From contig CP136069.1 of NCBI GenBank assembly GCA_032622095.1, positions 19,667,326 to 19,731,325 on the forward strand: a stretch of 64,000 nt of DNA, in the 5' to 3' direction. A model generated the notes under the pieces. That model saw only the letters and a list, made by a program, of their open reading frames with translations, did not search any database and was not told the origin of the DNA. A program made the translations under genes and the position numbers. The stretch comes from Siphonodentalium dalli. Its lineage: Eukaryota; Mollusca; Scaphopoda; Gadilida; Siphonodentaliidae. This document shows positions 1 through 64,000 of the stretch, in pieces (positions within the stretch are counted from its first letter, which is position 1; each line of letters opens with the position of its first letter).

Positions 1-1443
1 TTCAGTGCGATTTGGCTGAGGTAAAATTCCGTTTTCTCGTCCATGTGACATTAAAGGCTGGTAGCGATTGGGTTCAGGTTCGTTCGCTGCTGGGCGATTT
101 GGCTGAGGGAAAATTCCGTTTTCTCGTCCATGTGATGTTAAGGGCTGGTAGCGATTGGGTTCAGGTTCGTTCGCTGCTGGGCGATTTGTCTGAGGGAAAA
201 TTCCGTTTTCTCGTCCATGTGATGTTAAGGGCTGGTAGCGAGTTAGTTCAGGTTCGTTCGCTGCTGGGGCACCCTTGGTGTTTGCAGGTTTTCCACCGCG
301 AGGACTGCCTCTTTTTGATGGATTTCTTTTATCGGCTGTATCTTCGTTATCTTTCGGTTTACCCACTGGATGACTGTTAGCGTCCCTGTTTACTAAATTA
401 GTCCCACTGAGATCAAGTAAACTATACACTTCCAAATTAGAAAGGTCGCCTTTTCTGTCAGGCTTTTCTGCTAACGCAAATTTCTTTTTCTCATCGGGTT
501 TATTATTTTTTGCCGACTGTTTATCCTTTTTAACATCCTTTACTTTCACTTTTTTTCCTTCATCCTTCATTGGTTCAGGTTTATTTTTAGGAAACTCCTT
601 TTTCTGAGTTTTTGCTGCCGAGTTCTTCCGAGCTTCATCCTCTCTGTATATGTTGTCATTGTTGTTACCATAGTAACCGCGATCATTATCGTTATCGTCA
701 TTTCTAGGTCTTGATCGCCATGGTGGAATTGCAGTCACGGGTTTGTCATCCATGAACTCAGGTTTCCTTTGAGGTCCTCTCCGTGGAGGTTCGTCAGAAG
801 AAACACTTTTCATGGAAACCACGTCGTAGAATGTATTGCCCTTGTATTCTCGAGGTTTGTTTGTATACATCGACATATTGTGTCGCATCTTATTATCATA
901 AACATGTCCCTGTGGCTTATACGCTTCTCGCACCGTATCCCACTTCGATGTCTTAGAATTGTCAGTGATGTTGGGCAGAGTTCGATTGGCAGACGTTGCT
1001 CGTTCATTCCGGCTTGATCTACCATCGGATTTTGCCGACTTTTCTCTTCGTGGTGAGTTTTTGAGAATTCCTTTCCGAGGCACTGTTCCGCCATGTCTGG
1101 CTTGTCTCCGGTTACGGTAGTCCTGGGCGATGTCATCATTTGACGGATCAGGCTGTCCGATATAAGGTGTAGGGTTTCCCGTAGCGGGGTCTATGTAGTA
1201 ACTCCGGGCCTGTGGGAACATTCCATTGTGTGTATACGTCCTAGTTGAATCGTCATGATACACAGGTCCATGCTCGGCGAATCTTGTACTTTTTTGAGTT
1301 TTGGGCGTACTTTTCTGTGTTTTGGGCTGCTTAGTTGGATGAACTTTCATATTCGATGCTCGAGATTTGTTTTTCTTGTCACCGAGGGCATTGTCTTTCC
1401 ACTTGAGATATTCCATAATCGGCGGTCCAACGAATTCCCCCAT
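1..1443 (-). CDS. Disordered protein, paralogue 1 (N-terminal exon; runs off left edge)
   Basis: Reading the minus strand from ATG at 1443-1441 gives 481 codons without a stop up to the window edge, so the C-terminus is missing. I do not recognise the family. The protein is rich in K, R, N, D, P and S with no membrane segment or globular domain visible. Motifs in order are KSTRFAEHGP (about residue 52), a tract ending YYIDPATGNPTPYIGQ, PRKGILKNSPRREKS (about residue 124), a basic Lys-rich tract, then LEVYSLLDLSGT. It ends in three near-identical 29-residue repeats. The minus-strand frame at 17893-19167 has the same motifs in the same order, which supports real coding. The sequence just upstream of the ATG (TTCTATTGTAG) could be a splice acceptor, so the true start may lie in an upstream exon. 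A shorter frame on the plus strand over the repeats is a shadow. Confidence 0.72.
   Translation of the reverse strand, partial: MGEFVGPPIMEYLKWKDNALGDKKNKSRASNMKVHPTKQPKTQKSTPKTQKSTRFAEHGPVYHDDSTRTYTHNGMFPQARSYYIDPATGNPTPYIGQPDPSNDDIAQDYRNRRQARHGGTVPRKGILKNSPRREKSAKSDGRSSRNERATSANRTLPNITDNSKTSKWDTVREAYKPQGHVYDNKMRHNMSMYTNKPREYKGNTFYDVVSMKSVSSDEPPRRGPQRKPEFMDDKPVTAIPPWRSRPRNDDNDNDRGYYGNNNDNIYREDEARKNSAAKTQKKEFPKNKPEPMKDEGKKVKVKDVKKDKQSAKNNKPDEKKKFALAEKPDRKGDLSNLEVYSLLDLSGTNLVNRDANSHPVGKPKDNEDTADKRNPSKRGSPRGGKPANTKGAPAANEPELTRYQPLTSHGRENGIFPQTNRPAANEPEPNRYQPLTSHGRENGIFPQPNRPAANEPEPNRYQPLMSHGRENGILPQPNRTE
4..264 (-). repeat. In-frame 87-bp tandem repeat, 3 copies, in paralogue 1
   Basis: Three head-to-tail copies of an 87-bp unit encode 29 residues each on the minus strand, for example NRYQPLTSHGRENGIFPQ. 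The period is a multiple of three, so the frame is kept. Copies differ at only a few bases, indicating recent expansion. More copies may lie beyond the window edge. Confidence 0.85.
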
Positions 1444-3360
1444 TGTGTTCGGGTGTGTTGCAACTCTACAATAGAATAGAATAATATAGTTAACTAGAAT
1501 GCAATCACTGGAGCTGCCTACACATTTGGCATGTTTTGTGGTGTCTTACCAACAACAGTTTGAACCACGGGTGCTGGCCCCTCGTGTGAGAGATCGATAA
1601 CAAAAATCTAGATATCAAATCTCAGTTCATCCATCGCTGAAATAGTTGTGTGTACGGCCAGAATATCTCTGTTAACTCAAGTTGATCTATTACACTTAAT
1701 GATGGTCTTAGTGATACGTACGAGTTGTTTGACATATTTATAGAACAATATAGACATCGTTCGTATAAAGGGTGTGAAGACGATTGGTTGCCGATGATGG
1801 TATATTATATACCAATTGGGTTAAATTACTAGTTTGACTAGAATGATATCAAGTGTGTATGTCATTGCACTTCAGTGGCAAAAACATCAAAGTAAATTAC
1901 AAATACCGACACAATTAAATAAAAGACAGGCGACCATTGGCTAGTCTTTGATTAACAGTGTGTCACTGTGAACATGCCCTTAGTGACTGATCTACAGTCT
2001 TCGGGAACATATAATCAAAATGTCTATTGCGTTGAGAATGAGAAAGCTTGTTTTCCCAGTTAATTAATAAAGCATTTTAATAATCCATGTTTCCACATTC
2101 ACATTTTTCAGTGCAATTGTTTTTAAATTGAACCACGCGCTCGACTGTTTGGCCGGACATGATTTATATGCACCAGGATCTTTCGAAAATGTTTTGAACT
2201 TTCCAGAAATATGTTCGCACTTCACTGTCTCTGCGGGAAAAAAAACGATTCCGCGCGCATCTTTTAGACTTGATCGCAACTCATTTCCCCGAGTTTCAAG
2301 TTACATAAAATAGGCTTCTAATGGGCAGTACTGTTGCCCACTTTCGTTTTTCATTCTATATATATATATATTTATTATAATAAAACACGAAGTTGTTGGC
2401 AGATGGAATGGTCTAGTCTGTCCGTGTAATACGAGTCTCAGCTGTATGGACATCGACGCAATCATGTCTGGTGTTTTGAGCGCCCATGTAGCTTGTGACG
2501 TCCTGATGTGCGTCGTGACGTCATGGCGTCTTGATCGGTTTCCAGAAAGAAATCATTCAAGAACGATTTATTACCAAAATAAAACCAGATAACCATGCAA
2601 ATTAAGTATGTATGTGGATTTAAATTACAATTGAAGCAACCATTTCGTATTAGCGCGTGTGCATTCTTTACAGTATAAAATTTCCGGTATGACGTAACAT
2701 GTTCGCAGAAGGACAGATAAACAGATAAACAGAGATCCGGACCGAAACACTACTTACTTCCAGCATAGACTGGCACAAGTAACTAGACAATGAAATTAAT
2801 ACATAGACAGAAGAACACAACGCGCATCTTAATCGACAAATCTGTTATCGAATGAGTTGCGGATGGCGCATGGATATATTTCGCGAGTTCGACAAAAGAT
2901 TCGAGATCATGATGCAAGTTGTGTTCTGTATTTATTCTACACCCTTGTGGCAGATAAATTCAATCCATGACTGCAGTCACCTTCATTGGTACTATATAGC
3001 TACCTCTATTGTGATTTATGTCTGATGAATGACCAGTAATGATCGGGGCATCTTTCTTGGCGACAACGTCAACGAATATAGTTCCAGCTTGTATTGCACT
3101 AGAGGTATACACTAATATGTATTATATGGCTGGGATTCCGTTGAATACATGTGTCTCACGCCAATGGGTGTGGAATATTATGCAGATTATATCGCCGAAT
3201 CGTTTTTTTTGGGTAACGATTCGAGATCTATTGGACAATTACGATTTCTTATATGGGGATATTCGTGCATATTGCGATCTGATAAGTTATCAGCTTAATT
3301 TATTGTCATAAGTTGTTCGTCTGATTAATTCAGATACCACCTGTTAATTCGAATGGGGGA
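1444..3360. other. Non-coding stretch upstream of paralogue 1
   Basis: This is AT-rich DNA with no convincing coding frame. It could hold the promoter or a first intron of the minus-strand gene starting at 1443. A short TA run lies at about 2357-2372. I see no clear mobile element, tRNA or other conserved signal. Confidence 0.4.
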
Positions 3361-3370
3361 CAGTACGTTA

Positions 3371-3660
3371 GTCCGAGGGTTCAATAGTCCGAGGGTTCAA
3401 TAGTCCGAGAGTCCAATAGTCAGAGGGTTCAATAGTCCGAATGTTCAATAATCCGAGGGTTTACGGTTCGATACTCCGATGTTTCGATAGTCCGATGGTT
3501 CGATAGTCCGAGGGTTCAATAGTCCGAGCGTTCGATAGTCCGATAATTCGATATTCCGAGGGTTCGATAGTCCGAGGCTTTCGATAGTCCGAGGGTTCGA
3601 TAGTCCAACGGTTCGATAGTCCGAAGGTTCAATAGTCCGAAGGTTCGATAGTACGAGGAT
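3371..3660 (+). repeat. 15-bp minisatellite
   Basis: About nineteen imperfect head-to-tail copies of a 15-bp unit with consensus GGTTCGATAGTCCGA. Substitutions alternate between TTCAAT and TTCGAT, and some units have 1-2 base indels. It directly abuts a tyrosine-recombinase fragment. Confidence 0.9.
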
Positions 3661-3685
3661 CCTGTAGAAGGAGCAGCGGGTTCAT

Positions 3686-3973
3686 GTGTTCATTCAGTCT
3701 GGAATAAACAAATCAGTGTTCAAACCTCATTCTACGAGGGCAGCTGCAACATCAGCCGCTTTGAGGACAAAAGTACCCCTACAAACGATACTGAACACTG
3801 TCGGATGGTCGAGCGCTGCAATGTTCACCAAATACTACAAAACACTAATTAAGGCTGTCTCATGCAGCAGTAACTGTTGTGTTTGCCAAAGGCATATTGC
3901 CTGCCGCTCCATACTAGATACTTATAATTTACCGTATATCCCTCTTTTTGGGAAAAATGGATTCATGCTCTAA
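3686..3973 (+). pseudogene. C-terminal fragment of a tyrosine recombinase (DIRS- or Crypton-type)
   Basis: The frame reads FKPHSTRAAATSAALR, then an ILNTVGWSSAAMFTKYYK segment. This is the C-terminal catalytic patch of tyrosine recombinases: H-x-x-R (HSTR), the Trp/His position (GWSS) and the nucleophilic Tyr (KYYK). In such elements the integrase joins DNA circles to the target. Only about 50 residues are recognisable. The N-terminal region, including the first catalytic Arg, is absent because a minisatellite lies directly upstream, and the tail after the Tyr is unrelated. The HSTR plus GWSS form resembles DIRS/Ngaro-like and Crypton-like metazoan elements, but I cannot assign one. It is a relic and not expected to be active. 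Confidence 0.65.
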
Positions 3974-4045
3974 AATCTCATATATTCATGGAGTGGAGTC
4001 GGTAGTTTAATAAAATTGATAAATTAAACTATCCGCCCATGTCAG

Positions 4046-4592
4046 GTGCTGTTTGATCACAATTAGAGACCTTTCGCAAAAAATCACTATTACGATTACG
4101 GATATGATATAATGTCCTATAGTAAGGTTGACACCATCACAATTTACTTACGATGGCGAATTGGTGAGATGACATATGCCCCACTATATTCTGTTGCACA
4201 TATATTTGATGAAAAAGTAATGTGTGTCTCTTTCAGATCCAATGTTCCCCAAGCAGGACCGGTGGCACACCCTTGACACATCTGCACATAATCAAACTGC
4301 GTGGGATATATCTCATCTCACATAAGAACCCCGGTGTGTAGAGATAGAATATTTGGCCGTATACTGGCAGGATGGTGTCCATATCCGTAATCGTATTCGT
4401 GATTTTGCGAAAGGTCTGTATTATATTACATTACCGACGTACCGGAAATATCACATTCCCTTCCACCCACATTATTTGGAAATTTCCTGCATCCATTTAG
4501 CATGTTAACCTATGGAGTAGGTCACAGAACCGACCTCTAGTGTAATCCATTAGTTACGTCGGCAGTGTAATAAAATTGTGATCAAACAGCAC
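4046..4592. mobile_element. Nested inverted-repeat element (outer 19-bp ends)
   Basis: GTGCTGTTTGATCACAATT at 4046-4064 is matched by its exact reverse complement at 4574-4592. Inside, a second inverted pair of about 40 bp lies at 4066-4106 and 4378-4417. The two sets are consistent with an inner foldback inside an outer one, or one element with two-step ends. There is no coding capacity. Confidence 0.65.
4066..4417. mobile_element. MITE-like element with ~40-bp inverted ends
   Basis: AGACCTTTCGCAAAA at the left end recurs in reverse complement at the right end. The arms then continue through the ATTACGGATATG motif on both sides with a few mismatches. The element is about 350 bp and non-coding. 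Confidence 0.65.
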
Positions 4593-4703
4593 ATTACAGG
4601 TAAGAGTCGTTTAAACTTTCAATCATGCTCTACAGCTGTGAAATATGGGCCTCGGAACTGTCATTCGATGATAAAGATATCACTGAGAAACTTCTCACGA
4701 AAC

Positions 4704-4960
4704 CAAGCCTTGAAATAGTGTGTCTGTCATTTGCAGAATGAGGTCCCCAGAGGGTGAATTTACTGACGCTACCCCGCACAGCGGGCTAGCATCACTAAAC
4801 TCACCCTCTGGGGACCTCATTCTGCTTATAGGATTTAGCAGAATGAGGTTCCCAGAGGGTGAATTTAGTGATGCTAACCCGCTGTGCGGGGGTAGCGTCA
4901 CTAAATTCACCCTCTGGGGACCTCATTCTGTAAATGACAGACATGCTATTTCAAGGCTTG
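4704..4960. mobile_element. Foldback element built of nested palindromes
   Basis: Outer arms AAGCCTTGAAATAG and their reverse complement close at 4704 and 4960. Within them a GC-richer unit starting CAGAATGAGGTCCCCAGAGG occurs four times in alternating orientation, giving two hairpins (about 4734-4830 and 4848-4930) that also pair with each other. Frames on both strands here are products of the symmetry, not genes. Confidence 0.8.
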
Positions 4961-5390
4961 CATGAAACAATGAATAATGACGTTAGGAGTAGGTAGTAAC
5001 GCCTCGAACTGAACCATTTACGTTGAACTTGGACCTGTGTACGGTGACGCAGCTGTTAAATTGTTTACTTACACTGAGAAATTGAAAAAGTCAAATAACA
5101 CCACATAAGCACTATGCTTTAATGAAGCTGTCAATGTGACAGCGGAGAGTGACTTCGAGTCGCTTTATGATCACATTTTATTATGCGAACATAGACACAT
5201 TAACGACATAATTATTGACACAGAAACAGAAAGCCATGGGGGACACTGCTAGAACAATTCATTATGTTCGATGATGGTCGCCTGTTTAATTACCCTATCT
5301 TGTTGAACCGTATGTACTGAATTGTGATTCACCGTACACTATTCATAAGACACAGAATAAGCAATCACTCCCTGATGACTAAAGGTAGAA
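4961..5390. other. Non-coding gap
   Basis: AT-rich sequence without a coding frame, inverted repeat or simple repeat that I can support. Confidence 0.3.
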
Positions 5391-5860
5391 ATTCGATGGT
5401 CCCCATATCAGATTCCAACAACAACAACAACAACAACAAATACAACAACAACAACAACAACAACAACAACTTAAAAAAAAATGCCGTTCCAGTTATCAGA
5501 ATCGATTAATTGCCCAAAACCAAAAATAATGCTAACAACGGTCAACTATAGTATAACATTGCACAAAACCTGTTATTTATCAACATTTTGTTCAACGAAA
5601 TTTTGCCGATTTGTAAAATATCTGACACAAAAAAGCCACCTGATTTTAGAGTTATCCATCTTCATCCGCAATTTGGTCCCAGACCGTCTTTTCGTTGACA
5701 TTTTACTGGGCCACAAAACAAATTTAATGGTGGTGAAAAATAATAGATTTCAAATATCGATATCTGATCACTCTGAACTTTGATTCCGCGACTCGAATAA
5801 CATATTTTTGACCCCCGAAGCCAAGGAAATAGTAATTTGCGAGCGTTAATTCGGATTATG
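5391..5860 (+). mobile_element. CAA-containing MITE, copy 1
   Basis: Starts near TTCGATGGTCCCCATATCA, runs through a CAA microsatellite (5417-5470) and ends near AATAGTAATTTGCGAGCG. The same order is seen at 6577-7205 and, reversed, at 26909-27309. The left end here lacks the usual GGTACTCAATCCGA terminus. The short frames inside are not genes. Confidence 0.6.
5417..5470 (+). repeat. (CAA)n microsatellite
   Basis: Nearly uninterrupted AAC/CAA triplets with one TAC variant. It sits in the same place as the short CAA tracts of related element copies, so it is an expansion within the element. Confidence 0.95.
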
Positions 5861-6576
5861 CATCTTTAAAAAAGGGAGACACAGACAACCTCGACCGCTG
5901 GACGAGAAAGGACCGGCTTTGTAAATATAGCACCATGAAATCCGTAGAAAATGTTATAACACTGCAGCTTATATACAAAATAAAGAATAAACCTTTACTC
6001 TGATATAAGAAGTGCATTGAATAATTCATTTGTTGTAATGCCCAGTGACAAAATATTCACATATATTATGAACAGAACACGTTAACATTCCATATGATCT
6101 GCAATACAGCGGACATTTTCTTTGAAAATAAAAGCGTCAATTATCTCGCTAACAATATAACCTGAATTCAAGTATATTTCATTTTGGTGTTGTCAGTTTA
6201 AATTTACTGCCCTGCAACCCAAATGAATAACTGACCATCGGCTAATTATGATGTAACAGGGCATGGAATACGGCGTACGAAGGGGGGTGGGGGGTGGGGG
6301 CCTCTTACATGTTTTATCATCAAAGACATCTATTTACCACTTCAGCACAAACATATATTCTTTATTTTTCATTTTTAATTATGTTGATCAATTGTGTAAC
6401 ACATTAAATGTTACTATATGGTTGTTATAATTGGTGATAATTCGCATGTTGGATTGATACCATTAAATATTTGATTTGATTTGATTTGTAATTAAATTGG
6501 GGTCCATTCCATTCCATTAAAATTATATTAATATTAAATATTAAAACAATATATTGTGAGATACTATTTTGTTTTA
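5861..6576. other. Non-coding gap
   Basis: AT-rich DNA with a short G-rich tract near 6284-6300. No coding frame or element boundary is evident. Confidence 0.3.
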
Positions 6577-7205
6577 AAGGTACATAAATCCGATTCGATG
6601 GTCCCCATATCATCAGACTCCAACAACAACAACATTTTTTTTGAAATGCCGCTTCAGTTATCAGAATCGAGTAATTGCCCAAAAATAATGCTAACCACAG
6701 TCATCTATAGTATAAAATTTCCCAAAACATGTTATTTATCAACATTATGTTCAACGAAATTTTACCGGTTTGTCAAATATATGACACAAAAAAGCCACTT
6801 GATTTTATAGTTATCCATCTTCATCCGGAATTTGGTCAGAGAACGTCTTCTCGTCGACTGTTTATTGGGCCACTTAAAATTATCGGTTGTGAAAAATAAC
6901 AGATTTTCAAACGTCGATATCTGATCACTGAGCTTTGATGGGTGGATTCCTCGACTCGAATAAAATATTTTTACCCCCGAAGTCAAGGAAATAGTAATTT
7001 GCGAGATATTTGTCAAACCGGCAAAAATATAGTTGAACAAAATGTTAATAAATAACAGGTTTTGCAGGGTTTTGGGGAATTTTATATAATAGTTGACTGT
7101 GGTTAGAAATTAATCGATTCTGATAACTGGACCGGCATTAAAAAAAACGTTGTTGTTGTTGGAATCGGATGATATGGGGATCATTGAATCGGATTGAGTA
7201 CCTTT
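6577..7205. mobile_element. CAA-containing MITE, copy 2, foldback form
   Basis: The left part matches copy 1 in the plus direction down to GTAATTTGCGAG at about 7003. The rest (about 7004-7205) is a reverse-oriented copy of the first third, ending TTGTTGTTGGAATCGGATGATATGGGG then TTGAGTACCTTTAA in abbreviated form. The element therefore has the same end at both sides and can fold back. Confidence 0.65.
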
Positions 7206-7244
7206 AACGTTTGCGGTAAATCATCAATCCCACTCGTGCTGTTA

Positions 7245-7700
7245 ATTTGGTATTCAGAAACACTATACGTGTGTATTTTGTTTATACCATGATCCTGCCG
7301 ATAAGAATACTATTAGAAAGTCAGAACTTAAAACTAAAAGAATGTCAACACTTCAACCCTCCGTGGAACCCTCGGACACTCAGTACAATATTACTGTTAC
7401 CTGAAGCAATTGTCGAAGTGTATAAAACTGTTATTTAAATTTATGATAAATTTGTTTTCTATATAATATCACAGCTTTGTATAGCTACTGTTTTGTTTAT
7501 TAAGTGTCAACTTGGAACTATATTTTCATAAGAGGTTACGAGCATTGCAGTCCCTGTATAGGTATATCACTTTGACGTTATGGGAATCGTTTATACCTAT
7601 ATACAACATCCCTTCAGACCCAAAGTGGCGATTAACATTTTTATTTCACAATCACGGTTAATACTATAGTAGAATATGTTATCATGGAATAAATCAGTAT
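7245..7700. repeat. Dispersed repeat R1, copy 1
   Basis: Aligns by eye over about 450 bp with 28165-28650: shared blocks include GTTACCTG, ATTTATGATAAA, TTGGAACTATATTTTC, GGTATATCACTTTG and AGTGGCGATTAACA in the same order. Both are preceded by TATTCAGAAAC. No conserved frame, so probably a non-autonomous element. Confidence 0.6.
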
Positions 7701-7709
7701 TTTAAAATA

Positions 7710-8140
7710 CAGACCGATTTTGTTCTTATACCAACCATAAATATCGCATAAATAGCATGTTATTGTCAAGATTGTACGCCTTGTTAGTAAAGAAAATACA
7801 TAGTATGATACAGTACGGTGAATAAAGAGTGTGCGATACGCAAAACACTCAACACCGGGGAGAACCCACTAACATTGACATGGTTAACATTGACATCATA
7901 TTGTTTACAACACATACCGAAAAAAACGTTCGGAGATCATCGCCACTTAAGATTTTGGTGTTGCTTTGGTCACTGTGACTACTCTCCCAAACAAAATCGC
8001 CACGGTGTTCAGTGTTTTGCTTATCGCACACTTTCTACGTGCTGTCTATAAACGAATTCTCGGTTCACACAAAGTGTGTTTTGTGGGTAATATCGCATTC
8101 ACACAATCATTATACTATACTATTAGTATATTCTTGAGGA
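7710..8140 (+). repeat. Dispersed repeat S, copy 1, with internal 29-bp inverted ends
   Basis: GTGTGCGATACGCAAAACAC at 7829-7848 is answered by the near-identical reverse complement at 8012-8031, so 7829-8031 is itself a 203-bp MITE-like unit. The larger block (through the CACACAAAGTGTGTTTTGTG motif at about 8072) is repeated in the opposite direction at 12640-12940. Confidence 0.6.
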
Positions 8141-8190
8141 AATTCATAATTTGGTAACTTTCATTTCTAAAGAATAACATACAACCAAGG

Positions 8191-8343
8191 CCACCTGTGA
8201 CTTAACTATACGGGTATACCAATCCATTCATTTATATAAGGACATCTGTGACTTAACTATACGGGTATACCAATCCATTCATTTCTATAAGGACACCTGT
8301 GACTTAACTATACGGGTATACCAATCCATTCATTTCTATAAGC
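8191..8343 (+). repeat. 51-bp tandem repeat, 3 copies
   Basis: Three head-to-tail copies of a 51-bp unit containing CCTGTGACTTAACTATACGG differ by only a few bases, indicating recent expansion. Confidence 0.9.
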
Positions 8344-8561
8344 TGTATTGTTATTAAAGGGGTGGTATTTGTATTTATCAATTAATTTTCAAGCAACATT
8401 CACTACTCTGCTACTTATATCTATAATAATTCCGATAAGAATTCCTAACGACTGTGGATAAAAAATAGTTTTATATTTTCCAATCTCGTGACAAATAGGT
8501 CAATAAAGACATGAATTATTAGGAGTTCATCTGCATCGGAAAGACTTACTGATGATTAAAC

Positions 8562-8680
8562 ATTTAACCCTCTCTATATTAAATGGATTGTCCCATTCAG
8601 TTATAAAATTATACATTGGAACAGTCTATTATTGATTTGGAGGGATGCTCAGGTAATAACATCAACAGACGACACGAATT
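8562..8680 (+). mobile_element. Partial TTAACCC-ended element (family C)
   Basis: Begins with a degenerate TAACCCTCTCTATATTAAATGG terminus in abbreviated form and follows the family C order seen at 32272 and, reversed, near 38980 (CCCATTCAGTTATAAAA, then TCTATTATT). The right half is missing. Confidence 0.45.
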
Positions 8681-9439
8681 AAAAAAAAATTTATTTGTTT
8701 TTTAAAATTTTTTATTTAGCAGAAAGAATGACAAAGGAAGAAAGACACAAATTCACAGACATTCATTCTCTCAATCCAAGGCTTGGAAGAGTGAGACTCT
8801 ACCATGCCCTGGCCTACTTTCTTACATATAATTCTAAAATATTTAAAGGCACACAGTGTGTTTGGATAATTTTAACAAAGAGTGTTCAGGTTAAAAGTGA
8901 ATTTTAGGCTACGCTGGTATAATTTATTTTTTCTCCAGAAAATTGGCTACAACCATGCTGATAACATAATGTTTTGTTTTTTGTTTTGTTTTTCTTCAAA
9001 ATATTAGGTTACATGTAGTATTTAAAGTTTGTATAATCAAAGTTCCAAACACTATGTGCAGTTTTAAATATTTTTACATTCTGAATTTACCAAAAAAAAA
9101 ACAATATAAATAGACAATCTAACATATTGCAACTGTATTGCAAATATTGTAGTTGTTGTAATTATTGGTTCGACAGCACTCGGGGAAAATACACAACGCT
9201 CTCTTGATGTTTCGGACTGTAGCTGAACAAAAATTGTGGTATTGTTAAGCAAACCGGCATATCTATTGACGTTCTCGGGGGAATATGATTGGAAAGTAAA
9301 AATGATCGGTGTACTGAAATTGTACAGATATTGTATAAGTGTCTTCCGCTCGGGTACCAGGTAATTGATTTCTTTTGTGTGTTGTCCAGTCATTGTTAAG
9401 CTCGGGGTGTACTTTGTGCCTGAAAAATCTTGTTTTCAA

Positions 9440-12345
9440 TTACACTATTATTTAATTTTTAAGGCATTTCGAAGTGTCAGCCATTGGTTATCGAATTCAT
9501 AGTTCATGTTACATTTTGCGTTGTATCTCTCGCATTCATACCTAAATTGAAGATCACAAAGGAACGGTCGAAGTGATAGTTGTGAGGGCGTGAATTTTGT
9601 TCTATATATATATTGTTTCAGCACTAGTAGGAACAGATTACTTTTTGAATTTTTGTATTCATGATCTATGCCAATAATTATATTCTTTTTTGTTAGATCA
9701 ATGGGAAATTGGTTGTTTCTTGCCCATGTTTCAAACTTCTATCATAAAGGTTTTGACGTGGGGACAGTCCCAGAAAATGTGAGAAATGGTTTCCTGTACG
9801 CTATGACAACGATTGCAAAAATCGTCGACTCGAAGGTTAGCCACCTTCAGAAATTTATTGGTACTAATAATTCGTGTGTTTATTCTGAATTGGAGCCACT
9901 GTAATTTCGTATCCGTTGTCGTTTTAAAGGGCATGCTCAAATATTCTTCCCAATTTTCTATTTTCTCGCCAAATTTGGATTCCCATTTTTGACATGCATT
10001 CGGCATGGTTTTCTCATTTGATAGAATTTTATAAAATAATTGACAGCCTTTTACACAACGGAGTATCGGAATGAGATTGTTTGGTATACATGGGTAGGGT
10101 ATACGGATTAAGGGTTGGTTAAGAGAACTTGCCAATGACATAATCTGACGCTTCATGCTGTTGATTGTTATGAAATCAACGCGGATGTTGAAAGTTGCAT
10201 AAAGTGTGCGTGGGGTATGGAATGTATTATCTGATTGGAATAGATCATTTATAAAATATATTCCGGCATCTCTCCACGATTTAAAGTTGATCGACGAACC
10301 TCCGATTTTTATTTTCGGATTATTCCATACAGTTGAGGCCATAATACTATTATTTGAATTATTTAATCGCATAAATTTACACCATGCTGAGAAAACATCT
10401 CTCCAGAATGGATTTGCGAACTTGTCTGTTTGCTTTACAATATAATTTGGGTGATAAGTGAGAAATAGTGGGTCTTTTAAAAAAGAATTGCCATTGCATA
10501 GTGAGGCCCATTTCGATTGTTTGCAAACCAAGCGTCTAATCCAGCTAATTTTCATGGCGCTATCAAAGTTTTCAACATTAATCATCTTCAAACCTCCGTA
10601 CATATATTCGGTACATAATTGTTTTCTTTTTATTCTATCGCGTTTGGAATTCCAGATGAAATTATATAGAATGGTATTTATGGTCTTCAAAAATGCTTTA
10701 TCTGGACTTGGGAGGGTTATAAATAGGTGTGTCAATTTTGGTAAGATAAGGGATTTGACAACTGTTATTCTACCTAACGGGGTCAGGAGTCTGTGTTTCC
10801 AAATTTTTGTGATCTTTTCTATATCTTCGAGTTTATAATTGTAGTTTATATTCATGTTTGTTAAATTAGTGTCGAAATGTATCCCTAGAAAATTAAAAGT
10901 GTTTACAGTAGACAGGTTTAATTCCTTAAGAACTTGTCTTATTTTGGTATGTGACCCTATCCCTATCCATGATGCTTGACACTTTTCAGGATTTATGCGC
11001 AGACCCGATACCCGAGCAAATTCGTCCAGTGTTAAGTACGATTCGCGTAGACTATTTTCAGAACCATCAAGAATGAGCGTCGTGTCGTCCGCATATTGTG
11101 CTATTTTGTACTCTGAACCACCGAGTAATATCCCTTTAATTGTATTGTTTTGGCGTATCATCAGCGCCAAAACTTCAGCACAGAGGAGAAAGATATACGG
11201 TGATATTGGGTCACCCTGGCGGCAGCCTCTACCTAGCATGAAGCTCTGAGAAATATGACCATTAATCAGAATAGATGAGCTGGCATTCTCATACAAAATT
11301 GATAGCCATTTCTTTACAGAATCTCCGAAATTAAAAAGGTCAAGACATTTTCTTATAAATGACCATGAAACAGTGTCAAATGCTTTTTCAAAATCGATAA
11401 GAAGTAGTAGGCCAGATTTTTTTTCTTGTTTTGTCCTGTGAATTATGTCGTATATTAGTCGGGTGTTGTCACCTATATATCTACCAGATAAAAACCCGGT
11501 TTGATCAGGGTTGATTATCGATGGGAGTACACGTTTTAGTCTGTCCGCTATACATGACGAGGCTAGTTTGTAAGATGTATTCAAAAGGGTAATCGGCCGC
11601 CAGTTTTTTAACAACTGCCTATTTCTGTCCTTTTTAGGGATCATTATTATAATTCCTTGCTTTTGTGTGATTGACAGTTCCCCCGTTGAAAATGATTCAT
11701 TTAGCGACTGTGTTAAAAGGGGGCCAAAGTCAGACCAAAAGAATTTATAAAATTCACATGTGTATCCTGAAGGCCCTGGGCTTTTATTATTTTTGGTTTT
11801 CCTCAGCGCGTCTGTTAATTCTTGTAGGGTTAATGGCCCTTCAATACTTGTTGCTTGCATAGTGCTTAGTTTGGGAAATGACCCATCGTTAAGGACAGAA
11901 TGTATGTCACGATCATCCATAGACCTACTAGAGTATAAATTCAGGTAAAAGTTTCTTGCTTCTTTCATGATATCGGCTTGTTTTGTGATAGCACTACCAT
12001 TTGCGGTGGTCAAACAAGTAATAGTTTTTGAAATATAGTTACGTTTTTCTAGATTAAGAAAGTATTTTGTTGGTTTTTCACCATCCTCTATCCATTTTGC
12101 GCGAGATCTAACCATGGATCCGCGGATTGTTTCTTTTCGCATTTTTTCGATTTCAACTTCTACTTTTTCTAAGTCATTCATTTTTTGTTGTTTTTCTTCG
12201 GATGTATGCGATGGTTTCTCTAGGTCTGAAATAATGTTCGCTTTTTTGGATGTTAGATTTTTCTCAATTTTCGTTCGTTCTCGTTTGCGACGAATTAAAA
12301 TTGACTTCATCCCCAGGAGATGGAATTCTGAGATATCTAAAAGAA
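9440..12345 (-). mobile_element. L1/Tx1-like LINE, 5'-truncated and decayed
   Basis: The body is the long reverse-transcriptase frame at 9731-12310. After its stop, homology to the usual C-terminal tail of this LINE type continues in shifted frames to about 9440, through at least one frameshift near 9735, an internal TAG and a second frameshift. Upstream of about 12345 no endonuclease domain is present, so the 5' half is missing, as in ordinary truncated L1-type insertions. Target duplications and a poly(A) tail were not identified with confidence. Confidence 0.75.
9731..12310 (-). pseudogene. LINE ORF2 reverse transcriptase (endonuclease missing)
   Basis: This 859-residue frame has a basic/coiled N-terminal stretch and then DGEKPTKYFLNLEKR (about 76-90), the linker typical of L1/Tx1 ORF2 between endonuclease and polymerase. 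The RT domain spans about residues 170-480: NWRPITLLN (236-244), the catalytic IDFEKAFD (305-312), CRQGDPISP (363-371) and the catalytic YADD (406-409). The downstream WKHRLLTPLGRITVVKSL segment is the usual thumb region of this clade. A Cys/His cluster near the end (CNRC ... H ... C) fits the zinc-binding domain after RT. The protein would copy its own RNA at a nicked target, but this copy lacks the endonuclease and its C-terminal tail is broken. The ATG at 12310 is only the first Met in the remnant; the frame stays open a little upstream. Confidence 0.85.
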
Positions 12346-12639
12346 TCGGTGCTTGAAATTGACAAATAACTAAAATTCCGTAAAAAGTTATAACCGTAAC
12401 AATTATACAAACTCATGGCATCAGTGTCATTACGACATTTCTGAATATACATCTGTTACGACACAAATACCGCTGGAAACTGAAAAAAGACATATATATG
12501 TGAACATCGATCGACAGAAAACATGAGAACGAGCATGGTTAATTCACGGATTACCTTCGTTATAATTTAGAAATAACGACCACCTTTTTTGTAAATGGTC
12601 AATTATTGTATGTATAATGTACTCTTCATATCCTGGAGG
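12346..12639. other. Non-coding gap upstream of the LINE
   Basis: AT-rich DNA between the LINE and repeat S copy 2; nothing recognisable. Confidence 0.3.
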
Positions 12640-12940
12640 CCAATAAAGGTGTATATAATGATATTATGAATGTGATATTATCCACAAAACACACTTTGTG
12701 TGAGCCGAGCGTTTGTTAATATACAGCACGTAAATAGTAAGTGATTATAAAAACACTATATTTTCCGTGGCGATTTTGTTAGGAGAGTGATTAACCCGAA
12801 ATCTTGAGAGGCGAGGATTGGCAAACGCTATACCGGTATGTTGTAAACAACTTAGTGGCATTTCTAACCAAAGTTCAAATATAGGGGTCTCTGTCGCACA
12901 CCCTTTACGTACTGTTTATGATTGGTATAAGGACAAAACA
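12640..12940 (-). repeat. Dispersed repeat S, copy 2 (inverted relative to copy 1)
   Basis: Reverse-complement match to 7710-8140: CACAAAACACACTTTGTGTG, CCGTGGCGATTTTGTT, GGTATGTTGTAAACAA and TCGCACACCCTTTA occur in the mirrored order. The LINE and about 1 kb of other DNA lie between the two copies. Confidence 0.65.
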
Positions 12941-13315
12941 TGTCTAATTATAGTATTATTTCTGTTTATGGGGGTTACACACATAATAAATGTGTGAATA
13001 TTTTAACAGCAATACCCACCGCCAACGATTACAGTGCCTTTAACCTTCCGTTGCGAACTTTTATGCTTGGCAAAATAACAATGCCATCCGTCAAATTCAA
13101 CGCTCTGATATGGTTTGCCGTTATTAGAGAGTTAATTATAACCCTATTAGCCAACACCATATATATATACATAATACAAGCTAATTATTTCAAAACACCC
13201 CAATGGTGTGTTGCAAGACACCAGCCGCTATTGATAGTCATGCCACTGATATGAACAAATGAATACACCTTATATCTGAGTACATACGTAAACATATGCT
13301 GACTCACAGTGCGGC

Positions 13316-13577
13316 TTAACCTTTTCGTGACGGGAGATGTGCTGGTGCAGCATTAACTATCATATGCCAGTGCATTCTCTTATATATGCGAGTCTCCCGT
13401 AGGGAGCCTCGAACATATAATAGAATGCACTGGCTTACAAGGCAAAGGTAAATATAGGTAGTTCAATGCATTCTCTTATATATGTGAGGCTCCCTATTGG
13501 CGACTCGTATATATAAGAGAATGCAATGGCACAGCGTTTTCGAAAATTTCACGAAGCTCTAGTCATTGTATGGTTAA
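13316..13577. mobile_element. Family B element with two hairpin modules (copy B1)
   Basis: A 262-bp element bounded by TTAA at 13316-13319 and 13574-13577. The left end reads TTAACCTTTTCGTGACGGGA and the right end is a diverged reverse complement (AGCTCTAGTCATTG...GTTAA). Inside are two head-facing hairpins at 13365-13434 and 13463-13531. TTAACCC-type ends with TTAA flanks are the signature of piggyBac-like elements; no transposase is present, so it is a MITE. Confidence 0.7.
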
Positions 13578-13889
13578 CAATGCGGTGATTTCACGATAGA
13601 ATGTTCTTTGTACCCTTTCGCACTCCCAATCATTTGATATCGATATATACTCAGCGGGTGTAGCTTCGATAAGTTGCCGTCTATTATGAATACCTCAATG
13701 TTTACATGTTTCCGCACAATCAGTATTAAAGGTTACATTGAGTTCGACTTCCATGTAAATTTTATCAATAGTAATTTCCAAGTGTGTACACAGAGAGGTT
13801 CAGCTAAATTAACTTGCGACATATAACGCGTGTAATATATGTGACCCGCCATATCAAATCCAGTCGTAAGTCGGGATTTTTTTACCATG

Positions 13890-13960
13890 TGCCAATGCAG
13901 TCTCTTATATATGCGAGTCGACCATAGGTCGCCTCGCATATATTAGAGAATACATTGGCC
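13890..13960. repeat. HP hairpin module (A1 left)
   Basis: Near-perfect palindrome starting GCCAATGCAGTCTC with the central CGACCATAGGTCG. The arms pair over about 30 bp. Confidence 0.9.
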
Positions 13961-14092
13961 AAACAATTTTTTATCATTTTTTTAAATAAATGTTTCTTAC
14001 AATTTTTAGGACATAAAATAAAACCCTGCAGGGAGCCCCACACATATATAGAAGCATATAGAAGAGTGTCGTCTGCTCATGTTTGTCTGGGG

Positions 14093-14761
14093 TTTGTCTT
14101 CTCGTTATACCTCAATGATATGGAATGTTACTTGTCCAAACAAAATGTGATCGGCTTACGTAAAGTTAATAGTGAAATTGAGAACAGGCTGGGCTGTTAC
14201 CTGAAAATATTCTTAATATTATACGCTGATGATACTGTAATCATGGCCGAGACACCAAAGGCACTACAAAAACACTTAAATGAATTTGAAAAATATTGCA
14301 ACAAGTGGAAATTGACGGTTAATACTGATAAGACTAAAATTCTGAACCTGTCGAAAAGTAGCCTCCCAAAGAAAACGAAATTCATATTTAAAGGGAGTAA
14401 GATTGATATTGTCAAACAGTTTAACTACCTAGGTATAAGTTTCTGCAAATTTGGCTCATTCAACCCAACTAAAAAGATATTAACGGACAAGGCCACGCGA
14501 GCCATGTATTCCATTATAGGTAAGTCACGGAAACATTGTTTATCCATCAGTAATCAGCTCGACCTATTTGATACATACGTGACACCCATTCTCCTTTATG
14601 GCTGTGAGGTATGGGGGTTCGATAATAATGACATACTCGAGAGCGTACAAAGAAAATTCATAAAACATATTCTTGGACTGAGACCGTCGACCCCAAATTT
14701 TATGATATCTGCTATCTTGAAAATTGGGGTCGTCAGATATGGATTGTGCCAGTTTCAGTAG
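14093..14761 (+). pseudogene. LINE reverse transcriptase, C-terminal half of RT domain
   Basis: The open frame begins in host-element sequence, but the LINE-encoded part starts at about FSLYLNDMECYLSK. Recognisable features are the catalytic ILYADDT motif (about 14215-14235), KWKLTVNTDKTK and the FNYLGI and YVTPILLYGCEVWGF segments, all in the order seen in a LINE lineage common in molluscs and cnidarians. The palm motifs before YADD are missing through 5' truncation. The frame breaks at 14761. Confidence 0.8.
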
Positions 14762-14971
14762 AACTTTGGGAAATCGATCAGCGCCACTATTGACAACCTT
14801 GCACCAATATTGAACCATTCTGACTTTAATCATTATTTCAAGTGGTAGTTTGCCACTTTCACCATAAGTTTCCCCTGGTTAAACCGAATACAGGGGTTAC
14901 TAAACGATTTTAATCAGCCACACATTTGGTGCTCAGGACGTGTAACCGACGTTAACCAATTAGTCTCATAC

Positions 14972-15421
14972 GTGAAATGCGGTCTAATATCAGAATTCAG
15001 AGATAAATGGGAGAGAGATATACATAATAGCAGTCGTGGTAGAATTTACCGAATATTTAAACACAGTATATCCTTTGAAAGTTATCTCGACATCCTGAAT
15101 CACACCAATAGAAGTTTATTGTGTAAATTCCGTACGAGTAACCATAAACTACCAATCGAGACAGGGCGGTGGAATGGCTCTGATCGCCGTGACCGGATTT
15201 GCCCATTATGTGACTCTGAGGAAGTAGGAGACGAATTCCACTACCTTTTTAGCTGCACAGATCTAACAATTCATCGGAATCGCTTGTTATCCCAACTCAT
15301 GGAAAGACCAACAAATACCATAGTGATGAGCGAACTCATGAATGAACAAAATCCGAAGGGTCTCCGCAAATTATGCGATTTCATCAAGTTAGTAAACCGC
15401 AAAATTTCTGACAGTCAGTGA
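14972..15421 (+). pseudogene. LINE C-terminal region with zinc-binding motif
   Basis: This frame continues the same LINE after a decayed 200-bp stretch. It carries LCKFRTSNHKLPIETGRW, then CPLCDSEEVGDEFHYLFSC, a C-x2-C...H...C cluster typical of the RT-associated zinc-binding domain. It ends at a natural stop at 15421 and is followed by about 400 bp of 3' tail. Confidence 0.75.
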
Positions 15422-15904
15422 ATAAGCACTTAAGTTAACTTATATTTATTTCAGAGTTGTTGTTGCTGCTGCTGTTGTTGTTGATATTATTATTACTATT
15501 AGTAGGGTTCTTTATGATACTATCGTTTGTGCTAATCAAATCACCGATTAGGATCCCAAGCATAAGGACTTATTGATAAATGATTTGAAGTTAATATATA
15601 TAGACTCGTGGCAGTATACAAGAATATATATACATAATTATGTTAAATTATTTATACACATCTGCGGATGCATGTTTGTTTATATTGAATGTATTTGACG
15701 TTATAACACTGATATATAGTGACGAAAATTGTTCACCGGAAGTCCACATGCTATTGTATATAATGTACATATTGTAAATGTGTTTTCTCCATACCATTAT
15801 TATAAGGTGATGAGAATAAAGAATTGAATTGGTTCTGTATGGGTGAAATTATAAAATTGTTAAAGAATACAAGAAAAAATTATTAAAATTGTAAAATATT
15901 GTTA

Positions 15905-15977
15905 GGCCAATGCATTCTCTTATATATGCGAGGCGACCTATGGTCGACTCTCGCATATATAAGAGAATGCATTGGCA
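15905..15977. repeat. HP hairpin module (A1 right)
   Basis: Same palindrome in the opposite orientation, with centre CGACCTATGGTCG. It is followed by ATAGGGTAAAACAATCCCGA, the mirror of the left-flank sequence. Confidence 0.9.
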
Positions 15978-16028
15978 TAGGGTAAAACAATCCCGACTTA
16001 CAACTGGATTTGATATGGCGGGTCACAT

Positions 16029-16669
16029 ATTGCTAGCGCTAGTCACGTGTGTAATCTGATATGTATGTATGTCTACACGTACTCGACTATAGCGTTTTGA
16101 ACATCAATATATAGGTCCTAAAACGTTTTGGCAATAACATTATCATGGGAAGGAGTATCAATAGTTATGCATTTATCAATTCATGGAGTCAGCTGTCCAA
16201 TTCGTCTGTGTCTTGTGTTTAAATTAGAACAATAGGGTGTCCCAACCATAGCCGTATGGGCCAGGGAGGCTGGGAGGAATGTAGCCCAAACGTTTTGATA
16301 GCTCAAAATTCGGTCAATTTTCGGGCAAATTGGAGATATTTTCGGTCAAATTTGGACAATTTTCGGGCAAATTGAATGGTATTTCATGAGCAAATTGTGG
16401 CAAATTACAGTTTTTCCCAAAAAATATATTGCGGTTAAAGGTACTTCTGTACGGAATGGCGTAACAACGGAAACTGTCTTAGTGTGTGTAGTGCATACTG
16501 ACATCCGCGAAAGGTCGACGGACTGTCATTTGGACGTAATTGCGTATAACTAGTCTAGCTTTAACTCTAAATTACACCAGACGCGGCACCGGTGAGACAT
16601 CCAGACGTGAAAACACGGTGCAATTCGGCAATTGCCGCATTAATCGAGCTCCATAAATAAACAAATTAG
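16029..16669. other. Non-coding gap
   Basis: Contains a short cluster of imperfect TTTTCGG(G/T)CAAATT repeats at about 16310-16370. No gene is recognised. Confidence 0.35.
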
Positions 16670-16773
16670 TTGCTTGTCCCCATAAACGCGGGGAAACAAA
16701 AGGCCGATTCGAAACTATATATATAGTATAGTTTCGAATCGGCCTTTTATTTCCCGTTTACGGGGACAAGCAA
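16670..16773. repeat. Near-perfect 104-bp palindrome
   Basis: Arms starting TTGCTTGTCCCC pair with GGGGACAAGCAA at the far side; the centre is a TATATA run between GAAACTATA and TATAGTTTC. It is a single foldback unit; no second copy was seen in the window. Confidence 0.85.
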
Positions 16774-17336
16774 CAAATCTGTCTGTGGTATAAGAACATT
16801 TTATCCAAATAGTGTAGCCTTTGACGTGGGAGTGATTTTCTGATATATATTATATGCCATTAAAGACATAATATGTACTTGTTCGGGTGCGTGAAACTGA
16901 TAAGATAGTATTCAGGAGATATGATAACTGGAGGAATGTAACATTCTATTAACATAGCTGAAAATCTGAAGCAAATAGACTGTACCACTCCATAGAAAAC
17001 ATCATCTGAACTACGCTCAATTGTAAATATTTACTACTCGATTCGGGACGCATCTATCGGCGATAAACTAACGAAAATGTTTTCGCCATCGAGAGTCACT
17101 GCATTTAATTAATATATAAGAATGACGGTGTTTGTTGTCAATTTGGATATAATATTTGTAAAAATACCTGCTTTGAAAAAAATTAATCTACATTTCTATT
17201 TGATCACCCTACCGGAGTGTTTCACATCACTTTAAATCCCCCAATCTCATTCGTTCAATTACATGTATATAGATCCAATAGAACTGCGATGCAATGGGAA
17301 TTGAATATTTAGCAATAAATAGTCGTCGTGACTCAC

Positions 17337-17560
17337 TTAACCCTTTCAGTGCCAAGTCCGATTTTTGTATCAACCCATATACCCTGTGCCAATGCATTCT
17401 CTTATATATGCGAGTCGACCATAGGTCGCCTCGCATATATACGAGAATGCATTGGCCTAACAATTTTTCATCATTTGTTATTATTTTTTACAATTTTGTT
17501 ACAATTTTAATAATTTGTTCTTATATTCTTTAACAGACTTATTTTGTAGGTTTAGTGCCA
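17337..17560 (+). mobile_element. Family D element with one HP hairpin (partial, D1)
   Basis: TTAA followed by CCCTTTCAGTGCCAAGTCC, then a single hairpin at 17397-17456 and an AT-rich tail. The same terminus opens the full palindrome at 41254-41461. No clear right terminus is present here, so this copy is truncated. Confidence 0.6.
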
Positions 17561-17892
17561 GGGAATCTTACATTTTTCAAGGGCATCAAAATTATTACTA
17601 TGAATACTTGGTGATAGTTTTGAGTTATAACATGCCCCTAAGGTTTTATCCAGTTTGTTTTTAAATTCGCTATAGCATGCTTAAGCATACCCAAAAAAAA
17701 TTCAACCCAAACAAAAAAAAAATCTAAAAAAAAAGAAAAAGTTAGGCATATTGACCCGATTATTCTCTCAGTGTGTGAATAGACCGTTTTACGATTAAAC
17801 ACTACAGCTATATTGCATTACAATTTGCTACAATCGACACAGAATAAAATTAATGACATGCATGTATCCAGGTGTCATGACGTCAGATGATG

Positions 17893-19167
17893 TCACACTT
17901 TTGACCCAAACATTTTGGTGCCTTCTGGGTCTAATAAACTGTAAATCTCTATTTGCGAATAAGTGGAATATCGTCCGTTAACGTTAGGCCCTCCGGCGTC
18001 CACCACAACAGACGCTTCTCGGCTCGCTCGACTGTCGGCGTTAGAACGAGCATCGTCCTTGACACTAAGTCGGCTTCCACCATTATTACTCCCTTCGATT
18101 TCACGGATTATCGGAGTTTTCTCCACGTCACCAGCCACAGCGACGCTATCACCGTCAACACCAGAGTTTGCTTCAGACTGAGGTTTGGGTTTGTTTAGTG
18201 CTTTTGCCTTCCATCTTTCCGTTGCAAACCTCGAGTATTTGTTCGGATCGTAACCAGCATGAGTCCTATTCACCACGTCTGCGAAAGACATTGGCATGCC
18301 TCTCGTCCGATCAGTCGCCAAATGCTTTTCGGTGTCAAACTTCTCAATTTCACCTGCATACCCACGAGCAGCAGAATCCTGATAAACATTATCACTATTA
18401 CTAGTATTTTGTTGATTGTTTATTGGCGGATAAACATTATTGTTGGTATTTTGTTGATTGTTTATTGCCGGTAAAACATTATTGTTTGTATATTGTTGAT
18501 TGTTTATTGCCGATGAAACGTTATTGTTGGTATTAGCATTGAGAGCTTTCTGAGTGCTATATTTCTGTTCTGGTTCAGCGAATCGAATAGTTTTCCGAGG
18601 TTTTCCAGACCGATATCTGGATGTCTGCGGATGTTCGTCCACGTAATCTGAATAATCAACGTACTCAGGTTCCTTAAGAATACTTTGAGGCTCATACCCG
18701 ACATTAACCAGTCGTTTAGCAAGATACTCCCTGGCTTTCGGGTCTGTCGAAGGGTCATAAACGCCCGATTTGTGATAAGCTAGCGGTGGTCTGCGATTAT
18801 TTCCTGCGATCTGAGGATAGTATCCACCAGCTTGAGGATGGTAACCATAGTAACCACCGGCCTGAGGATAGTAACCACCAGCCTGGGGATAATATCGTCT
18901 GAAGAATGGATACAAGTCTTCCACCTGGTTGAAGTGTTGATCTTTAACCAGCGGGTGAGCGGCTTTGTATGAATTATACAAGAAGTATTCGTAATACGGA
19001 GATTCGTCTGATGCATAATTCTGCCGGCGCCTCTTCAAGTTTGTTTTTTGTGGCCATTTCTGACCAGAAGGAGATTCGTCTGTTGCATTTGTCTGGCGGT
19101 GGCTCTTTGTTTTTTGTTGCCATTGCTGACCTGCCTTTTTAGCCTTCGCCTGGGTTGTTGTAAACAT
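17893..19167 (-). CDS. Disordered repeat-containing protein, paralogue 2
   Basis: A complete 424-residue frame from ATG at 19167 to TGA at 17893, not recognised as a named family. The N-terminus is basic and Gln/Lys-rich. Residues about 90-120 hold four YYPQAGG-like repeats; about 220-270 hold three or four NNNV-x-PAINNQQNT repeats; the C-terminus ends IEIYSLLDPEGTKMFGSKV. DPSTDPKAREYLAKR followed by SILKEPEY, and KTIRFAEPEQ, match the order and partly the sequence of the exon at 1-1443, so the two are probably paralogues. There is no signal peptide or membrane segment. KTIRF resembles a PP1 docking motif, but paralogue 1 has T in place of I, so I give that no weight. AATCTATAG at about 19190 could be an upstream splice acceptor. 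Role unknown; low-complexity repeats suggest a scaffold or matrix-like protein, which is speculation. Confidence 0.75.
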   Translation of the reverse strand: MFTTTQAKAKKAGQQWQQKTKSHRQTNATDESPSGQKWPQKTNLKRRRQNYASDESPYYEYFLYNSYKAAHPLVKDQHFNQVEDLYPFFRRYYPQAGGYYPQAGGYYGYHPQAGGYYPQIAGNNRRPPLAYHKSGVYDPSTDPKAREYLAKRLVNVGYEPQSILKEPEYVDYSDYVDEHPQTSRYRSGKPRKTIRFAEPEQKYSTQKALNANTNNNVSSAINNQQYTNNNVLPAINNQQNTNNNVYPPINNQQNTSNSDNVYQDSAARGYAGEIEKFDTEKHLATDRTRGMPMSFADVVNRTHAGYDPNKYSRFATERWKAKALNKPKPQSEANSGVDGDSVAVAGDVEKTPIIREIEGSNNGGSRLSVKDDARSNADSRASREASVVVDAGGPNVNGRYSTYSQIEIYSLLDPEGTKMFGSKV

Positions 19168-19858
19168 TATTCCATATCAGTATGTTCTATAGATTATCCA
19201 ATGTTCGATGCCTTGTAATACTGACTGATGGTCCTGAAAAAGGATATAAATACAGTTATAAAATAATATACGAATATCGAATGTATTGTGTCCATATAGA
19301 GCATTCATCGTTTTATAACATCAACATTCTTAATATAAAGACTGCACAGGCAGTTATTTCACTTCGCTGTGCGTAGAACCTCTGACAACCGGCAAGCAAC
19401 TGACAAATATGACCAGATAAACGAACCAGGTGCAATCATATGGTAAATATATTTATTACATGTTCCTATCATTATTCCATTTAATAAACCCATTCTATAC
19501 ATTGTGATTTTAAACGTTCGTTTACTAACAGGAAATAGTGCCAGGTGACCTATGACTTCCGGTTTGTCGTCTATTTACATTACGTACGCTATACGTCTCA
19601 AAATACCATGGCTTCCAATATTTTCCCAACAAATTCTAATGAATGAAGAGTTTGAGAAGTTATTTCATTAAATATACTCCATTAAATACGTCACATCGTC
19701 TTTATTTATCTGGGACTATTTCTTTACGCGGGCAAACAACGCATAGTAACGTGAAAGGGCACTATAAACGCCGATGTTAGTTTCACGTTCCATTTGTTGA
19801 TTTAATTATGTTTTATCGAGGTTTTGGATCATGTAATAAATAGAATCTACAACTCGTG
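19168..19858. other. Non-coding DNA upstream of paralogue 2
   Basis: Possible promoter or first intron of the minus-strand gene at 19167. No TATA box position or exon can be supported from sequence alone. Confidence 0.3.
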
Positions 19859-19964
19859 CCCAGTTTATAGCGGAATTTACAAAACTCGTCCAGTAAATTA
19901 AATAAAAGGCTCGATCCAGACCTAATTTACGGGACACGTTTTGTAAATTCCGCTATAAACTGGG
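19859..19964. repeat. Inverted repeat, ~33-bp arms
   Basis: CCCAGTTTATAGCGGAATTT at the left is answered by AAATTCCGCTATAAACTGGG at the right, with a ~40-bp spacer. Confidence 0.85.
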
Positions 19965-20448
19965 GCCTCGTTATATATCCTCTATAGCCAGTATGGACAT
20001 ACCATCTTGCCTTCGACTTCCAGTTTGGCTTAGCTATAATGCATATAGTTTAGACTGTGGTTATAATGCCGTCTTCCATAAATAGGTGACCAGTGGATAT
20101 ACTGATTATATGTCCTATTTGACAAACATAATAATGACACATTCATTTTATTACATCGATTTTGTTCGTATAACCAGGAAAAATAAAAATAGCTTCCAGT
20201 CCTTATTCCAAAACGAGTGAATATGTGCCGTAAGAAAACAATAAAACAAAACAAATCAAACGAACAAAGTAAACAAATGACAACAAAAATAAACCACCCA
20301 CAATATTACAGCGACGTTATCCACTCAAACATGGTTTAAAAACTGATATTAAAAAAGTCAAAAATATAACGTCCAACTCCTGATGCTCATAATTCATCAT
20401 ACCCATTATTATGTTGTTTCTTTATCCTGACCCATCCCACGATTTAAA

Positions 20449-20490
20449 ACTAACAAACAAACAAACAAACAAACAAACAAACAAACAAAT
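20449..20490 (+). repeat. (AAAC)n microsatellite
   Basis: Uninterrupted tetranucleotide repeats of about ten units. Confidence 0.95.
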
Positions 20491-20519
20491 TGAAATGACT
20501 ATATTTGTCGTACTCATAT

Positions 20520-20612
20520 AATTATTATAAACACACACATGTATATATCTTATTATAAACACACACATGTATATATATTATTATAAACACACACATGTAT
20601 ATATATATATGG
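20520..20612 (+). repeat. ~28-bp tandem repeat, 3 copies
   Basis: Three copies of TTATTATAAACACACACATG followed by a variable TATATA run. A longer TA run lies at about 20724-20748. Confidence 0.9.
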
Positions 20613-21484
20613 CCAAAGACTCTATACTTATATATCTAAATGTACGCCAAGCATGTACCATGTAAATTATAATATTTCAATTGTATTAATTATCTTACGC
20701 TCTTTGTCAACACACGACGATGAGTTATATATATATATATATATATAATAAATTGAACTGAATTAAAACAAAACATGTGAGACTTTCAAGAAAGTGTTCG
20801 TATAATCGAAGGTTTCGATTAGTGTCTTTTAGGATTAGACGCGACAGTACATACCAAGCACCAACAAATTTAAAGACAGTCCCAATTCACTCGATATATC
20901 ACTAGAAAAATTCACTCACCTTGATTCATTTCAGAATTTATTTCTAGAATATTGCTCCCACTCTTGATCCGGGAAATAGAATCTTCAAAACATCAACTAT
21001 GTGCCACTAAAACATCTTCTCTGTCCATCGTGGTGCGAAAACGTCAACGATTATTACTAAAGATTCGAATGACCTATATATCAGAGAATTGGTTATCGTA
21101 ATCTGGATATAGCATGGGATTTACACGCCCCAAAGCAATGAACTATGGAAATTTCAATAGGAATCCATTGGGTAAATGTCAATAGCAATTTGTGTGCCAC
21201 TTCAAGTCTATTACAAAGATACAACATGTTTTCAATTGGAAACAATTTGTATGTCTCAATGGCTCTCGATTGCTTACAAGCTAATAAAAATACAAGGACA
21301 AACAACTGTACACTTCGTTACGTTTCCGGATAAAATTTAACTCTTTTTGCGCTAAATACTCAATGACGGGTAATTCTCATAGGAAATGTTCAGATAATAA
21401 GCTCACCACGTTGAACTATATTATCTGAAAATTCCCTAAATTCCTACCGATGAATGACTCCAATGACTCCAATGAACGGCCCTG

Positions 21485-21554
21485 TGCCAATGCATTCTCT
21501 TATATATGCGAGTCGACCATAGGTCGCCTCGCATATATAAGAGAATGCATTGGC
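21485..21554. repeat. HP hairpin module
   Basis: GCCAATGCATTCTCTTATAT and its mirror around CGACCATAGGTCG. Partner of the module at 21697-21767, in opposed orientation. Confidence 0.9.
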
Positions 21555-21696
21555 TTAACACATAAAAAAAATGATAAAATTGTCAAAGAATGTAGAAAAA
21601 TATTATAAAAATTGTTAAAAAATGTAAGAAAAAATTATAAAATTGTTAAAGAATGTAAGAAAAAATGGTAAAAAGTGTTAAAAAAGTTTTTTTTTA

Positions 21697-21767
21697 GGCC
21701 ATTGCATTCTCTTATATATGCGAGGCGACATATGGTCGACTCGCATATATAAGAGAATGCATTGGCA
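21697..21767. repeat. HP hairpin module
   Basis: Second member of the pair; followed by CACAGGGCATAACTG, as in the intact family P copy at 38295. Confidence 0.9.
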
Positions 21768-22115
21768 CAGGGCATAACTGTAACCATCACAATGTGGTCA
21801 ATGAACCGGTTCCAATGATATCCATAACTTAACTCTTTTTGTGCTAAATACTCAATGACGGGTAATTCGCATAGGAAATGTTCAGATAATAAGTTCACCA
21901 TATTGAACTATATTATCTGAAAATTCCCTAAATTCCTACCGATGAATATGAATTCTTCTGCACTTGCCCCTTTACCCATCAAACCGGCCAAAACCGGCCA
22001 AATAAAGCTTCAACAGCCTAAAATATCTTCGGTCTGTCTCAATAGAACCATACATATATGGATATCATTGGAACCGGCTCCTTGACCACATTGTGATAGT
22101 TACAGTTATGCCCTG

Positions 22116-22185
22116 TGCCAATGCATTCTCTTATATATGCGAGTCGACCATAGGTCGCCTCGCACATATAAGAGAATGCATTGGC
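22116..22185. repeat. HP hairpin module
   Basis: Same palindrome, one mismatch in the right arm (CGCACATATA). Confidence 0.9.
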
Positions 22186-22263
22186 CTAAAAAAAATCTTT
22201 TTTTAACACTTTTTACCATTTTTTCTTACATTCTTTAACAATTTTATAATTTGTAATGTGTTA

Positions 22264-22334
22264 AGCCAATGCATTCTCTTATATATGCGAGGCGACCTAT
22301 GGTCGACTCGCATATATAAGAGAATGCATTGGCA
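22264..22334. repeat. HP hairpin module
   Basis: Same palindrome in the opposed orientation, centre CGACCTATGGTCG. Confidence 0.9.
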
Positions 22335-22665
22335 CAGGGCCCTTCTGTTGGGTAAAGGGTCTTTTTGTGCTAAATACTCAATGACGGGTAATTCTCATAG
22401 GAAATGTTCAGATAATAAGTTCACCACGTTGAACTATATTATCTGAAAATTCCCTAAATTCCTACCGATGAATATGAATTCTTCTGCACTTGTATTATTT
22501 ATGTGTATGTCTGCCTGTATATAGTCTGCTCATAGTTCCTATACATCCATCCAAACGAGGAATGGACCATTCTGATGTGTATACGTCAATGACTAATGGG
22601 GAAATCTATTTGGTTAAAAAATATATCCAGTTCGTGCATCAAATTACATATATATAGAATTTACG

Positions 22666-22888
22666 TACAGTAATGCTCCAAGTAACCGACTCCTTAACCA
22701 CAGCAGAATTATGGGTAATTTTCAGGATTTAGTCGGAAATATGGCTTGTTGCCATTCATCGGAAAGCTCTCGTAAGTTCACCGAGAGCTTTCCGATGAAT
22801 GGCAAGAAGCCATATTTCCGACTAAATCCTGAAAATTACCCATAATTCTGCTGTGGTTAAGGAGTCGATTACTTAGAGCATTACTGTA
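22666..22888. mobile_element. 223-bp near-perfect palindrome (foldback MITE)
   Basis: Arms of about 105 bp starting TACAGTAATGCTC(C) pair almost throughout, with a short loop near 22772-22785. TA at both outer ends is compatible with a Tc1/mariner-type target, but no transposase is present. Confidence 0.8.
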
Positions 22889-24084
22889 TACATGTAGTAT
22901 GTCTGAAAAGCAAACTTACACAATGCGTGTAACTCTCTTATGACCCCATCACGTACCTGTAACTCGCTCAATTTCAAGCGCATTTAATTGATATATAAAC
23001 GCGATCTATATGCTGGTGGTAAAAACATCACCACTAAGAAGGACATGGAGAAATATATAAACTTTGTCTTTGTTGTTATATTCATTATTGATTGTTCTAC
23101 TATAAAAACAATTACGTGTTGAGACCATTGTTATGTAAACAAAACTGACAACTGACAAAATTTGTCAACAAACATCGCTAAATGTGTAATCATTTCAAAT
23201 ATTTAGTCTGAATATGATTTTCTGAATATATTTCGATATTTGACCGTTTCTAATGTTTGATTACAGTTTGGTGCCTTAATGGTCGTAATATGGTTAGTTT
23301 ATGTTAACGACTTTAAGGTTTTTAAGTTATAACATATATAAAATTGTGTTCCTGTTCACTCATGTCTTTATATGAACTATGATGGATACGATGTATACAG
23401 TATAATGCCCTAAATAATCGTTAATGGGAATTTTATCGGTAATTCCACTGTAACAGTAATGTTTGCATGACATTGGATTTGACATGCGAAATTTCACTAT
23501 CGGACAGTTACTAATACTGAACATAAGAGCATAGTCAATCTATGTTTATATGTACTTGTTGGTGATATTTGTTTTTAACAGACTCTTTGTTTTCGCATAA
23601 CACACTTTTAGACATTTAGTCCCTTTAACATATTTGTATTTGAAAAAAAAACAACAACTAACAACATCGTTCAAATGATTTCGATAAACCTCAAGATTGC
23701 AGATCCATTCAGGTTCACTTGATAGTAAATATCGCTGACAAGCTTCATAATTAACCAAGAAATGTCTGAAGACATGCTGGTATAAAATTATGAATATGTA
23801 TGCCATATGGTTATATTTATGTGTCCAGTTTCAATACAATTAATCAATCAGGCAGCCATCGTCGATTTTACTCTTTGCATCATGAAATACTTCGGCATGC
23901 GCCCACATGCAACAATTTTTATCCAATTGATCCCAAACTGCATATGGGCTCTTTGTGTTGACTTCTAGTATTTTATAAACATTTATAACTTCAGACATTG
24001 ATTCAGAGCTATCTATAATACTGAATATCAATATTCTTCTCTGAAAGAAAAAAAACAGGCACAATATACCGTTTTATTATATAC
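22889..24084. other. Non-coding gap
   Basis: AT-rich with no supported gene or element. Confidence 0.3.
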
Positions 24085-24400
24085 TTGCCCATTAATTATA
24101 AGGTTTTAGCAGTGAGATATAAGTGATATCCCACTAGTGAGATATAAGTGATATCCCACTGGTGAAATTTCTGATGTATTGACATTCGTTGGGGGTCATA
24201 GGCAAGTAACTAAAGTATATAATAAACAGAATATCCACACTTTTTCAGTGGATATGGGTTAAATCTCATTCGTGATGACAATACATTTGAATTTCCACTC
24301 GTGGCTAAAGCCACTCGTGGAAATTCAATGTTTTGTCATCACTCATGAGATATAACCCATATCCACTGAAAAAGTGTGGATATCCTCTATATACTTTTAT
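24085..24400 (+). mobile_element. Foldback repeat T, copy 1
   Basis: A 153-bp palindrome at 24231-24383 starting ATATCCACACTTTTTCAGTG, preceded by a tail with two 30-bp direct copies of GAGATATAAGTGATATCCCACT-like sequence (abbreviated). The whole unit recurs, inverted, at 36277-36575. Confidence 0.75.
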
Positions 24401-24458
24401 ATAGTAGTAAATAGTGAAACAACACGCTTCATCATATCCTGCGTCCAAGGAAGTTTAC

Positions 24459-24549
24459 ATTGTTCATTATAAACAAACTAGATACTCCATTGTTCATTAT
24501 AAACAAACTAGATACTCCATTGTTCATTATAAACAAACTATAAACTCCA
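24459..24549 (+). repeat. 30-bp tandem repeat, 3 copies
   Basis: Three copies of CATTGTTCATTATAAACAAA plus a 10-base tail. The first two are identical. Confidence 0.92.
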
Positions 24550-26600
24550 TTGTGAGTTACCTGTAGATGGAGTAGATTACTCGTATTCACTGACGCATTG
24601 TGGGTGTTTTGGTGTGAAGAGCGCACAATATAATGGAAATACTTTCTTTTGGCTGTCGTCTTGGATTATGTTGATTAATTATGACGAGAATGGATCAGAA
24701 TAGTCACAGATAATGGCCTTCATTACTTTCTATGCAAAATTCTTCCCATTGAAACATTTACCAGCTCCAATAATCAATATTCGGCAAATTCCATATCACA
24801 TCCTTTAAATTAATTTGTCATGGCTCATACGACAATGGGACTGCCTAAATAGATTGTTCAGTTCTCAGTTTATTAATTAAATGTCTAATAGCCATGTTAG
24901 ATACATTTCCATCAGCAGTTTGGAACATAGGAGGATAATGTTCGAGTTAAATGTGAAAAATCGTGTGTTTAGCAAATATGGTTACCATTTTGCAAGCCAT
25001 CTCGGGCCATTTAGTCAACAATGTACACATCGGTGTAACACATTTAAGGCAAAAGCAAGAAACGCATTAATACCACATATAGTTTAAGTTTTTCTTGAAA
25101 ACATGGTCCAAACCTGAATAGTGAAGTTTTGTCAACTTTGGTGTTCAGTTTGGGATAGTTAAAAACAAATATTTGTGGTAATGTTAATGATTACAATAGT
25201 CAAAATTAAGCAGGGTACATCACACATGTTAGGACTAAATGTATAGTTGACATATTAGCCAATAACGTTCGCCAACATCAACTTATAAGCTGTAATCGAT
25301 GGGGCAATATATAACAATTTCCATATATGGGTACGCCATTTTGAGCCAAAGTGATAAATTATATAGAGAGTAATCAATTGGTTTCGATGATTACGTAAAA
25401 TAATTCACGGGGGAGCTCGTCCTGTTAAAACCCGAGTGAGCGGAGCCAATATGACCGGCTCCCCGAGTGAATTATTATGAATAGTTAAAATGAGATTCAC
25501 AATTCTTCACCTGTTGAACACAGCAGAAACTGATCTAGAAAATATTAGTGAAATATTTTTTAATTTTCCACTCGTGGTTGCCATTTTGGCTGCCATCTAT
25601 CTTGGATGGTGATTTCCTAGTTTGCTCATTATGTCTTATTATCGCAAACATATATACCTTTGTATACATTTGACAATATTTTCTCATTACATATACATTT
25701 GACAATATTTTCTCATTACAGTATGAATCAAAATGATTTAGTGCCTCGTCTGAAAAACGGCGGCCATCTTGACGCCATCTCGACTGGGGTCTACCACAGT
25801 GTATAAACCGTACAAACGTTTAATCGGAAGATGCTTTCAAAAAGACGAAAAATTCTATTTTTAGAACGTAAATGTGACAGAGATATATCACAACAACACC
25901 ACAAAATCCAGGTTTCATACCGACACACGGTTGCACCACAGCTATAAACGTAAGTATATATTGTACATACACATTTGCCAATCGTAAGCGGTCTCCATTT
26001 GAGCGAAAGACTCTGTTTAATAGATAAAAACGGCCTTTGATAACTTCAGAAAATAATGTTTCTCGCAAAAATTCGCTCTTCAAATGTCATTTTAACACAT
26101 ATCCAGCATCTGTCGGAAATCCCACTATATTGTAACGGAAAGGCCGTTACGTGTGCAACATATATGGACATGCCCTTGGCTCGAATGTATTCACAATTTT
26201 AAAGTAGAGAGTATTTATTTGGACACCCCACTCGTCAGTCTATGCACGCCTAGTTTTTTAAGTTGATGATCACTAGTTGCCAAAAATATGTACGCCAAGT
26301 TGTGATGATGGGATTTGTGTGCACAGACGAACCCATGAATTAGGTTTCCATATTAGAGATACTCGGCCTCCTGATGGTCATTATTAACCTTCAATCACAA
26401 GACGAAGGCATTTTTCCACATCCGTTTTCCGATTCTGGGATAGGGACCCACCCCTCCAAACTGCTTCAAATGACTATTTTACTCAGTTTTCCTGATATTT
26501 TCCGATCAATGTTCCGTATCATGATTCCTAATTTTATTTACCAACACTATAAAGTTTCAAAGCAATTCTCCAATAAATGTGGTCTGTATGGCATGCTGAT
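24550..26600. other. Non-coding stretch
   Basis: Contains a short foldback-like GC-richer motif at about 25407-25470 (GGGGGAGCTCG ... GAGTGAATTATT) and a 28-bp direct repeat of ACATATACATTTGACAATAT near 25680-25715. No gene is supported. Confidence 0.35.
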
Positions 26601-26619
26601 GGATTAACATTTTATATCC

Positions 26620-26900
26620 AAGATGGCTGCTGGTGGCCTTGTTTGTTTTAAAATATTTTTAGGGGAAAATGGAGGCTCCCATCTAGAGGTAACTTCGAAG
26701 ATCCATATGAAGTTCAAGTTTGGTGACGATTGGATACTAAATGTGACCTGTAAGGTTTGCTAAAGGATTTGATCACACAAAAACAACGAAGATCCACATA
26801 AAGGTTGGTGCTGATCGGACGAGGGATAAGCTCTGCGTGGTGTGTTAAAGGATTCATTGATGCAAAGAGTAAAATCCAAGATGGCTGCCAGTCTATTTTT
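26620..26900 (-). repeat. Diverged relative of the 163-bp satellite
   Basis: Carries ATGCAAAGAGTAAAATCCAA followed by GATGGCTGCC, the reverse complement of the satellite core at 51.5-53.9 kb, and two degenerate GAAGATCCA(T/C)AT blocks. Apparently about 1.5 isolated units. Confidence 0.5.
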
Positions 26901-26908
26901 ATTTTAAG

Positions 26909-27309
26909 AGTTAAAGGTACTCAATCCGAAATGTCGCTCGCAAATTACTATTTCCTTGGCGGTAAAAGATATTTGATTCGAGTCGAGGAACCCACCCATC
27001 AAAGCTCAGAGTGATCAGATCTCGATGTTTGATTTCTATTATTTTAATTTTAAGTGGCCCAGTAAATAGTCCACGAGTAGACTTCTCTGACCAAATTGCG
27101 GATAAAGATGGATAACTCTAAAATCAAGTGGCTTTTTGGTGTCAGATATTTTTACAAATAACATGTTTTGGGCAAGTTTATACTATAGTTGACTGTGATT
27201 AACATTATTTTTTAATTACTCGATTCTTATACTGAAGCGGCATTTAAAACAATTGTTGTTGTTGGAATCTGATGATATGGGGACCATCGAATCGGATTGA
27301 GTACCTTTA
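26909..27309 (-). mobile_element. CAA-containing MITE, copy 3 (most complete)
   Basis: About 400 bp with terminal inverted repeats AAAGGTACTCAATCCGA / TCGGATTGAGTACCTTT. Internal order is the reverse of the copies at 5391 and 6577. TTAA is present at both outer ends, compatible with a TTAA target. Confidence 0.75.
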
Positions 27310-27867
27310 AGTGAAGAGTTTATTATTGTGTTATGTTTTCATTTACATCAGGTTGAATTAATGATTTTTAATAGAACTATTTAAATATGAACCTTTCCAT
27401 GTCAATGTGCATTGATAGATCCTTGATGAAAACATGACCTTTTTATTACCCATTGGTGTCATCCCTCATTATTAACTCAAACCCATTATCAAGAGTTAAG
27501 TGCATACCTCTTGTCCAATTATTTTTAAGAAAAATGACTCTAGGAAAAAATGTACAGGGCCAGGAAAAAAGTATAAGCAGGGCTGCATAACAAACAGCCT
27601 AGTGTTTAGAAAAATATTGCAGACCGCCCCCCCCCTGACGTATGCACAATTTCATCACAGAATACAACATATTTCATCAGCTCCCAAATACAGTTTTGTT
27701 ACATGCGGAGACGAATAAAAGTCGCTAAATGTTAATAGGAATACCTTGTTTGATTCAGACAGAGTCTATAAGTTCAATGACGTGACATTTCGAAGACATA
27801 GTTATGTTTAAGTGGGTCGAAAACATATATGGCAAATTTTGGTACGCCGAAAAACAACACAACATAG

Positions 27868-28050
27868 CTTGTTTTTTACTACAAAACTCGTCGATATTTT
27901 ACTACAAAACTCGTAACCCAAATTACTACATAACTCGTCGATTTTACTACAAAACTCGTGAGTTACCACAAAACTAGTCAATTGTTACTACATAACTCGT
28001 GAGCTACCACAAAACTCGTCAGTTACTACATAACTCGGCGTAACACACGT
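27868..28050 (+). repeat. Degenerate ~20-bp repeats with ACTACAAAACTCGT
   Basis: About eight irregularly spaced copies of ACTACA(A/T)AACTCGT, with spacers of 4-10 bases, so not a clean minisatellite. Confidence 0.75.
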
Positions 28051-28164
28051 AATGTTTCTGAATACCAAATTTACACCACGAGTGCATGGGATTGATGATT
28101 TACCACACGAGCTTGAGCGAGTGCCGTACATCATTAATCCCACGAGTGCATGGTTTACATTTAG

Positions 28165-28650
28165 TATTCAGAAACTCTTTCCGATAAGAACAATATTAGA
28201 AAGTTAAAACTTGAAACATCGAAGAAATGTGTTACACGTCGACCGTGGATGCCGCAGCAACTCAGTACATTAGTACTGTTACCTGGCGAATGGGAAACGA
28301 AACATGAGGGAATTGTGAAAGTGAATAAAAAGTGACTGAAATTTATGATAAAATTTTTTGGTCACATAATATCACAGATGTCACATAATATCACAAATTT
28401 ATGAACGTTTAATTAAAATTTTGTTTATTAACGTGTCAAATTGGAACTATATTTTCCCACGAGCAGTGGATCACTGTAGTCCCTATACTGTAGGTATATC
28501 ACTTTGCCGTCAAAATGTATAGGAAACGCTTATACCTATACATTGCCATACAACGTACCTTTGTACCTACAGTGGCGATTAACAACTGTTTTTCACAATG
28601 ACCATTGATACTATAGTAGAGTATGTGATTGTGGTATAAACTACATGTAA
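28165..28650. repeat. Dispersed repeat R1, copy 2
   Basis: Colinear with 7245-7700 with several indels. It includes a local duplication of CACATAATATCACA. Confidence 0.6.
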
Positions 28651-30205
28651 TATTACATGACCATAAACGGACATAATAGTGCCATACCTTTATAATTGTC
28701 CACTAACGAAAGTTGTTTTCACGATGTCACGAAAACTGTGATATGTTTCCCATTTCCGACGTATGGCGTACTTTAATGAACCGACAACAGAATGGAATGA
28801 TAAATACTTCCGATAGGATCTAATGTTGTTTTATGCATTCATAGCAGTGCGAACCATGTTTATGGTTTTCTATATAGAATATGAACCGTGTATTATGCAG
28901 GCGGTGTCGTGTTTGTTCGTGTTTAGGGTACTTGTCATGAGATTGTTTGCTCAATGTGACGTATCGGAGTTGGACACCGTCGTTTGTAAATACATTAAAG
29001 GGATGAATGGAGGGTGTCAGTGGGACTTGAGTTTATTGACTCTCGCTTTGTAATTTATATTTAAAATTCAGTAATAATTAAATCGAACACTCATGCTATC
29101 ACAACGGTATAGACACTGTTTGATTCGCTTCAACAGAGATAACGTTGTATTGATAATATGGGAGATACACCTTGATTACACCTTGATTACACCTTGATTG
29201 TATTGATAATATGGGAGATACACCTTGATACTTGTTGTACTAATTTAAACACACAAGCTTTCGATCATATTGATGACCTTTATCAATAATTATTGATAGT
29301 TTGTGCGATAAGATCAGATAAATTTTATTTAAAAGTCGTTGCTAAAACATTATACAAACACAAGCTTGATCAACTATAAAACAACTACATATTTAAATTA
29401 AACACATACATATTATAGTATACATTTTATACAAGTTAAAGTAAGTTATCCTAGTTAAAATACATAAAGTTCTGTAAGTTGTAACAGTTAAAATTTGGAT
29501 TTATTGAGTAATAAAATTACTATTTTATTTAGAAAAAAAGCACACAAGAAAATCAGTATAATTTAATTTTCCACTCCCAGTGATAAAAGAGAAACCGAAA
29601 GACACCTTAAAAATTCATGGTTCGATTTTACACCAAATAATTCCGCTTACCATGCAAAAAAGAGGAGAATATTTGCAATCACCACCATACGTATCACCAC
29701 CTAATATACACACGATCAAATAGCGAAAGATACTTAATCGGGGTTCCCGATTAGATAGCGATTGGTATTCAAACGCAGTAACACGTTCCACACCAGGTTG
29801 GGATTACATTTCGAAATTTGTATCCTGAGTTAATCGGAAGAATGATAACTCTATATAGAACGTACTTTGACGAAATCGCCAAGATTTGCATAAAAGGTTA
29901 TGGTAACGCCCTTTAAAAGCATACCCAGTTTATATGCCTTGATGTGAATACAGACTAAATTTGTGTAAACACCTACAATTATATGATAGTGCATTTTAAG
30001 CAATTTTAGTCGCTACTCGTAATTTTCAGAAATCTGATCAATCCAATGTAATCTAGCACTATGACTTTTCTTTAGCATACACAAATAAAGAGCGTTTACG
30101 GTCTCTATACTTATGGCTCGTATAAAGAGCGTTTATGGTCTATATAATTGTTGTTCAAATAAAGAGCGAGGTTCTCACTTCTTTTCGGAAAATTCAAACC
30201 GCTAT
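28651..30205. other. Non-coding stretch
   Basis: Contains a short run of TACACCTTGAT repeats (29165-29230) and three AATAAAGAGCG(TTTA) motifs at about 30085-30168. The latter motif recurs near 42230-42275. No gene is supported. Confidence 0.35.
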
Positions 30206-30463
30206 TTAACCCTTACATGACGGGAGCTGCATTGGTGCAACATTATAGATCCTGTGCCAAAGCATTCTCTTATATATGCGAGCCTCATATATATAGGGAG
30301 CATCGCATATATAAGATAATGTACTGGCTTACAAGGTTAAGGTAAATATTTTAGGCCAATGTATTCTCGTATATATGCGAGGCTCCATATGAGAGATTCA
30401 CATATATAAGAGAATGCGGGTTTTTCGCAAAATTTCAGGAAGCTCCAGTCATGGAAGCGTTAA
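30206..30463. mobile_element. Family B element (B2) with two hairpins
   Basis: Left TTAACCCTTACATGACGGG, right end the reverse complement of TTAACGCTTCCATGACTGGA; TTAA at 30206-30209 and 30460-30463. Hairpins at 30255-30328 and 30354-30420 are more diverged than in A and P. Confidence 0.75.
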
Positions 30464-30772
30464 TTCTCGAAACTTCTGTGATTTTTTCAGAGTATATCAG
30501 ATGTTTATAGTTTATCACACTGCATTGCTCCTACTATAAATCAAGTTACGTATATATATATATATATATACGGGAGATTTTGGGCTATAAATTGAACTTC
30601 AGGCATTGTTACATATCTCCCTAATAACCAACCAGGGAGAGTGACTTCTCCCTATTTTAATCCGTTTAGACTGGTCCATGGAAGGGTTTAAAATCCATCA
30701 TGTTCAGGCCTAGTGGTGTGAGATATCGTGGTGTGAGATATCGTCATCTTCTGATCAGCGTCAGGGCCTTTA

Positions 30773-31250
30773 TTAAAGCCCACTTAATTTTCAAACCTCC
30801 AAATCAAATTATATAAAATATGTGCCATATTATATACCATTTGAAAGAGGAAGATCCAAACAGTTGTGTTTTCAACTTATTCGATGTAAGAAACTGTGAA
30901 CGTGTTGTTTTTGTTGAGATATAGATGTCTGTTCTGTGCTCAAGTTTCTGCACAAAGTATATTATTTTCAATGGAAGAGGAATAACTCTATATATTTAGA
31001 TATAGAGTTATCCTCCTTCCATTGAAAATAAACTATAGTTTGAATTATGTTGCATTCTGGGAGCCATAAGGGGGAAATGATTTTATGATTTCAGCTATTT
31101 TCTAGTACTATATGGGCACGTTCCAAATGGTGATGAATTGTAATATTTTATTCATATTTTATGGCATAAATTGTTATTAAAATCTTATATCAAGGCAATA
31201 TAAAAACATAATCGGTGATTCGAAAATTATTTGGGCCTTTAAGAATTTGT
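30773..31250. mobile_element. Dispersed element R2, copy 1
   Basis: Ends TTAAAGCCCACTTAATTTTC and the reverse complement of TTAAAGGCCCAAATAATTTT. It has an internal hairpin at about 30968-31032 (TTTTCAATGGAAGAGGAATA). Copy 2 is at 35396-35842. Confidence 0.7.
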
Positions 31251-31471
31251 ATCTGGAAATCAGCCTGATTTCTCGACTTTGAAGACCCCCTGGAGATATA
31301 ATATCTCTGCCCTCATGTCAAAAAATAAAATTAATATGACACCATATTCCTGTGAATCCTGTCTGTAAAATATAGAGATAAGAATCTTGATTTATGCTTT
31401 AATACAGCATTCCGGTATAATCGAAGCATTTCAGTGACATGCACGGATAGTTCATTAATCTTATTACTTAA

Positions 31472-31912
31472 ATGTGACCCGCCATATCAATTTTTTTACC
31501 CTGTGCCAATGCATTCTCTTATATATGCGAGTCGACCATAGGTCGCCTCGCATATATAAGAGAATGCATTGGCATAACAATTTTTTACAATTTAAATAAT
31601 GTCTTCTTGTATTCTTTAACAATTTTATAATTTCACCCATACAGAGCACCAGACAAACATGAGCAGACGACACACTTCTATATGCTTCTATATATGTGTG
31701 GGGCTCCATGCAGGGTAATGGATGTTTTTTATTTTATGTCCTAAAAATTGTAAGAAACCTTTATTTAAAAAAAATGATAAAAAATTGTTAGGTCAATGCA
31801 TTCTCTTATATATGCGAGGCGACCTATGGTCGACTCGCATATATAAGAGAATGCATCGGCACAGGGTAAAACAAATCCCGACTTACGACTGGATTTGATA
31901 TGGCGGGTCACA
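31472..31912. mobile_element. Family A element, intact short form (A2)
   Basis: 441 bp with ATGTGACCCGCCATATCAA / TTGATATGGCGGGTCACA ends, hairpins at 31504-31574 and 31791-31861, and an AT-rich core containing CAGACAAACATGAGCAGACG. It is the reference copy for the empty LINE site of A1. Confidence 0.85.
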
Positions 31913-32212
31913 AATGGGTACCGTACACTAAATACGGCCATTTGTGGAACAATCTCATTTTATACTCAACGGAATATATGCAACGAATGAATGAATTTGA
32001 GCTATGGATTAGTCCAAAATACACTCATGTGCTATTTGAACGATACAAACAACATGGTAAATATAATGCTGTTTGCATCGTTCATAAATAACATGAGTGT
32101 ATTTTTCATTAATCCATGGCTCAAATTCATTCATTTATTGCATATATTCTGTTGATTATAAAAGGAGATGGTCCCATACATAGGCGAACGTGGTGTACTG
32201 CACCCCTTTAAT
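31913..32212. mobile_element. Foldback element U, copy 1
   Basis: About 300 bp with long imperfect inverted arms: TACACTAAATACGGCCATTT and ATGAATGAATTTGAGC at the left, mirrored by GCTCAAATTCATTCAT at the right. It directly abuts element A2. A second copy is at 40575-40970. Confidence 0.7.
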
Positions 32213-32271
32213 ATTATAATTATACATATTGGTGATATTTTAGGTTCAAATTGGCATGTCCACTTAACCCT

Positions 32272-32579
32272 TTCTATACTGAATGGATTCTCCAAATACG
32301 ATAAAAAGTGTACATATGAATGGTCTATTATTCATTTGGAAGGATGTTAAGGTTATAGAATCAGACGACAAATACATAAATGTGCAGAAGGAACCCTATG
32401 GGGAAATGTTCAGATAATAAGTTCAATAAACGACCTATGGTCGTTTGTTGAACTTATTATTTGGGGAAATGTTCAGATAATAAGTTCAATAAACGACCTA
32501 TGGTCGTTTGTTGAACTTATTATCTGAATATTTCTTATGGAATAACTACTCATCAATGATGTTTTAGTATAGAAGGATT
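32272..32579. mobile_element. Family C element with duplicated foldback
   Basis: Ends (T)TAACCCTTTCTATACTGAA and the reverse complement TTTAGTATAGAAGG. A 63-bp foldback unit, GTTCAGATAATAAGTTCAAT around CGACCTATGGTCG, occurs twice in tandem at 32400-32527. Confidence 0.7.
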
Positions 32580-33277
32580 TACGAATAAATAATTATATTG
32601 TATACTTTATATAATAACTAGCAGGTGACCCGACTTCGTCCGGGCTTTGACATTGAATTGACCATTTTAAAAGTCAAGGTCATGTCGGGGTCACGATTTG
32701 ACCCGTCCAAAACACTCCCCGGAGAAAATTACCCGTAGGTATCAAATTTCGTCGAAATCCATCCAGCAGTTTTCCCGGCCATAGTTAACAGACAAACAAA
32801 CAGACAGAAGTCCCAAAATATATATTAGTTCATTTGTGGATACCCGTTTCAAGGTGAAGGTCACCTCGGGCGGAAAAACTGACCCGATGAAAATCTCCCC
32901 CATTCCTATGAACCCCTAAGTAGGAACACAGACAAAAGAATCACACATCACGCTCATTTCTGGACACAGACACAACACACTCTTGTCTGTACACATACAC
33001 GCTCTTTATCAACGACACTGCGGATACGAACGCTCTTTAACTATCACGCGATTAACCCATGAATTCCCAATGCGATGGCGGGGGAATGGAGAAGGAGTGC
33101 TCTGACGTTCTCAGAAGCGGTGCGATGACACTTCATCTGGTACTTTACCCTTAGATAGGAAGTTTGGGCTCAATCCGTCCGGCAGTTTTCCCGGCCATAG
33201 CTAACACACAGACAGAAGTCCCGAAATATATATCAGACTAGCCGATGAGCCCGACGTTGTCCGGGCTATTCAAAAAC

Positions 33278-33860
33278 CAAATTTCAAGTCGATAGCTCTA
33301 CCCGTTTCCGAGATCTCGTCTGCGCATGCGCGAAGCTGGCGTCGCACGGGCTCGGCGGGCTATTCAAAAACCAAATTTCAAGTCAATAGCTCTACCCAGC
33401 CCGACGATTTCAAGTCGATAGCTCTACCCGTTTCCGAGATCTGGTCTGCGCATGCGCGAAGCTGGCGTCACACGGGCTCGGCGACCCGATAATATTCGTA
33501 TTCGGGGCAAGATATATTCACATACCAAATTTCAAGTCGATAGCTCCACCCGTTTCCGAGATCTCGTCTGCGCATGCGCGAATCTGGCGTCGCACGGGCT
33601 CGGCGACCCGATAAAATTCGTATCCGGGGCAATACACATTCACATACCAAATTTCAAGTCGATAGCTCCACCCGTTTCCGAGATCTCGTCTGCGCATGCG
33701 CGAAGCTGGCGTCGCACGGGCTCGGCGACCCGATAAAATTCGCATCCGGGGCAAGATACATTCACATACCAAATATCAAGTCGATAGCTCCACCCGTTTC
33801 CGAGATCTCGTCTGCGCATGCGCGAAGCGGGCGCCGCACGGGCTCGCCAATACGACAACG
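33278..33860 (+). repeat. 122-bp tandem repeat within the array (first block)
   Basis: Units containing CAAATTTCAAGTCGATAGCT and CGTCTGCGCATGCGCGAAGC recur exactly every 122 bp at 33452, 33574, 33696 and 33818, with shorter units before. Because 122 is not a multiple of three, the overlapping Arg-rich frames on both strands are not genes. A second block of three units is at 34626-34990. Confidence 0.9.
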
Positions 33861-34625
33861 TTCACCGCCTGGTCAAACTACACACACGTACCAAGTTTCG
33901 TCCCGATCGGTCGAGAATCGTAGATTTGTATAAATGACAGACAAACAAACAAACAAACATACATACAGACAGAGGTCTTCAAAATATATATGAGACTAGA
34001 AGGTGACCCGGGCTTTGACCTTGAATTGACCATTTTGAAGGTCAAGGTCAGTTGAGGTAACGATTTGACCCGTCCAAGACACTGCCCGGACAAAAGTACC
34101 CGACAAAAGTACCCGTCGAAATCCATCCTGTTTTACCCGATTTGACCTTGAATTGATCATTTTGTAGGTCAAGGTCAGGTCGGGGTCACAATTTGACCCG
34201 TCGAAAACACTCAGTAGACAAAAGTAAACCCTATGTATCAAATTTAGTGGAAATCCCATCAAAATTCGCGATTTGACCTTGAATTGACCCGATTTCAAGG
34301 TCAAGGTCACGTCGCACGGGCAAATTAATAGGCTTATGCCACTTCTCTGCCGGAAATACCCCACATACCAAGTTTCATCGAAATCCCGTGATATTCGGGC
34401 GTTTGACCTTGAAATGACCCGATTTCAATGTCAAGGTCACGTCGCACGGACAAATTAATATGCCTATGCCACCCCCGGCCGAAAATACCCCCACATACCA
34501 AGTTTCATCGAAATCGGGTCGGCCGTTTTCGAGTTCATCGCGAATACACACACACACACACACCCTCACACACACACACACAGAGATAGATACACACACA
34601 GACAGATCTTCCAAAATATATAATA

Positions 34626-34990
34626 GACTAGCCGATGAGCCCGACGTTGTCCGGGCTATTCAAATACCAAATTTCAAGTCGATAGCTCCACCCGTTTCCG
34701 AGATCTGGTATGCGCATGCGCGAAGCTGGCATCGCACGGGCTCGGCGACCCGATAAAATTCGTATCCGGGGCAAGATACATTCACATACCAAATTTCAAG
34801 TCGATAGCTCTACCCGTTTCCGAGATCTCGTCTGCGCTTGCGCGAAGCTGGCGTCGCACAGGCTCGGCGACCCGATAAAATTCGTATCCGGGGCAAGATA
34901 CATTCACATAGCAAATTTCAAGTCGATAGCTCTACCCGTTTCCGGGATCTCGTCTGCGCATGTGCGAAGCGGGCGCCACACGGGCTCGCC
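34626..34990 (+). repeat. 122-bp tandem repeat (second block)
   Basis: Three further units of the same sequence, again following ACTAGCCGATGAGCCCGACG, so the block belongs to the module body. Confidence 0.9.
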
Positions 34991-35395
34991 AATACGACAA
35001 CGACGACCGCCTGGTCAAACTACACACACGTACCAAGTTTCGTCCCGATCGGTCGAGAATCGTAGATTTGTATAAATGACAGACAAACATACAGACAGAC
35101 AGACAGAGGTCTTCAAAATATATATGAGATGGAATAATCCTCCCAGCAATCAAAGCGACAGACAAGGTAGATTAATGTACTGATTTTAATCAATGAAATA
35201 GCAACATATAATCAGTTTATATTATAAGAACATCAGAAAATATGTTCCAATCCAAAAAATATACATTGGTGATGACGATCTATAAAATATATGACACAGC
35301 TGCCTATACATGTTTTCACTAAGGCCTTATGTGCACCTGATACGATCGGCTATTACATTATATAGTCCGAATCTGTTAAGAAAAAATAACAGTTT

Positions 35396-35842
35396 AAATG
35401 CCTACTTAATTTTTCGAACCCCCCAGATTATATAATATAAGATATATTCCATATCATATACCATTTGAAAGAGGAAGCTTCAAACATTGATTTTTCAACT
35501 TATTCGGTGTCATAAACTGTATGCTCAAGTTTCTGCACAAATTCTAATATTTTCAATGGAAGGGGAATCTGTCTATATATTTAGAGATATAGTTGTTCCC
35601 CTTCCATTGAAAATAAACTATAGTTTGAATTCTATTTTATTCTGGGAGCCACAACGGGGAAATGTTTTTTATGATTTCAGCTATTTTCTATTACTCTATG
35701 GGCACCTTCTGAGACGCAGACGTTGCAAATGGTGATGACTTATAGTATTTTAATGATATTTTATATATTGTTATAAAACTGTATATCAAGGCACTATTAA
35801 AAATAATCGGTGACTCGAAAATTAAATGGGCCTTCAATATAT
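35396..35842. mobile_element. Dispersed element R2, copy 2
   Basis: Colinear with 30773-31250, with the same internal hairpin (about 35552-35615) and diverged ends. Confidence 0.7.
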
Positions 35843-36276
35843 GGTAACCAGGTAATCCACCAATACCACACGCTACGATATTGTCATGATTGTGCTTGCT
35901 GTTCAATTAACCGATTATGTTATCAAAGAACAATAACTCCAAATATAATGCACGTACGTATTTCAGTTAAAATCACTTTTCCGAAATAACGGGATGGCTA
36001 ATACCGATAGACAGATGAGTATATCCCCCCAGCATTGGGCATATGTGTTACAAAATATATGTAATATTAGGCACAACATGTTATGCATAAATTCATAAAA
36101 GAGTAGGATCCGTCTGTCAAGCGCACGAAGCGCACACAGAAGGGGGGGGGGGGGCATTTCAGCTGGACCATGCAGGTGTCTATATATATGGACAACACAA
36201 ACATATAAATTAGTGGTTCAATATTGAGATCAGGAAGCCTACGTCCGTATCGTGTGGTATTGATGGTATATATAGG
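35843..36276. other. Non-coding gap
   Basis: Includes a G-homopolymer at about 36143-36154. Nothing else is supported. Confidence 0.3.
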
Positions 36277-36575
36277 ATATCCACACTTTTTCAGTGGTTA
36301 TGGGTTATATCTCATGAGTGATGACAAAACATTGAATTTCCACGAGTGGCTTTAGCCACGAGTGGAAATTCAAATGTTTTGTCATCATGAATGAGATTTA
36401 ACCCATATCCACTGAAAAAGTGTGGATATTCTGTTTATTAGATACTTTAGTTACTTGTCTATGGCCCCAATGAATGTCAATACATAAGAAATTTCAAGCT
36501 GATATCACTCACTAGTGCATGGGATATCACTTATATATCACTGCTAAAACCTTATAATTCACGGGCAAGAATATA
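36277..36575 (-). mobile_element. Foldback repeat T, copy 2
   Basis: Palindrome at 36277-36429, then the GATATCACTTATATATCACT tail in reverse order to copy 1 at 24085. Confidence 0.75.
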
Positions 36576-36863
36576 ATAAACATGGTTATTATGTTATATT
36601 ACAATGTTATTTTACTAACATATTTCTCACTCTACAATGTAATAGTCGGCCGTGTCGGATGTGAGGTGAGCAAAGTATCTTTAATCACGATATGGATTCG
36701 ACCCATGCATTTTCGAAGTGGAACACTTTCCTCTTGGGTGCTTTTATTTGTACATCTGAAGCACCCACTGTCTATATACGGTTGATTTCCAGATCACACG
36801 TCACGCCCATTGATTTAAAGCACGTGATACCACATACCCTGCCGTTATAACATGTCGCCTTCG

Positions 36864-37431
36864 TTTACCCTTTTCATGACGGGAGCAGCATTAAAGATCA
36901 CGTGCCAGTGCATTCTCTTATATATAACATGAAACCCACATAATATCATTGAAAAATCCATTAGATATTTTCTGATCTCTCACTAGTGAGTAATCGCCGA
37001 GTGCTTCCCGGGATACTTGGCATCGCGCCAATTAAATTACCGCGCGGATTAATACTATTTAGAAAAGCCGTGCTCTAGTTTTTTTCATGTGATATACAAG
37101 ATCTTAAGCTCGTTATGTTGGGATATAAGATTTTATGAAACTCGTTTGATATATTTGATTCACAGCTCGTATACGACTCGTTGTGAATCAAATTTATCAA
37201 ACTCGTTTCATAAAATCTTATATCCCAACATAACTCGTTGGAGATCCTCTATATATGCAAGATTCACATAGGGAGCCCCGCATATATAAGAATTTGCACT
37301 GGCTTACAAGGTCAATGTAAATATTGTTAGGCCAATATATTCTCTTATATGGGAGACTCGCATATATAAGAGAATGCATTGGCACAGGGTTTTCGCAAAA
37401 TTTCAAGAAGCTCCAGTTATGGAAGGATTAA
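36864..37431. mobile_element. Family B element (B3) interrupted by another foldback
   Basis: Left end TTTACCCTTTTCATGACGGG and right end CAGTTATGGAAGGATTAA. The first hairpin is split after CATTCTCTTATATA at about 36926; its far arm resumes near 37250. The ~320-bp insert contains a palindrome at 37112-37234. Confidence 0.65.
37112..37234. repeat. 123-bp palindrome inside B3
   Basis: GTTATGTTGGGATATAAGAT at the left pairs with its mirror at the right; AAACTCGTTT occurs in both arms. Confidence 0.85.
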
Positions 37432-37633
37432 AGGGAAACTAATAATTACTGCGGTTGAAGAAACAAATGGGTTGAATAAGGGGGTTCCCGCGTACGGATT
37501 AAAGATACTCTCTTGTGGTGGATTGTCAATTTAATTTCTTTATGTGCGATTTTCTTGAATGGAAGACATTGCAGGCTACGGGATGCTATAGAGCATATAG
37601 AGCATATAGCACCATGGTCAAATTTACGACTAT

Positions 37634-37911
37634 ATGTGACCCGCCATATCAAATCCAGTCGTAAGTCGGGATTTTTTTTTACCCTGTGCCAATGCATTCT
37701 CTTATATATGCGAGTCGACCATAGTTCGCCTCGCATATATAAGAGAATGCATTGGCCTAACAATTTTTTTACAATTTTAATAATTTGTTCTTGTATTCTT
37801 TAACAATTTTATAATTTCACCCATACAGATCCCCAGACAAACATGAGCATGCAGACGACACTCTTCTATATGCTTCTATATGTGTGTGGGGCTCCCTGCA
37901 GGGTAATGGAT
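37634..37911 (+). mobile_element. Family A half-element (A3)
   Basis: Left end ATGTGACCCGCC..., one hairpin at 37687-37757 and the core, but no right hairpin or terminus. CATATAGCACCATGGTCAAA lies on both sides (37603 and 37914), a long direct repeat flanking the copy. Confidence 0.7.
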
Positions 37912-38047
37912 TCATATAGCACCATGGTCAAATTTGTATACACCGTTGATCAATCCAATAAGGACACAGAAATATCTCTATATATAAATTTCAAATATCA
38001 ACTCACAAACACGTCACAGCTGCAAGCCATGTCAAATAGAATATAGG

Positions 38048-38447
38048 TTAACCCTTTACCCAACAGAAGGGCCCTGTGCCAATGCATTCTCTTATATATG
38101 CGAGTCGACCATAGGTCGCCTCGCATATATAAGAGAATGCATTGGCTTAACACATTAAAAATTATAAAATTGTTAAAGAATGTAAGAAAAAATGGTAAAA
38201 AGTGTTAAAAAAAGATTTTTTTTAGGCCAATGCATTCTCTTATATATGCGAGGCGACCTATGGTCGACTCGCATATATAAGAGAATGCATTGGCACAGGG
38301 CATAACAGTAACTATCACAATGTGGTCAAGGAGCCGGTTCCAATGATATCCATATTTGTATGGTTTTATTGAGACAGACCGAAGATATTTTAGGCTGTTG
38401 AAGCTTTATTTGGCCGGTTTTGGCCGGTTTGTTGGGTAAAGGGTTAA
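38048..38447 (+). mobile_element. Family P element, intact copy
   Basis: Exactly 400 bp between TTAA sites, with ends TTAACCCTTTACCCAACA and TGTTGGGTAAAGGGTTAA. Hairpins lie at 38077-38146 and 38225-38295, arranged as mirror images. The right third contains TTTGGCCGGTTTTGGCCGG. Ends and target fit a piggyBac-like MITE. Confidence 0.85.
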
Positions 38448-38458
38448 AACAATGTAAT

Positions 38459-38980
38459 AAAACCCTTTCTTGACTAAATTGACGAGTAGTAGCGCTGAAG
38501 GGATCAATTTCACCAAACAAAAGTGCTGAAGGGTACACAGGGTTTGTGATCGGCACAAACACCGTTACTTAAATGGCACCATTAGCAGTTTGTTTTCAGT
38601 ACATTTTAATATTCATTGGAACGTAAACAATTATTCTCTAACAGAAATCATGGCAGATACGAAAGCTGAAAAGCCTTCAGAATGACATTTCAAAACCTGT
38701 GTACCCTTCAGCACATTTTGAAAAACCTGTGTACCCTTCATCACTATTTTTGGTGAGAGTGACCCCTTCAGCAGTAGTAGCCGTTTGACATTTGTTGAAC
38801 TTTTTATCTAAGCATTACCCGCCAATGAATAGCTAGGAATTCATCTGTATTTGTATTATCTATTCGTGTGTCTGTCGTCTGCTTATATTTCCTGAATGTC
38901 CATCCAGACGAATAATAGACCACTCCAATGTATACTTTTATAACTGAATGGGGGAATCCATTTAGTAAAGAAAGGGTTAA
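38459..38980. mobile_element. Family C element with a nested inverted-repeat element
   Basis: Left AACCCTTTCTTGACTAAATTG and right CATTTAGTAAAGAAAGGGTT are inverted. The nested element at 38493-38772 begins CGCTGAAGGG and ends CCCCTTCAGC, flanked on both sides by AGTAGTAG. Confidence 0.7.
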
Positions 38981-40560
38981 AGATACTGTTTTACGAGGTT
39001 TTGAATCTAATGTTATGACCTCGTCGTGAAATATACAATGTTATGGTCATGAGATGTCACGTAAAAGAGGGAATCTCAATTTAAAATGGCGGAATACAGT
39101 ACTGTTAGGATAGGACGATTCGGTATAATCCATGTTCTGTTCGAGGTAGTAATGATAGAGTTGTCTATCTTTAAGCGCATGAGGAATATGCGACGGCCTG
39201 TCTCACAATGGCGCCCAACATCGATTGAAAGCACATTTGAAATATATCCGGGGGGGGGCAACGATTCCAAACCACAGTACAGTTTTTTTGCTATGTTTGC
39301 CTGATCGGCCGCGAAGTGTTGAATGAATGTTTCTCCTGGATAAACATTCTATATAGTATCCAAAACCTACATTACTTGTTATTGTGAAGACAAGCTGTCA
39401 GGTGGCTTTTATGAAGGAAAGTTAATCTGTGTTAGTTACAATTAAAATATAAATATATAAACTAGAATATAATCTCGCCATTTATTTACATTCATTTCGT
39501 ACCATACCAACTTCGTACCATACCAACTCGTAACCGATTTAGTGATCTCATAACCACTGGTCGTGCATCATTTCGTACAAGTGCGATTCATCTCGTACCT
39601 TCGTTTGAAAACGACAATGAGAGCATCATCATATACACACCTGAATAATCACATCAAAGGTGGATTTCATTTGAAATTAGGTTCTATTTCTTCATATAGC
39701 TATATATAGAAATGTAATTTAAATGGGAGCGAGTCACATAGAGGTTAATCTGACAATTATAGTCCATAAATAGGGTTGTGTTGACTCATCTCTAGATTAC
39801 GAATTGACTCATAATCGCATACGGGTTGATAATTCATTCAAATATGCCCCGCCCTTCTTAATATATCAGAAACGCAAGTACATACCGAAAGAAGATTTAA
39901 TTTTTACAATTTTGGGATAATATTATAGCAAACGAACAGTTGGTCGCCATTGTGTGATTACACTTACTACATGTATGTTGCGTATTAGGAAAATAAAGAC
40001 TACATTGCAATCATTTGTAGGATTTGTAGGAACTATCAAGCAGTGAAACAATCGTATAGTGAATATAGTCACGGTAATATCAAGCATGTTGCCGGTGGGC
40101 TTACATAAACCGCATTTGTCAGTTTGGTGCGAAATGGTTTTGCATCATTTTCCGAGTATAATTTCAAACTATCGTGTGACATTAATTTTTGTACTGTTCA
40201 TGATTGGATTAATCTGAATGGTTTGTCTTGAAAGGTCTTGAATGGATCGCATGTCCTCCCCATTGCGAGAGACAATGACTAATCTATTCAACAGAAAGAC
40301 CACACACACCATAGCGCGAAAACTAAAATATAAATCTCCTGAATTGCTATTTTCGCTTCTAAAACGTGGTGTGTGTAGAGTTCGATAAAATATTTTTTTC
40401 TCAATCAGAAACAAGATCAATACGAGTTGTTTCATACATAAACTAGTGGTATATGAGTCAATCGGTCCAAGGTATTAGTAGATAACAACATTATTTCCTG
40501 AGATAAATAAGTTTGTATCTCCAGTAAAATTTGATGTTGGGATGATGCGACATTTCAGCC
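38981..40560. other. Non-coding stretch
   Basis: Holds a short inverted motif around TAATGTTATGACCTCG (39010-39050), a G-run at about 39251 and CGTACCATACCAACT repeats at 39497-39530. No gene is supported. Confidence 0.3.
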
Positions 40561-40574
40561 CACCGACCTTAAAG

Positions 40575-40970
40575 GGGTGATGTACACTAAATCCGGCCAT
40601 TTATGGGACCAACTCCTTTTATACTCAACACAATATATGCAACAAATGAATGAATTTGAGCCATGGATTAGTGCAAAATACATGCGTTTGCTCTACGAAC
40701 GATGCAAACAACATGGTAATTTTAACGAAAATGAATTTATGACTGGAGTCATAACTTCATTTTCATTATAATTACCTTGTTGTTTGCATCATTCATAGAG
40801 TCATACATTCATTTTCATTATAATAACCACGTGGTTTGCATCGTTCATAGAGCACGTGTATTTTGCACTAATCCATGGTTCAAATTCATTCATTTGTTGC
40901 ATATATTATGTTGAGTATAAAAGGAGATGGTTCCATAAATGACAGGATTTAGGGTACAGTACCCCATTAA
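40575..40970. mobile_element. Foldback element U, copy 2
   Basis: TTAAAGGGGTGATGTACACT at the left and AGGGTACAGTACCCCATTAA at the right. Long imperfect arms run through ATGAATGAATTTGAGCCATGG. A local duplication of TTTGCATC(A/G)TTCATAGAG lies in the right arm. Homologous to 31913-32212. Confidence 0.7.
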
Positions 40971-41253
40971 TTGAATGGCGACACACTGTGGTTCACGATA
41001 ATGACCTACACTATATATTTTCAACTGGCATTCTCAACAACAACAAATACATGATGTGATATTATATAGTCATGACAATTAATAGCGTGTATCACCCGTG
41101 AATGTCCATATTTACACTTATATACATAAATATACAGAAAATCATGTGAATGCGATGGGTGTGTTCTTTGTAATGAAAATATGAAAAAACAACAAAATAT
41201 ACAACTACAAAATAATCTAATATAACTAAAATATATCGAATATCGCTGTCATT

Positions 41254-41461
41254 CCCTTTCAGTGCCAAGTCCGATTTTTGTATCAACCCATATTTCCTTG
41301 ATCATTTTTCAAATTTATTGATTATAATAATGTGATACATTGATGGAAAGAGCTCTAAGAGCTCTTTCCATCAATGTATCACATTATTATAATCAATAAA
41401 ATTTGAAAAATTATCAAGGAAATATGGGTTGATACAAAAATAGGACTTGGCACTGAAATGG
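41254..41461. mobile_element. Family D full palindrome (D2)
   Basis: Two ~103-bp arms meet at GAGCTCTAAGAGCTC. The outer ends CCCTTTCAGTGCCAAGTCC match the terminus of D1 at 17341, but the interior is unrelated to the HP hairpin. The flanking TTAA has decayed. Confidence 0.8.
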
Positions 41462-41648
41462 TATGTGCTATGTGTGACAATGATGAATGGTGGCTCACAG
41501 CATATCATATTGTGTAGATGGAATATTATAGGGCGAACATTCATGCATTCCCCGTAAAGCTAAACAACACAGATTAACATGTGTGGTAATCCTAACATTG
41601 GGATTATCATATAAAGCGGTGTTCACTATCCAAGGCTCAATTTTTAAG

Positions 41649-41782
41649 TTACCCTTTTATGACGGGAGTTGCGCTGGTGCAGCAATACAGATCCTGTGCC
41701 AGTGCATTCACTTATATATATGCGAGTCTCCCATATATAAGAGAATGCACTAGCTTACAAGGTCCATGTAAATATTGCTAGG
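41649..41782 (+). mobile_element. Family B element (B4), cut by the assembly gap
   Basis: TTACCCTTTTATGACGGGAG, a hairpin at 41699-41755, then GGTCCATGTAAATATTGCTA just before the gap, where the second hairpin should start. Confidence 0.7.
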
Positions 41783-41882
41783 NNNNNNNNNNNNNNNNNN
41801 NNNNNNNNNNNNNNNNNNNNNNNNNNNNNNNNNNNNNNNNNNNNNNNNNNNNNNNNNNNNNNNNNNNNNNNNNNNNNNNNNN
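41783..41882. other. Assembly gap (100 N)
   Basis: Exactly 100 undetermined bases, a conventional gap filler of unknown true length, starting where family B would have its second hairpin. Confidence 0.99.
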
Positions 41883-42379
41883 CTGATGCTGTTAACAAAT
41901 AGTACCGTGAGTTCAACAACGAATTAAAACAATGTACAAGCTAAAATTGAAGTCTGCTCTTGTGTGAGTTTGGACAATATGCATAGCAAATGCATTGCTC
42001 AACGCCACATATGCTAAGTCAGTGTCGTAATTTGGTTGCGAACAAACAATATATTTATTAGATTTATTATTTAAGTTACCAGTGTGATTATGGGAATAAG
42101 TGGTTTGAAGGTCTAAATTATGCTCGCGTTTGTTATATTCGTATAAGGCCTCTGTATGCCGCACATAGCCTAGTTCAAGAGATTGAATTGAGAAAGTTCG
42201 GTTCCCCAACTTCTTTGGCATTGAACAATAAAGAGCGTTCCTTGTTAATACATTCCTGGTGTGGTATGAATAAAGAGCGTTTTTCTCTCACTTGTGTGCG
42301 AACTATTTAAAACAGCTGAAAAATATATGTTATATTAACATTTATTTTCAGAGCACACAAAGCCGGTATATCACTGGGG

Positions 42380-42545
42380 CTCTCCTCGCCTTTGTCGATT
42401 ATGCAGAAGCTTGGAAGCTTCAAGTCAATACAAAACAAAATAATAATAATGATTTTCACGAAGAAATGGTCGAAAAATCTCCCCACATTCAAGTATGGAG
42501 GCTGTAGCCTAGAAATAGTTAAAGAATTCACTTATTTGGGGGGGG
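42380..42545 (+). pseudogene. LINE reverse-transcriptase fragment
   Basis: A short RT piece begins AWKLQVNT (about 42405) and, after a frameshift at the ACAAAACAAAATAATAATAATG run, continues as KKWSKNLPTFKYGGCSLEIV and EFTYLG. This matches the segment after YADD in the LINE at 14093-15830 (KWKLTVNTDKTK ... FNYLGI). A G-run follows immediately. Confidence 0.7.
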
Positions 42546-42549
42546 GGGG

Positions 42550-45500
42550 GTAAATTATTTTATAATCGTCGATTCCGCCAGAACATAAAGAAAACAGTTA
42601 CAAACCGGAATGTGAAATTGTTAATTTCGGAATTAGACAATTCGGACTAGAACAAATATATTCCACCCGGTCAAGTGGTCCTGCTAATCTGCTATGATGC
42701 GGTTGGGTCCTACTGAATTTGCATTGTATTTGAGACTTGTTATGATAATGAAAAACTTACTAAGGTGGAGCCTTCTTATAACACGGAATCACTCGCACGA
42801 TATAATTTTCTGGTAAATGCTAAATATTTAAATGTTGATAATCCAAATCAGTTCGTAATGTCGGGTACACCACACTATAACTTAAGTGGATTAGTTACGT
42901 TGATTACATGGATTTTAATAAAATGTTGTCAAAATGCTGAAATTGAAGATCTTTTTATACGGGTAACGACTACTATATATTTATAGTAAATAAACCTCAT
43001 TCGATAACTTACGTTGGTCAAGAACTCCTTGTAAATCCAACTTCGAATTCATGGAAATAAATCAGATAAACAGTACAATACGAAAACGACTCATCGAAAG
43101 ATTTTTTTATTCCAATATTAACGGAAAACATCAGTTTGATCATCGGCTGGATTGTCATTTACCTCCGGGTGCTTGTGATGTTTATTTCGCTTATAAAATG
43201 AACGCCATGCTGATAACATATAACTATGTAATATCCATTTAGATAACGTCGACACAGAAAGTTTAGAAAATTACTTCATTCCCTGTTCGAATGCGGAGTT
43301 TGTTCACGTCCCGTTTTACTGACAAAATTCACTCTTCTCACATTCAATTTACAAATGCGCCCGAGAACGACGTGTTAATTAATTAGATTAAAGCGTGTGG
43401 TAAGCTAATCGGCGACAAAGGCAATATCATGTTTGGGGCTACCTATAACTGATATCCCGATAACCACTCATCATAACTGGATTGTCAACGCGGCTCAGTG
43501 CATACCAACTCAATGCGACAATTTTGATTTGTGACAATGCAGCGAGGACGAGCAGTATCAGGCCAAGCAAAATAAATGTTTGTTGTAACTGGAAGGTGTC
43601 CATGCACATATGCACTGGTGTCAATTAGACTTCCGCCCATGTGTTATCTGAGATATAACATAATGTGAGTCAAAAATATTGTGTTCATATTGGTTTATAA
43701 ATGCACAGCTAAGTAGGATATATAGCAGGATTGGCCATATTTCATGGGGCGGGGGGGGGGGGGGGGGGGGGGGGGGGTGGCGATTGACACATTTTTAATG
43801 ACAATTTTAATTCCAAATCTCCAGATCACTATTTAAAGTGGCAACTGAATTTGCGTACAAATCTTTATTTGTCTGACAGATTCGGAAATTGTTTAATGGT
43901 CATGTTCACATTTTTTGTTAAAACTTTTATTGACTTTTAGTTGAATATATCATACATTGTAATGTCATTGACAAATTTCAAAGTAATACTATAGGTAAAA
44001 TTAAATTTCGTCTTGTTATTCTTTAAATACTGAGGATTAAGCCAGATATTCCCCTCGCTGTCGGCCATTCGTCCAAATAAACACCTCGGCTTCGCCTCGG
44101 TGAATTATTTCTCCGAATGCCCGACAGCTCGGGGAATATCCTATACGTATTTCTGTTCTGTTTAGTGTTCAAATAAAATATTGTTTAAACCAAATTATAA
44201 TTTCAAATGGCATCCACGAAGCACAAATTGCATTCACTCATTGGTTGGAATTGTTCAACTGGTACCCCAAACTGTTCAAATGTTGGAAATGTTCAATGTA
44301 ACGACCCAATATAGTTGATAATATTCAACCGAATAATAAGGTCCAGAAGATGAACAACAACAAAAACAACAAACTGGCTTTGTATGACGCACATGTGCGA
44401 TTGAAGAGGGTGTCCAACCGAATTACCATAATAAAACTAAATATTCCACCTTTCCACTAAAGCAAAACTTTCTTGGTCGCAACAAACATGGGAAGGCCAA
44501 CCACTGGCTTCACGGGCTGTGTATTTTCCATCTTGACCCAACTTTCCAACTGATGGCGATTTCAGTCTGCACGTAGGATAATTTATGGACCAGGCCCACA
44601 CTTACGACCGCTTTTCAGCAACCAGCTCAGCAGCCATATTTAAATATTTGATTCGTATGTTATTTAGTGTTCCATACCGACACTGGGTTGTCCTTATATC
44701 CCTCGCATTAGCCAAAGATGGCGATAATAATCATTTCAGAAACATATTGGCGTTTAAACATTTCCTCTCCCAACATCCTCATATCTGTATCAGCAGGGCC
44801 CAGCAGCATTATAGCAAAATTAACATAAACTCTTAACATTGGTGCTCCTATATATACACCCGCCTAACCTACATGGTCGCGTCACGACCACTTAACATGG
44901 GGGCTCATTTACACCCGCCTAGTATACAGGGTCGTGGCAGGACCACTTAACCAGGGGCTGCACCACAACTTGGGGAAATTGCATTAGCACCCCACCTCTT
45001 TGTTTTAGAATTGCCCAACTGATAGCTCAGGCTTTCCGTCTCCTGAAAATGTCAAAACACAAACCCAATAAGGTTATGAAATTTTGAAATGATGGTCAAT
45101 TGAGTCAAAAGAGTTTTACTAAAGTAGGAACAATTGATATTTGAGATCATTCACAAATTCACAAAACCATCCACTAGCAATACGTCGAAAACGGTTGTAA
45201 GATTTAAGTCACCATAATTATACCGTGTTTAATTGCGGAAGCATGGACGCTCTTTATAAGAGACGATCGTTGGAATTGTTGCTGGAGTGACACAATTATA
45301 AACGCGTTGAAATCGATTTTTTTGTCGGATTTTTATTTTTCTGCATAATTTTGTGTTCTTTAACGGGCATTTATTTCCCTCCCTAAGTCCACAGTGAAGA
45401 GAAAAGTTAAGTATCGACATACGTGACCTTATTTATAGAGGTATTATAAAATACCGCAAGTCTATTATTATCAATAGACTAAACGCAAAAATTAAAAACA

Positions 45501-45840
45501 GCAGTGTTGTATTAGATAATAGTTGGTGACGTCACAACATCAGATATAGTCTATATACGATCCAAAGCGTCCGGCTTTCCATAGAGGCATTTCACACATC
45601 ACCGGGAGCAATATGCCGCCATGTGGCAGTTAGTGGTTTATCGCTGCCACATTAACAGAACTATGTGAGAACACCAATGCCCCATGTGTATAAATTAGCT
45701 AATTATGGCCAATTATCAAGTCACACTTGTGTTCAAAATTACCACGTAATAGCACTTCACAATCTGTGTTTGATATGTGTCTATCATTTATCTAACGGCA
45801 TGAGACAATAACGATATATACAGATGAAAGCTTAAAATGG
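42550..45840. other. Unique-looking non-coding stretch
   Basis: Contains a long G-homopolymer (about 43747-43778), an inverted motif at 44052-44139 (CCCCTCGCTGTCGG / CCGACAGCTCGGGG) and a ~60-bp doublet at 44842-44950 with ACACCCGCCTA. A minus-strand 61-residue frame at 43439-43624 has one hydrophobic segment but no other support. Confidence 0.35.
43747..43778 (+). repeat. Poly(G) tract
   Basis: About 30 consecutive G bases. It could form G-quadruplex structure, or its length may be inaccurate through sequencing error. Confidence 0.9.
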
Positions 45841-45929
45841 CTTTATCTCCGTTTTATAAAACATGGAGATGGCGGGTTGTTGCTCTCAACCCACGATATA
45901 ATCACATTTTGTTCTGGCATATACCATTG

Positions 45930-48310
45930 TATTTTGGTTTTCTTAATACACTTGTTGACTGCTGCTTTACATGTACCGTAGTGTAGGTAGTTAGCGACAA
46001 AAAATACTCGGATCGATATGAGTCGGATAAAAGCGCCATTTTTTAGTATCTTGTAGGACAGCATCTCTAGTCTAGGAATTTTCTTAAGAACCAACTTTTT
46101 GACAGACGTAGAACCGAAAAATCAAGATGGCGTCCAAGATGGCCGCCGGTTTGATGGTGACACACCTAATAGGTTTGCTTCTCGATTTGATATGGTAATC
46201 ATAAAGAATTCCCCCACATTATCTAAGAATGGTGATATAAAATAATAACCACGACGTTTAGTTGAAAACTAGCCATAATTTTTGAAGATGGATGTCAAAA
46301 TGGCGGCCAAAACATGATAAATTTGTTTTCCTTATTTTTTCATTAAATACTTTACAATATTCGAGATAATATAAGAGAATATATGTGTTCATTGTTCGAT
46401 GGGACAACTTCTGTGGAAGAGTTATGCACATTAACGGTGAAGTAGTATTGTTCGTTCTGGTAGAAATGTGAGGTAGAATATGTGCTATATAAAATGAATG
46501 AAATTATTATTAGACTGTGTTTCATTCTGCAAATGCTTAATAACCAACCGTGAATGACACTGATGTCATCAATTCTGTTTGCGACACTACTATATGGTTG
46601 GGTCAATTGAATACCAATTTGTATGTCGAGATGTTAACAAATAAAAAATCAATTAGTAGTGGATTTACCACGAAATTAAGAAACACAATATGACAGACCC
46701 CATACTCATCAAACTCAATTTGGTTCTCAAAACACAAGAACATATGGAAGGTATGCTGCAACATATCTTCATCACAAGGCCTCGTATTCAAATTACCAAT
46801 ACTTAAATTCAGTGTTTTTACATCAAATTTTACACAAAATGATTGAAGCGTATATTCGAAAGTATGTCTGAGTTCTGAATAAGATATATTATTATGTCCT
46901 TGTATCATATAGTGTCCTCAATTATTCCAGCAACAGAAATATGCATATGTATAATTTTGTGTGTTATATTGTTGCTGGGATATACTCCAGGGGTCATGTG
47001 GTGGGAAGATGGGATCAGTAAAATTGAAAATGCACTTTGTTTTAATAAATCACATCTGCACAACTCCGTACACGGAAGTTCGCTTTTTGAACATTTGCAC
47101 CTGGAACAAACCGATTTTCAAACACAGTTAATCAATTCGGTGCACACTCTAGCCACTTATGTGGTTGTCATTCATACAGGAACAAACGAATCGTCAATAA
47201 ATTTCCACCCGAACGAGGCGCACTGGGGGGATTTGATAGGCTGTTTATATACTGAAGTCACTACAGAAAGTATTCTCCAATAACAATCGACAAATTAGGT
47301 CTTTATACGTGCTTATTGATGATAGTAATGCAAAATCGGTTGCTTGTGGTGCACATTTAGAGACATACATTTGTGTGTATTTCCCACAGCAGCAGCTTGA
47401 TGCTCAGATTTCCAGCCTTATCACATTTAAATTGGGCTGGAACTTGTCAGGTTTATTATCGTACATTAGTTTATTATAGTATCCTGGTGTACACTCATAC
47501 AGTGAGACATGTTCCAGCCCAACTAAAAGTGTCAAGGCCGATAAACATATCATCAAATTGCTGCTTAATTTACATAGGAAATGCACAAGAACGCATTATG
47601 CCTCTAATTGTCCACAAAATAGCTGATTTCGCATCATTATCACCAATACGCACGAGCAAAGAACTAATCTGCGGATATTTGTTTAGAAAATAGTTCTGTT
47701 TTGACATTTAGTGTATAAATGGCGGTCAACATTTGAAAAAATTAATTTGTTTTAAATCGCGAAAGAGTCGGGACTTAGTTCGATAGAGACAGAACCGGAA
47801 AGGCGATACAATCGATTCTTGTGAAACAGTCAGGTGCTGGACACTTTGCATATATGATGGGGCATACAGTCCATGTGCCAGCCTGATGTATACTAGTAGC
47901 ACGATTTCTTTGATGGTAACTGTTCATGTGCCCGTGCCTTTGTTGAATATTTCATGTCTGTCTTTATTAACTGAGGTCAGGTTCGCAGATTTGTCATAAA
48001 CAATCACGACGAAATGATAAATACACTCAAATAGTGGTGATGGAACATCAAGTACCACAAAATGATTCATCGTAATTGACATAAAACATTCTGTTAGCTC
48101 TGGGTAAGTTTTTCAAGCACCCCAAAATGTACCCTAACCAAAGAAAAAGGAAGTTGAGTCGCATCCTGATATCGCATGGAAATGATGGAATATTGGAATT
48201 TTCTGAGCCCAACTGAATTGTACATATCAACTATGTTGCAAATAATATGGGATTTAGACTTGCCGAAGGACACAGTTTCAAATCTTTGCATTGGAGTAGC
48301 ATAGCATGCA
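45930..48310 (+). repeat. Left arm of a large diverged inverted duplication
   Basis: Matching blocks in reverse complement to 49040-50425 occur in mirrored order: AAAAGCGCCAT...GTCTAGGAATTTTC (46028-46083), GTATTCAAATTACCAATACT (46788), GAACATTTGCACCTGG (47092), CTGGACACTTTGCAT (47833), ATACACTCAAATAGTGG (48021), ATATGGGATTTAGACTT (48245). About 530 bp near 47285-47815 has no counterpart. A translated plus-strand frame (KCEVEYVLYKM segment near 46466) is better kept than the DNA, hinting at former coding. Confidence 0.7.
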
Positions 48311-48419
48311 GATGTCACAACAGAATCACGATAATATCCTTGTCAACAGTACGAACAATAATCGATGAATAATGCGTTTGTAGCATATGAGATATATGTC
48401 CGACTAATCTACTGTCAGC

Positions 48420-48970
48420 TTATTCATATGTACATCCAAAGAGAATATGATCCTCCGTTGCGAAGATGATTTCCTCTGTTAGGGTTTCCAATTTAAAGAG
48501 ACATTCATTGACAAATGCAAACAATTTTTGCTTATTGGTGGTGTTTCTTAGAAAGTCATTCCAATTCGGTGGAATTGTTGTGGTAAGCCCCCACCTTACA
48601 TCGAATGCCACAACCACGTTTCTCTCACGTTCCTGTTTTGATACTAGCCTGCCTCTATTTACCTGTCCAAAACCAAGTCAGTACTTCTACAATCTGCGAG
48701 CTGCCATAACATATGGCAGTTGTGCTGATATACATTGAGAAGGTATGCCCGACTTCAGGTCTCGGTAAGTGTATCAAATACCCCCGTCGAACACATTACA
48801 CTCGACCGTTGGATTTGGCTCTGCCGTGGCTATGTAGTTTGAATCGCATGGGACCTTCATGCAGCTTATGTAGTCACATTTATTACCGCCCCTCCTTTCG
48901 ACCACTTTCAATATAGATGGGGGAACCGCTGGATTTTCGTCTGGGAAGAACATATATCTCATATACTACA
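48420..48970 (-). pseudogene. Decayed fragment of an invertebrate multicopy gene family
   Basis: Minus-strand translation gives DENPAVPPSI then GGNKCDYISC (about 48770-48950), and further on TTIPPNWNDFLRNTTNKQKL (about 48500-48600), separated by stops. This order, an ENx-PPS motif followed much later by an IP-x-NW-x-x-FLR motif and an NK-x-xLF motif, is what I recall from a large uncharacterised family expanded in molluscs and cnidarians. Function of that family is unknown to me. The copy is broken by stops and lies at the axis of the inverted duplication. Confidence 0.4.
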
Positions 48971-49039
48971 AACCGATAATTCATCGATTATTGCTCACAC
49001 TGTTGACACATATATTATCATGATCATGTTGGAACAACT

Positions 49040-50425
49040 GCATGATATGCTTCTTCAATGCAAACCGTGTGAAACTGTTTGTCTTTCGAGAAGTCTAAAT
49101 CCCATGTTACCTACAACATAGTTGGTATGTGCAATTGAATGGGCTAACACAAATTCAACTGAACTTCCAATATTCCATCCGATATTAGGTTGCGACTCAA
49201 CTTCATTTTTCATTGGTAAGGGTAAGCGCAATTCTGGGAAGCTTGGAAAGCTTAGCTCCCTGACTGTTTGATGCCAATTACGAGGAATCATTGTGTGATT
49301 CTTGATGTTCCATCGCCACTATTTGAGTGTATTTAGCGTTTTGTCGTGATATGTCAGGCTGGTATCTGGACTGTAAGTCCCATAGTAGATGCAAAGTTTC
49401 CAGCGCCTGACTTCTTTGATTGGCGGTTCTTTTGTTACTGTATGGATGACAACCCAGAAGCAGCTATAGAGCGTCCATAGTTGATTACATGTGTTTGCAA
49501 ATCGGTTTGTCCCAGGTGCAAATGTTCAAGAAGCAAACTTCTATGTACGAAGTTGTACAGATGTTGTGAGAAGTGAATTGTTCAATTCAGTTTATTAAAA
49601 CAAAGTGCAATTTCAAATTTCAAAGTATTGGTAATTTGAATACGAGGCCCGGTGATGAACATGTGTTGCAGAATACCTTCCATATGTTCCTGTTTTGAGA
49701 TCTAAATTGAGATAGACGATTATGGGTTTTGTCATTGGTGTTTCCTAATTTCGTGCGAAATCCACTACTAAATTGATGTTTTTATTCGTAAAGATCTCGA
49801 TATTCAAATTGTTATTAAATTGATCCAACCATATAGTAGTGTCGCAAATATAATTGAAGACATCAGAGCCATTCAAGTTTCGTTTCTAAGCATTTACAGA
49901 ATGAAACCCTGTGTCAGAACAATTTTGCTCATTTTACATAGCACATATTCTACCTCACATTTGTACCAGTACGAATTATACTTATTCGCCTTTAGTGGGC
50001 ATGACTCTTCCACAGTGGTCATTCTATCGAATAATCAACACATTGTTGATATCTTCTCTTATATTATCTCGAAAATTGTTAAGTATTTAAACAAAAATTT
50101 TGGCATCCATCTTCAATAATTGTTGCCATTTTTCAACTAAAAGTTGGGACTGTTATTCTATAACAGTTTAACATATCAAATTGAGAAGCAAATCTATTAG
50201 GTGTACCACCGTCAAACAAGCGGCCATCTTGGACGCCATCTTGAATTTTCGGCTCTACGTTGTTCAAAATGTTGGTTCTTGAGAAAATTCCTAGACTAGA
50301 GATGCTGTCCCACAAGATATTAAAACATGGCGCTTTTATACGACTTGTATTGATCAAAACGCCAACTACCTACACTACCGGTACATGTATTGTATCTGAT
50401 TGCTCCCATCAACAAATTAACGCAT
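49040..50425 (-). repeat. Right arm of the inverted duplication
   Basis: Reverse-complement partner of 45930-48310 and shorter by the missing 530-bp block. On the minus strand it keeps a better reading frame than the left arm, for example PIIVYLNLDLKTGTYG near 49700 and GNMGFRLLERQTVSHG near 49070, but with stops and frameshifts. Confidence 0.7.
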
Positions 50426-50940
50426 CCATTATTCCTGTTTCAGCTAATAGAATAATATTAACAGAATCAGTCAGACACATGTATATTATGAACAATACCG
50501 ATCAAAGGATTTAAGCCACGGGCAAATCCATGCATGTTGGCCTATTGATTGAGGTTTGTCATCATTTCAGCCGCTATGCCATATCACAACATCAGTTTTA
50601 CTGGTGGAGGAATGATAGTTAGAAAGAAAGTTAATTACCCCACCCTCGCCAAACTGGCACCCATGCATGTTCAGCGTTTGTTCGTTAATTAAGCTAGCCT
50701 ATGTTCATATTAAATGAAAGGCGACCTTTTGTCTCTAGAATAACGTGATATGGGGCCCATTTTAACGACAACTTACCCGATGGCTGTCCAATCTTATGAT
50801 ATACTTTATAGGTTACATCTGCTATTTTATTCGGTATTTCTGTCGACGTTTAGCAATTTTCATGTAATGGTGAACATATCTGAAAGCTCTATATATACTG
50901 TGCTTGAAGAGTAACTTGATGCATTTGGTTACCCATATAT
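50426..50940. other. Non-coding gap
   Basis: Sequence between the inverted duplication and the integrase relic. Nothing recognisable. Confidence 0.3.
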
Positions 50941-50944
50941 TTTA

Positions 50945-51490
50945 ACCTGAGAGCTAACATATTATCCAAAGGAAAAATGAGTGGGTGTGAATACATTAAT
51001 TCCAAACTTGAAGTTTTTGAGGAATCTGAAATCATGCATCTATATGCTAATAGTGCTTGTCCTAAAACCAGATCCCATATTCTCTGATTTCCCCCTATAA
51101 TTTTAGATAATATGTCCTTTAGACTGCGGTGTGATCTCTCATTCCGTCTCTTAGACTGAGGCGAATATAAACTGGTTAAAAGTAATTTTATTTCTAGATT
51201 TGTACAGACTTTTTTTTAAATTATTTGAAGTGAACTCCTTTGCGTTGTCGCTCAAAATTTGAATGGGCACACTAAACCTGGGAATAATGTCTTCCAAAAG
51301 GCAATGGATAATCAAATCTGTGCTCTTACTTGTAATCGGAAATGTTTATATGCAACAACTATGCAAACATAACCAAGTTAACAAGTATTTATTATTTATA
51401 GCTAATGTTATTGGAAATGATCCAGAAATGTCTATACTCCATTTTGCCCCTGTGAACGCTGGCATGTCAGTGTCCTGGAATGGAGGCCGC
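50945..51490 (-). pseudogene. LTR-retrotransposon integrase core, relic
   Basis: Minus-strand translation in shifting frames shows an integrase catalytic core: IDISGSFPIT (first Asp region, about 51420), IIPRFSVPIQILSDNAKEF (second Asp, about 51230-51290), YSPQSKRRNERSHRSLKDIL (catalytic Glu, about 51110-51170) and WDLVLGQALLAYR (about 51060). Spacing and the PQS...ER-H motif fit Ty3/Gypsy or related LTR elements. A stop and at least one frameshift break it. Neither RT, RNase H nor LTRs are in view; the upstream side is lost at the start of the satellite. It cannot make an active integrase. Confidence 0.7.
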
Positions 51491-51492
51491 AG

Positions 51493-53950
51493 ATGTAGAT
51501 GGGAACGAGTCATTTTTGGGTTGTTCGGCCAAAAAAACATGGCCGCCAGCAGCCATCTTGGATGTTACTCTTTGCATGACTAAATCCTTTAGCGCGAGCT
51601 ACATATCGTAGCTTTGGTCGGATCTTCATGAAATCTGTCAAGGATGTTAACAATGACATGTAGATGGGAACGAGTCCTTTTGGTGTCATTCGGCCAAAAA
51701 ACATGGCGGCCAACAGCCATCTTGGATGTTACTCTTTGCATGACTAAATCCTTTAGCGCGAGCTACATATCGTACCTTTGGTCTGATCTTTATGAAATTT
51801 GTCATGAATGTTGACATTGACATGTAGATGGGAACGAGTCATTTTGGGGTCATTCGCCAAAAAACATCGCCGCTGGCGGCCATCTTGGATTTGAAAATTA
51901 AATCCATTGGCGCGGTCTACAGGTCGTACTGTTTGTCTGATCATCATGAAATTTGTCATGGATGTTAATATTGACATGTATATGAGAACGAGTCATTTTG
52001 GGGTTGTTCGACCAAAAAACATGGCCGCCAGCAGCCATCTTGGATTCTACTCTTTGCATGACTAAATTCTTTGGCGCAGGCTACAGGTTGTAGATTTAGT
52101 TTGATTTTCATGAAATTTGTCATGGGTGCTAACAATGACATGCAGATGGGAACGAGTCCTTTTGGGGTCATTCGGCCAAAAATCATGGCCGCCTGCAGCC
52201 ATCTTGCGTTTTACTCTTTGCATGACCAAATCCTTTGGCACGGGCTACATGTCGTACCTTTGGTCTGATCTTCATGAAATTTGTCATAGATGTTAACAAT
52301 GACATGTCGTTGGGAACAAACTCTTTTGGAATAAACGGCCGAAAAACATGGCCGCTGGTGGCCATCTTGGATTTCAAAATTAAATCCATTGGCGCGGTCT
52401 ACAGGTTGTACTGTTCGTCTGATTTGTCATGGGTGTTAATATTGACATGTAGATGAGAACGAGTCATTTTGGGGTTGTTCGACAAAAAAACATGGCAGCC
52501 AGCAGCCATCTTGGATTTTACTTTTGCATGACTAAATCCTTTGGCGCGGGCTACAGGTCGTATCTTTGGTCGGATCTTCATGAAATTTGTCATAGATTTT
52601 AACAATGACATGTAGATGGGAACGAGTCCTTTTGGGGTCATTCGGCCAAAAAACATGGCCGCCAGCAGCCATCTTGGATTTTACTCTTTGCATGACTAAA
52701 TCCTTTGGCACAGGCTACAGGTCGTACCGCGGTGTATTTGCCGTGCGGCTGCGGTGTCACAGTTTGTAACTGCAGTTGAGTACTGCGGCCGAACAGCAAG
52801 TACACTGCGGCCGAACGGCAAGTTAACTGCGTCCGAACGGTAACTACATGTACCCTCGCGGCCGAATGACATGTACATTTTGGTTTGTATTTTCTTTTTT
52901 CAGTTTAATGAAAGTTCATGTACACCGTGGCAGCTACACCATGCCAGATAGCAAGTAAACCGCAGCCCAACTGTAGTTAGCCGGTGGAGCCACGGTGTAC
53001 ATGTGTACGGCCGCGGTGGCAACGCTAACCGCACCGCAGTTAAGTTGACACTTGTTTTGTCCAGCAGGGTACTTTTGTCAGATAATTATGAAATTTGTCA
53101 TGAATTTTGACATTGACATGTAGATGGGAATGGGTCATTTTGGGGTCATTTGGCCAAAAAACATGGCCGCTGGCAGCCATCTTTGATTTCAAAATTAAAT
53201 AAATTGGCGCGGTCTGCAGGTCGTACTGTTCGTCTGATTATCATGAAATTTGTCATGGATGTTAATAATGACAGGCAGATGGGAACGAGTCATTTTGGGG
53301 TAGTTTGGACAAAAAACATTGCCGTCATGAGCATCTTGGATTTTAATCTTTGCATGACTAAATCCTTTGGCGCGGGCTACATGTCCTTACTTTGGTCAGA
53401 TCATTATGAAATTTGTCATGAATGTTGACATTCACATGTAGATTTGGGGTAATTTGGCCAAAAAACATAGCCGCTGGCAGCCATCTTTGATTTCAAAATT
53501 AAATAGATTGGCGCGGTCTACAGGTCGTACTGTTCGTCTGATTATCATAAAATTTGTCATAGATGTTAATATTGACATGTAGATGGGAACGAGTTATTTT
53601 GGGGTCGTTAGGCCAAGAAACATGGCCACCAGTAGCCATCTTGGATTTTACCAGTAGCCATCTTGGATTTTACTCTTTGCTTGACTAAATCCTTTGGCGC
53701 GATGGTCGACCAAAAACATGGCCGTCGTGAGCATCTTGGATTTTACTCTTTGCGTGACTAAATCCTTCGACACAGGCTCTAGGTCGTACCTTTGGTCAGA
53801 TCATTATGATATTTGTCATGGCTATTGACATGTACAATGTAGATGGGATTGAGTCATTTTGGGGTCATTTGTCCAAAAAACATGGACGCTGGCAGCCATC
53901 TTTGATTTCAAAATTAAATCGATTGGCGCGGTCTACAGGTCGTACCAGTC
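51493..53950 (+). repeat. 163-bp satellite array
   Basis: About fourteen imperfect units of roughly 155-165 bp. Each has AGCCATCTTGGATTTTACTC, TTTGCATGACTAAATCCTTT, ATGAAATTTGTCATG(G/A)ATGTT and ACATGTAGATGGGAACGAGT. Eight units precede and six follow an unrelated insert at 52729-53070. Minus-strand frames (GLVPIYMSLLTSMTNFMKIR) are periodic products of the repeat. Confidence 0.9.
52729..53070. repeat. GC-rich insert interrupting the satellite
   Basis: A ~340-bp island with repeated ACTGCGGCCGAACGGCAAGT-like units (52780-52845) and CGCGGCCG motifs at both sides. It is compositionally unlike its surroundings. Termini are not clear. Confidence 0.6.
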
Positions 53951-53954
53951 GATA

Positions 53955-54240
53955 TTGCATTAAAATGACGCTTCATATTCATTACACTTCATTCAATAAT
54001 TTCAGGTAAGCTATGTCCGACTCAAATATTAAAGTGACGCTTCATATTCATTACACTTCATTCAATAATTTCTGTTTCTACATCACTTATTGCATTGATT
54101 GCCTTCAGGTAAGGTAAGCTATGTCCGACTCAAATATTAAAGTGACGCATCATATTCACTACAATAATTTCTTTTTCTACATAGTTTACATGTATTGCAT
54201 TAATTGCCTGCAGCTAAGGTAATCTATGTCCGACTCAAAT
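53955..54240 (+). repeat. Tandem repeat, 3 units of variable length
   Basis: CTATGTCCGACTCAAATATT followed by AAAGTGACGC(T/A)TCATATTCA and a variable spacer occurs three times. Confidence 0.85.
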
Positions 54241-54325
54241 AATACAAATATTTAAGGCATTCCATTTCCATCCATTAATTCTAAGAAAAATTCTGCTGTG
54301 ATATATATATATATATATATATACA

Positions 54326-55819
54326 TACAGGGTACTACCAGTGTTCGCGCTGGACCGAATAAAACTTTAGCCAAAAGTTTAGCCAAATGAAAAATTTATT
54401 AGCCAAATCAAAAAAAATTTAGCCAAAAAAAAACTATGACTAATTAAATGATCGTTTTCTGGTCAGTTCACAATTAATGACTAAAACGTCAAATCTAACA
54501 GACACAGGTAAAATACACAATAATTTAACTAATTTTGACGAACTAGAAATATTTTTATATAAATCGTTTATTAAAAATTTATTAACCTTTATGTGAAAGA
54601 GTGATTTGGGGAGGGGGGGGGAGTAACCCGGGATCGTCCTTTGTAATGTCATTACTTTTTTGTTTTATATCAATATCTTTTTGTAAATCATTAAATATTA
54701 ATTATCCTTGTGAAAATAGCTAAGTGACTTCTAGAAACTAATAACTCAATATTGTTACGCCATTATCAAATTACAATCTGTCATAAAAGCATACATATTA
54801 TTTTGAATGTATCGGCATTGACGACAAATAGCCACAAAATATCTGTCGTGATTCACATTTGGCTGATTAAGCTATTTTCTTACACTTGGTGCTCATAAAC
54901 CTTGACCGTCATAAATACAATGTCATCACAAACATGCATTGTGCAGGAGCCCCGTGAGTGACAAGACCAGACAGACAATGGGGGATTAGCGGATTAAATG
55001 TTATATAATGACCTTTTGCTCTTTCGTGCAGAGTGACGGGTTTCCCTTTGTACTGTCCGCGATCGGGTTTCCCTTTGTACAGTCGACGATATAATTCCAC
55101 TTACGATGTTTTGGGACTAGATCGTTCACATCACAGAATTGAAAACCCACTTGCCAAAAATTCATGTTTTCAGTCTCCATTTGGGGTAAACAAAAGTTTA
55201 GCCAAATGAAATTTTTATTGGCCAAATTCGAAAAAGATTAGCCATTGACTAATTTGGCTACCGACAGCGCGAACACTGGGTACTACGTGTGCTACACCAC
55301 TCGGATAAATGTCTGTGTCATCACACTAAAATACCATGTTATAACTTGAATTGATATATTCGTAATCGTATATAGTCACCAATAGCCGGGTTACTACCGT
55401 AGTACCTGACATTGCCCATATAGTGAACTATTCAAACCCAACAGGCCTGGTTGATTTCGCAGTGGGATGATGGTTTACTTCCATCCTCAAGCTAATTATG
55501 CCATTTCATGGCATAATTTTGTTCTGACGTGCAGGGGTAGATATGCTTGAGGCCCCACCACAGTTCAATTCACACCAGGTTCTCAGCTATTATTATCTTA
55601 TCTTCGAACTTTACTAATATTTTTTGCCTGATCATAACCATGAATTTAATGCTGGATTTGAATAGTTCACTATATTTATGCAATGTCCGTTACTATGGTG
55701 GTAAGCCGGCTATTGATGACTATATACGATTACGAATATATCAATCCAAGTTCTAGCATGGTATTTGTGTGACGACACAGACATTTCTCAGAGTGGTGTA
55801 GCACACGAAGTACCCTGTA
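54326..55819. mobile_element. TA-flanked element whose left end is split by a hAT-like insertion
   Basis: The right end, read inward, is TACAGGGTACTTCGTGTGCT, then ACACCACTC...ATGTCTGTGTC. The left end has the same sequence, interrupted after TACAGGGTACTAC by the 940-bp element at 54339-55278. Without it the element would be about 550 bp with ~60-bp inverted ends and is non-coding. TA at both ends allows a Tc1/mariner-type origin. Confidence 0.8.
54339..55278. mobile_element. Non-autonomous hAT-like element with perfect 8-bp target duplication
   Basis: Terminal inverted repeats CAGTGTTCGCGCTG / CAGCGCGAACACTG, flanked by identical GGTACTAC (54331-54338 and 55279-55286). A CAGTG-type end and 8-bp duplication are the hAT signature. 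Subterminal TTTAGCCAAA motifs cluster at 54367-54425 and 55190-55260, like hAT transposase binding sites. No transposase is encoded. Confidence 0.85.
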
Positions 55820-56438
55820 CGGAACATCCTATAATTATTGTAACATTGAACTTAATGATCAACTTGGTGGTTGCTTCATTACGTGTCACGTACTATCATA
55901 TTATATCTAAACCAGAGAACATACATTCGTTATGCCATTAAATGTGAAAATTATGACAAGTGTCATGCTAAACGAAAAACATTGTTATAATCACGGATAA
56001 ATTTATAACATCATGCCGCAAATATAAATCTCAGTATATTAAGATTTGACAACAAAAAAGTTGTTTGAATATAGGCAATTTAACACTGAATGTATGCATG
56101 GATATCAGAATTAGGGTGAAGAAAGATGGCGTCGAAAAATGTCCGCAGCCAGCGGCCTGCTCGGCATCTGATTGGTCAAATATATTCTAATAAATTGCAA
56201 CTGGGCGGTACTACGCTGTGGGTGTGGCCTCTGTGGAAAGCTCCATTGGTCGGCACATTGGAAGTGATGTGTCGTCTAAAAAAAGCCATGCAACAGTTTG
56301 ATAAGGGAGCATCCCAAATTGCAGCGCAGTGTTGCTGAAGTGTATCGTTATTTATAGCCATGGTTGATTGACATTTCTAAGGTGTCCGTGTACGTTGTAT
56401 ATGGAATCGCTCCTGTCGTTGAGAAAGTACGAGACATC
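55820..56438. other. Non-coding gap
   Basis: AT-rich. A plus-strand 70-residue frame at 56126-56338 starts in a GATGGCGTC context but shows no recognised motif. Confidence 0.3.
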
Positions 56439-56680
56439 TGGTATACCGAGCGCCCAAACATATAGGGTATACCGAGCGCCCAAACATATAGGGTATATCG
56501 AGCGCCCAAACATATAGGGTATACCGAGCGCCCAAACATACGAGATATCTGGTATCCCGAGCGCTCAAACATATCAGGTATACCGAACGCCCAAACATAT
56601 ATGTATGCCGGGCGCCCTAACATATCTGGTATACCGAGCGCCCAAACATATCTCGTATACCGAGCTCCCAAACATATATG
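56439..56680 (+). repeat. 26-bp minisatellite
   Basis: About eight copies of a unit with CCGAGCGCCCAAACATAT, mostly 26 bp apart and some longer. The overlapping minus-strand Tyr/Gly/Cys-rich frames derive from the repeat. Confidence 0.9.
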
Positions 56681-59103
56681 ACAAAACTGAAAAGTCGATT
56701 TGGGTTGTGCAATACTCTAAGTGTGATGCACAGTGCATCGAAACCATGCATGCAGGCACACACTCCCATTCCGACGTGTTTTTAATCTGTAAATGTGGCT
56801 CTTATTAATGAATTATTTCGAATATGTTCTCCTTTACACTGTTTCTATTTAACTTATAATTAAACTTATTTTTCCAAAATAATTTAAATTATTTTCCAGT
56901 TTAAACTGTCAAATCATTGCTGTTCCAAGTATGATATTTCCACCCATTGAAATTCGTGAGAGATCGTGAAAGTAAACGCTTACCTTTGAGATACTGCTAC
57001 CTGCTTAGCTATTGCATTCACTCGCCCGCATATATACACACTCTGTGATACGCATAACACGTGCCATCGCGAACAAACAAGTGGCCATAAAATTTAAACT
57101 ATATAACCGTTTCGTGATATTATGACATTACACATTTTCATATTACTCATGTCTAGCAAATTCGCATGATGTTGGCACATGATTCCGTATACCATTTCCT
57201 TATCAAGACAATAAATCTGCCAACCAGACACGGGTGCCTCACATCCCGATCTCCCCGTGTACGTGGTATCGCCACACTCGAGGGTAACACCAAACCAGAC
57301 CATGCGCTTTTGATAAATGAATATATCTTCCCTCAGATGAATCCATACATCTCAGTTAAATGGTGATATCCACTATTCAACCCATAATTTCGCAAAGCGG
57401 AATGTTCCCTCAATGGGATAGCGACCATAGCTTGCTTTCACGCCTAAAAATGTAATAGAAATTCCGGTTCATTTACGATTTTGTCATAAATAGTAGACAC
57501 TTTTTGACGTTAGGTAGTTCGTTTGAAACATAATTATCAGCCATAGATGGCGGATTATGCGAAAATAGAAATTGCGGTTCGTAAAAATACTACTGCGTCC
57601 AAGTGTGGGTACCCGTAATTTCGGGTATCAAAGCCGCATATCGAGATGTCGCCGACGCAGATCTGGGATGTCAAAGATGCGAATGCTATGCTTCACGTTT
57701 TAACCGTTTCTGCTTGAAAATATCCCAATTACCATTCGGACAGGCCGGTACATGGGTCATCTTTAGGGTGGGGGTGCATGTATAAGAGTGAAAACGTGCA
57801 TGTTTGTTTATGTTTTATGTTCTAATGTCATATTAACAGCATAAGCTATTATGTGTTATTCGACATTATAGGCCCGTAACAACGAATGTAAAAATTAAAT
57901 CAGTGTAAATCATGAGTTAGCAGGGACGTGGCTATAGTGTCCCTGTTGGGGTGTTTACCTATAGTTTATTAATGCATCCCCATCCATTAACTTCTATTTG
58001 CACCCCCATGTTAGGTTCCAGTTTTTATCGAGTTTACAACGGGTTCTTCCAGCTGTTGGATATACAACCCCTAAGTTTAGATTTGTCATCTGGTGACCAT
58101 TTCAGTTCACAAATATGGCCGAAGTTATTTAAATTCTATAAATATGCGGGATCTTTAATCCACACCATTCGATTCCTCGTGTCATGGATGTGATTATGTA
58201 TACGTTTAGTGGAGATGGGCGACAAAACAAAAAACATTGTTGCCCCTCCAACGTTTCTGCCCAGGACAACAAGAGCGTCACTGCAGAAAATTATGAACTG
58301 CACCATTATCTTCTTCGAAAAATGTTACGCCTATTAAACCGCTTTGTTGCCATCTAGGTGGTCCTCCGTAATGTTGGTATAATACAGACTGACAGGCATT
58401 CACAAACATTGATAAAGACGATGTCATATTGTCATAAATTAATCAGAGAGGCGGCGATCAGCACATGCCTAATCGCGAAGAACACAACCTTTAATTAGCA
58501 TCATATATATTTCAACTTGTTTTTGATTATCTTATATATATGTCTACATTTGCGAATGTCTGTGCTATTTCGTAATTAAAGCGGTGCATCTAGATGGCTC
58601 TGAAGGGGTATCATAGGGGTAACTATAACAAGGACGATAATGGGGCAGTTTAAAATTTTCTAAGTGACGTTGTTGGTGTCAGTGTCAGATGGTAGGGTTA
58701 ATGGGGAGGGGCAACAACATCGATGACATTTTTTTGTAGCCGTTTTCCACCAAGCTTACATATAGTCGGACACCCCCTGCACGAGAGAACCTCTATATCA
58801 TTGTCTGGGAAACGAAGCAGACTATATTTACCCAATTTAAGACTATTTACTGGGTAGTGTTTGTGTAATAGTTATTCCCACTTGGACGTAACGTGGCATC
58901 ACGAGACATGGCATGTAAACCTAAATGCATCTACGTATACATATACTCAATTAGATAGACGTATCCACGTAATAGCATGTACGTGTCCGGGTAACAGGAC
59001 TGTATACTGCGCGTTTATAGTATTACCAGCTTTCGCGGGTAATTATAGGAGATACATTAAGTTTGCATGGAACATATGGACATCAGTCTGCTAACGTGTC
59101 CTA
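56681..59103. other. Non-coding stretch
   Basis: No gene, element or repeat that I can support. The short frames are of chance length. Confidence 0.3.
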
Positions 59104-61480
59104 TATAGTCCAGGCACATTAGACATGGACGTGGAAAAGTAAGGAACTAAATGAGGGAAAGCTGATTTTTTTAATAGTATTTATGCCACGAAAAGTCCCC
59201 TAAAATCCGAGTTGAGCTTTCTGAGTTACACCATTTTTTCAACATAATTAAAAAACAAAATATTTTTCACAATCATGGAAATAATTGGATGCTGTAACAA
59301 AAAGCACTCAATATTGTTGGATACACAATTATCGAACCAAAGACACGCATTTAAAGGGAAACTTCGAATGAATTTCGCATAGATGGATATGAAATAAAAC
59401 ACTGAGCCACAATACTGACAATTTTTCGGGCTACTCAGAACGTAGACACAAGCTATCTATTTTAAAAACTGCACAGACACCACTCCGTCGCTATAGTAGA
59501 ACTCCGTCGCTATAGTAGAACTAACGAGTACGCATATCATAAGTGGTCAAAACTTGTAAAAACATAACCCTACCCCCAAAACTGGTTGTCAACGATATGG
59601 TTGTATTTTGATCTTCTATTTTGTCTAATCTAGGCATATGCATTACGTAGTTATTCCAGTCTATGTTAAATATGAGTACGAGAGTGAACATAGTGACACG
59701 ATCAGAATAATACAATCGCGGTTATGAAGTGGCTGTCAAAATGGCCGCAACCACCAATCTAAGCCGAGACGAACGCAACTTATTGTATAACCACCTAGTA
59801 GGTAAAATACATATTAGCAATATACAAGTATGTTATTAAATATCTTTAAAGGTACACATATCATTAAAACAGGTCCATGTGGTGGATTTATCGGCCATCG
59901 AAACGCAAGTCAAACCCACTGATTTACGTCTTTAAAATTTCGGGTTTTCTGTTTACAGTCGGGGCCAAAACTAATAATTTCGGGCATGCAGCATACGAAG
60001 TAATGTTTCGCCACACAGTGTATGGTAGTTTCATTCGGCGTGATGGTAAATTACTGAATGTAACGCAGAAACTTAAGTGCATATCCTTGCAGTATAAATA
60101 GTAGTTACATTTCCGGATTGTTCAGCACTGTACATGAGAATAAACCATACACTTATGTAGCAATGCTTATTATATTGCAAAGAAACCGCCACCTCTTCAA
60201 AAGATTAGCACTGCATCACACCATATCCAATAGACAGCACATCGTACATTTTATAAACGACTAATTTTCTTGCTGCTTCCAAACCGGCGTCTTAGTAGAC
60301 AATTTATTCAACTTACTTCAGTCGGCAACTTGCAACTTTAATATACTATTACGCAATGTACAATATTAGTTTTCCGTATTTTGTTGTTTGATAATATCTC
60401 GAAAAACCACCCACGAACTTGTGCAAAATAGCAGGTGATCATCGTTTAAAGATGTTATTTCAGCGTTGAACATTGACTCAATGTTGCTATTTATGATTGT
60501 TAGTTCAGCAGATATGTGTATATGTGTATATGTGACCTTGGTGAATATCACCAAATATTATTTCCAGGTATAAAGACAGTCTCTGTCACAGAGTATGAGA
60601 GCAATTTTGGTCAAGTTTATATTTTTTTGAAGAACTATATGGTACTCCTTTGTGTTTTGATAAATTGCGTTCATAGTATACCACCATGCATTATTGTGAT
60701 AACAGCGACATATTCGTGTTTTATTACTTAATCTTAGGCAACTATGACTAATATTTTAAGACACGGATAATATAATCTACACAATTCACCCATTACTCTA
60801 TGAATATCTCTCATACTGCTCTATAGCAGTGTATTTTGAAAGGTTTGATGGCGAATATATCAAAAAAACTATGACAGGTCACATTAGTGCTTCTAGGAAA
60901 GGTCACAGAATCAATTACTCGCTATTAAATTTCATTTTACAAAAGTGCCTTATTCTTCCGTTTCTTTGCGGCCAAAAAGTTCAGATTTAACCATTGTGTG
61001 ATACCTTACTTTTCGCTATATATCTCGCGAGATATATTAGAGATAATTCGTACATCCCCGATAAAATGTTTCTCTTATTCTCTGCCATCATTCCTTCTCA
61101 CATATTTCGAGCGTGTTGTCTTATGGGGCTAGCTATTCACTTATGCATAAAATGTAAATTTCATTCTATTTTGGCCATTTTGGGACATAAATTCTACTTA
61201 TATGGTTCACGACTAAGCATTGTTTGTATGCATCTCAATGTATTATGAATTTGGAATTAATTGATCTACACATGACTGCATTCCCATATGGCCTGACGGA
61301 AATGCTTCAGAATTTGAACCACTCCGAAAAATCAAGATATCTCAAAAAGATCAACTCGGATTTTAAGGGACTTTTGCCATGTTGTTCATAAACATGTTCT
61401 TATTGATCTCTGAAAAAAATGAGCTTTCCCCGATTAGTTGCACTAATAAAACCTGATGTGCCTGGACTATATAGCAGACC
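59104..61480. mobile_element. Possible 2.4-kb element with ~160-bp inverted ends
   Basis: TATATAGTCCAGGCACAT at 59104 is matched inverted at about 61461-61480. The arms continue inward through GGGAAAGCT(G/C)ATTTTTTT and AAAATCCGAGTTGA(G/T)CTTT. The interior has no recognised transposase, so it would be non-autonomous, or two inverted copies of one repeat. Confidence 0.55.
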
Positions 61481-64000
61481 GTACATCGTTGACTCCACGT
61501 TGGGTAACGCTGGTTCGGACACAATTTAGAGGTTTCACAATCCTTATTGAATCCAGAATATTGTGTATGATTATAGGTATACCACACTAATTCCTAAGAC
61601 CAAGCAGTTAGAGATATCATCCGAAAGTCTGTCGCGGGGCTATTCGGTCCCTTCAAGAACGTACGACCAAAAAGCGCCGGTCTTAGCCGACATAAGGTTT
61701 TGTTCCACCTTTTGCTACCATGTCACATGACATGGCGTAAACCTACGCTATACTTCTTAGACCAGTTATGCAACATGGTGTATTCACGTGGTCTGCATTG
61801 ATCCGCTCCACACACATATTGATTCGGTTGTAACTGGTCCCAATTCATTGCTCTTCTATAAGACTTTCAGGCAAAATATTAACCACGCTATTCCACTATG
61901 GTACACACCTCCAATGTTTTCGAGTTTAATTATTTAAGTAAACCGACAACTCCACCGTCGTGCGTCCACGTCAATTGTGTTGTCATCATTACCCAGAAAT
62001 GTAAAAATAATGCCCTCGTTCAACTGTTAGGTTTACTAAAATCCCCTTCAGTACTCAACTACCATAGTGAACTACACATTCAACTCCAACTCATAAGCAA
62101 AATGCTTTACATAACATCAATTGTTTTCCATTAGGTCGACTATTAAAGTTAAGGAGTTCTATTTCATCCATTATCATAAATCAATTAAGTTGTAAAAAGT
62201 TAAACACGAACAATACTGAAAAAACATCAGGATTTACACAATTGACTACAATGTGTCATACATGCTTATACATTCAATTCAAGATCAATATTCATCAATA
62301 CAATCTTATACACAAACATTAATAAATTTCAAATCAGTGTTCACGAACTCTTCGTCAACTTCTCTTGTTGTTTGTTGTAGTCACTTTAATTCGTGGCTTT
62401 CATGATTCAATATGTTGTACTCTTTTCAGAAAAGTAACAATGCCTTCAAAAACAACATACCAATAATATTATGACAATTAATATTACACTTATTGACACT
62501 TGGTATGCATTATTTCGGAACCAAAACTCGTGGTTGAAATACCCCGGAACTACGTGAAACTGGGCGCAGTTCTTCCACAAGGAAATTCATGGTATTTCTT
62601 TAATTTCTTGCAACGGTATTGTTATGTTTAGTAAATTCGTAATTCCTTCCAAGACTGGTTTCCACATTGTCAACTGTACTTCATGGTACTCAGGTAACAA
62701 ATCATTTTCCACAGCATTGATTAAATTATCAGTGACATTTTCGTTTGAAAATGCAATTAATTTAAAATGTGCTGTGGTGGCCACACATTGGGACTGTAAG
62801 GGTGGATACACACATGCATGTAATCTCTGTAAATATCGTGTATTTTGCGTTTTACATGGATCATACAGACCATGTAAAATGTGTCTGCTGACAACCCAAT
62901 CACTGCGGCTATGTTTGACCACAGCGAGTCAAGCTCTGAACGTGCAAAGAGCCGTTGACTGGACGAAGTGGTCAGGCCGCTTAAAATAATTGTTCGCGCG
63001 ATAACCCAAATGTTGGACGTTCTGTTTAAATCATTGTCAGTCTTATCTTGATTGTATACAAACTGGTATTGTGACTGTTGTCTGTCTTAATTTTCCAATG
63101 CCTGTTATTAACATTCAAGGCATGAGAGCACCATATCGGATTGTTAACATTTGAGCTCAGGCCATGCATAGTCGAGAAACAAATATTCTTATCATTACGA
63201 CTCGGCGTTGTTCGATTAGGCTAAATCACTTAACATGGAATTCACCATGTATGAGTTAGTTGATTGCCATGTGTATTAATATAGCACTTCCAAAATGTGG
63301 AGCCAGAGAGCCGTTCGGGTTTTGCTGGACGAGATCAAATTGGGAGTCAGTGTGTGTGACATTAAACACTCATGTCACAATCGTCCTAAAAGAGCTTCAA
63401 AAGTCTGCACATTTTATTTTTATTTTGGATGACCCTGTTTCCAAGAAATGACGAGAAACAAATCAAGTATAAAATCAAATCCACATTTCGAAATGAACTA
63501 AAACTCGTGAAAAACAGCAACAGATATCAGACAGGATTGATTCATTTCGGCACCCATGAAAAAAGATATGTTTATGACTGGCCTAAAATCTCTTGATAAC
63601 AGTTAGTTTGATTTTGGCTTATAACTACTCACTGGTCTCGCCTGTTGAAATGGAACGATCCCGCGCAGGCGATTAATGCTACCAAGGATTTGTGTGACCA
63701 TGCAAAATACATGGATTTTACATACAGACGTTATATGCATGTGTGTATCCACCCAAAGGTAAGAAAATCGATTGGTGGTCGTATTATTTTCGTCGATAAT
63801 TTTCCGCCGGAATGTCCACATGACATCGAAACATGAATTTGTTTGTATGTCGCTATTGCGAACAGATTTCCCGTGAGTCGGTAGACATAGTGTAACATCA
63901 TATCAGGTTGAACGATATTCGTACATGTTCGCGCAATTTGCTTTCTGTTCCCAAGAATAATGCTAGCTTACAAATTCGGTTAGGATCTGCTCGATAAATT
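61481..64000. other. Non-coding stretch to the right edge
   Basis: Both strands are open around 62587-62989 (111 and 121 residues), and a 63-residue frame lies at 63645-63836, but none shows a motif or domain I can name. Confidence 0.3.

What the first reader, a model, noticed from the sequence alone, without database searches (positions are those of the whole stretch)
13316..41782. One ~70-bp hairpin shared by element families with different outer ends
About nineteen copies of the same near-perfect palindrome (arms GCCAATGCATTCTCTTATAT, centre CGACCATAGGTCG) lie in this zone and none outside it. They occur mostly as mirrored pairs just inside the ends of element families A, B and P, and singly in D and A3. 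The outer termini of these families are different sequences. So a terminal palindrome has been passed between elements, or independent ends have been attached to one hairpin-pair core (CCCTGTGCC...GGCACAGGG). Each element therefore has an inverted terminal repeat that is itself foldable, a double-hairpin design I do not know from a named family. Transcription would give strong stem-loops.
Basis: partly seen in the sequence, partly recalled or inferred. Interest (0 to 1): 0.8.

Follow-up and report, generated by a model that had tools for sequence, protein, structure and literature searches.

The report
Hairpin-pair mini-transposons with swapped ends
Several families of small non-coding jumping DNA elements, with unrelated outer ends, carry the same near-perfect DNA hairpin many thousands of times over in this 2.2-billion-base genome, which suggests that such elements can change their ends while keeping their cargo.

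Summary
The window has 19 hairpins (20 profile hits, one hairpin split by an insert), all at 13365-41754. But the zone is not special: the 20-base arm occurs 312,252 times exactly in the 2.2 Gb genome, control 0. Twenty-nine segments at preset places (134 kb) held 25 hairpins.

The outer ends differ. P, D1 and D2 have piggyBac-type ends with TTAA outside. Family A ends in GTGACCCGCC with a 4-bp AWWT duplication (9 of 11 end pairs). Similarity starts at one boundary, (C)CCTGTGCC. Exact patterns found no clean pre-insertion form, although A-type and D1-type ends do occur around other interiors. Exact junctions: 17,077 A, 37,607 P, 11,290 D1.

Best reading: chimeric MITE families, mobilised through different ends, sharing one hairpin-pair module that probably came from the older D2 lineage. 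Coral CMITEs (PMC2872659) are a precedent, but with TTAA only. No autonomous element with these ends was found among the loci read. How the module gained new ends is inferred.

The parts
13320..13573 (+). D2 element (piggyBac-type MITE); TTAA on both sides (13316-13319, 13574-13577); hairpins 13365-13434 and 13464-13531
   Evidence: sequence, profile hits, D2 copies compared, ends re-read
13841..16026 (+). A element, GTGACCCGCC ends, ATAT on both sides; hairpins 13890-13959 and 15906-15977; interrupted by a truncated LINE (about 14093-15833)
   Evidence: reverse transcriptase PF00078 E 4.4e-14
17341..17534 (+). left part of a D1 element: TTAA 17337-17340, CCCTTTCAGTGCC end, one hairpin 17387-17456, half of the A-type core; right end not delimited in the window
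   Evidence: alignment of 11 D1 copies
21479..21773 (+). P module (hairpins 21485-21554 and 21698-21767); outer ends not intact
21968..22359 (-). P element, CCCTTTACCC ends, hairpins 22116-22185 and 22265-22334; no TTAA on either side
30210..30459 (+). D2 element, TTAA on both sides, hairpins 30255-30328 and 30355-30418
31474..31911 (+). A element, AAAT on both sides, hairpins 31504-31573 and 31792-31861 (left end shortened inside)
36868..37427 (+). D2 element (TTTA left, TTAA right); first hairpin (36903-37303) split by an inserted palindrome; second hairpin 37331-37384
37636..37912 (+). A element cut off on the right; hairpin 37687-37756; flanked by a 23-bp direct repeat (37603-37625, 37913-37935)
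38052..38443 (+). complete P element, TTAA on both sides; hairpins 38077-38146 and 38226-38295; module CCCTGTGCC...GGCACAGGG at 38072-38300
41652..41782 (+). D2 element, shortened hairpin 41697-41754, runs into an assembly gap
41254..41461 (+). D1-type ends (CCCTTTCAGTGCCAAGTCC) around a different interior, without hairpin: D1-type ends are not bound to the module

Best explanation
These are families of miniature non-autonomous DNA transposons (MITEs) that are chimeras: a shared internal module (CCCTGTGCC, a ~70-bp hairpin, an A/T-rich core, the mirrored hairpin, GGCACAGGG; only half of it in D1) set inside different transposon ends. SHOWN: the families, their ends, the flanking TTAA or AWWT, the common boundary, the exact junction counts, and that exact patterns find no clean pre-insertion form. 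FOLLOWS from known biology: CCCTT ends with TTAA mean that P, D1 and D2 are moved in trans by piggyBac-type transposases; family A, with another end and an AWWT duplication, needs another transposase. INFERRED: the module first sat in the older D2 lineage; a few times it was joined to new ends (by insertion, or by template switching during gap repair); each chimeric founder then multiplied to many thousands of copies. The hairpin is carried as cargo. No sign was found that it is under special constraint now.
For: Discrete outer contexts in 122 hairpins from the window and 49 loci. TTAA outside 34 of 40 P ends and 25 of 31 D1 ends and 10 of 15 D2 ends; three window elements have TTAA on both sides. 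A: 4-bp AWWT in 9 of 11 end pairs. Five group consensuses become unrelated immediately outside CCCTGTGCC. Exact junctions: A 17,077, P left 37,607, D1 11,290. Joined-flank patterns: A 0, P 3 that look like deletion scars, D1 0. Ends are separable from the module: D1-type ends without hairpin at 41254-41461, A ends around other cargo in L071 with AAAT on both sides. D2 is older: the two arms of one hairpin mismatch at 15.8% of pairs (5 unpicked D2-type hairpins) against 4.9% (27 unpicked GACC-type hairpins); picked loci 17.1% (16) against 3.8% (49). L017 joins D2-like ends to a P/A-type hairpin and core. At least 128 piggyBac transposase matches in this genome.
Against: No autonomous element with these ends was found: 14 piggyBac loci read (of 128 matches, about 3.4-4.1 kb each), no hairpin in them, and only L069 with a TTAACCCTTT-type end, otherwise unlike P, D1 or D2. 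The transposase for A is unknown. Three A-core units lack complete A ends (L002, L009, L042), and L002 has empty paralogues (L056-L059), which the simple model does not explain. The constant boundary at CCCTGTGCC is more than random recombination would give. The joined-flank patterns were exact, so diverged parents would be missed. Two of 11 A pairs (L032, L076) have unequal flanks.
Confidence: 0.72

Rival explanations
1. The hairpin-pair unit was itself a transposon with hairpin-bearing terminal repeats (CCCTGTGCC...) and a TA target. It inserted into several older MITEs, which then carried it along.
For: The contexts share one boundary. TA stands next to the unit on both sides in A, L002 and L009 and on the readable side in D1, L030 and L046. 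L002 has empty paralogous sites. Core variants with constant ends and variable middles (P, A, D2) look like a transposon family.
Against: P and D2 joints are not TA. Ends in other contexts are rare: 940 SK-CCTG matches in the genome, all but 4 of the listed ones GT or GG, where random flanks would give a quarter of all ends. The L002 insert includes T6...A9 runs and shows no clear duplication. Of four such sites tested with joined flanks, only L002 gave an empty match; for L042 the one other copy is also interrupted, for L009 and L006 no contiguous match appeared (40 of 1,471 candidates scored). Exact joined-flank patterns found no clean parents.
Confidence: 0.2
2. The hairpin is kept because it is needed for transposition or survival of the elements (for example transpososome assembly, cruciform-driven gap repair, or small-RNA evasion), so unrelated elements converge on it.
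For: Families with different ends kept it (A, P and D1 exact junctions). Covariation score 0.106 against 0.068 in shuffles and 32 against 15.8 cells with a change on both sides, 0 of 500 shuffles each.
Against: In the unpicked sample the hairpin is no more conserved than its surroundings: 3.0% against 1.8% (A ends), 2.4% (P outer), 4.1% (A core), 0.6% (P core). The covariation rests mainly on two adjacent pairs that differ between D2 and the rest, and the number of pairs with changes on both sides (4) does not exceed shuffles (439 of 500).
Confidence: 0.05

Closest known systems
CMITE families of Acropora corals (Wang et al. 2010, PMC2872659; abstract, passages, Results part 1 of 2 and Discussion seen)
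   Same: TTAA duplications, piggyBac-type CCCTT ends, different TIRs around a conserved internal region (75 bp there), tandem arrays, internal region of unknown origin.
   Different: About 100 bp and about 1,600 copies in A. millepora. Here a pair of ~70-bp hairpins, uninterrupted elements of roughly 250-470 bp, >10,000 exact junctions each for A, P and D1, and one family (A) outside the TTAA class. The words 'hairpin' and 'palindrom' do not occur in that paper's main text. Sequences could not be compared (theirs is in a figure).
piggyBac-type (TTAA) MITEs in general
   Same: P, D1 and D2 ends and flanking TTAA.
   Different: Interiors of different MITE families are typically dissimilar (stated in PMC2872659), whereas here they are shared.
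MER6 (chimeric Tc1/mariner MITE carrying a SINE, PMC6887750; passages seen)
   Same: A MITE that became a vehicle for a foreign internal module.
   Different: One end type and one capture there; at least four end types here.
KolobokP (PMC9587614; abstract, outline and parts 1-2 of 6 seen)
   Same: Ends that are themselves element-like; duplications of 3-5 bp.
   Different: KolobokP has long direct terminal repeats, 5'-RR...YY-3' termini and, in autonomous families, a coding interior. Here there are inverted hairpins in short elements.

Membership tests
piggyBac-type MITE (for P, D1, D2) | TTAA target-site duplication | tested here: met
   TTAA outside P 34 of 40 and D1 25 of 31 ends, D2 10 of 15 ends; on both sides of 13320-13573, 30210-30459 and 38052-38443; not around 21968-22359
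piggyBac-type MITE (for P, D1, D2) | terminal CC[C/T]T motif and short TIRs | tested here: met
   ends CCCTTTACCCAACA, CCCTTTGAGTGCCAGG, CCCTTTCATGAC/CCCTTCCATGAC; motif definition from PMC2872659
piggyBac-type MITE (for P, D1, D2) | autonomous partner with the same ends | tested here: inconclusive
   at least 128 transposase matches; 14 loci read, none with matching ends
piggyBac-type MITE (for A) | TTAA target-site duplication | tested here: not met
   AWWT duplications, 9 of 11 end pairs
CMITE-like family group | different TIRs around one conserved internal region | tested here: met
CMITE-like family group | all members with TTAA duplications | tested here: not met
   A has AWWT
CMITE-like family group | homology to the coral internal region | not testable with these tools
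   sequence only in a figure of PMC2872659
KolobokP | 5'-RR...YY-3' termini and long direct terminal repeats | tested here: not met
   A begins GT; hairpins are inverted
Helitron (features recalled, no call) | no target-site duplication, CTRR 3' end behind a hairpin | tested here: not met
   families are flanked by TTAA or AWWT; the unit ends CAGGG
known structured RNA | Rfam match | tested here: not met
   0 matches in the window at gathering score

The most novel reading that the evidence does not exclude
The CCCTGTGCC-hairpin block works as an adaptor. Because unrelated elements share it, breaks or template switches at the hairpin let one element take over the ends of another and with them a new transposase, so a non-coding element escapes extinction or silencing of its transposase by changing ends. 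Family A ends wrapped symmetrically around another element's cargo (L071) would be the same process with another cargo.
Probability: 0.2. Interest if true: 0.75.

Novelty: new variant of a known kind. Interest (0 to 1): 0.5.

Why it matters
MITE families are sorted by their ends, and a family is thought to live only as long as its transposase (recalled view). A module that sits inside at least four end types and two duplication classes suggests that the cargo can outlive its ends. With exact junctions counted in the tens of thousands there are enough copies to date each switch and to look for intermediates. Hairpins at about one per 5 kb also matter for assembly, replication and small-RNA work in this genome.

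Tried and rejected
Text search for six element strings found no paper. Viral and prokaryote contigs have no exact match to a 24-base stretch. Scaphopod papers were searched to guess the species; the organism stays unidentified. A hypothesis that C4:252945235/252950453 is the autonomous A element was rejected: L071 has A ends and AAAT on both sides, but its interior matches another repeat (motif 1,503 times in the genome) and its longest open frame is 175 aa (these frames were not searched against families). KolobokP as parent was rejected. Special conservation of the hairpin was rejected.

Limits of the counts: 24 of 122 hairpins were left out as shorter than 62 bases and 27 of the remaining 98 were not assigned. 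Its 'outer' figure for P-left (21.3%) includes unrelated flank, and its D2 hairpin figure (12.3%) mixes left and right hairpin types; neither is used, and one search replaces the latter by arm-to-arm mismatch. In one search hairpins shorter than 62 bases were again left out and four were of unclear type. In one search the two D2 patterns overlap (9 of 14 and 9 of 12); the union is 10 of 15. L010-L049 were picked by exact arm matches at the start of one contig and include duplicated neighbourhoods (for example L011/L013, L021/L022, L025/L026, L027/L028, L029/L033), so they are not independent copies and understate hairpin divergence.
Full report
OBSERVATION. The arm has 36 matches in the window (up to 3 mismatches, 0.01 expected), all within 13366-41754. 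The stem is strong (-36.1 kcal/mol as DNA, z -14.8). A stretch holding a whole P element (38047-38452) folds as RNA at -221.5 kcal/mol against -93.6 for shuffles.

GENOME. The window lies in a 2.23 Gb assembly of 9 contigs. The exact 20-base arm occurs 156,203 + 156,049 times, control 0. Nine 10-kb segments at preset places held 18 hairpins in 3 of 9 segments. Twenty 2.2-kb segments held 7 in 4 of 20. Together 25 in 134 kb, about one per 5.4 kb; scaled to the genome this is of the order of 400,000, with wide error because the hits cluster.

FAMILIES. Sorting 122 hairpins (window and L001-L049) by the sequence just outside gives four main groups. P: TTAA-CCCTTTACCCAACAGAA(C/G)GG on the left and ...GTTACAGTTATG on the right. 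D1: TTAA-CCCTTTGAGTGCCAGG...CAACCCATATA, with one hairpin and half of the A-type core. D2: TTAA-CCCTTTCATGACGGGAGC... and TTAA-CCCTTCCATGACTGGAGC..., hairpins only about 28 bp apart. A: GTGACCCGCCATATCAAATCCAGTCGTAAGTCGGGAT8A on both sides. The shared part starts at (C)CCTGTGCC; outside it the group consensuses are unrelated.

FLANKS. TTAA stands outside 34 of 40 P ends and 25 of 31 D1 ends and 10 of 15 D2 ends. Of the window's elements, 13320-13573, 30210-30459 and 38052-38443 have TTAA on both sides; 36868-37427 has it on one side and 21968-22359 on neither. For A, 11 elements have both ends readable (10; the shortened left end at 31474 was read). Nine carry the same 4 bases on both sides (ATAT, AAAT or ATTT); L032 and L076 do not. 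Three of the 11 (L072, L076, L077) came because they are unusual, and L071 is an A-ended element without the hairpin.

MODULE AND ENDS. Exact patterns for A, P and D1 flanks joined without the module gave 0, 3 and 0 matches; the three P cases look like deletion scars. These patterns allow no mismatch, so diverged parents would be missed. A ends not followed by the T-run occur 186 times; of the 100 listed, more than half lie in local tandem arrays and several others join straight into the hairpin. One inverted pair (L071) has A ends and AAAT on both sides around a different repeat, so A ends are not bound to the hairpin. D1-type ends without a hairpin lie at 41254-41461. Exact family junctions number 17,077 (A, two per complete element), 37,607 (P left, one per element) and 11,290 (D1); D2 was not counted. 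Ends with C or G, then G or T, before CCTG number only 940, all but 4 of the listed ones GT or GG. The module is therefore found mostly in fixed family contexts.

EXCEPTIONS. Three A-core units lack complete A ends (L002, L009, L042), L006:3410 is a unit with another core, and L030 and L046 are half units. Joined flanks of L002, L009, L042 and L006 were searched (which scored 40 of 1,471 candidates). L002 gave four paralogous empty places: the insert runs from T6-A-CCCTG to CAGCG-T-A9 and no clear duplication is visible. L042 gave one other copy that is also interrupted; L009 and L006 gave no contiguous match. These units are the main evidence for independent movement, and I do not explain them fully.

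AGE AND CONSTRAINT. In the window and the nine 10-kb segments the hairpin differs from consensus by 3.0% (29 copies), A ends 1.8% (7), P outer 2.4% (6), A core 4.1% (5), P core 0.6% (4). So the hairpin is not specially conserved, and A and P look young. Within single hairpins the two arms mismatch at 15.8% of pairs in 5 unpicked D2-type hairpins and at 4.9% in 27 unpicked GACC-type hairpins, so D2 is the older lineage. In 39 distinct hairpins the covariation score is 0.106 against 0.068 in shuffles, and 32 cells have changes on both sides against 15.8 (0 of 500 shuffles each). Both rest mainly on two adjacent pairs that differ between D2 and the rest; the number of pairs with changes on both sides (4) does not exceed shuffles (439 of 500).

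TRANSPOSASES. PF13843 gives 128 matches in this genome, a lower bound. Fourteen loci of about 3.4-4.1 kb were read (L050-L055, L063-L070): no hairpin in them; only L069 has an AAAGGGTTAA end and it does not match P, D1 or D2 further in. The partner for A is unknown.

LITERATURE. Coral CMITEs are TTAA MITEs with different TIRs and a conserved 75-base internal region and can form tandem arrays (PMC2872659: abstract, passages, Results part 1 and Discussion). That makes this a variant of a described kind. KolobokP and MER6 (passages) are more distant parallels. Searches for hairpin-pair or palindrome-sharing MITEs listed no case that I recognised as closer; the library is open-access papers only, and of the other papers I saw only the listings.

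VERDICT. The pattern is real, genome-wide and well bounded. It is best read as chimeric MITE families sharing a hairpin-pair module. How the module gained new ends, and whether the hairpin helped, is open.

Noticed in passing
window 32399-32523: Two 63-bp tandem copies of another palindrome whose centre is the same 13 bases (CGACCATAGGTCG) as the hairpin's.
   Followed up: no
window 37603-37625 and 37913-37935: A cut-off A element is flanked by a 23-bp direct repeat, far longer than its 4-bp duplication; this may be a trace of abortive gap repair.
   Followed up: no
L020:1073-1724 (C1 about 0.544 Mb): Tandem array of D2 hairpins with a period of about 97 bp: a MITE interior turning into a satellite.
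   Followed up: partly
G000 C1 about 0.82-0.92 Mb: Hairpin arms recur with a period of about 11.2 kb, which suggests a large tandem array.
   Followed up: no
L078 (C3:22.30-22.31 Mb) and C4:290.93 Mb: Local tandem arrays (spacings of about 107 bp and 32 bp) holding the A end sequence.
   Followed up: partly
L071: A ends placed symmetrically around a different repeat (motif TCGGAAAAAAATTCCAGGCACGTATG): an A-ended element with other cargo.
   Followed up: partly
window about 14093-15833 and 9731-12412: Two LINE fragments with reverse transcriptase (PF00078); the first sits inside an A element.
   Followed up: partly
window 22666-22888, 31912-32209, 40569-40970, 41250-41465: Other long inverted repeats of unrelated sequence.
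   Followed up: no
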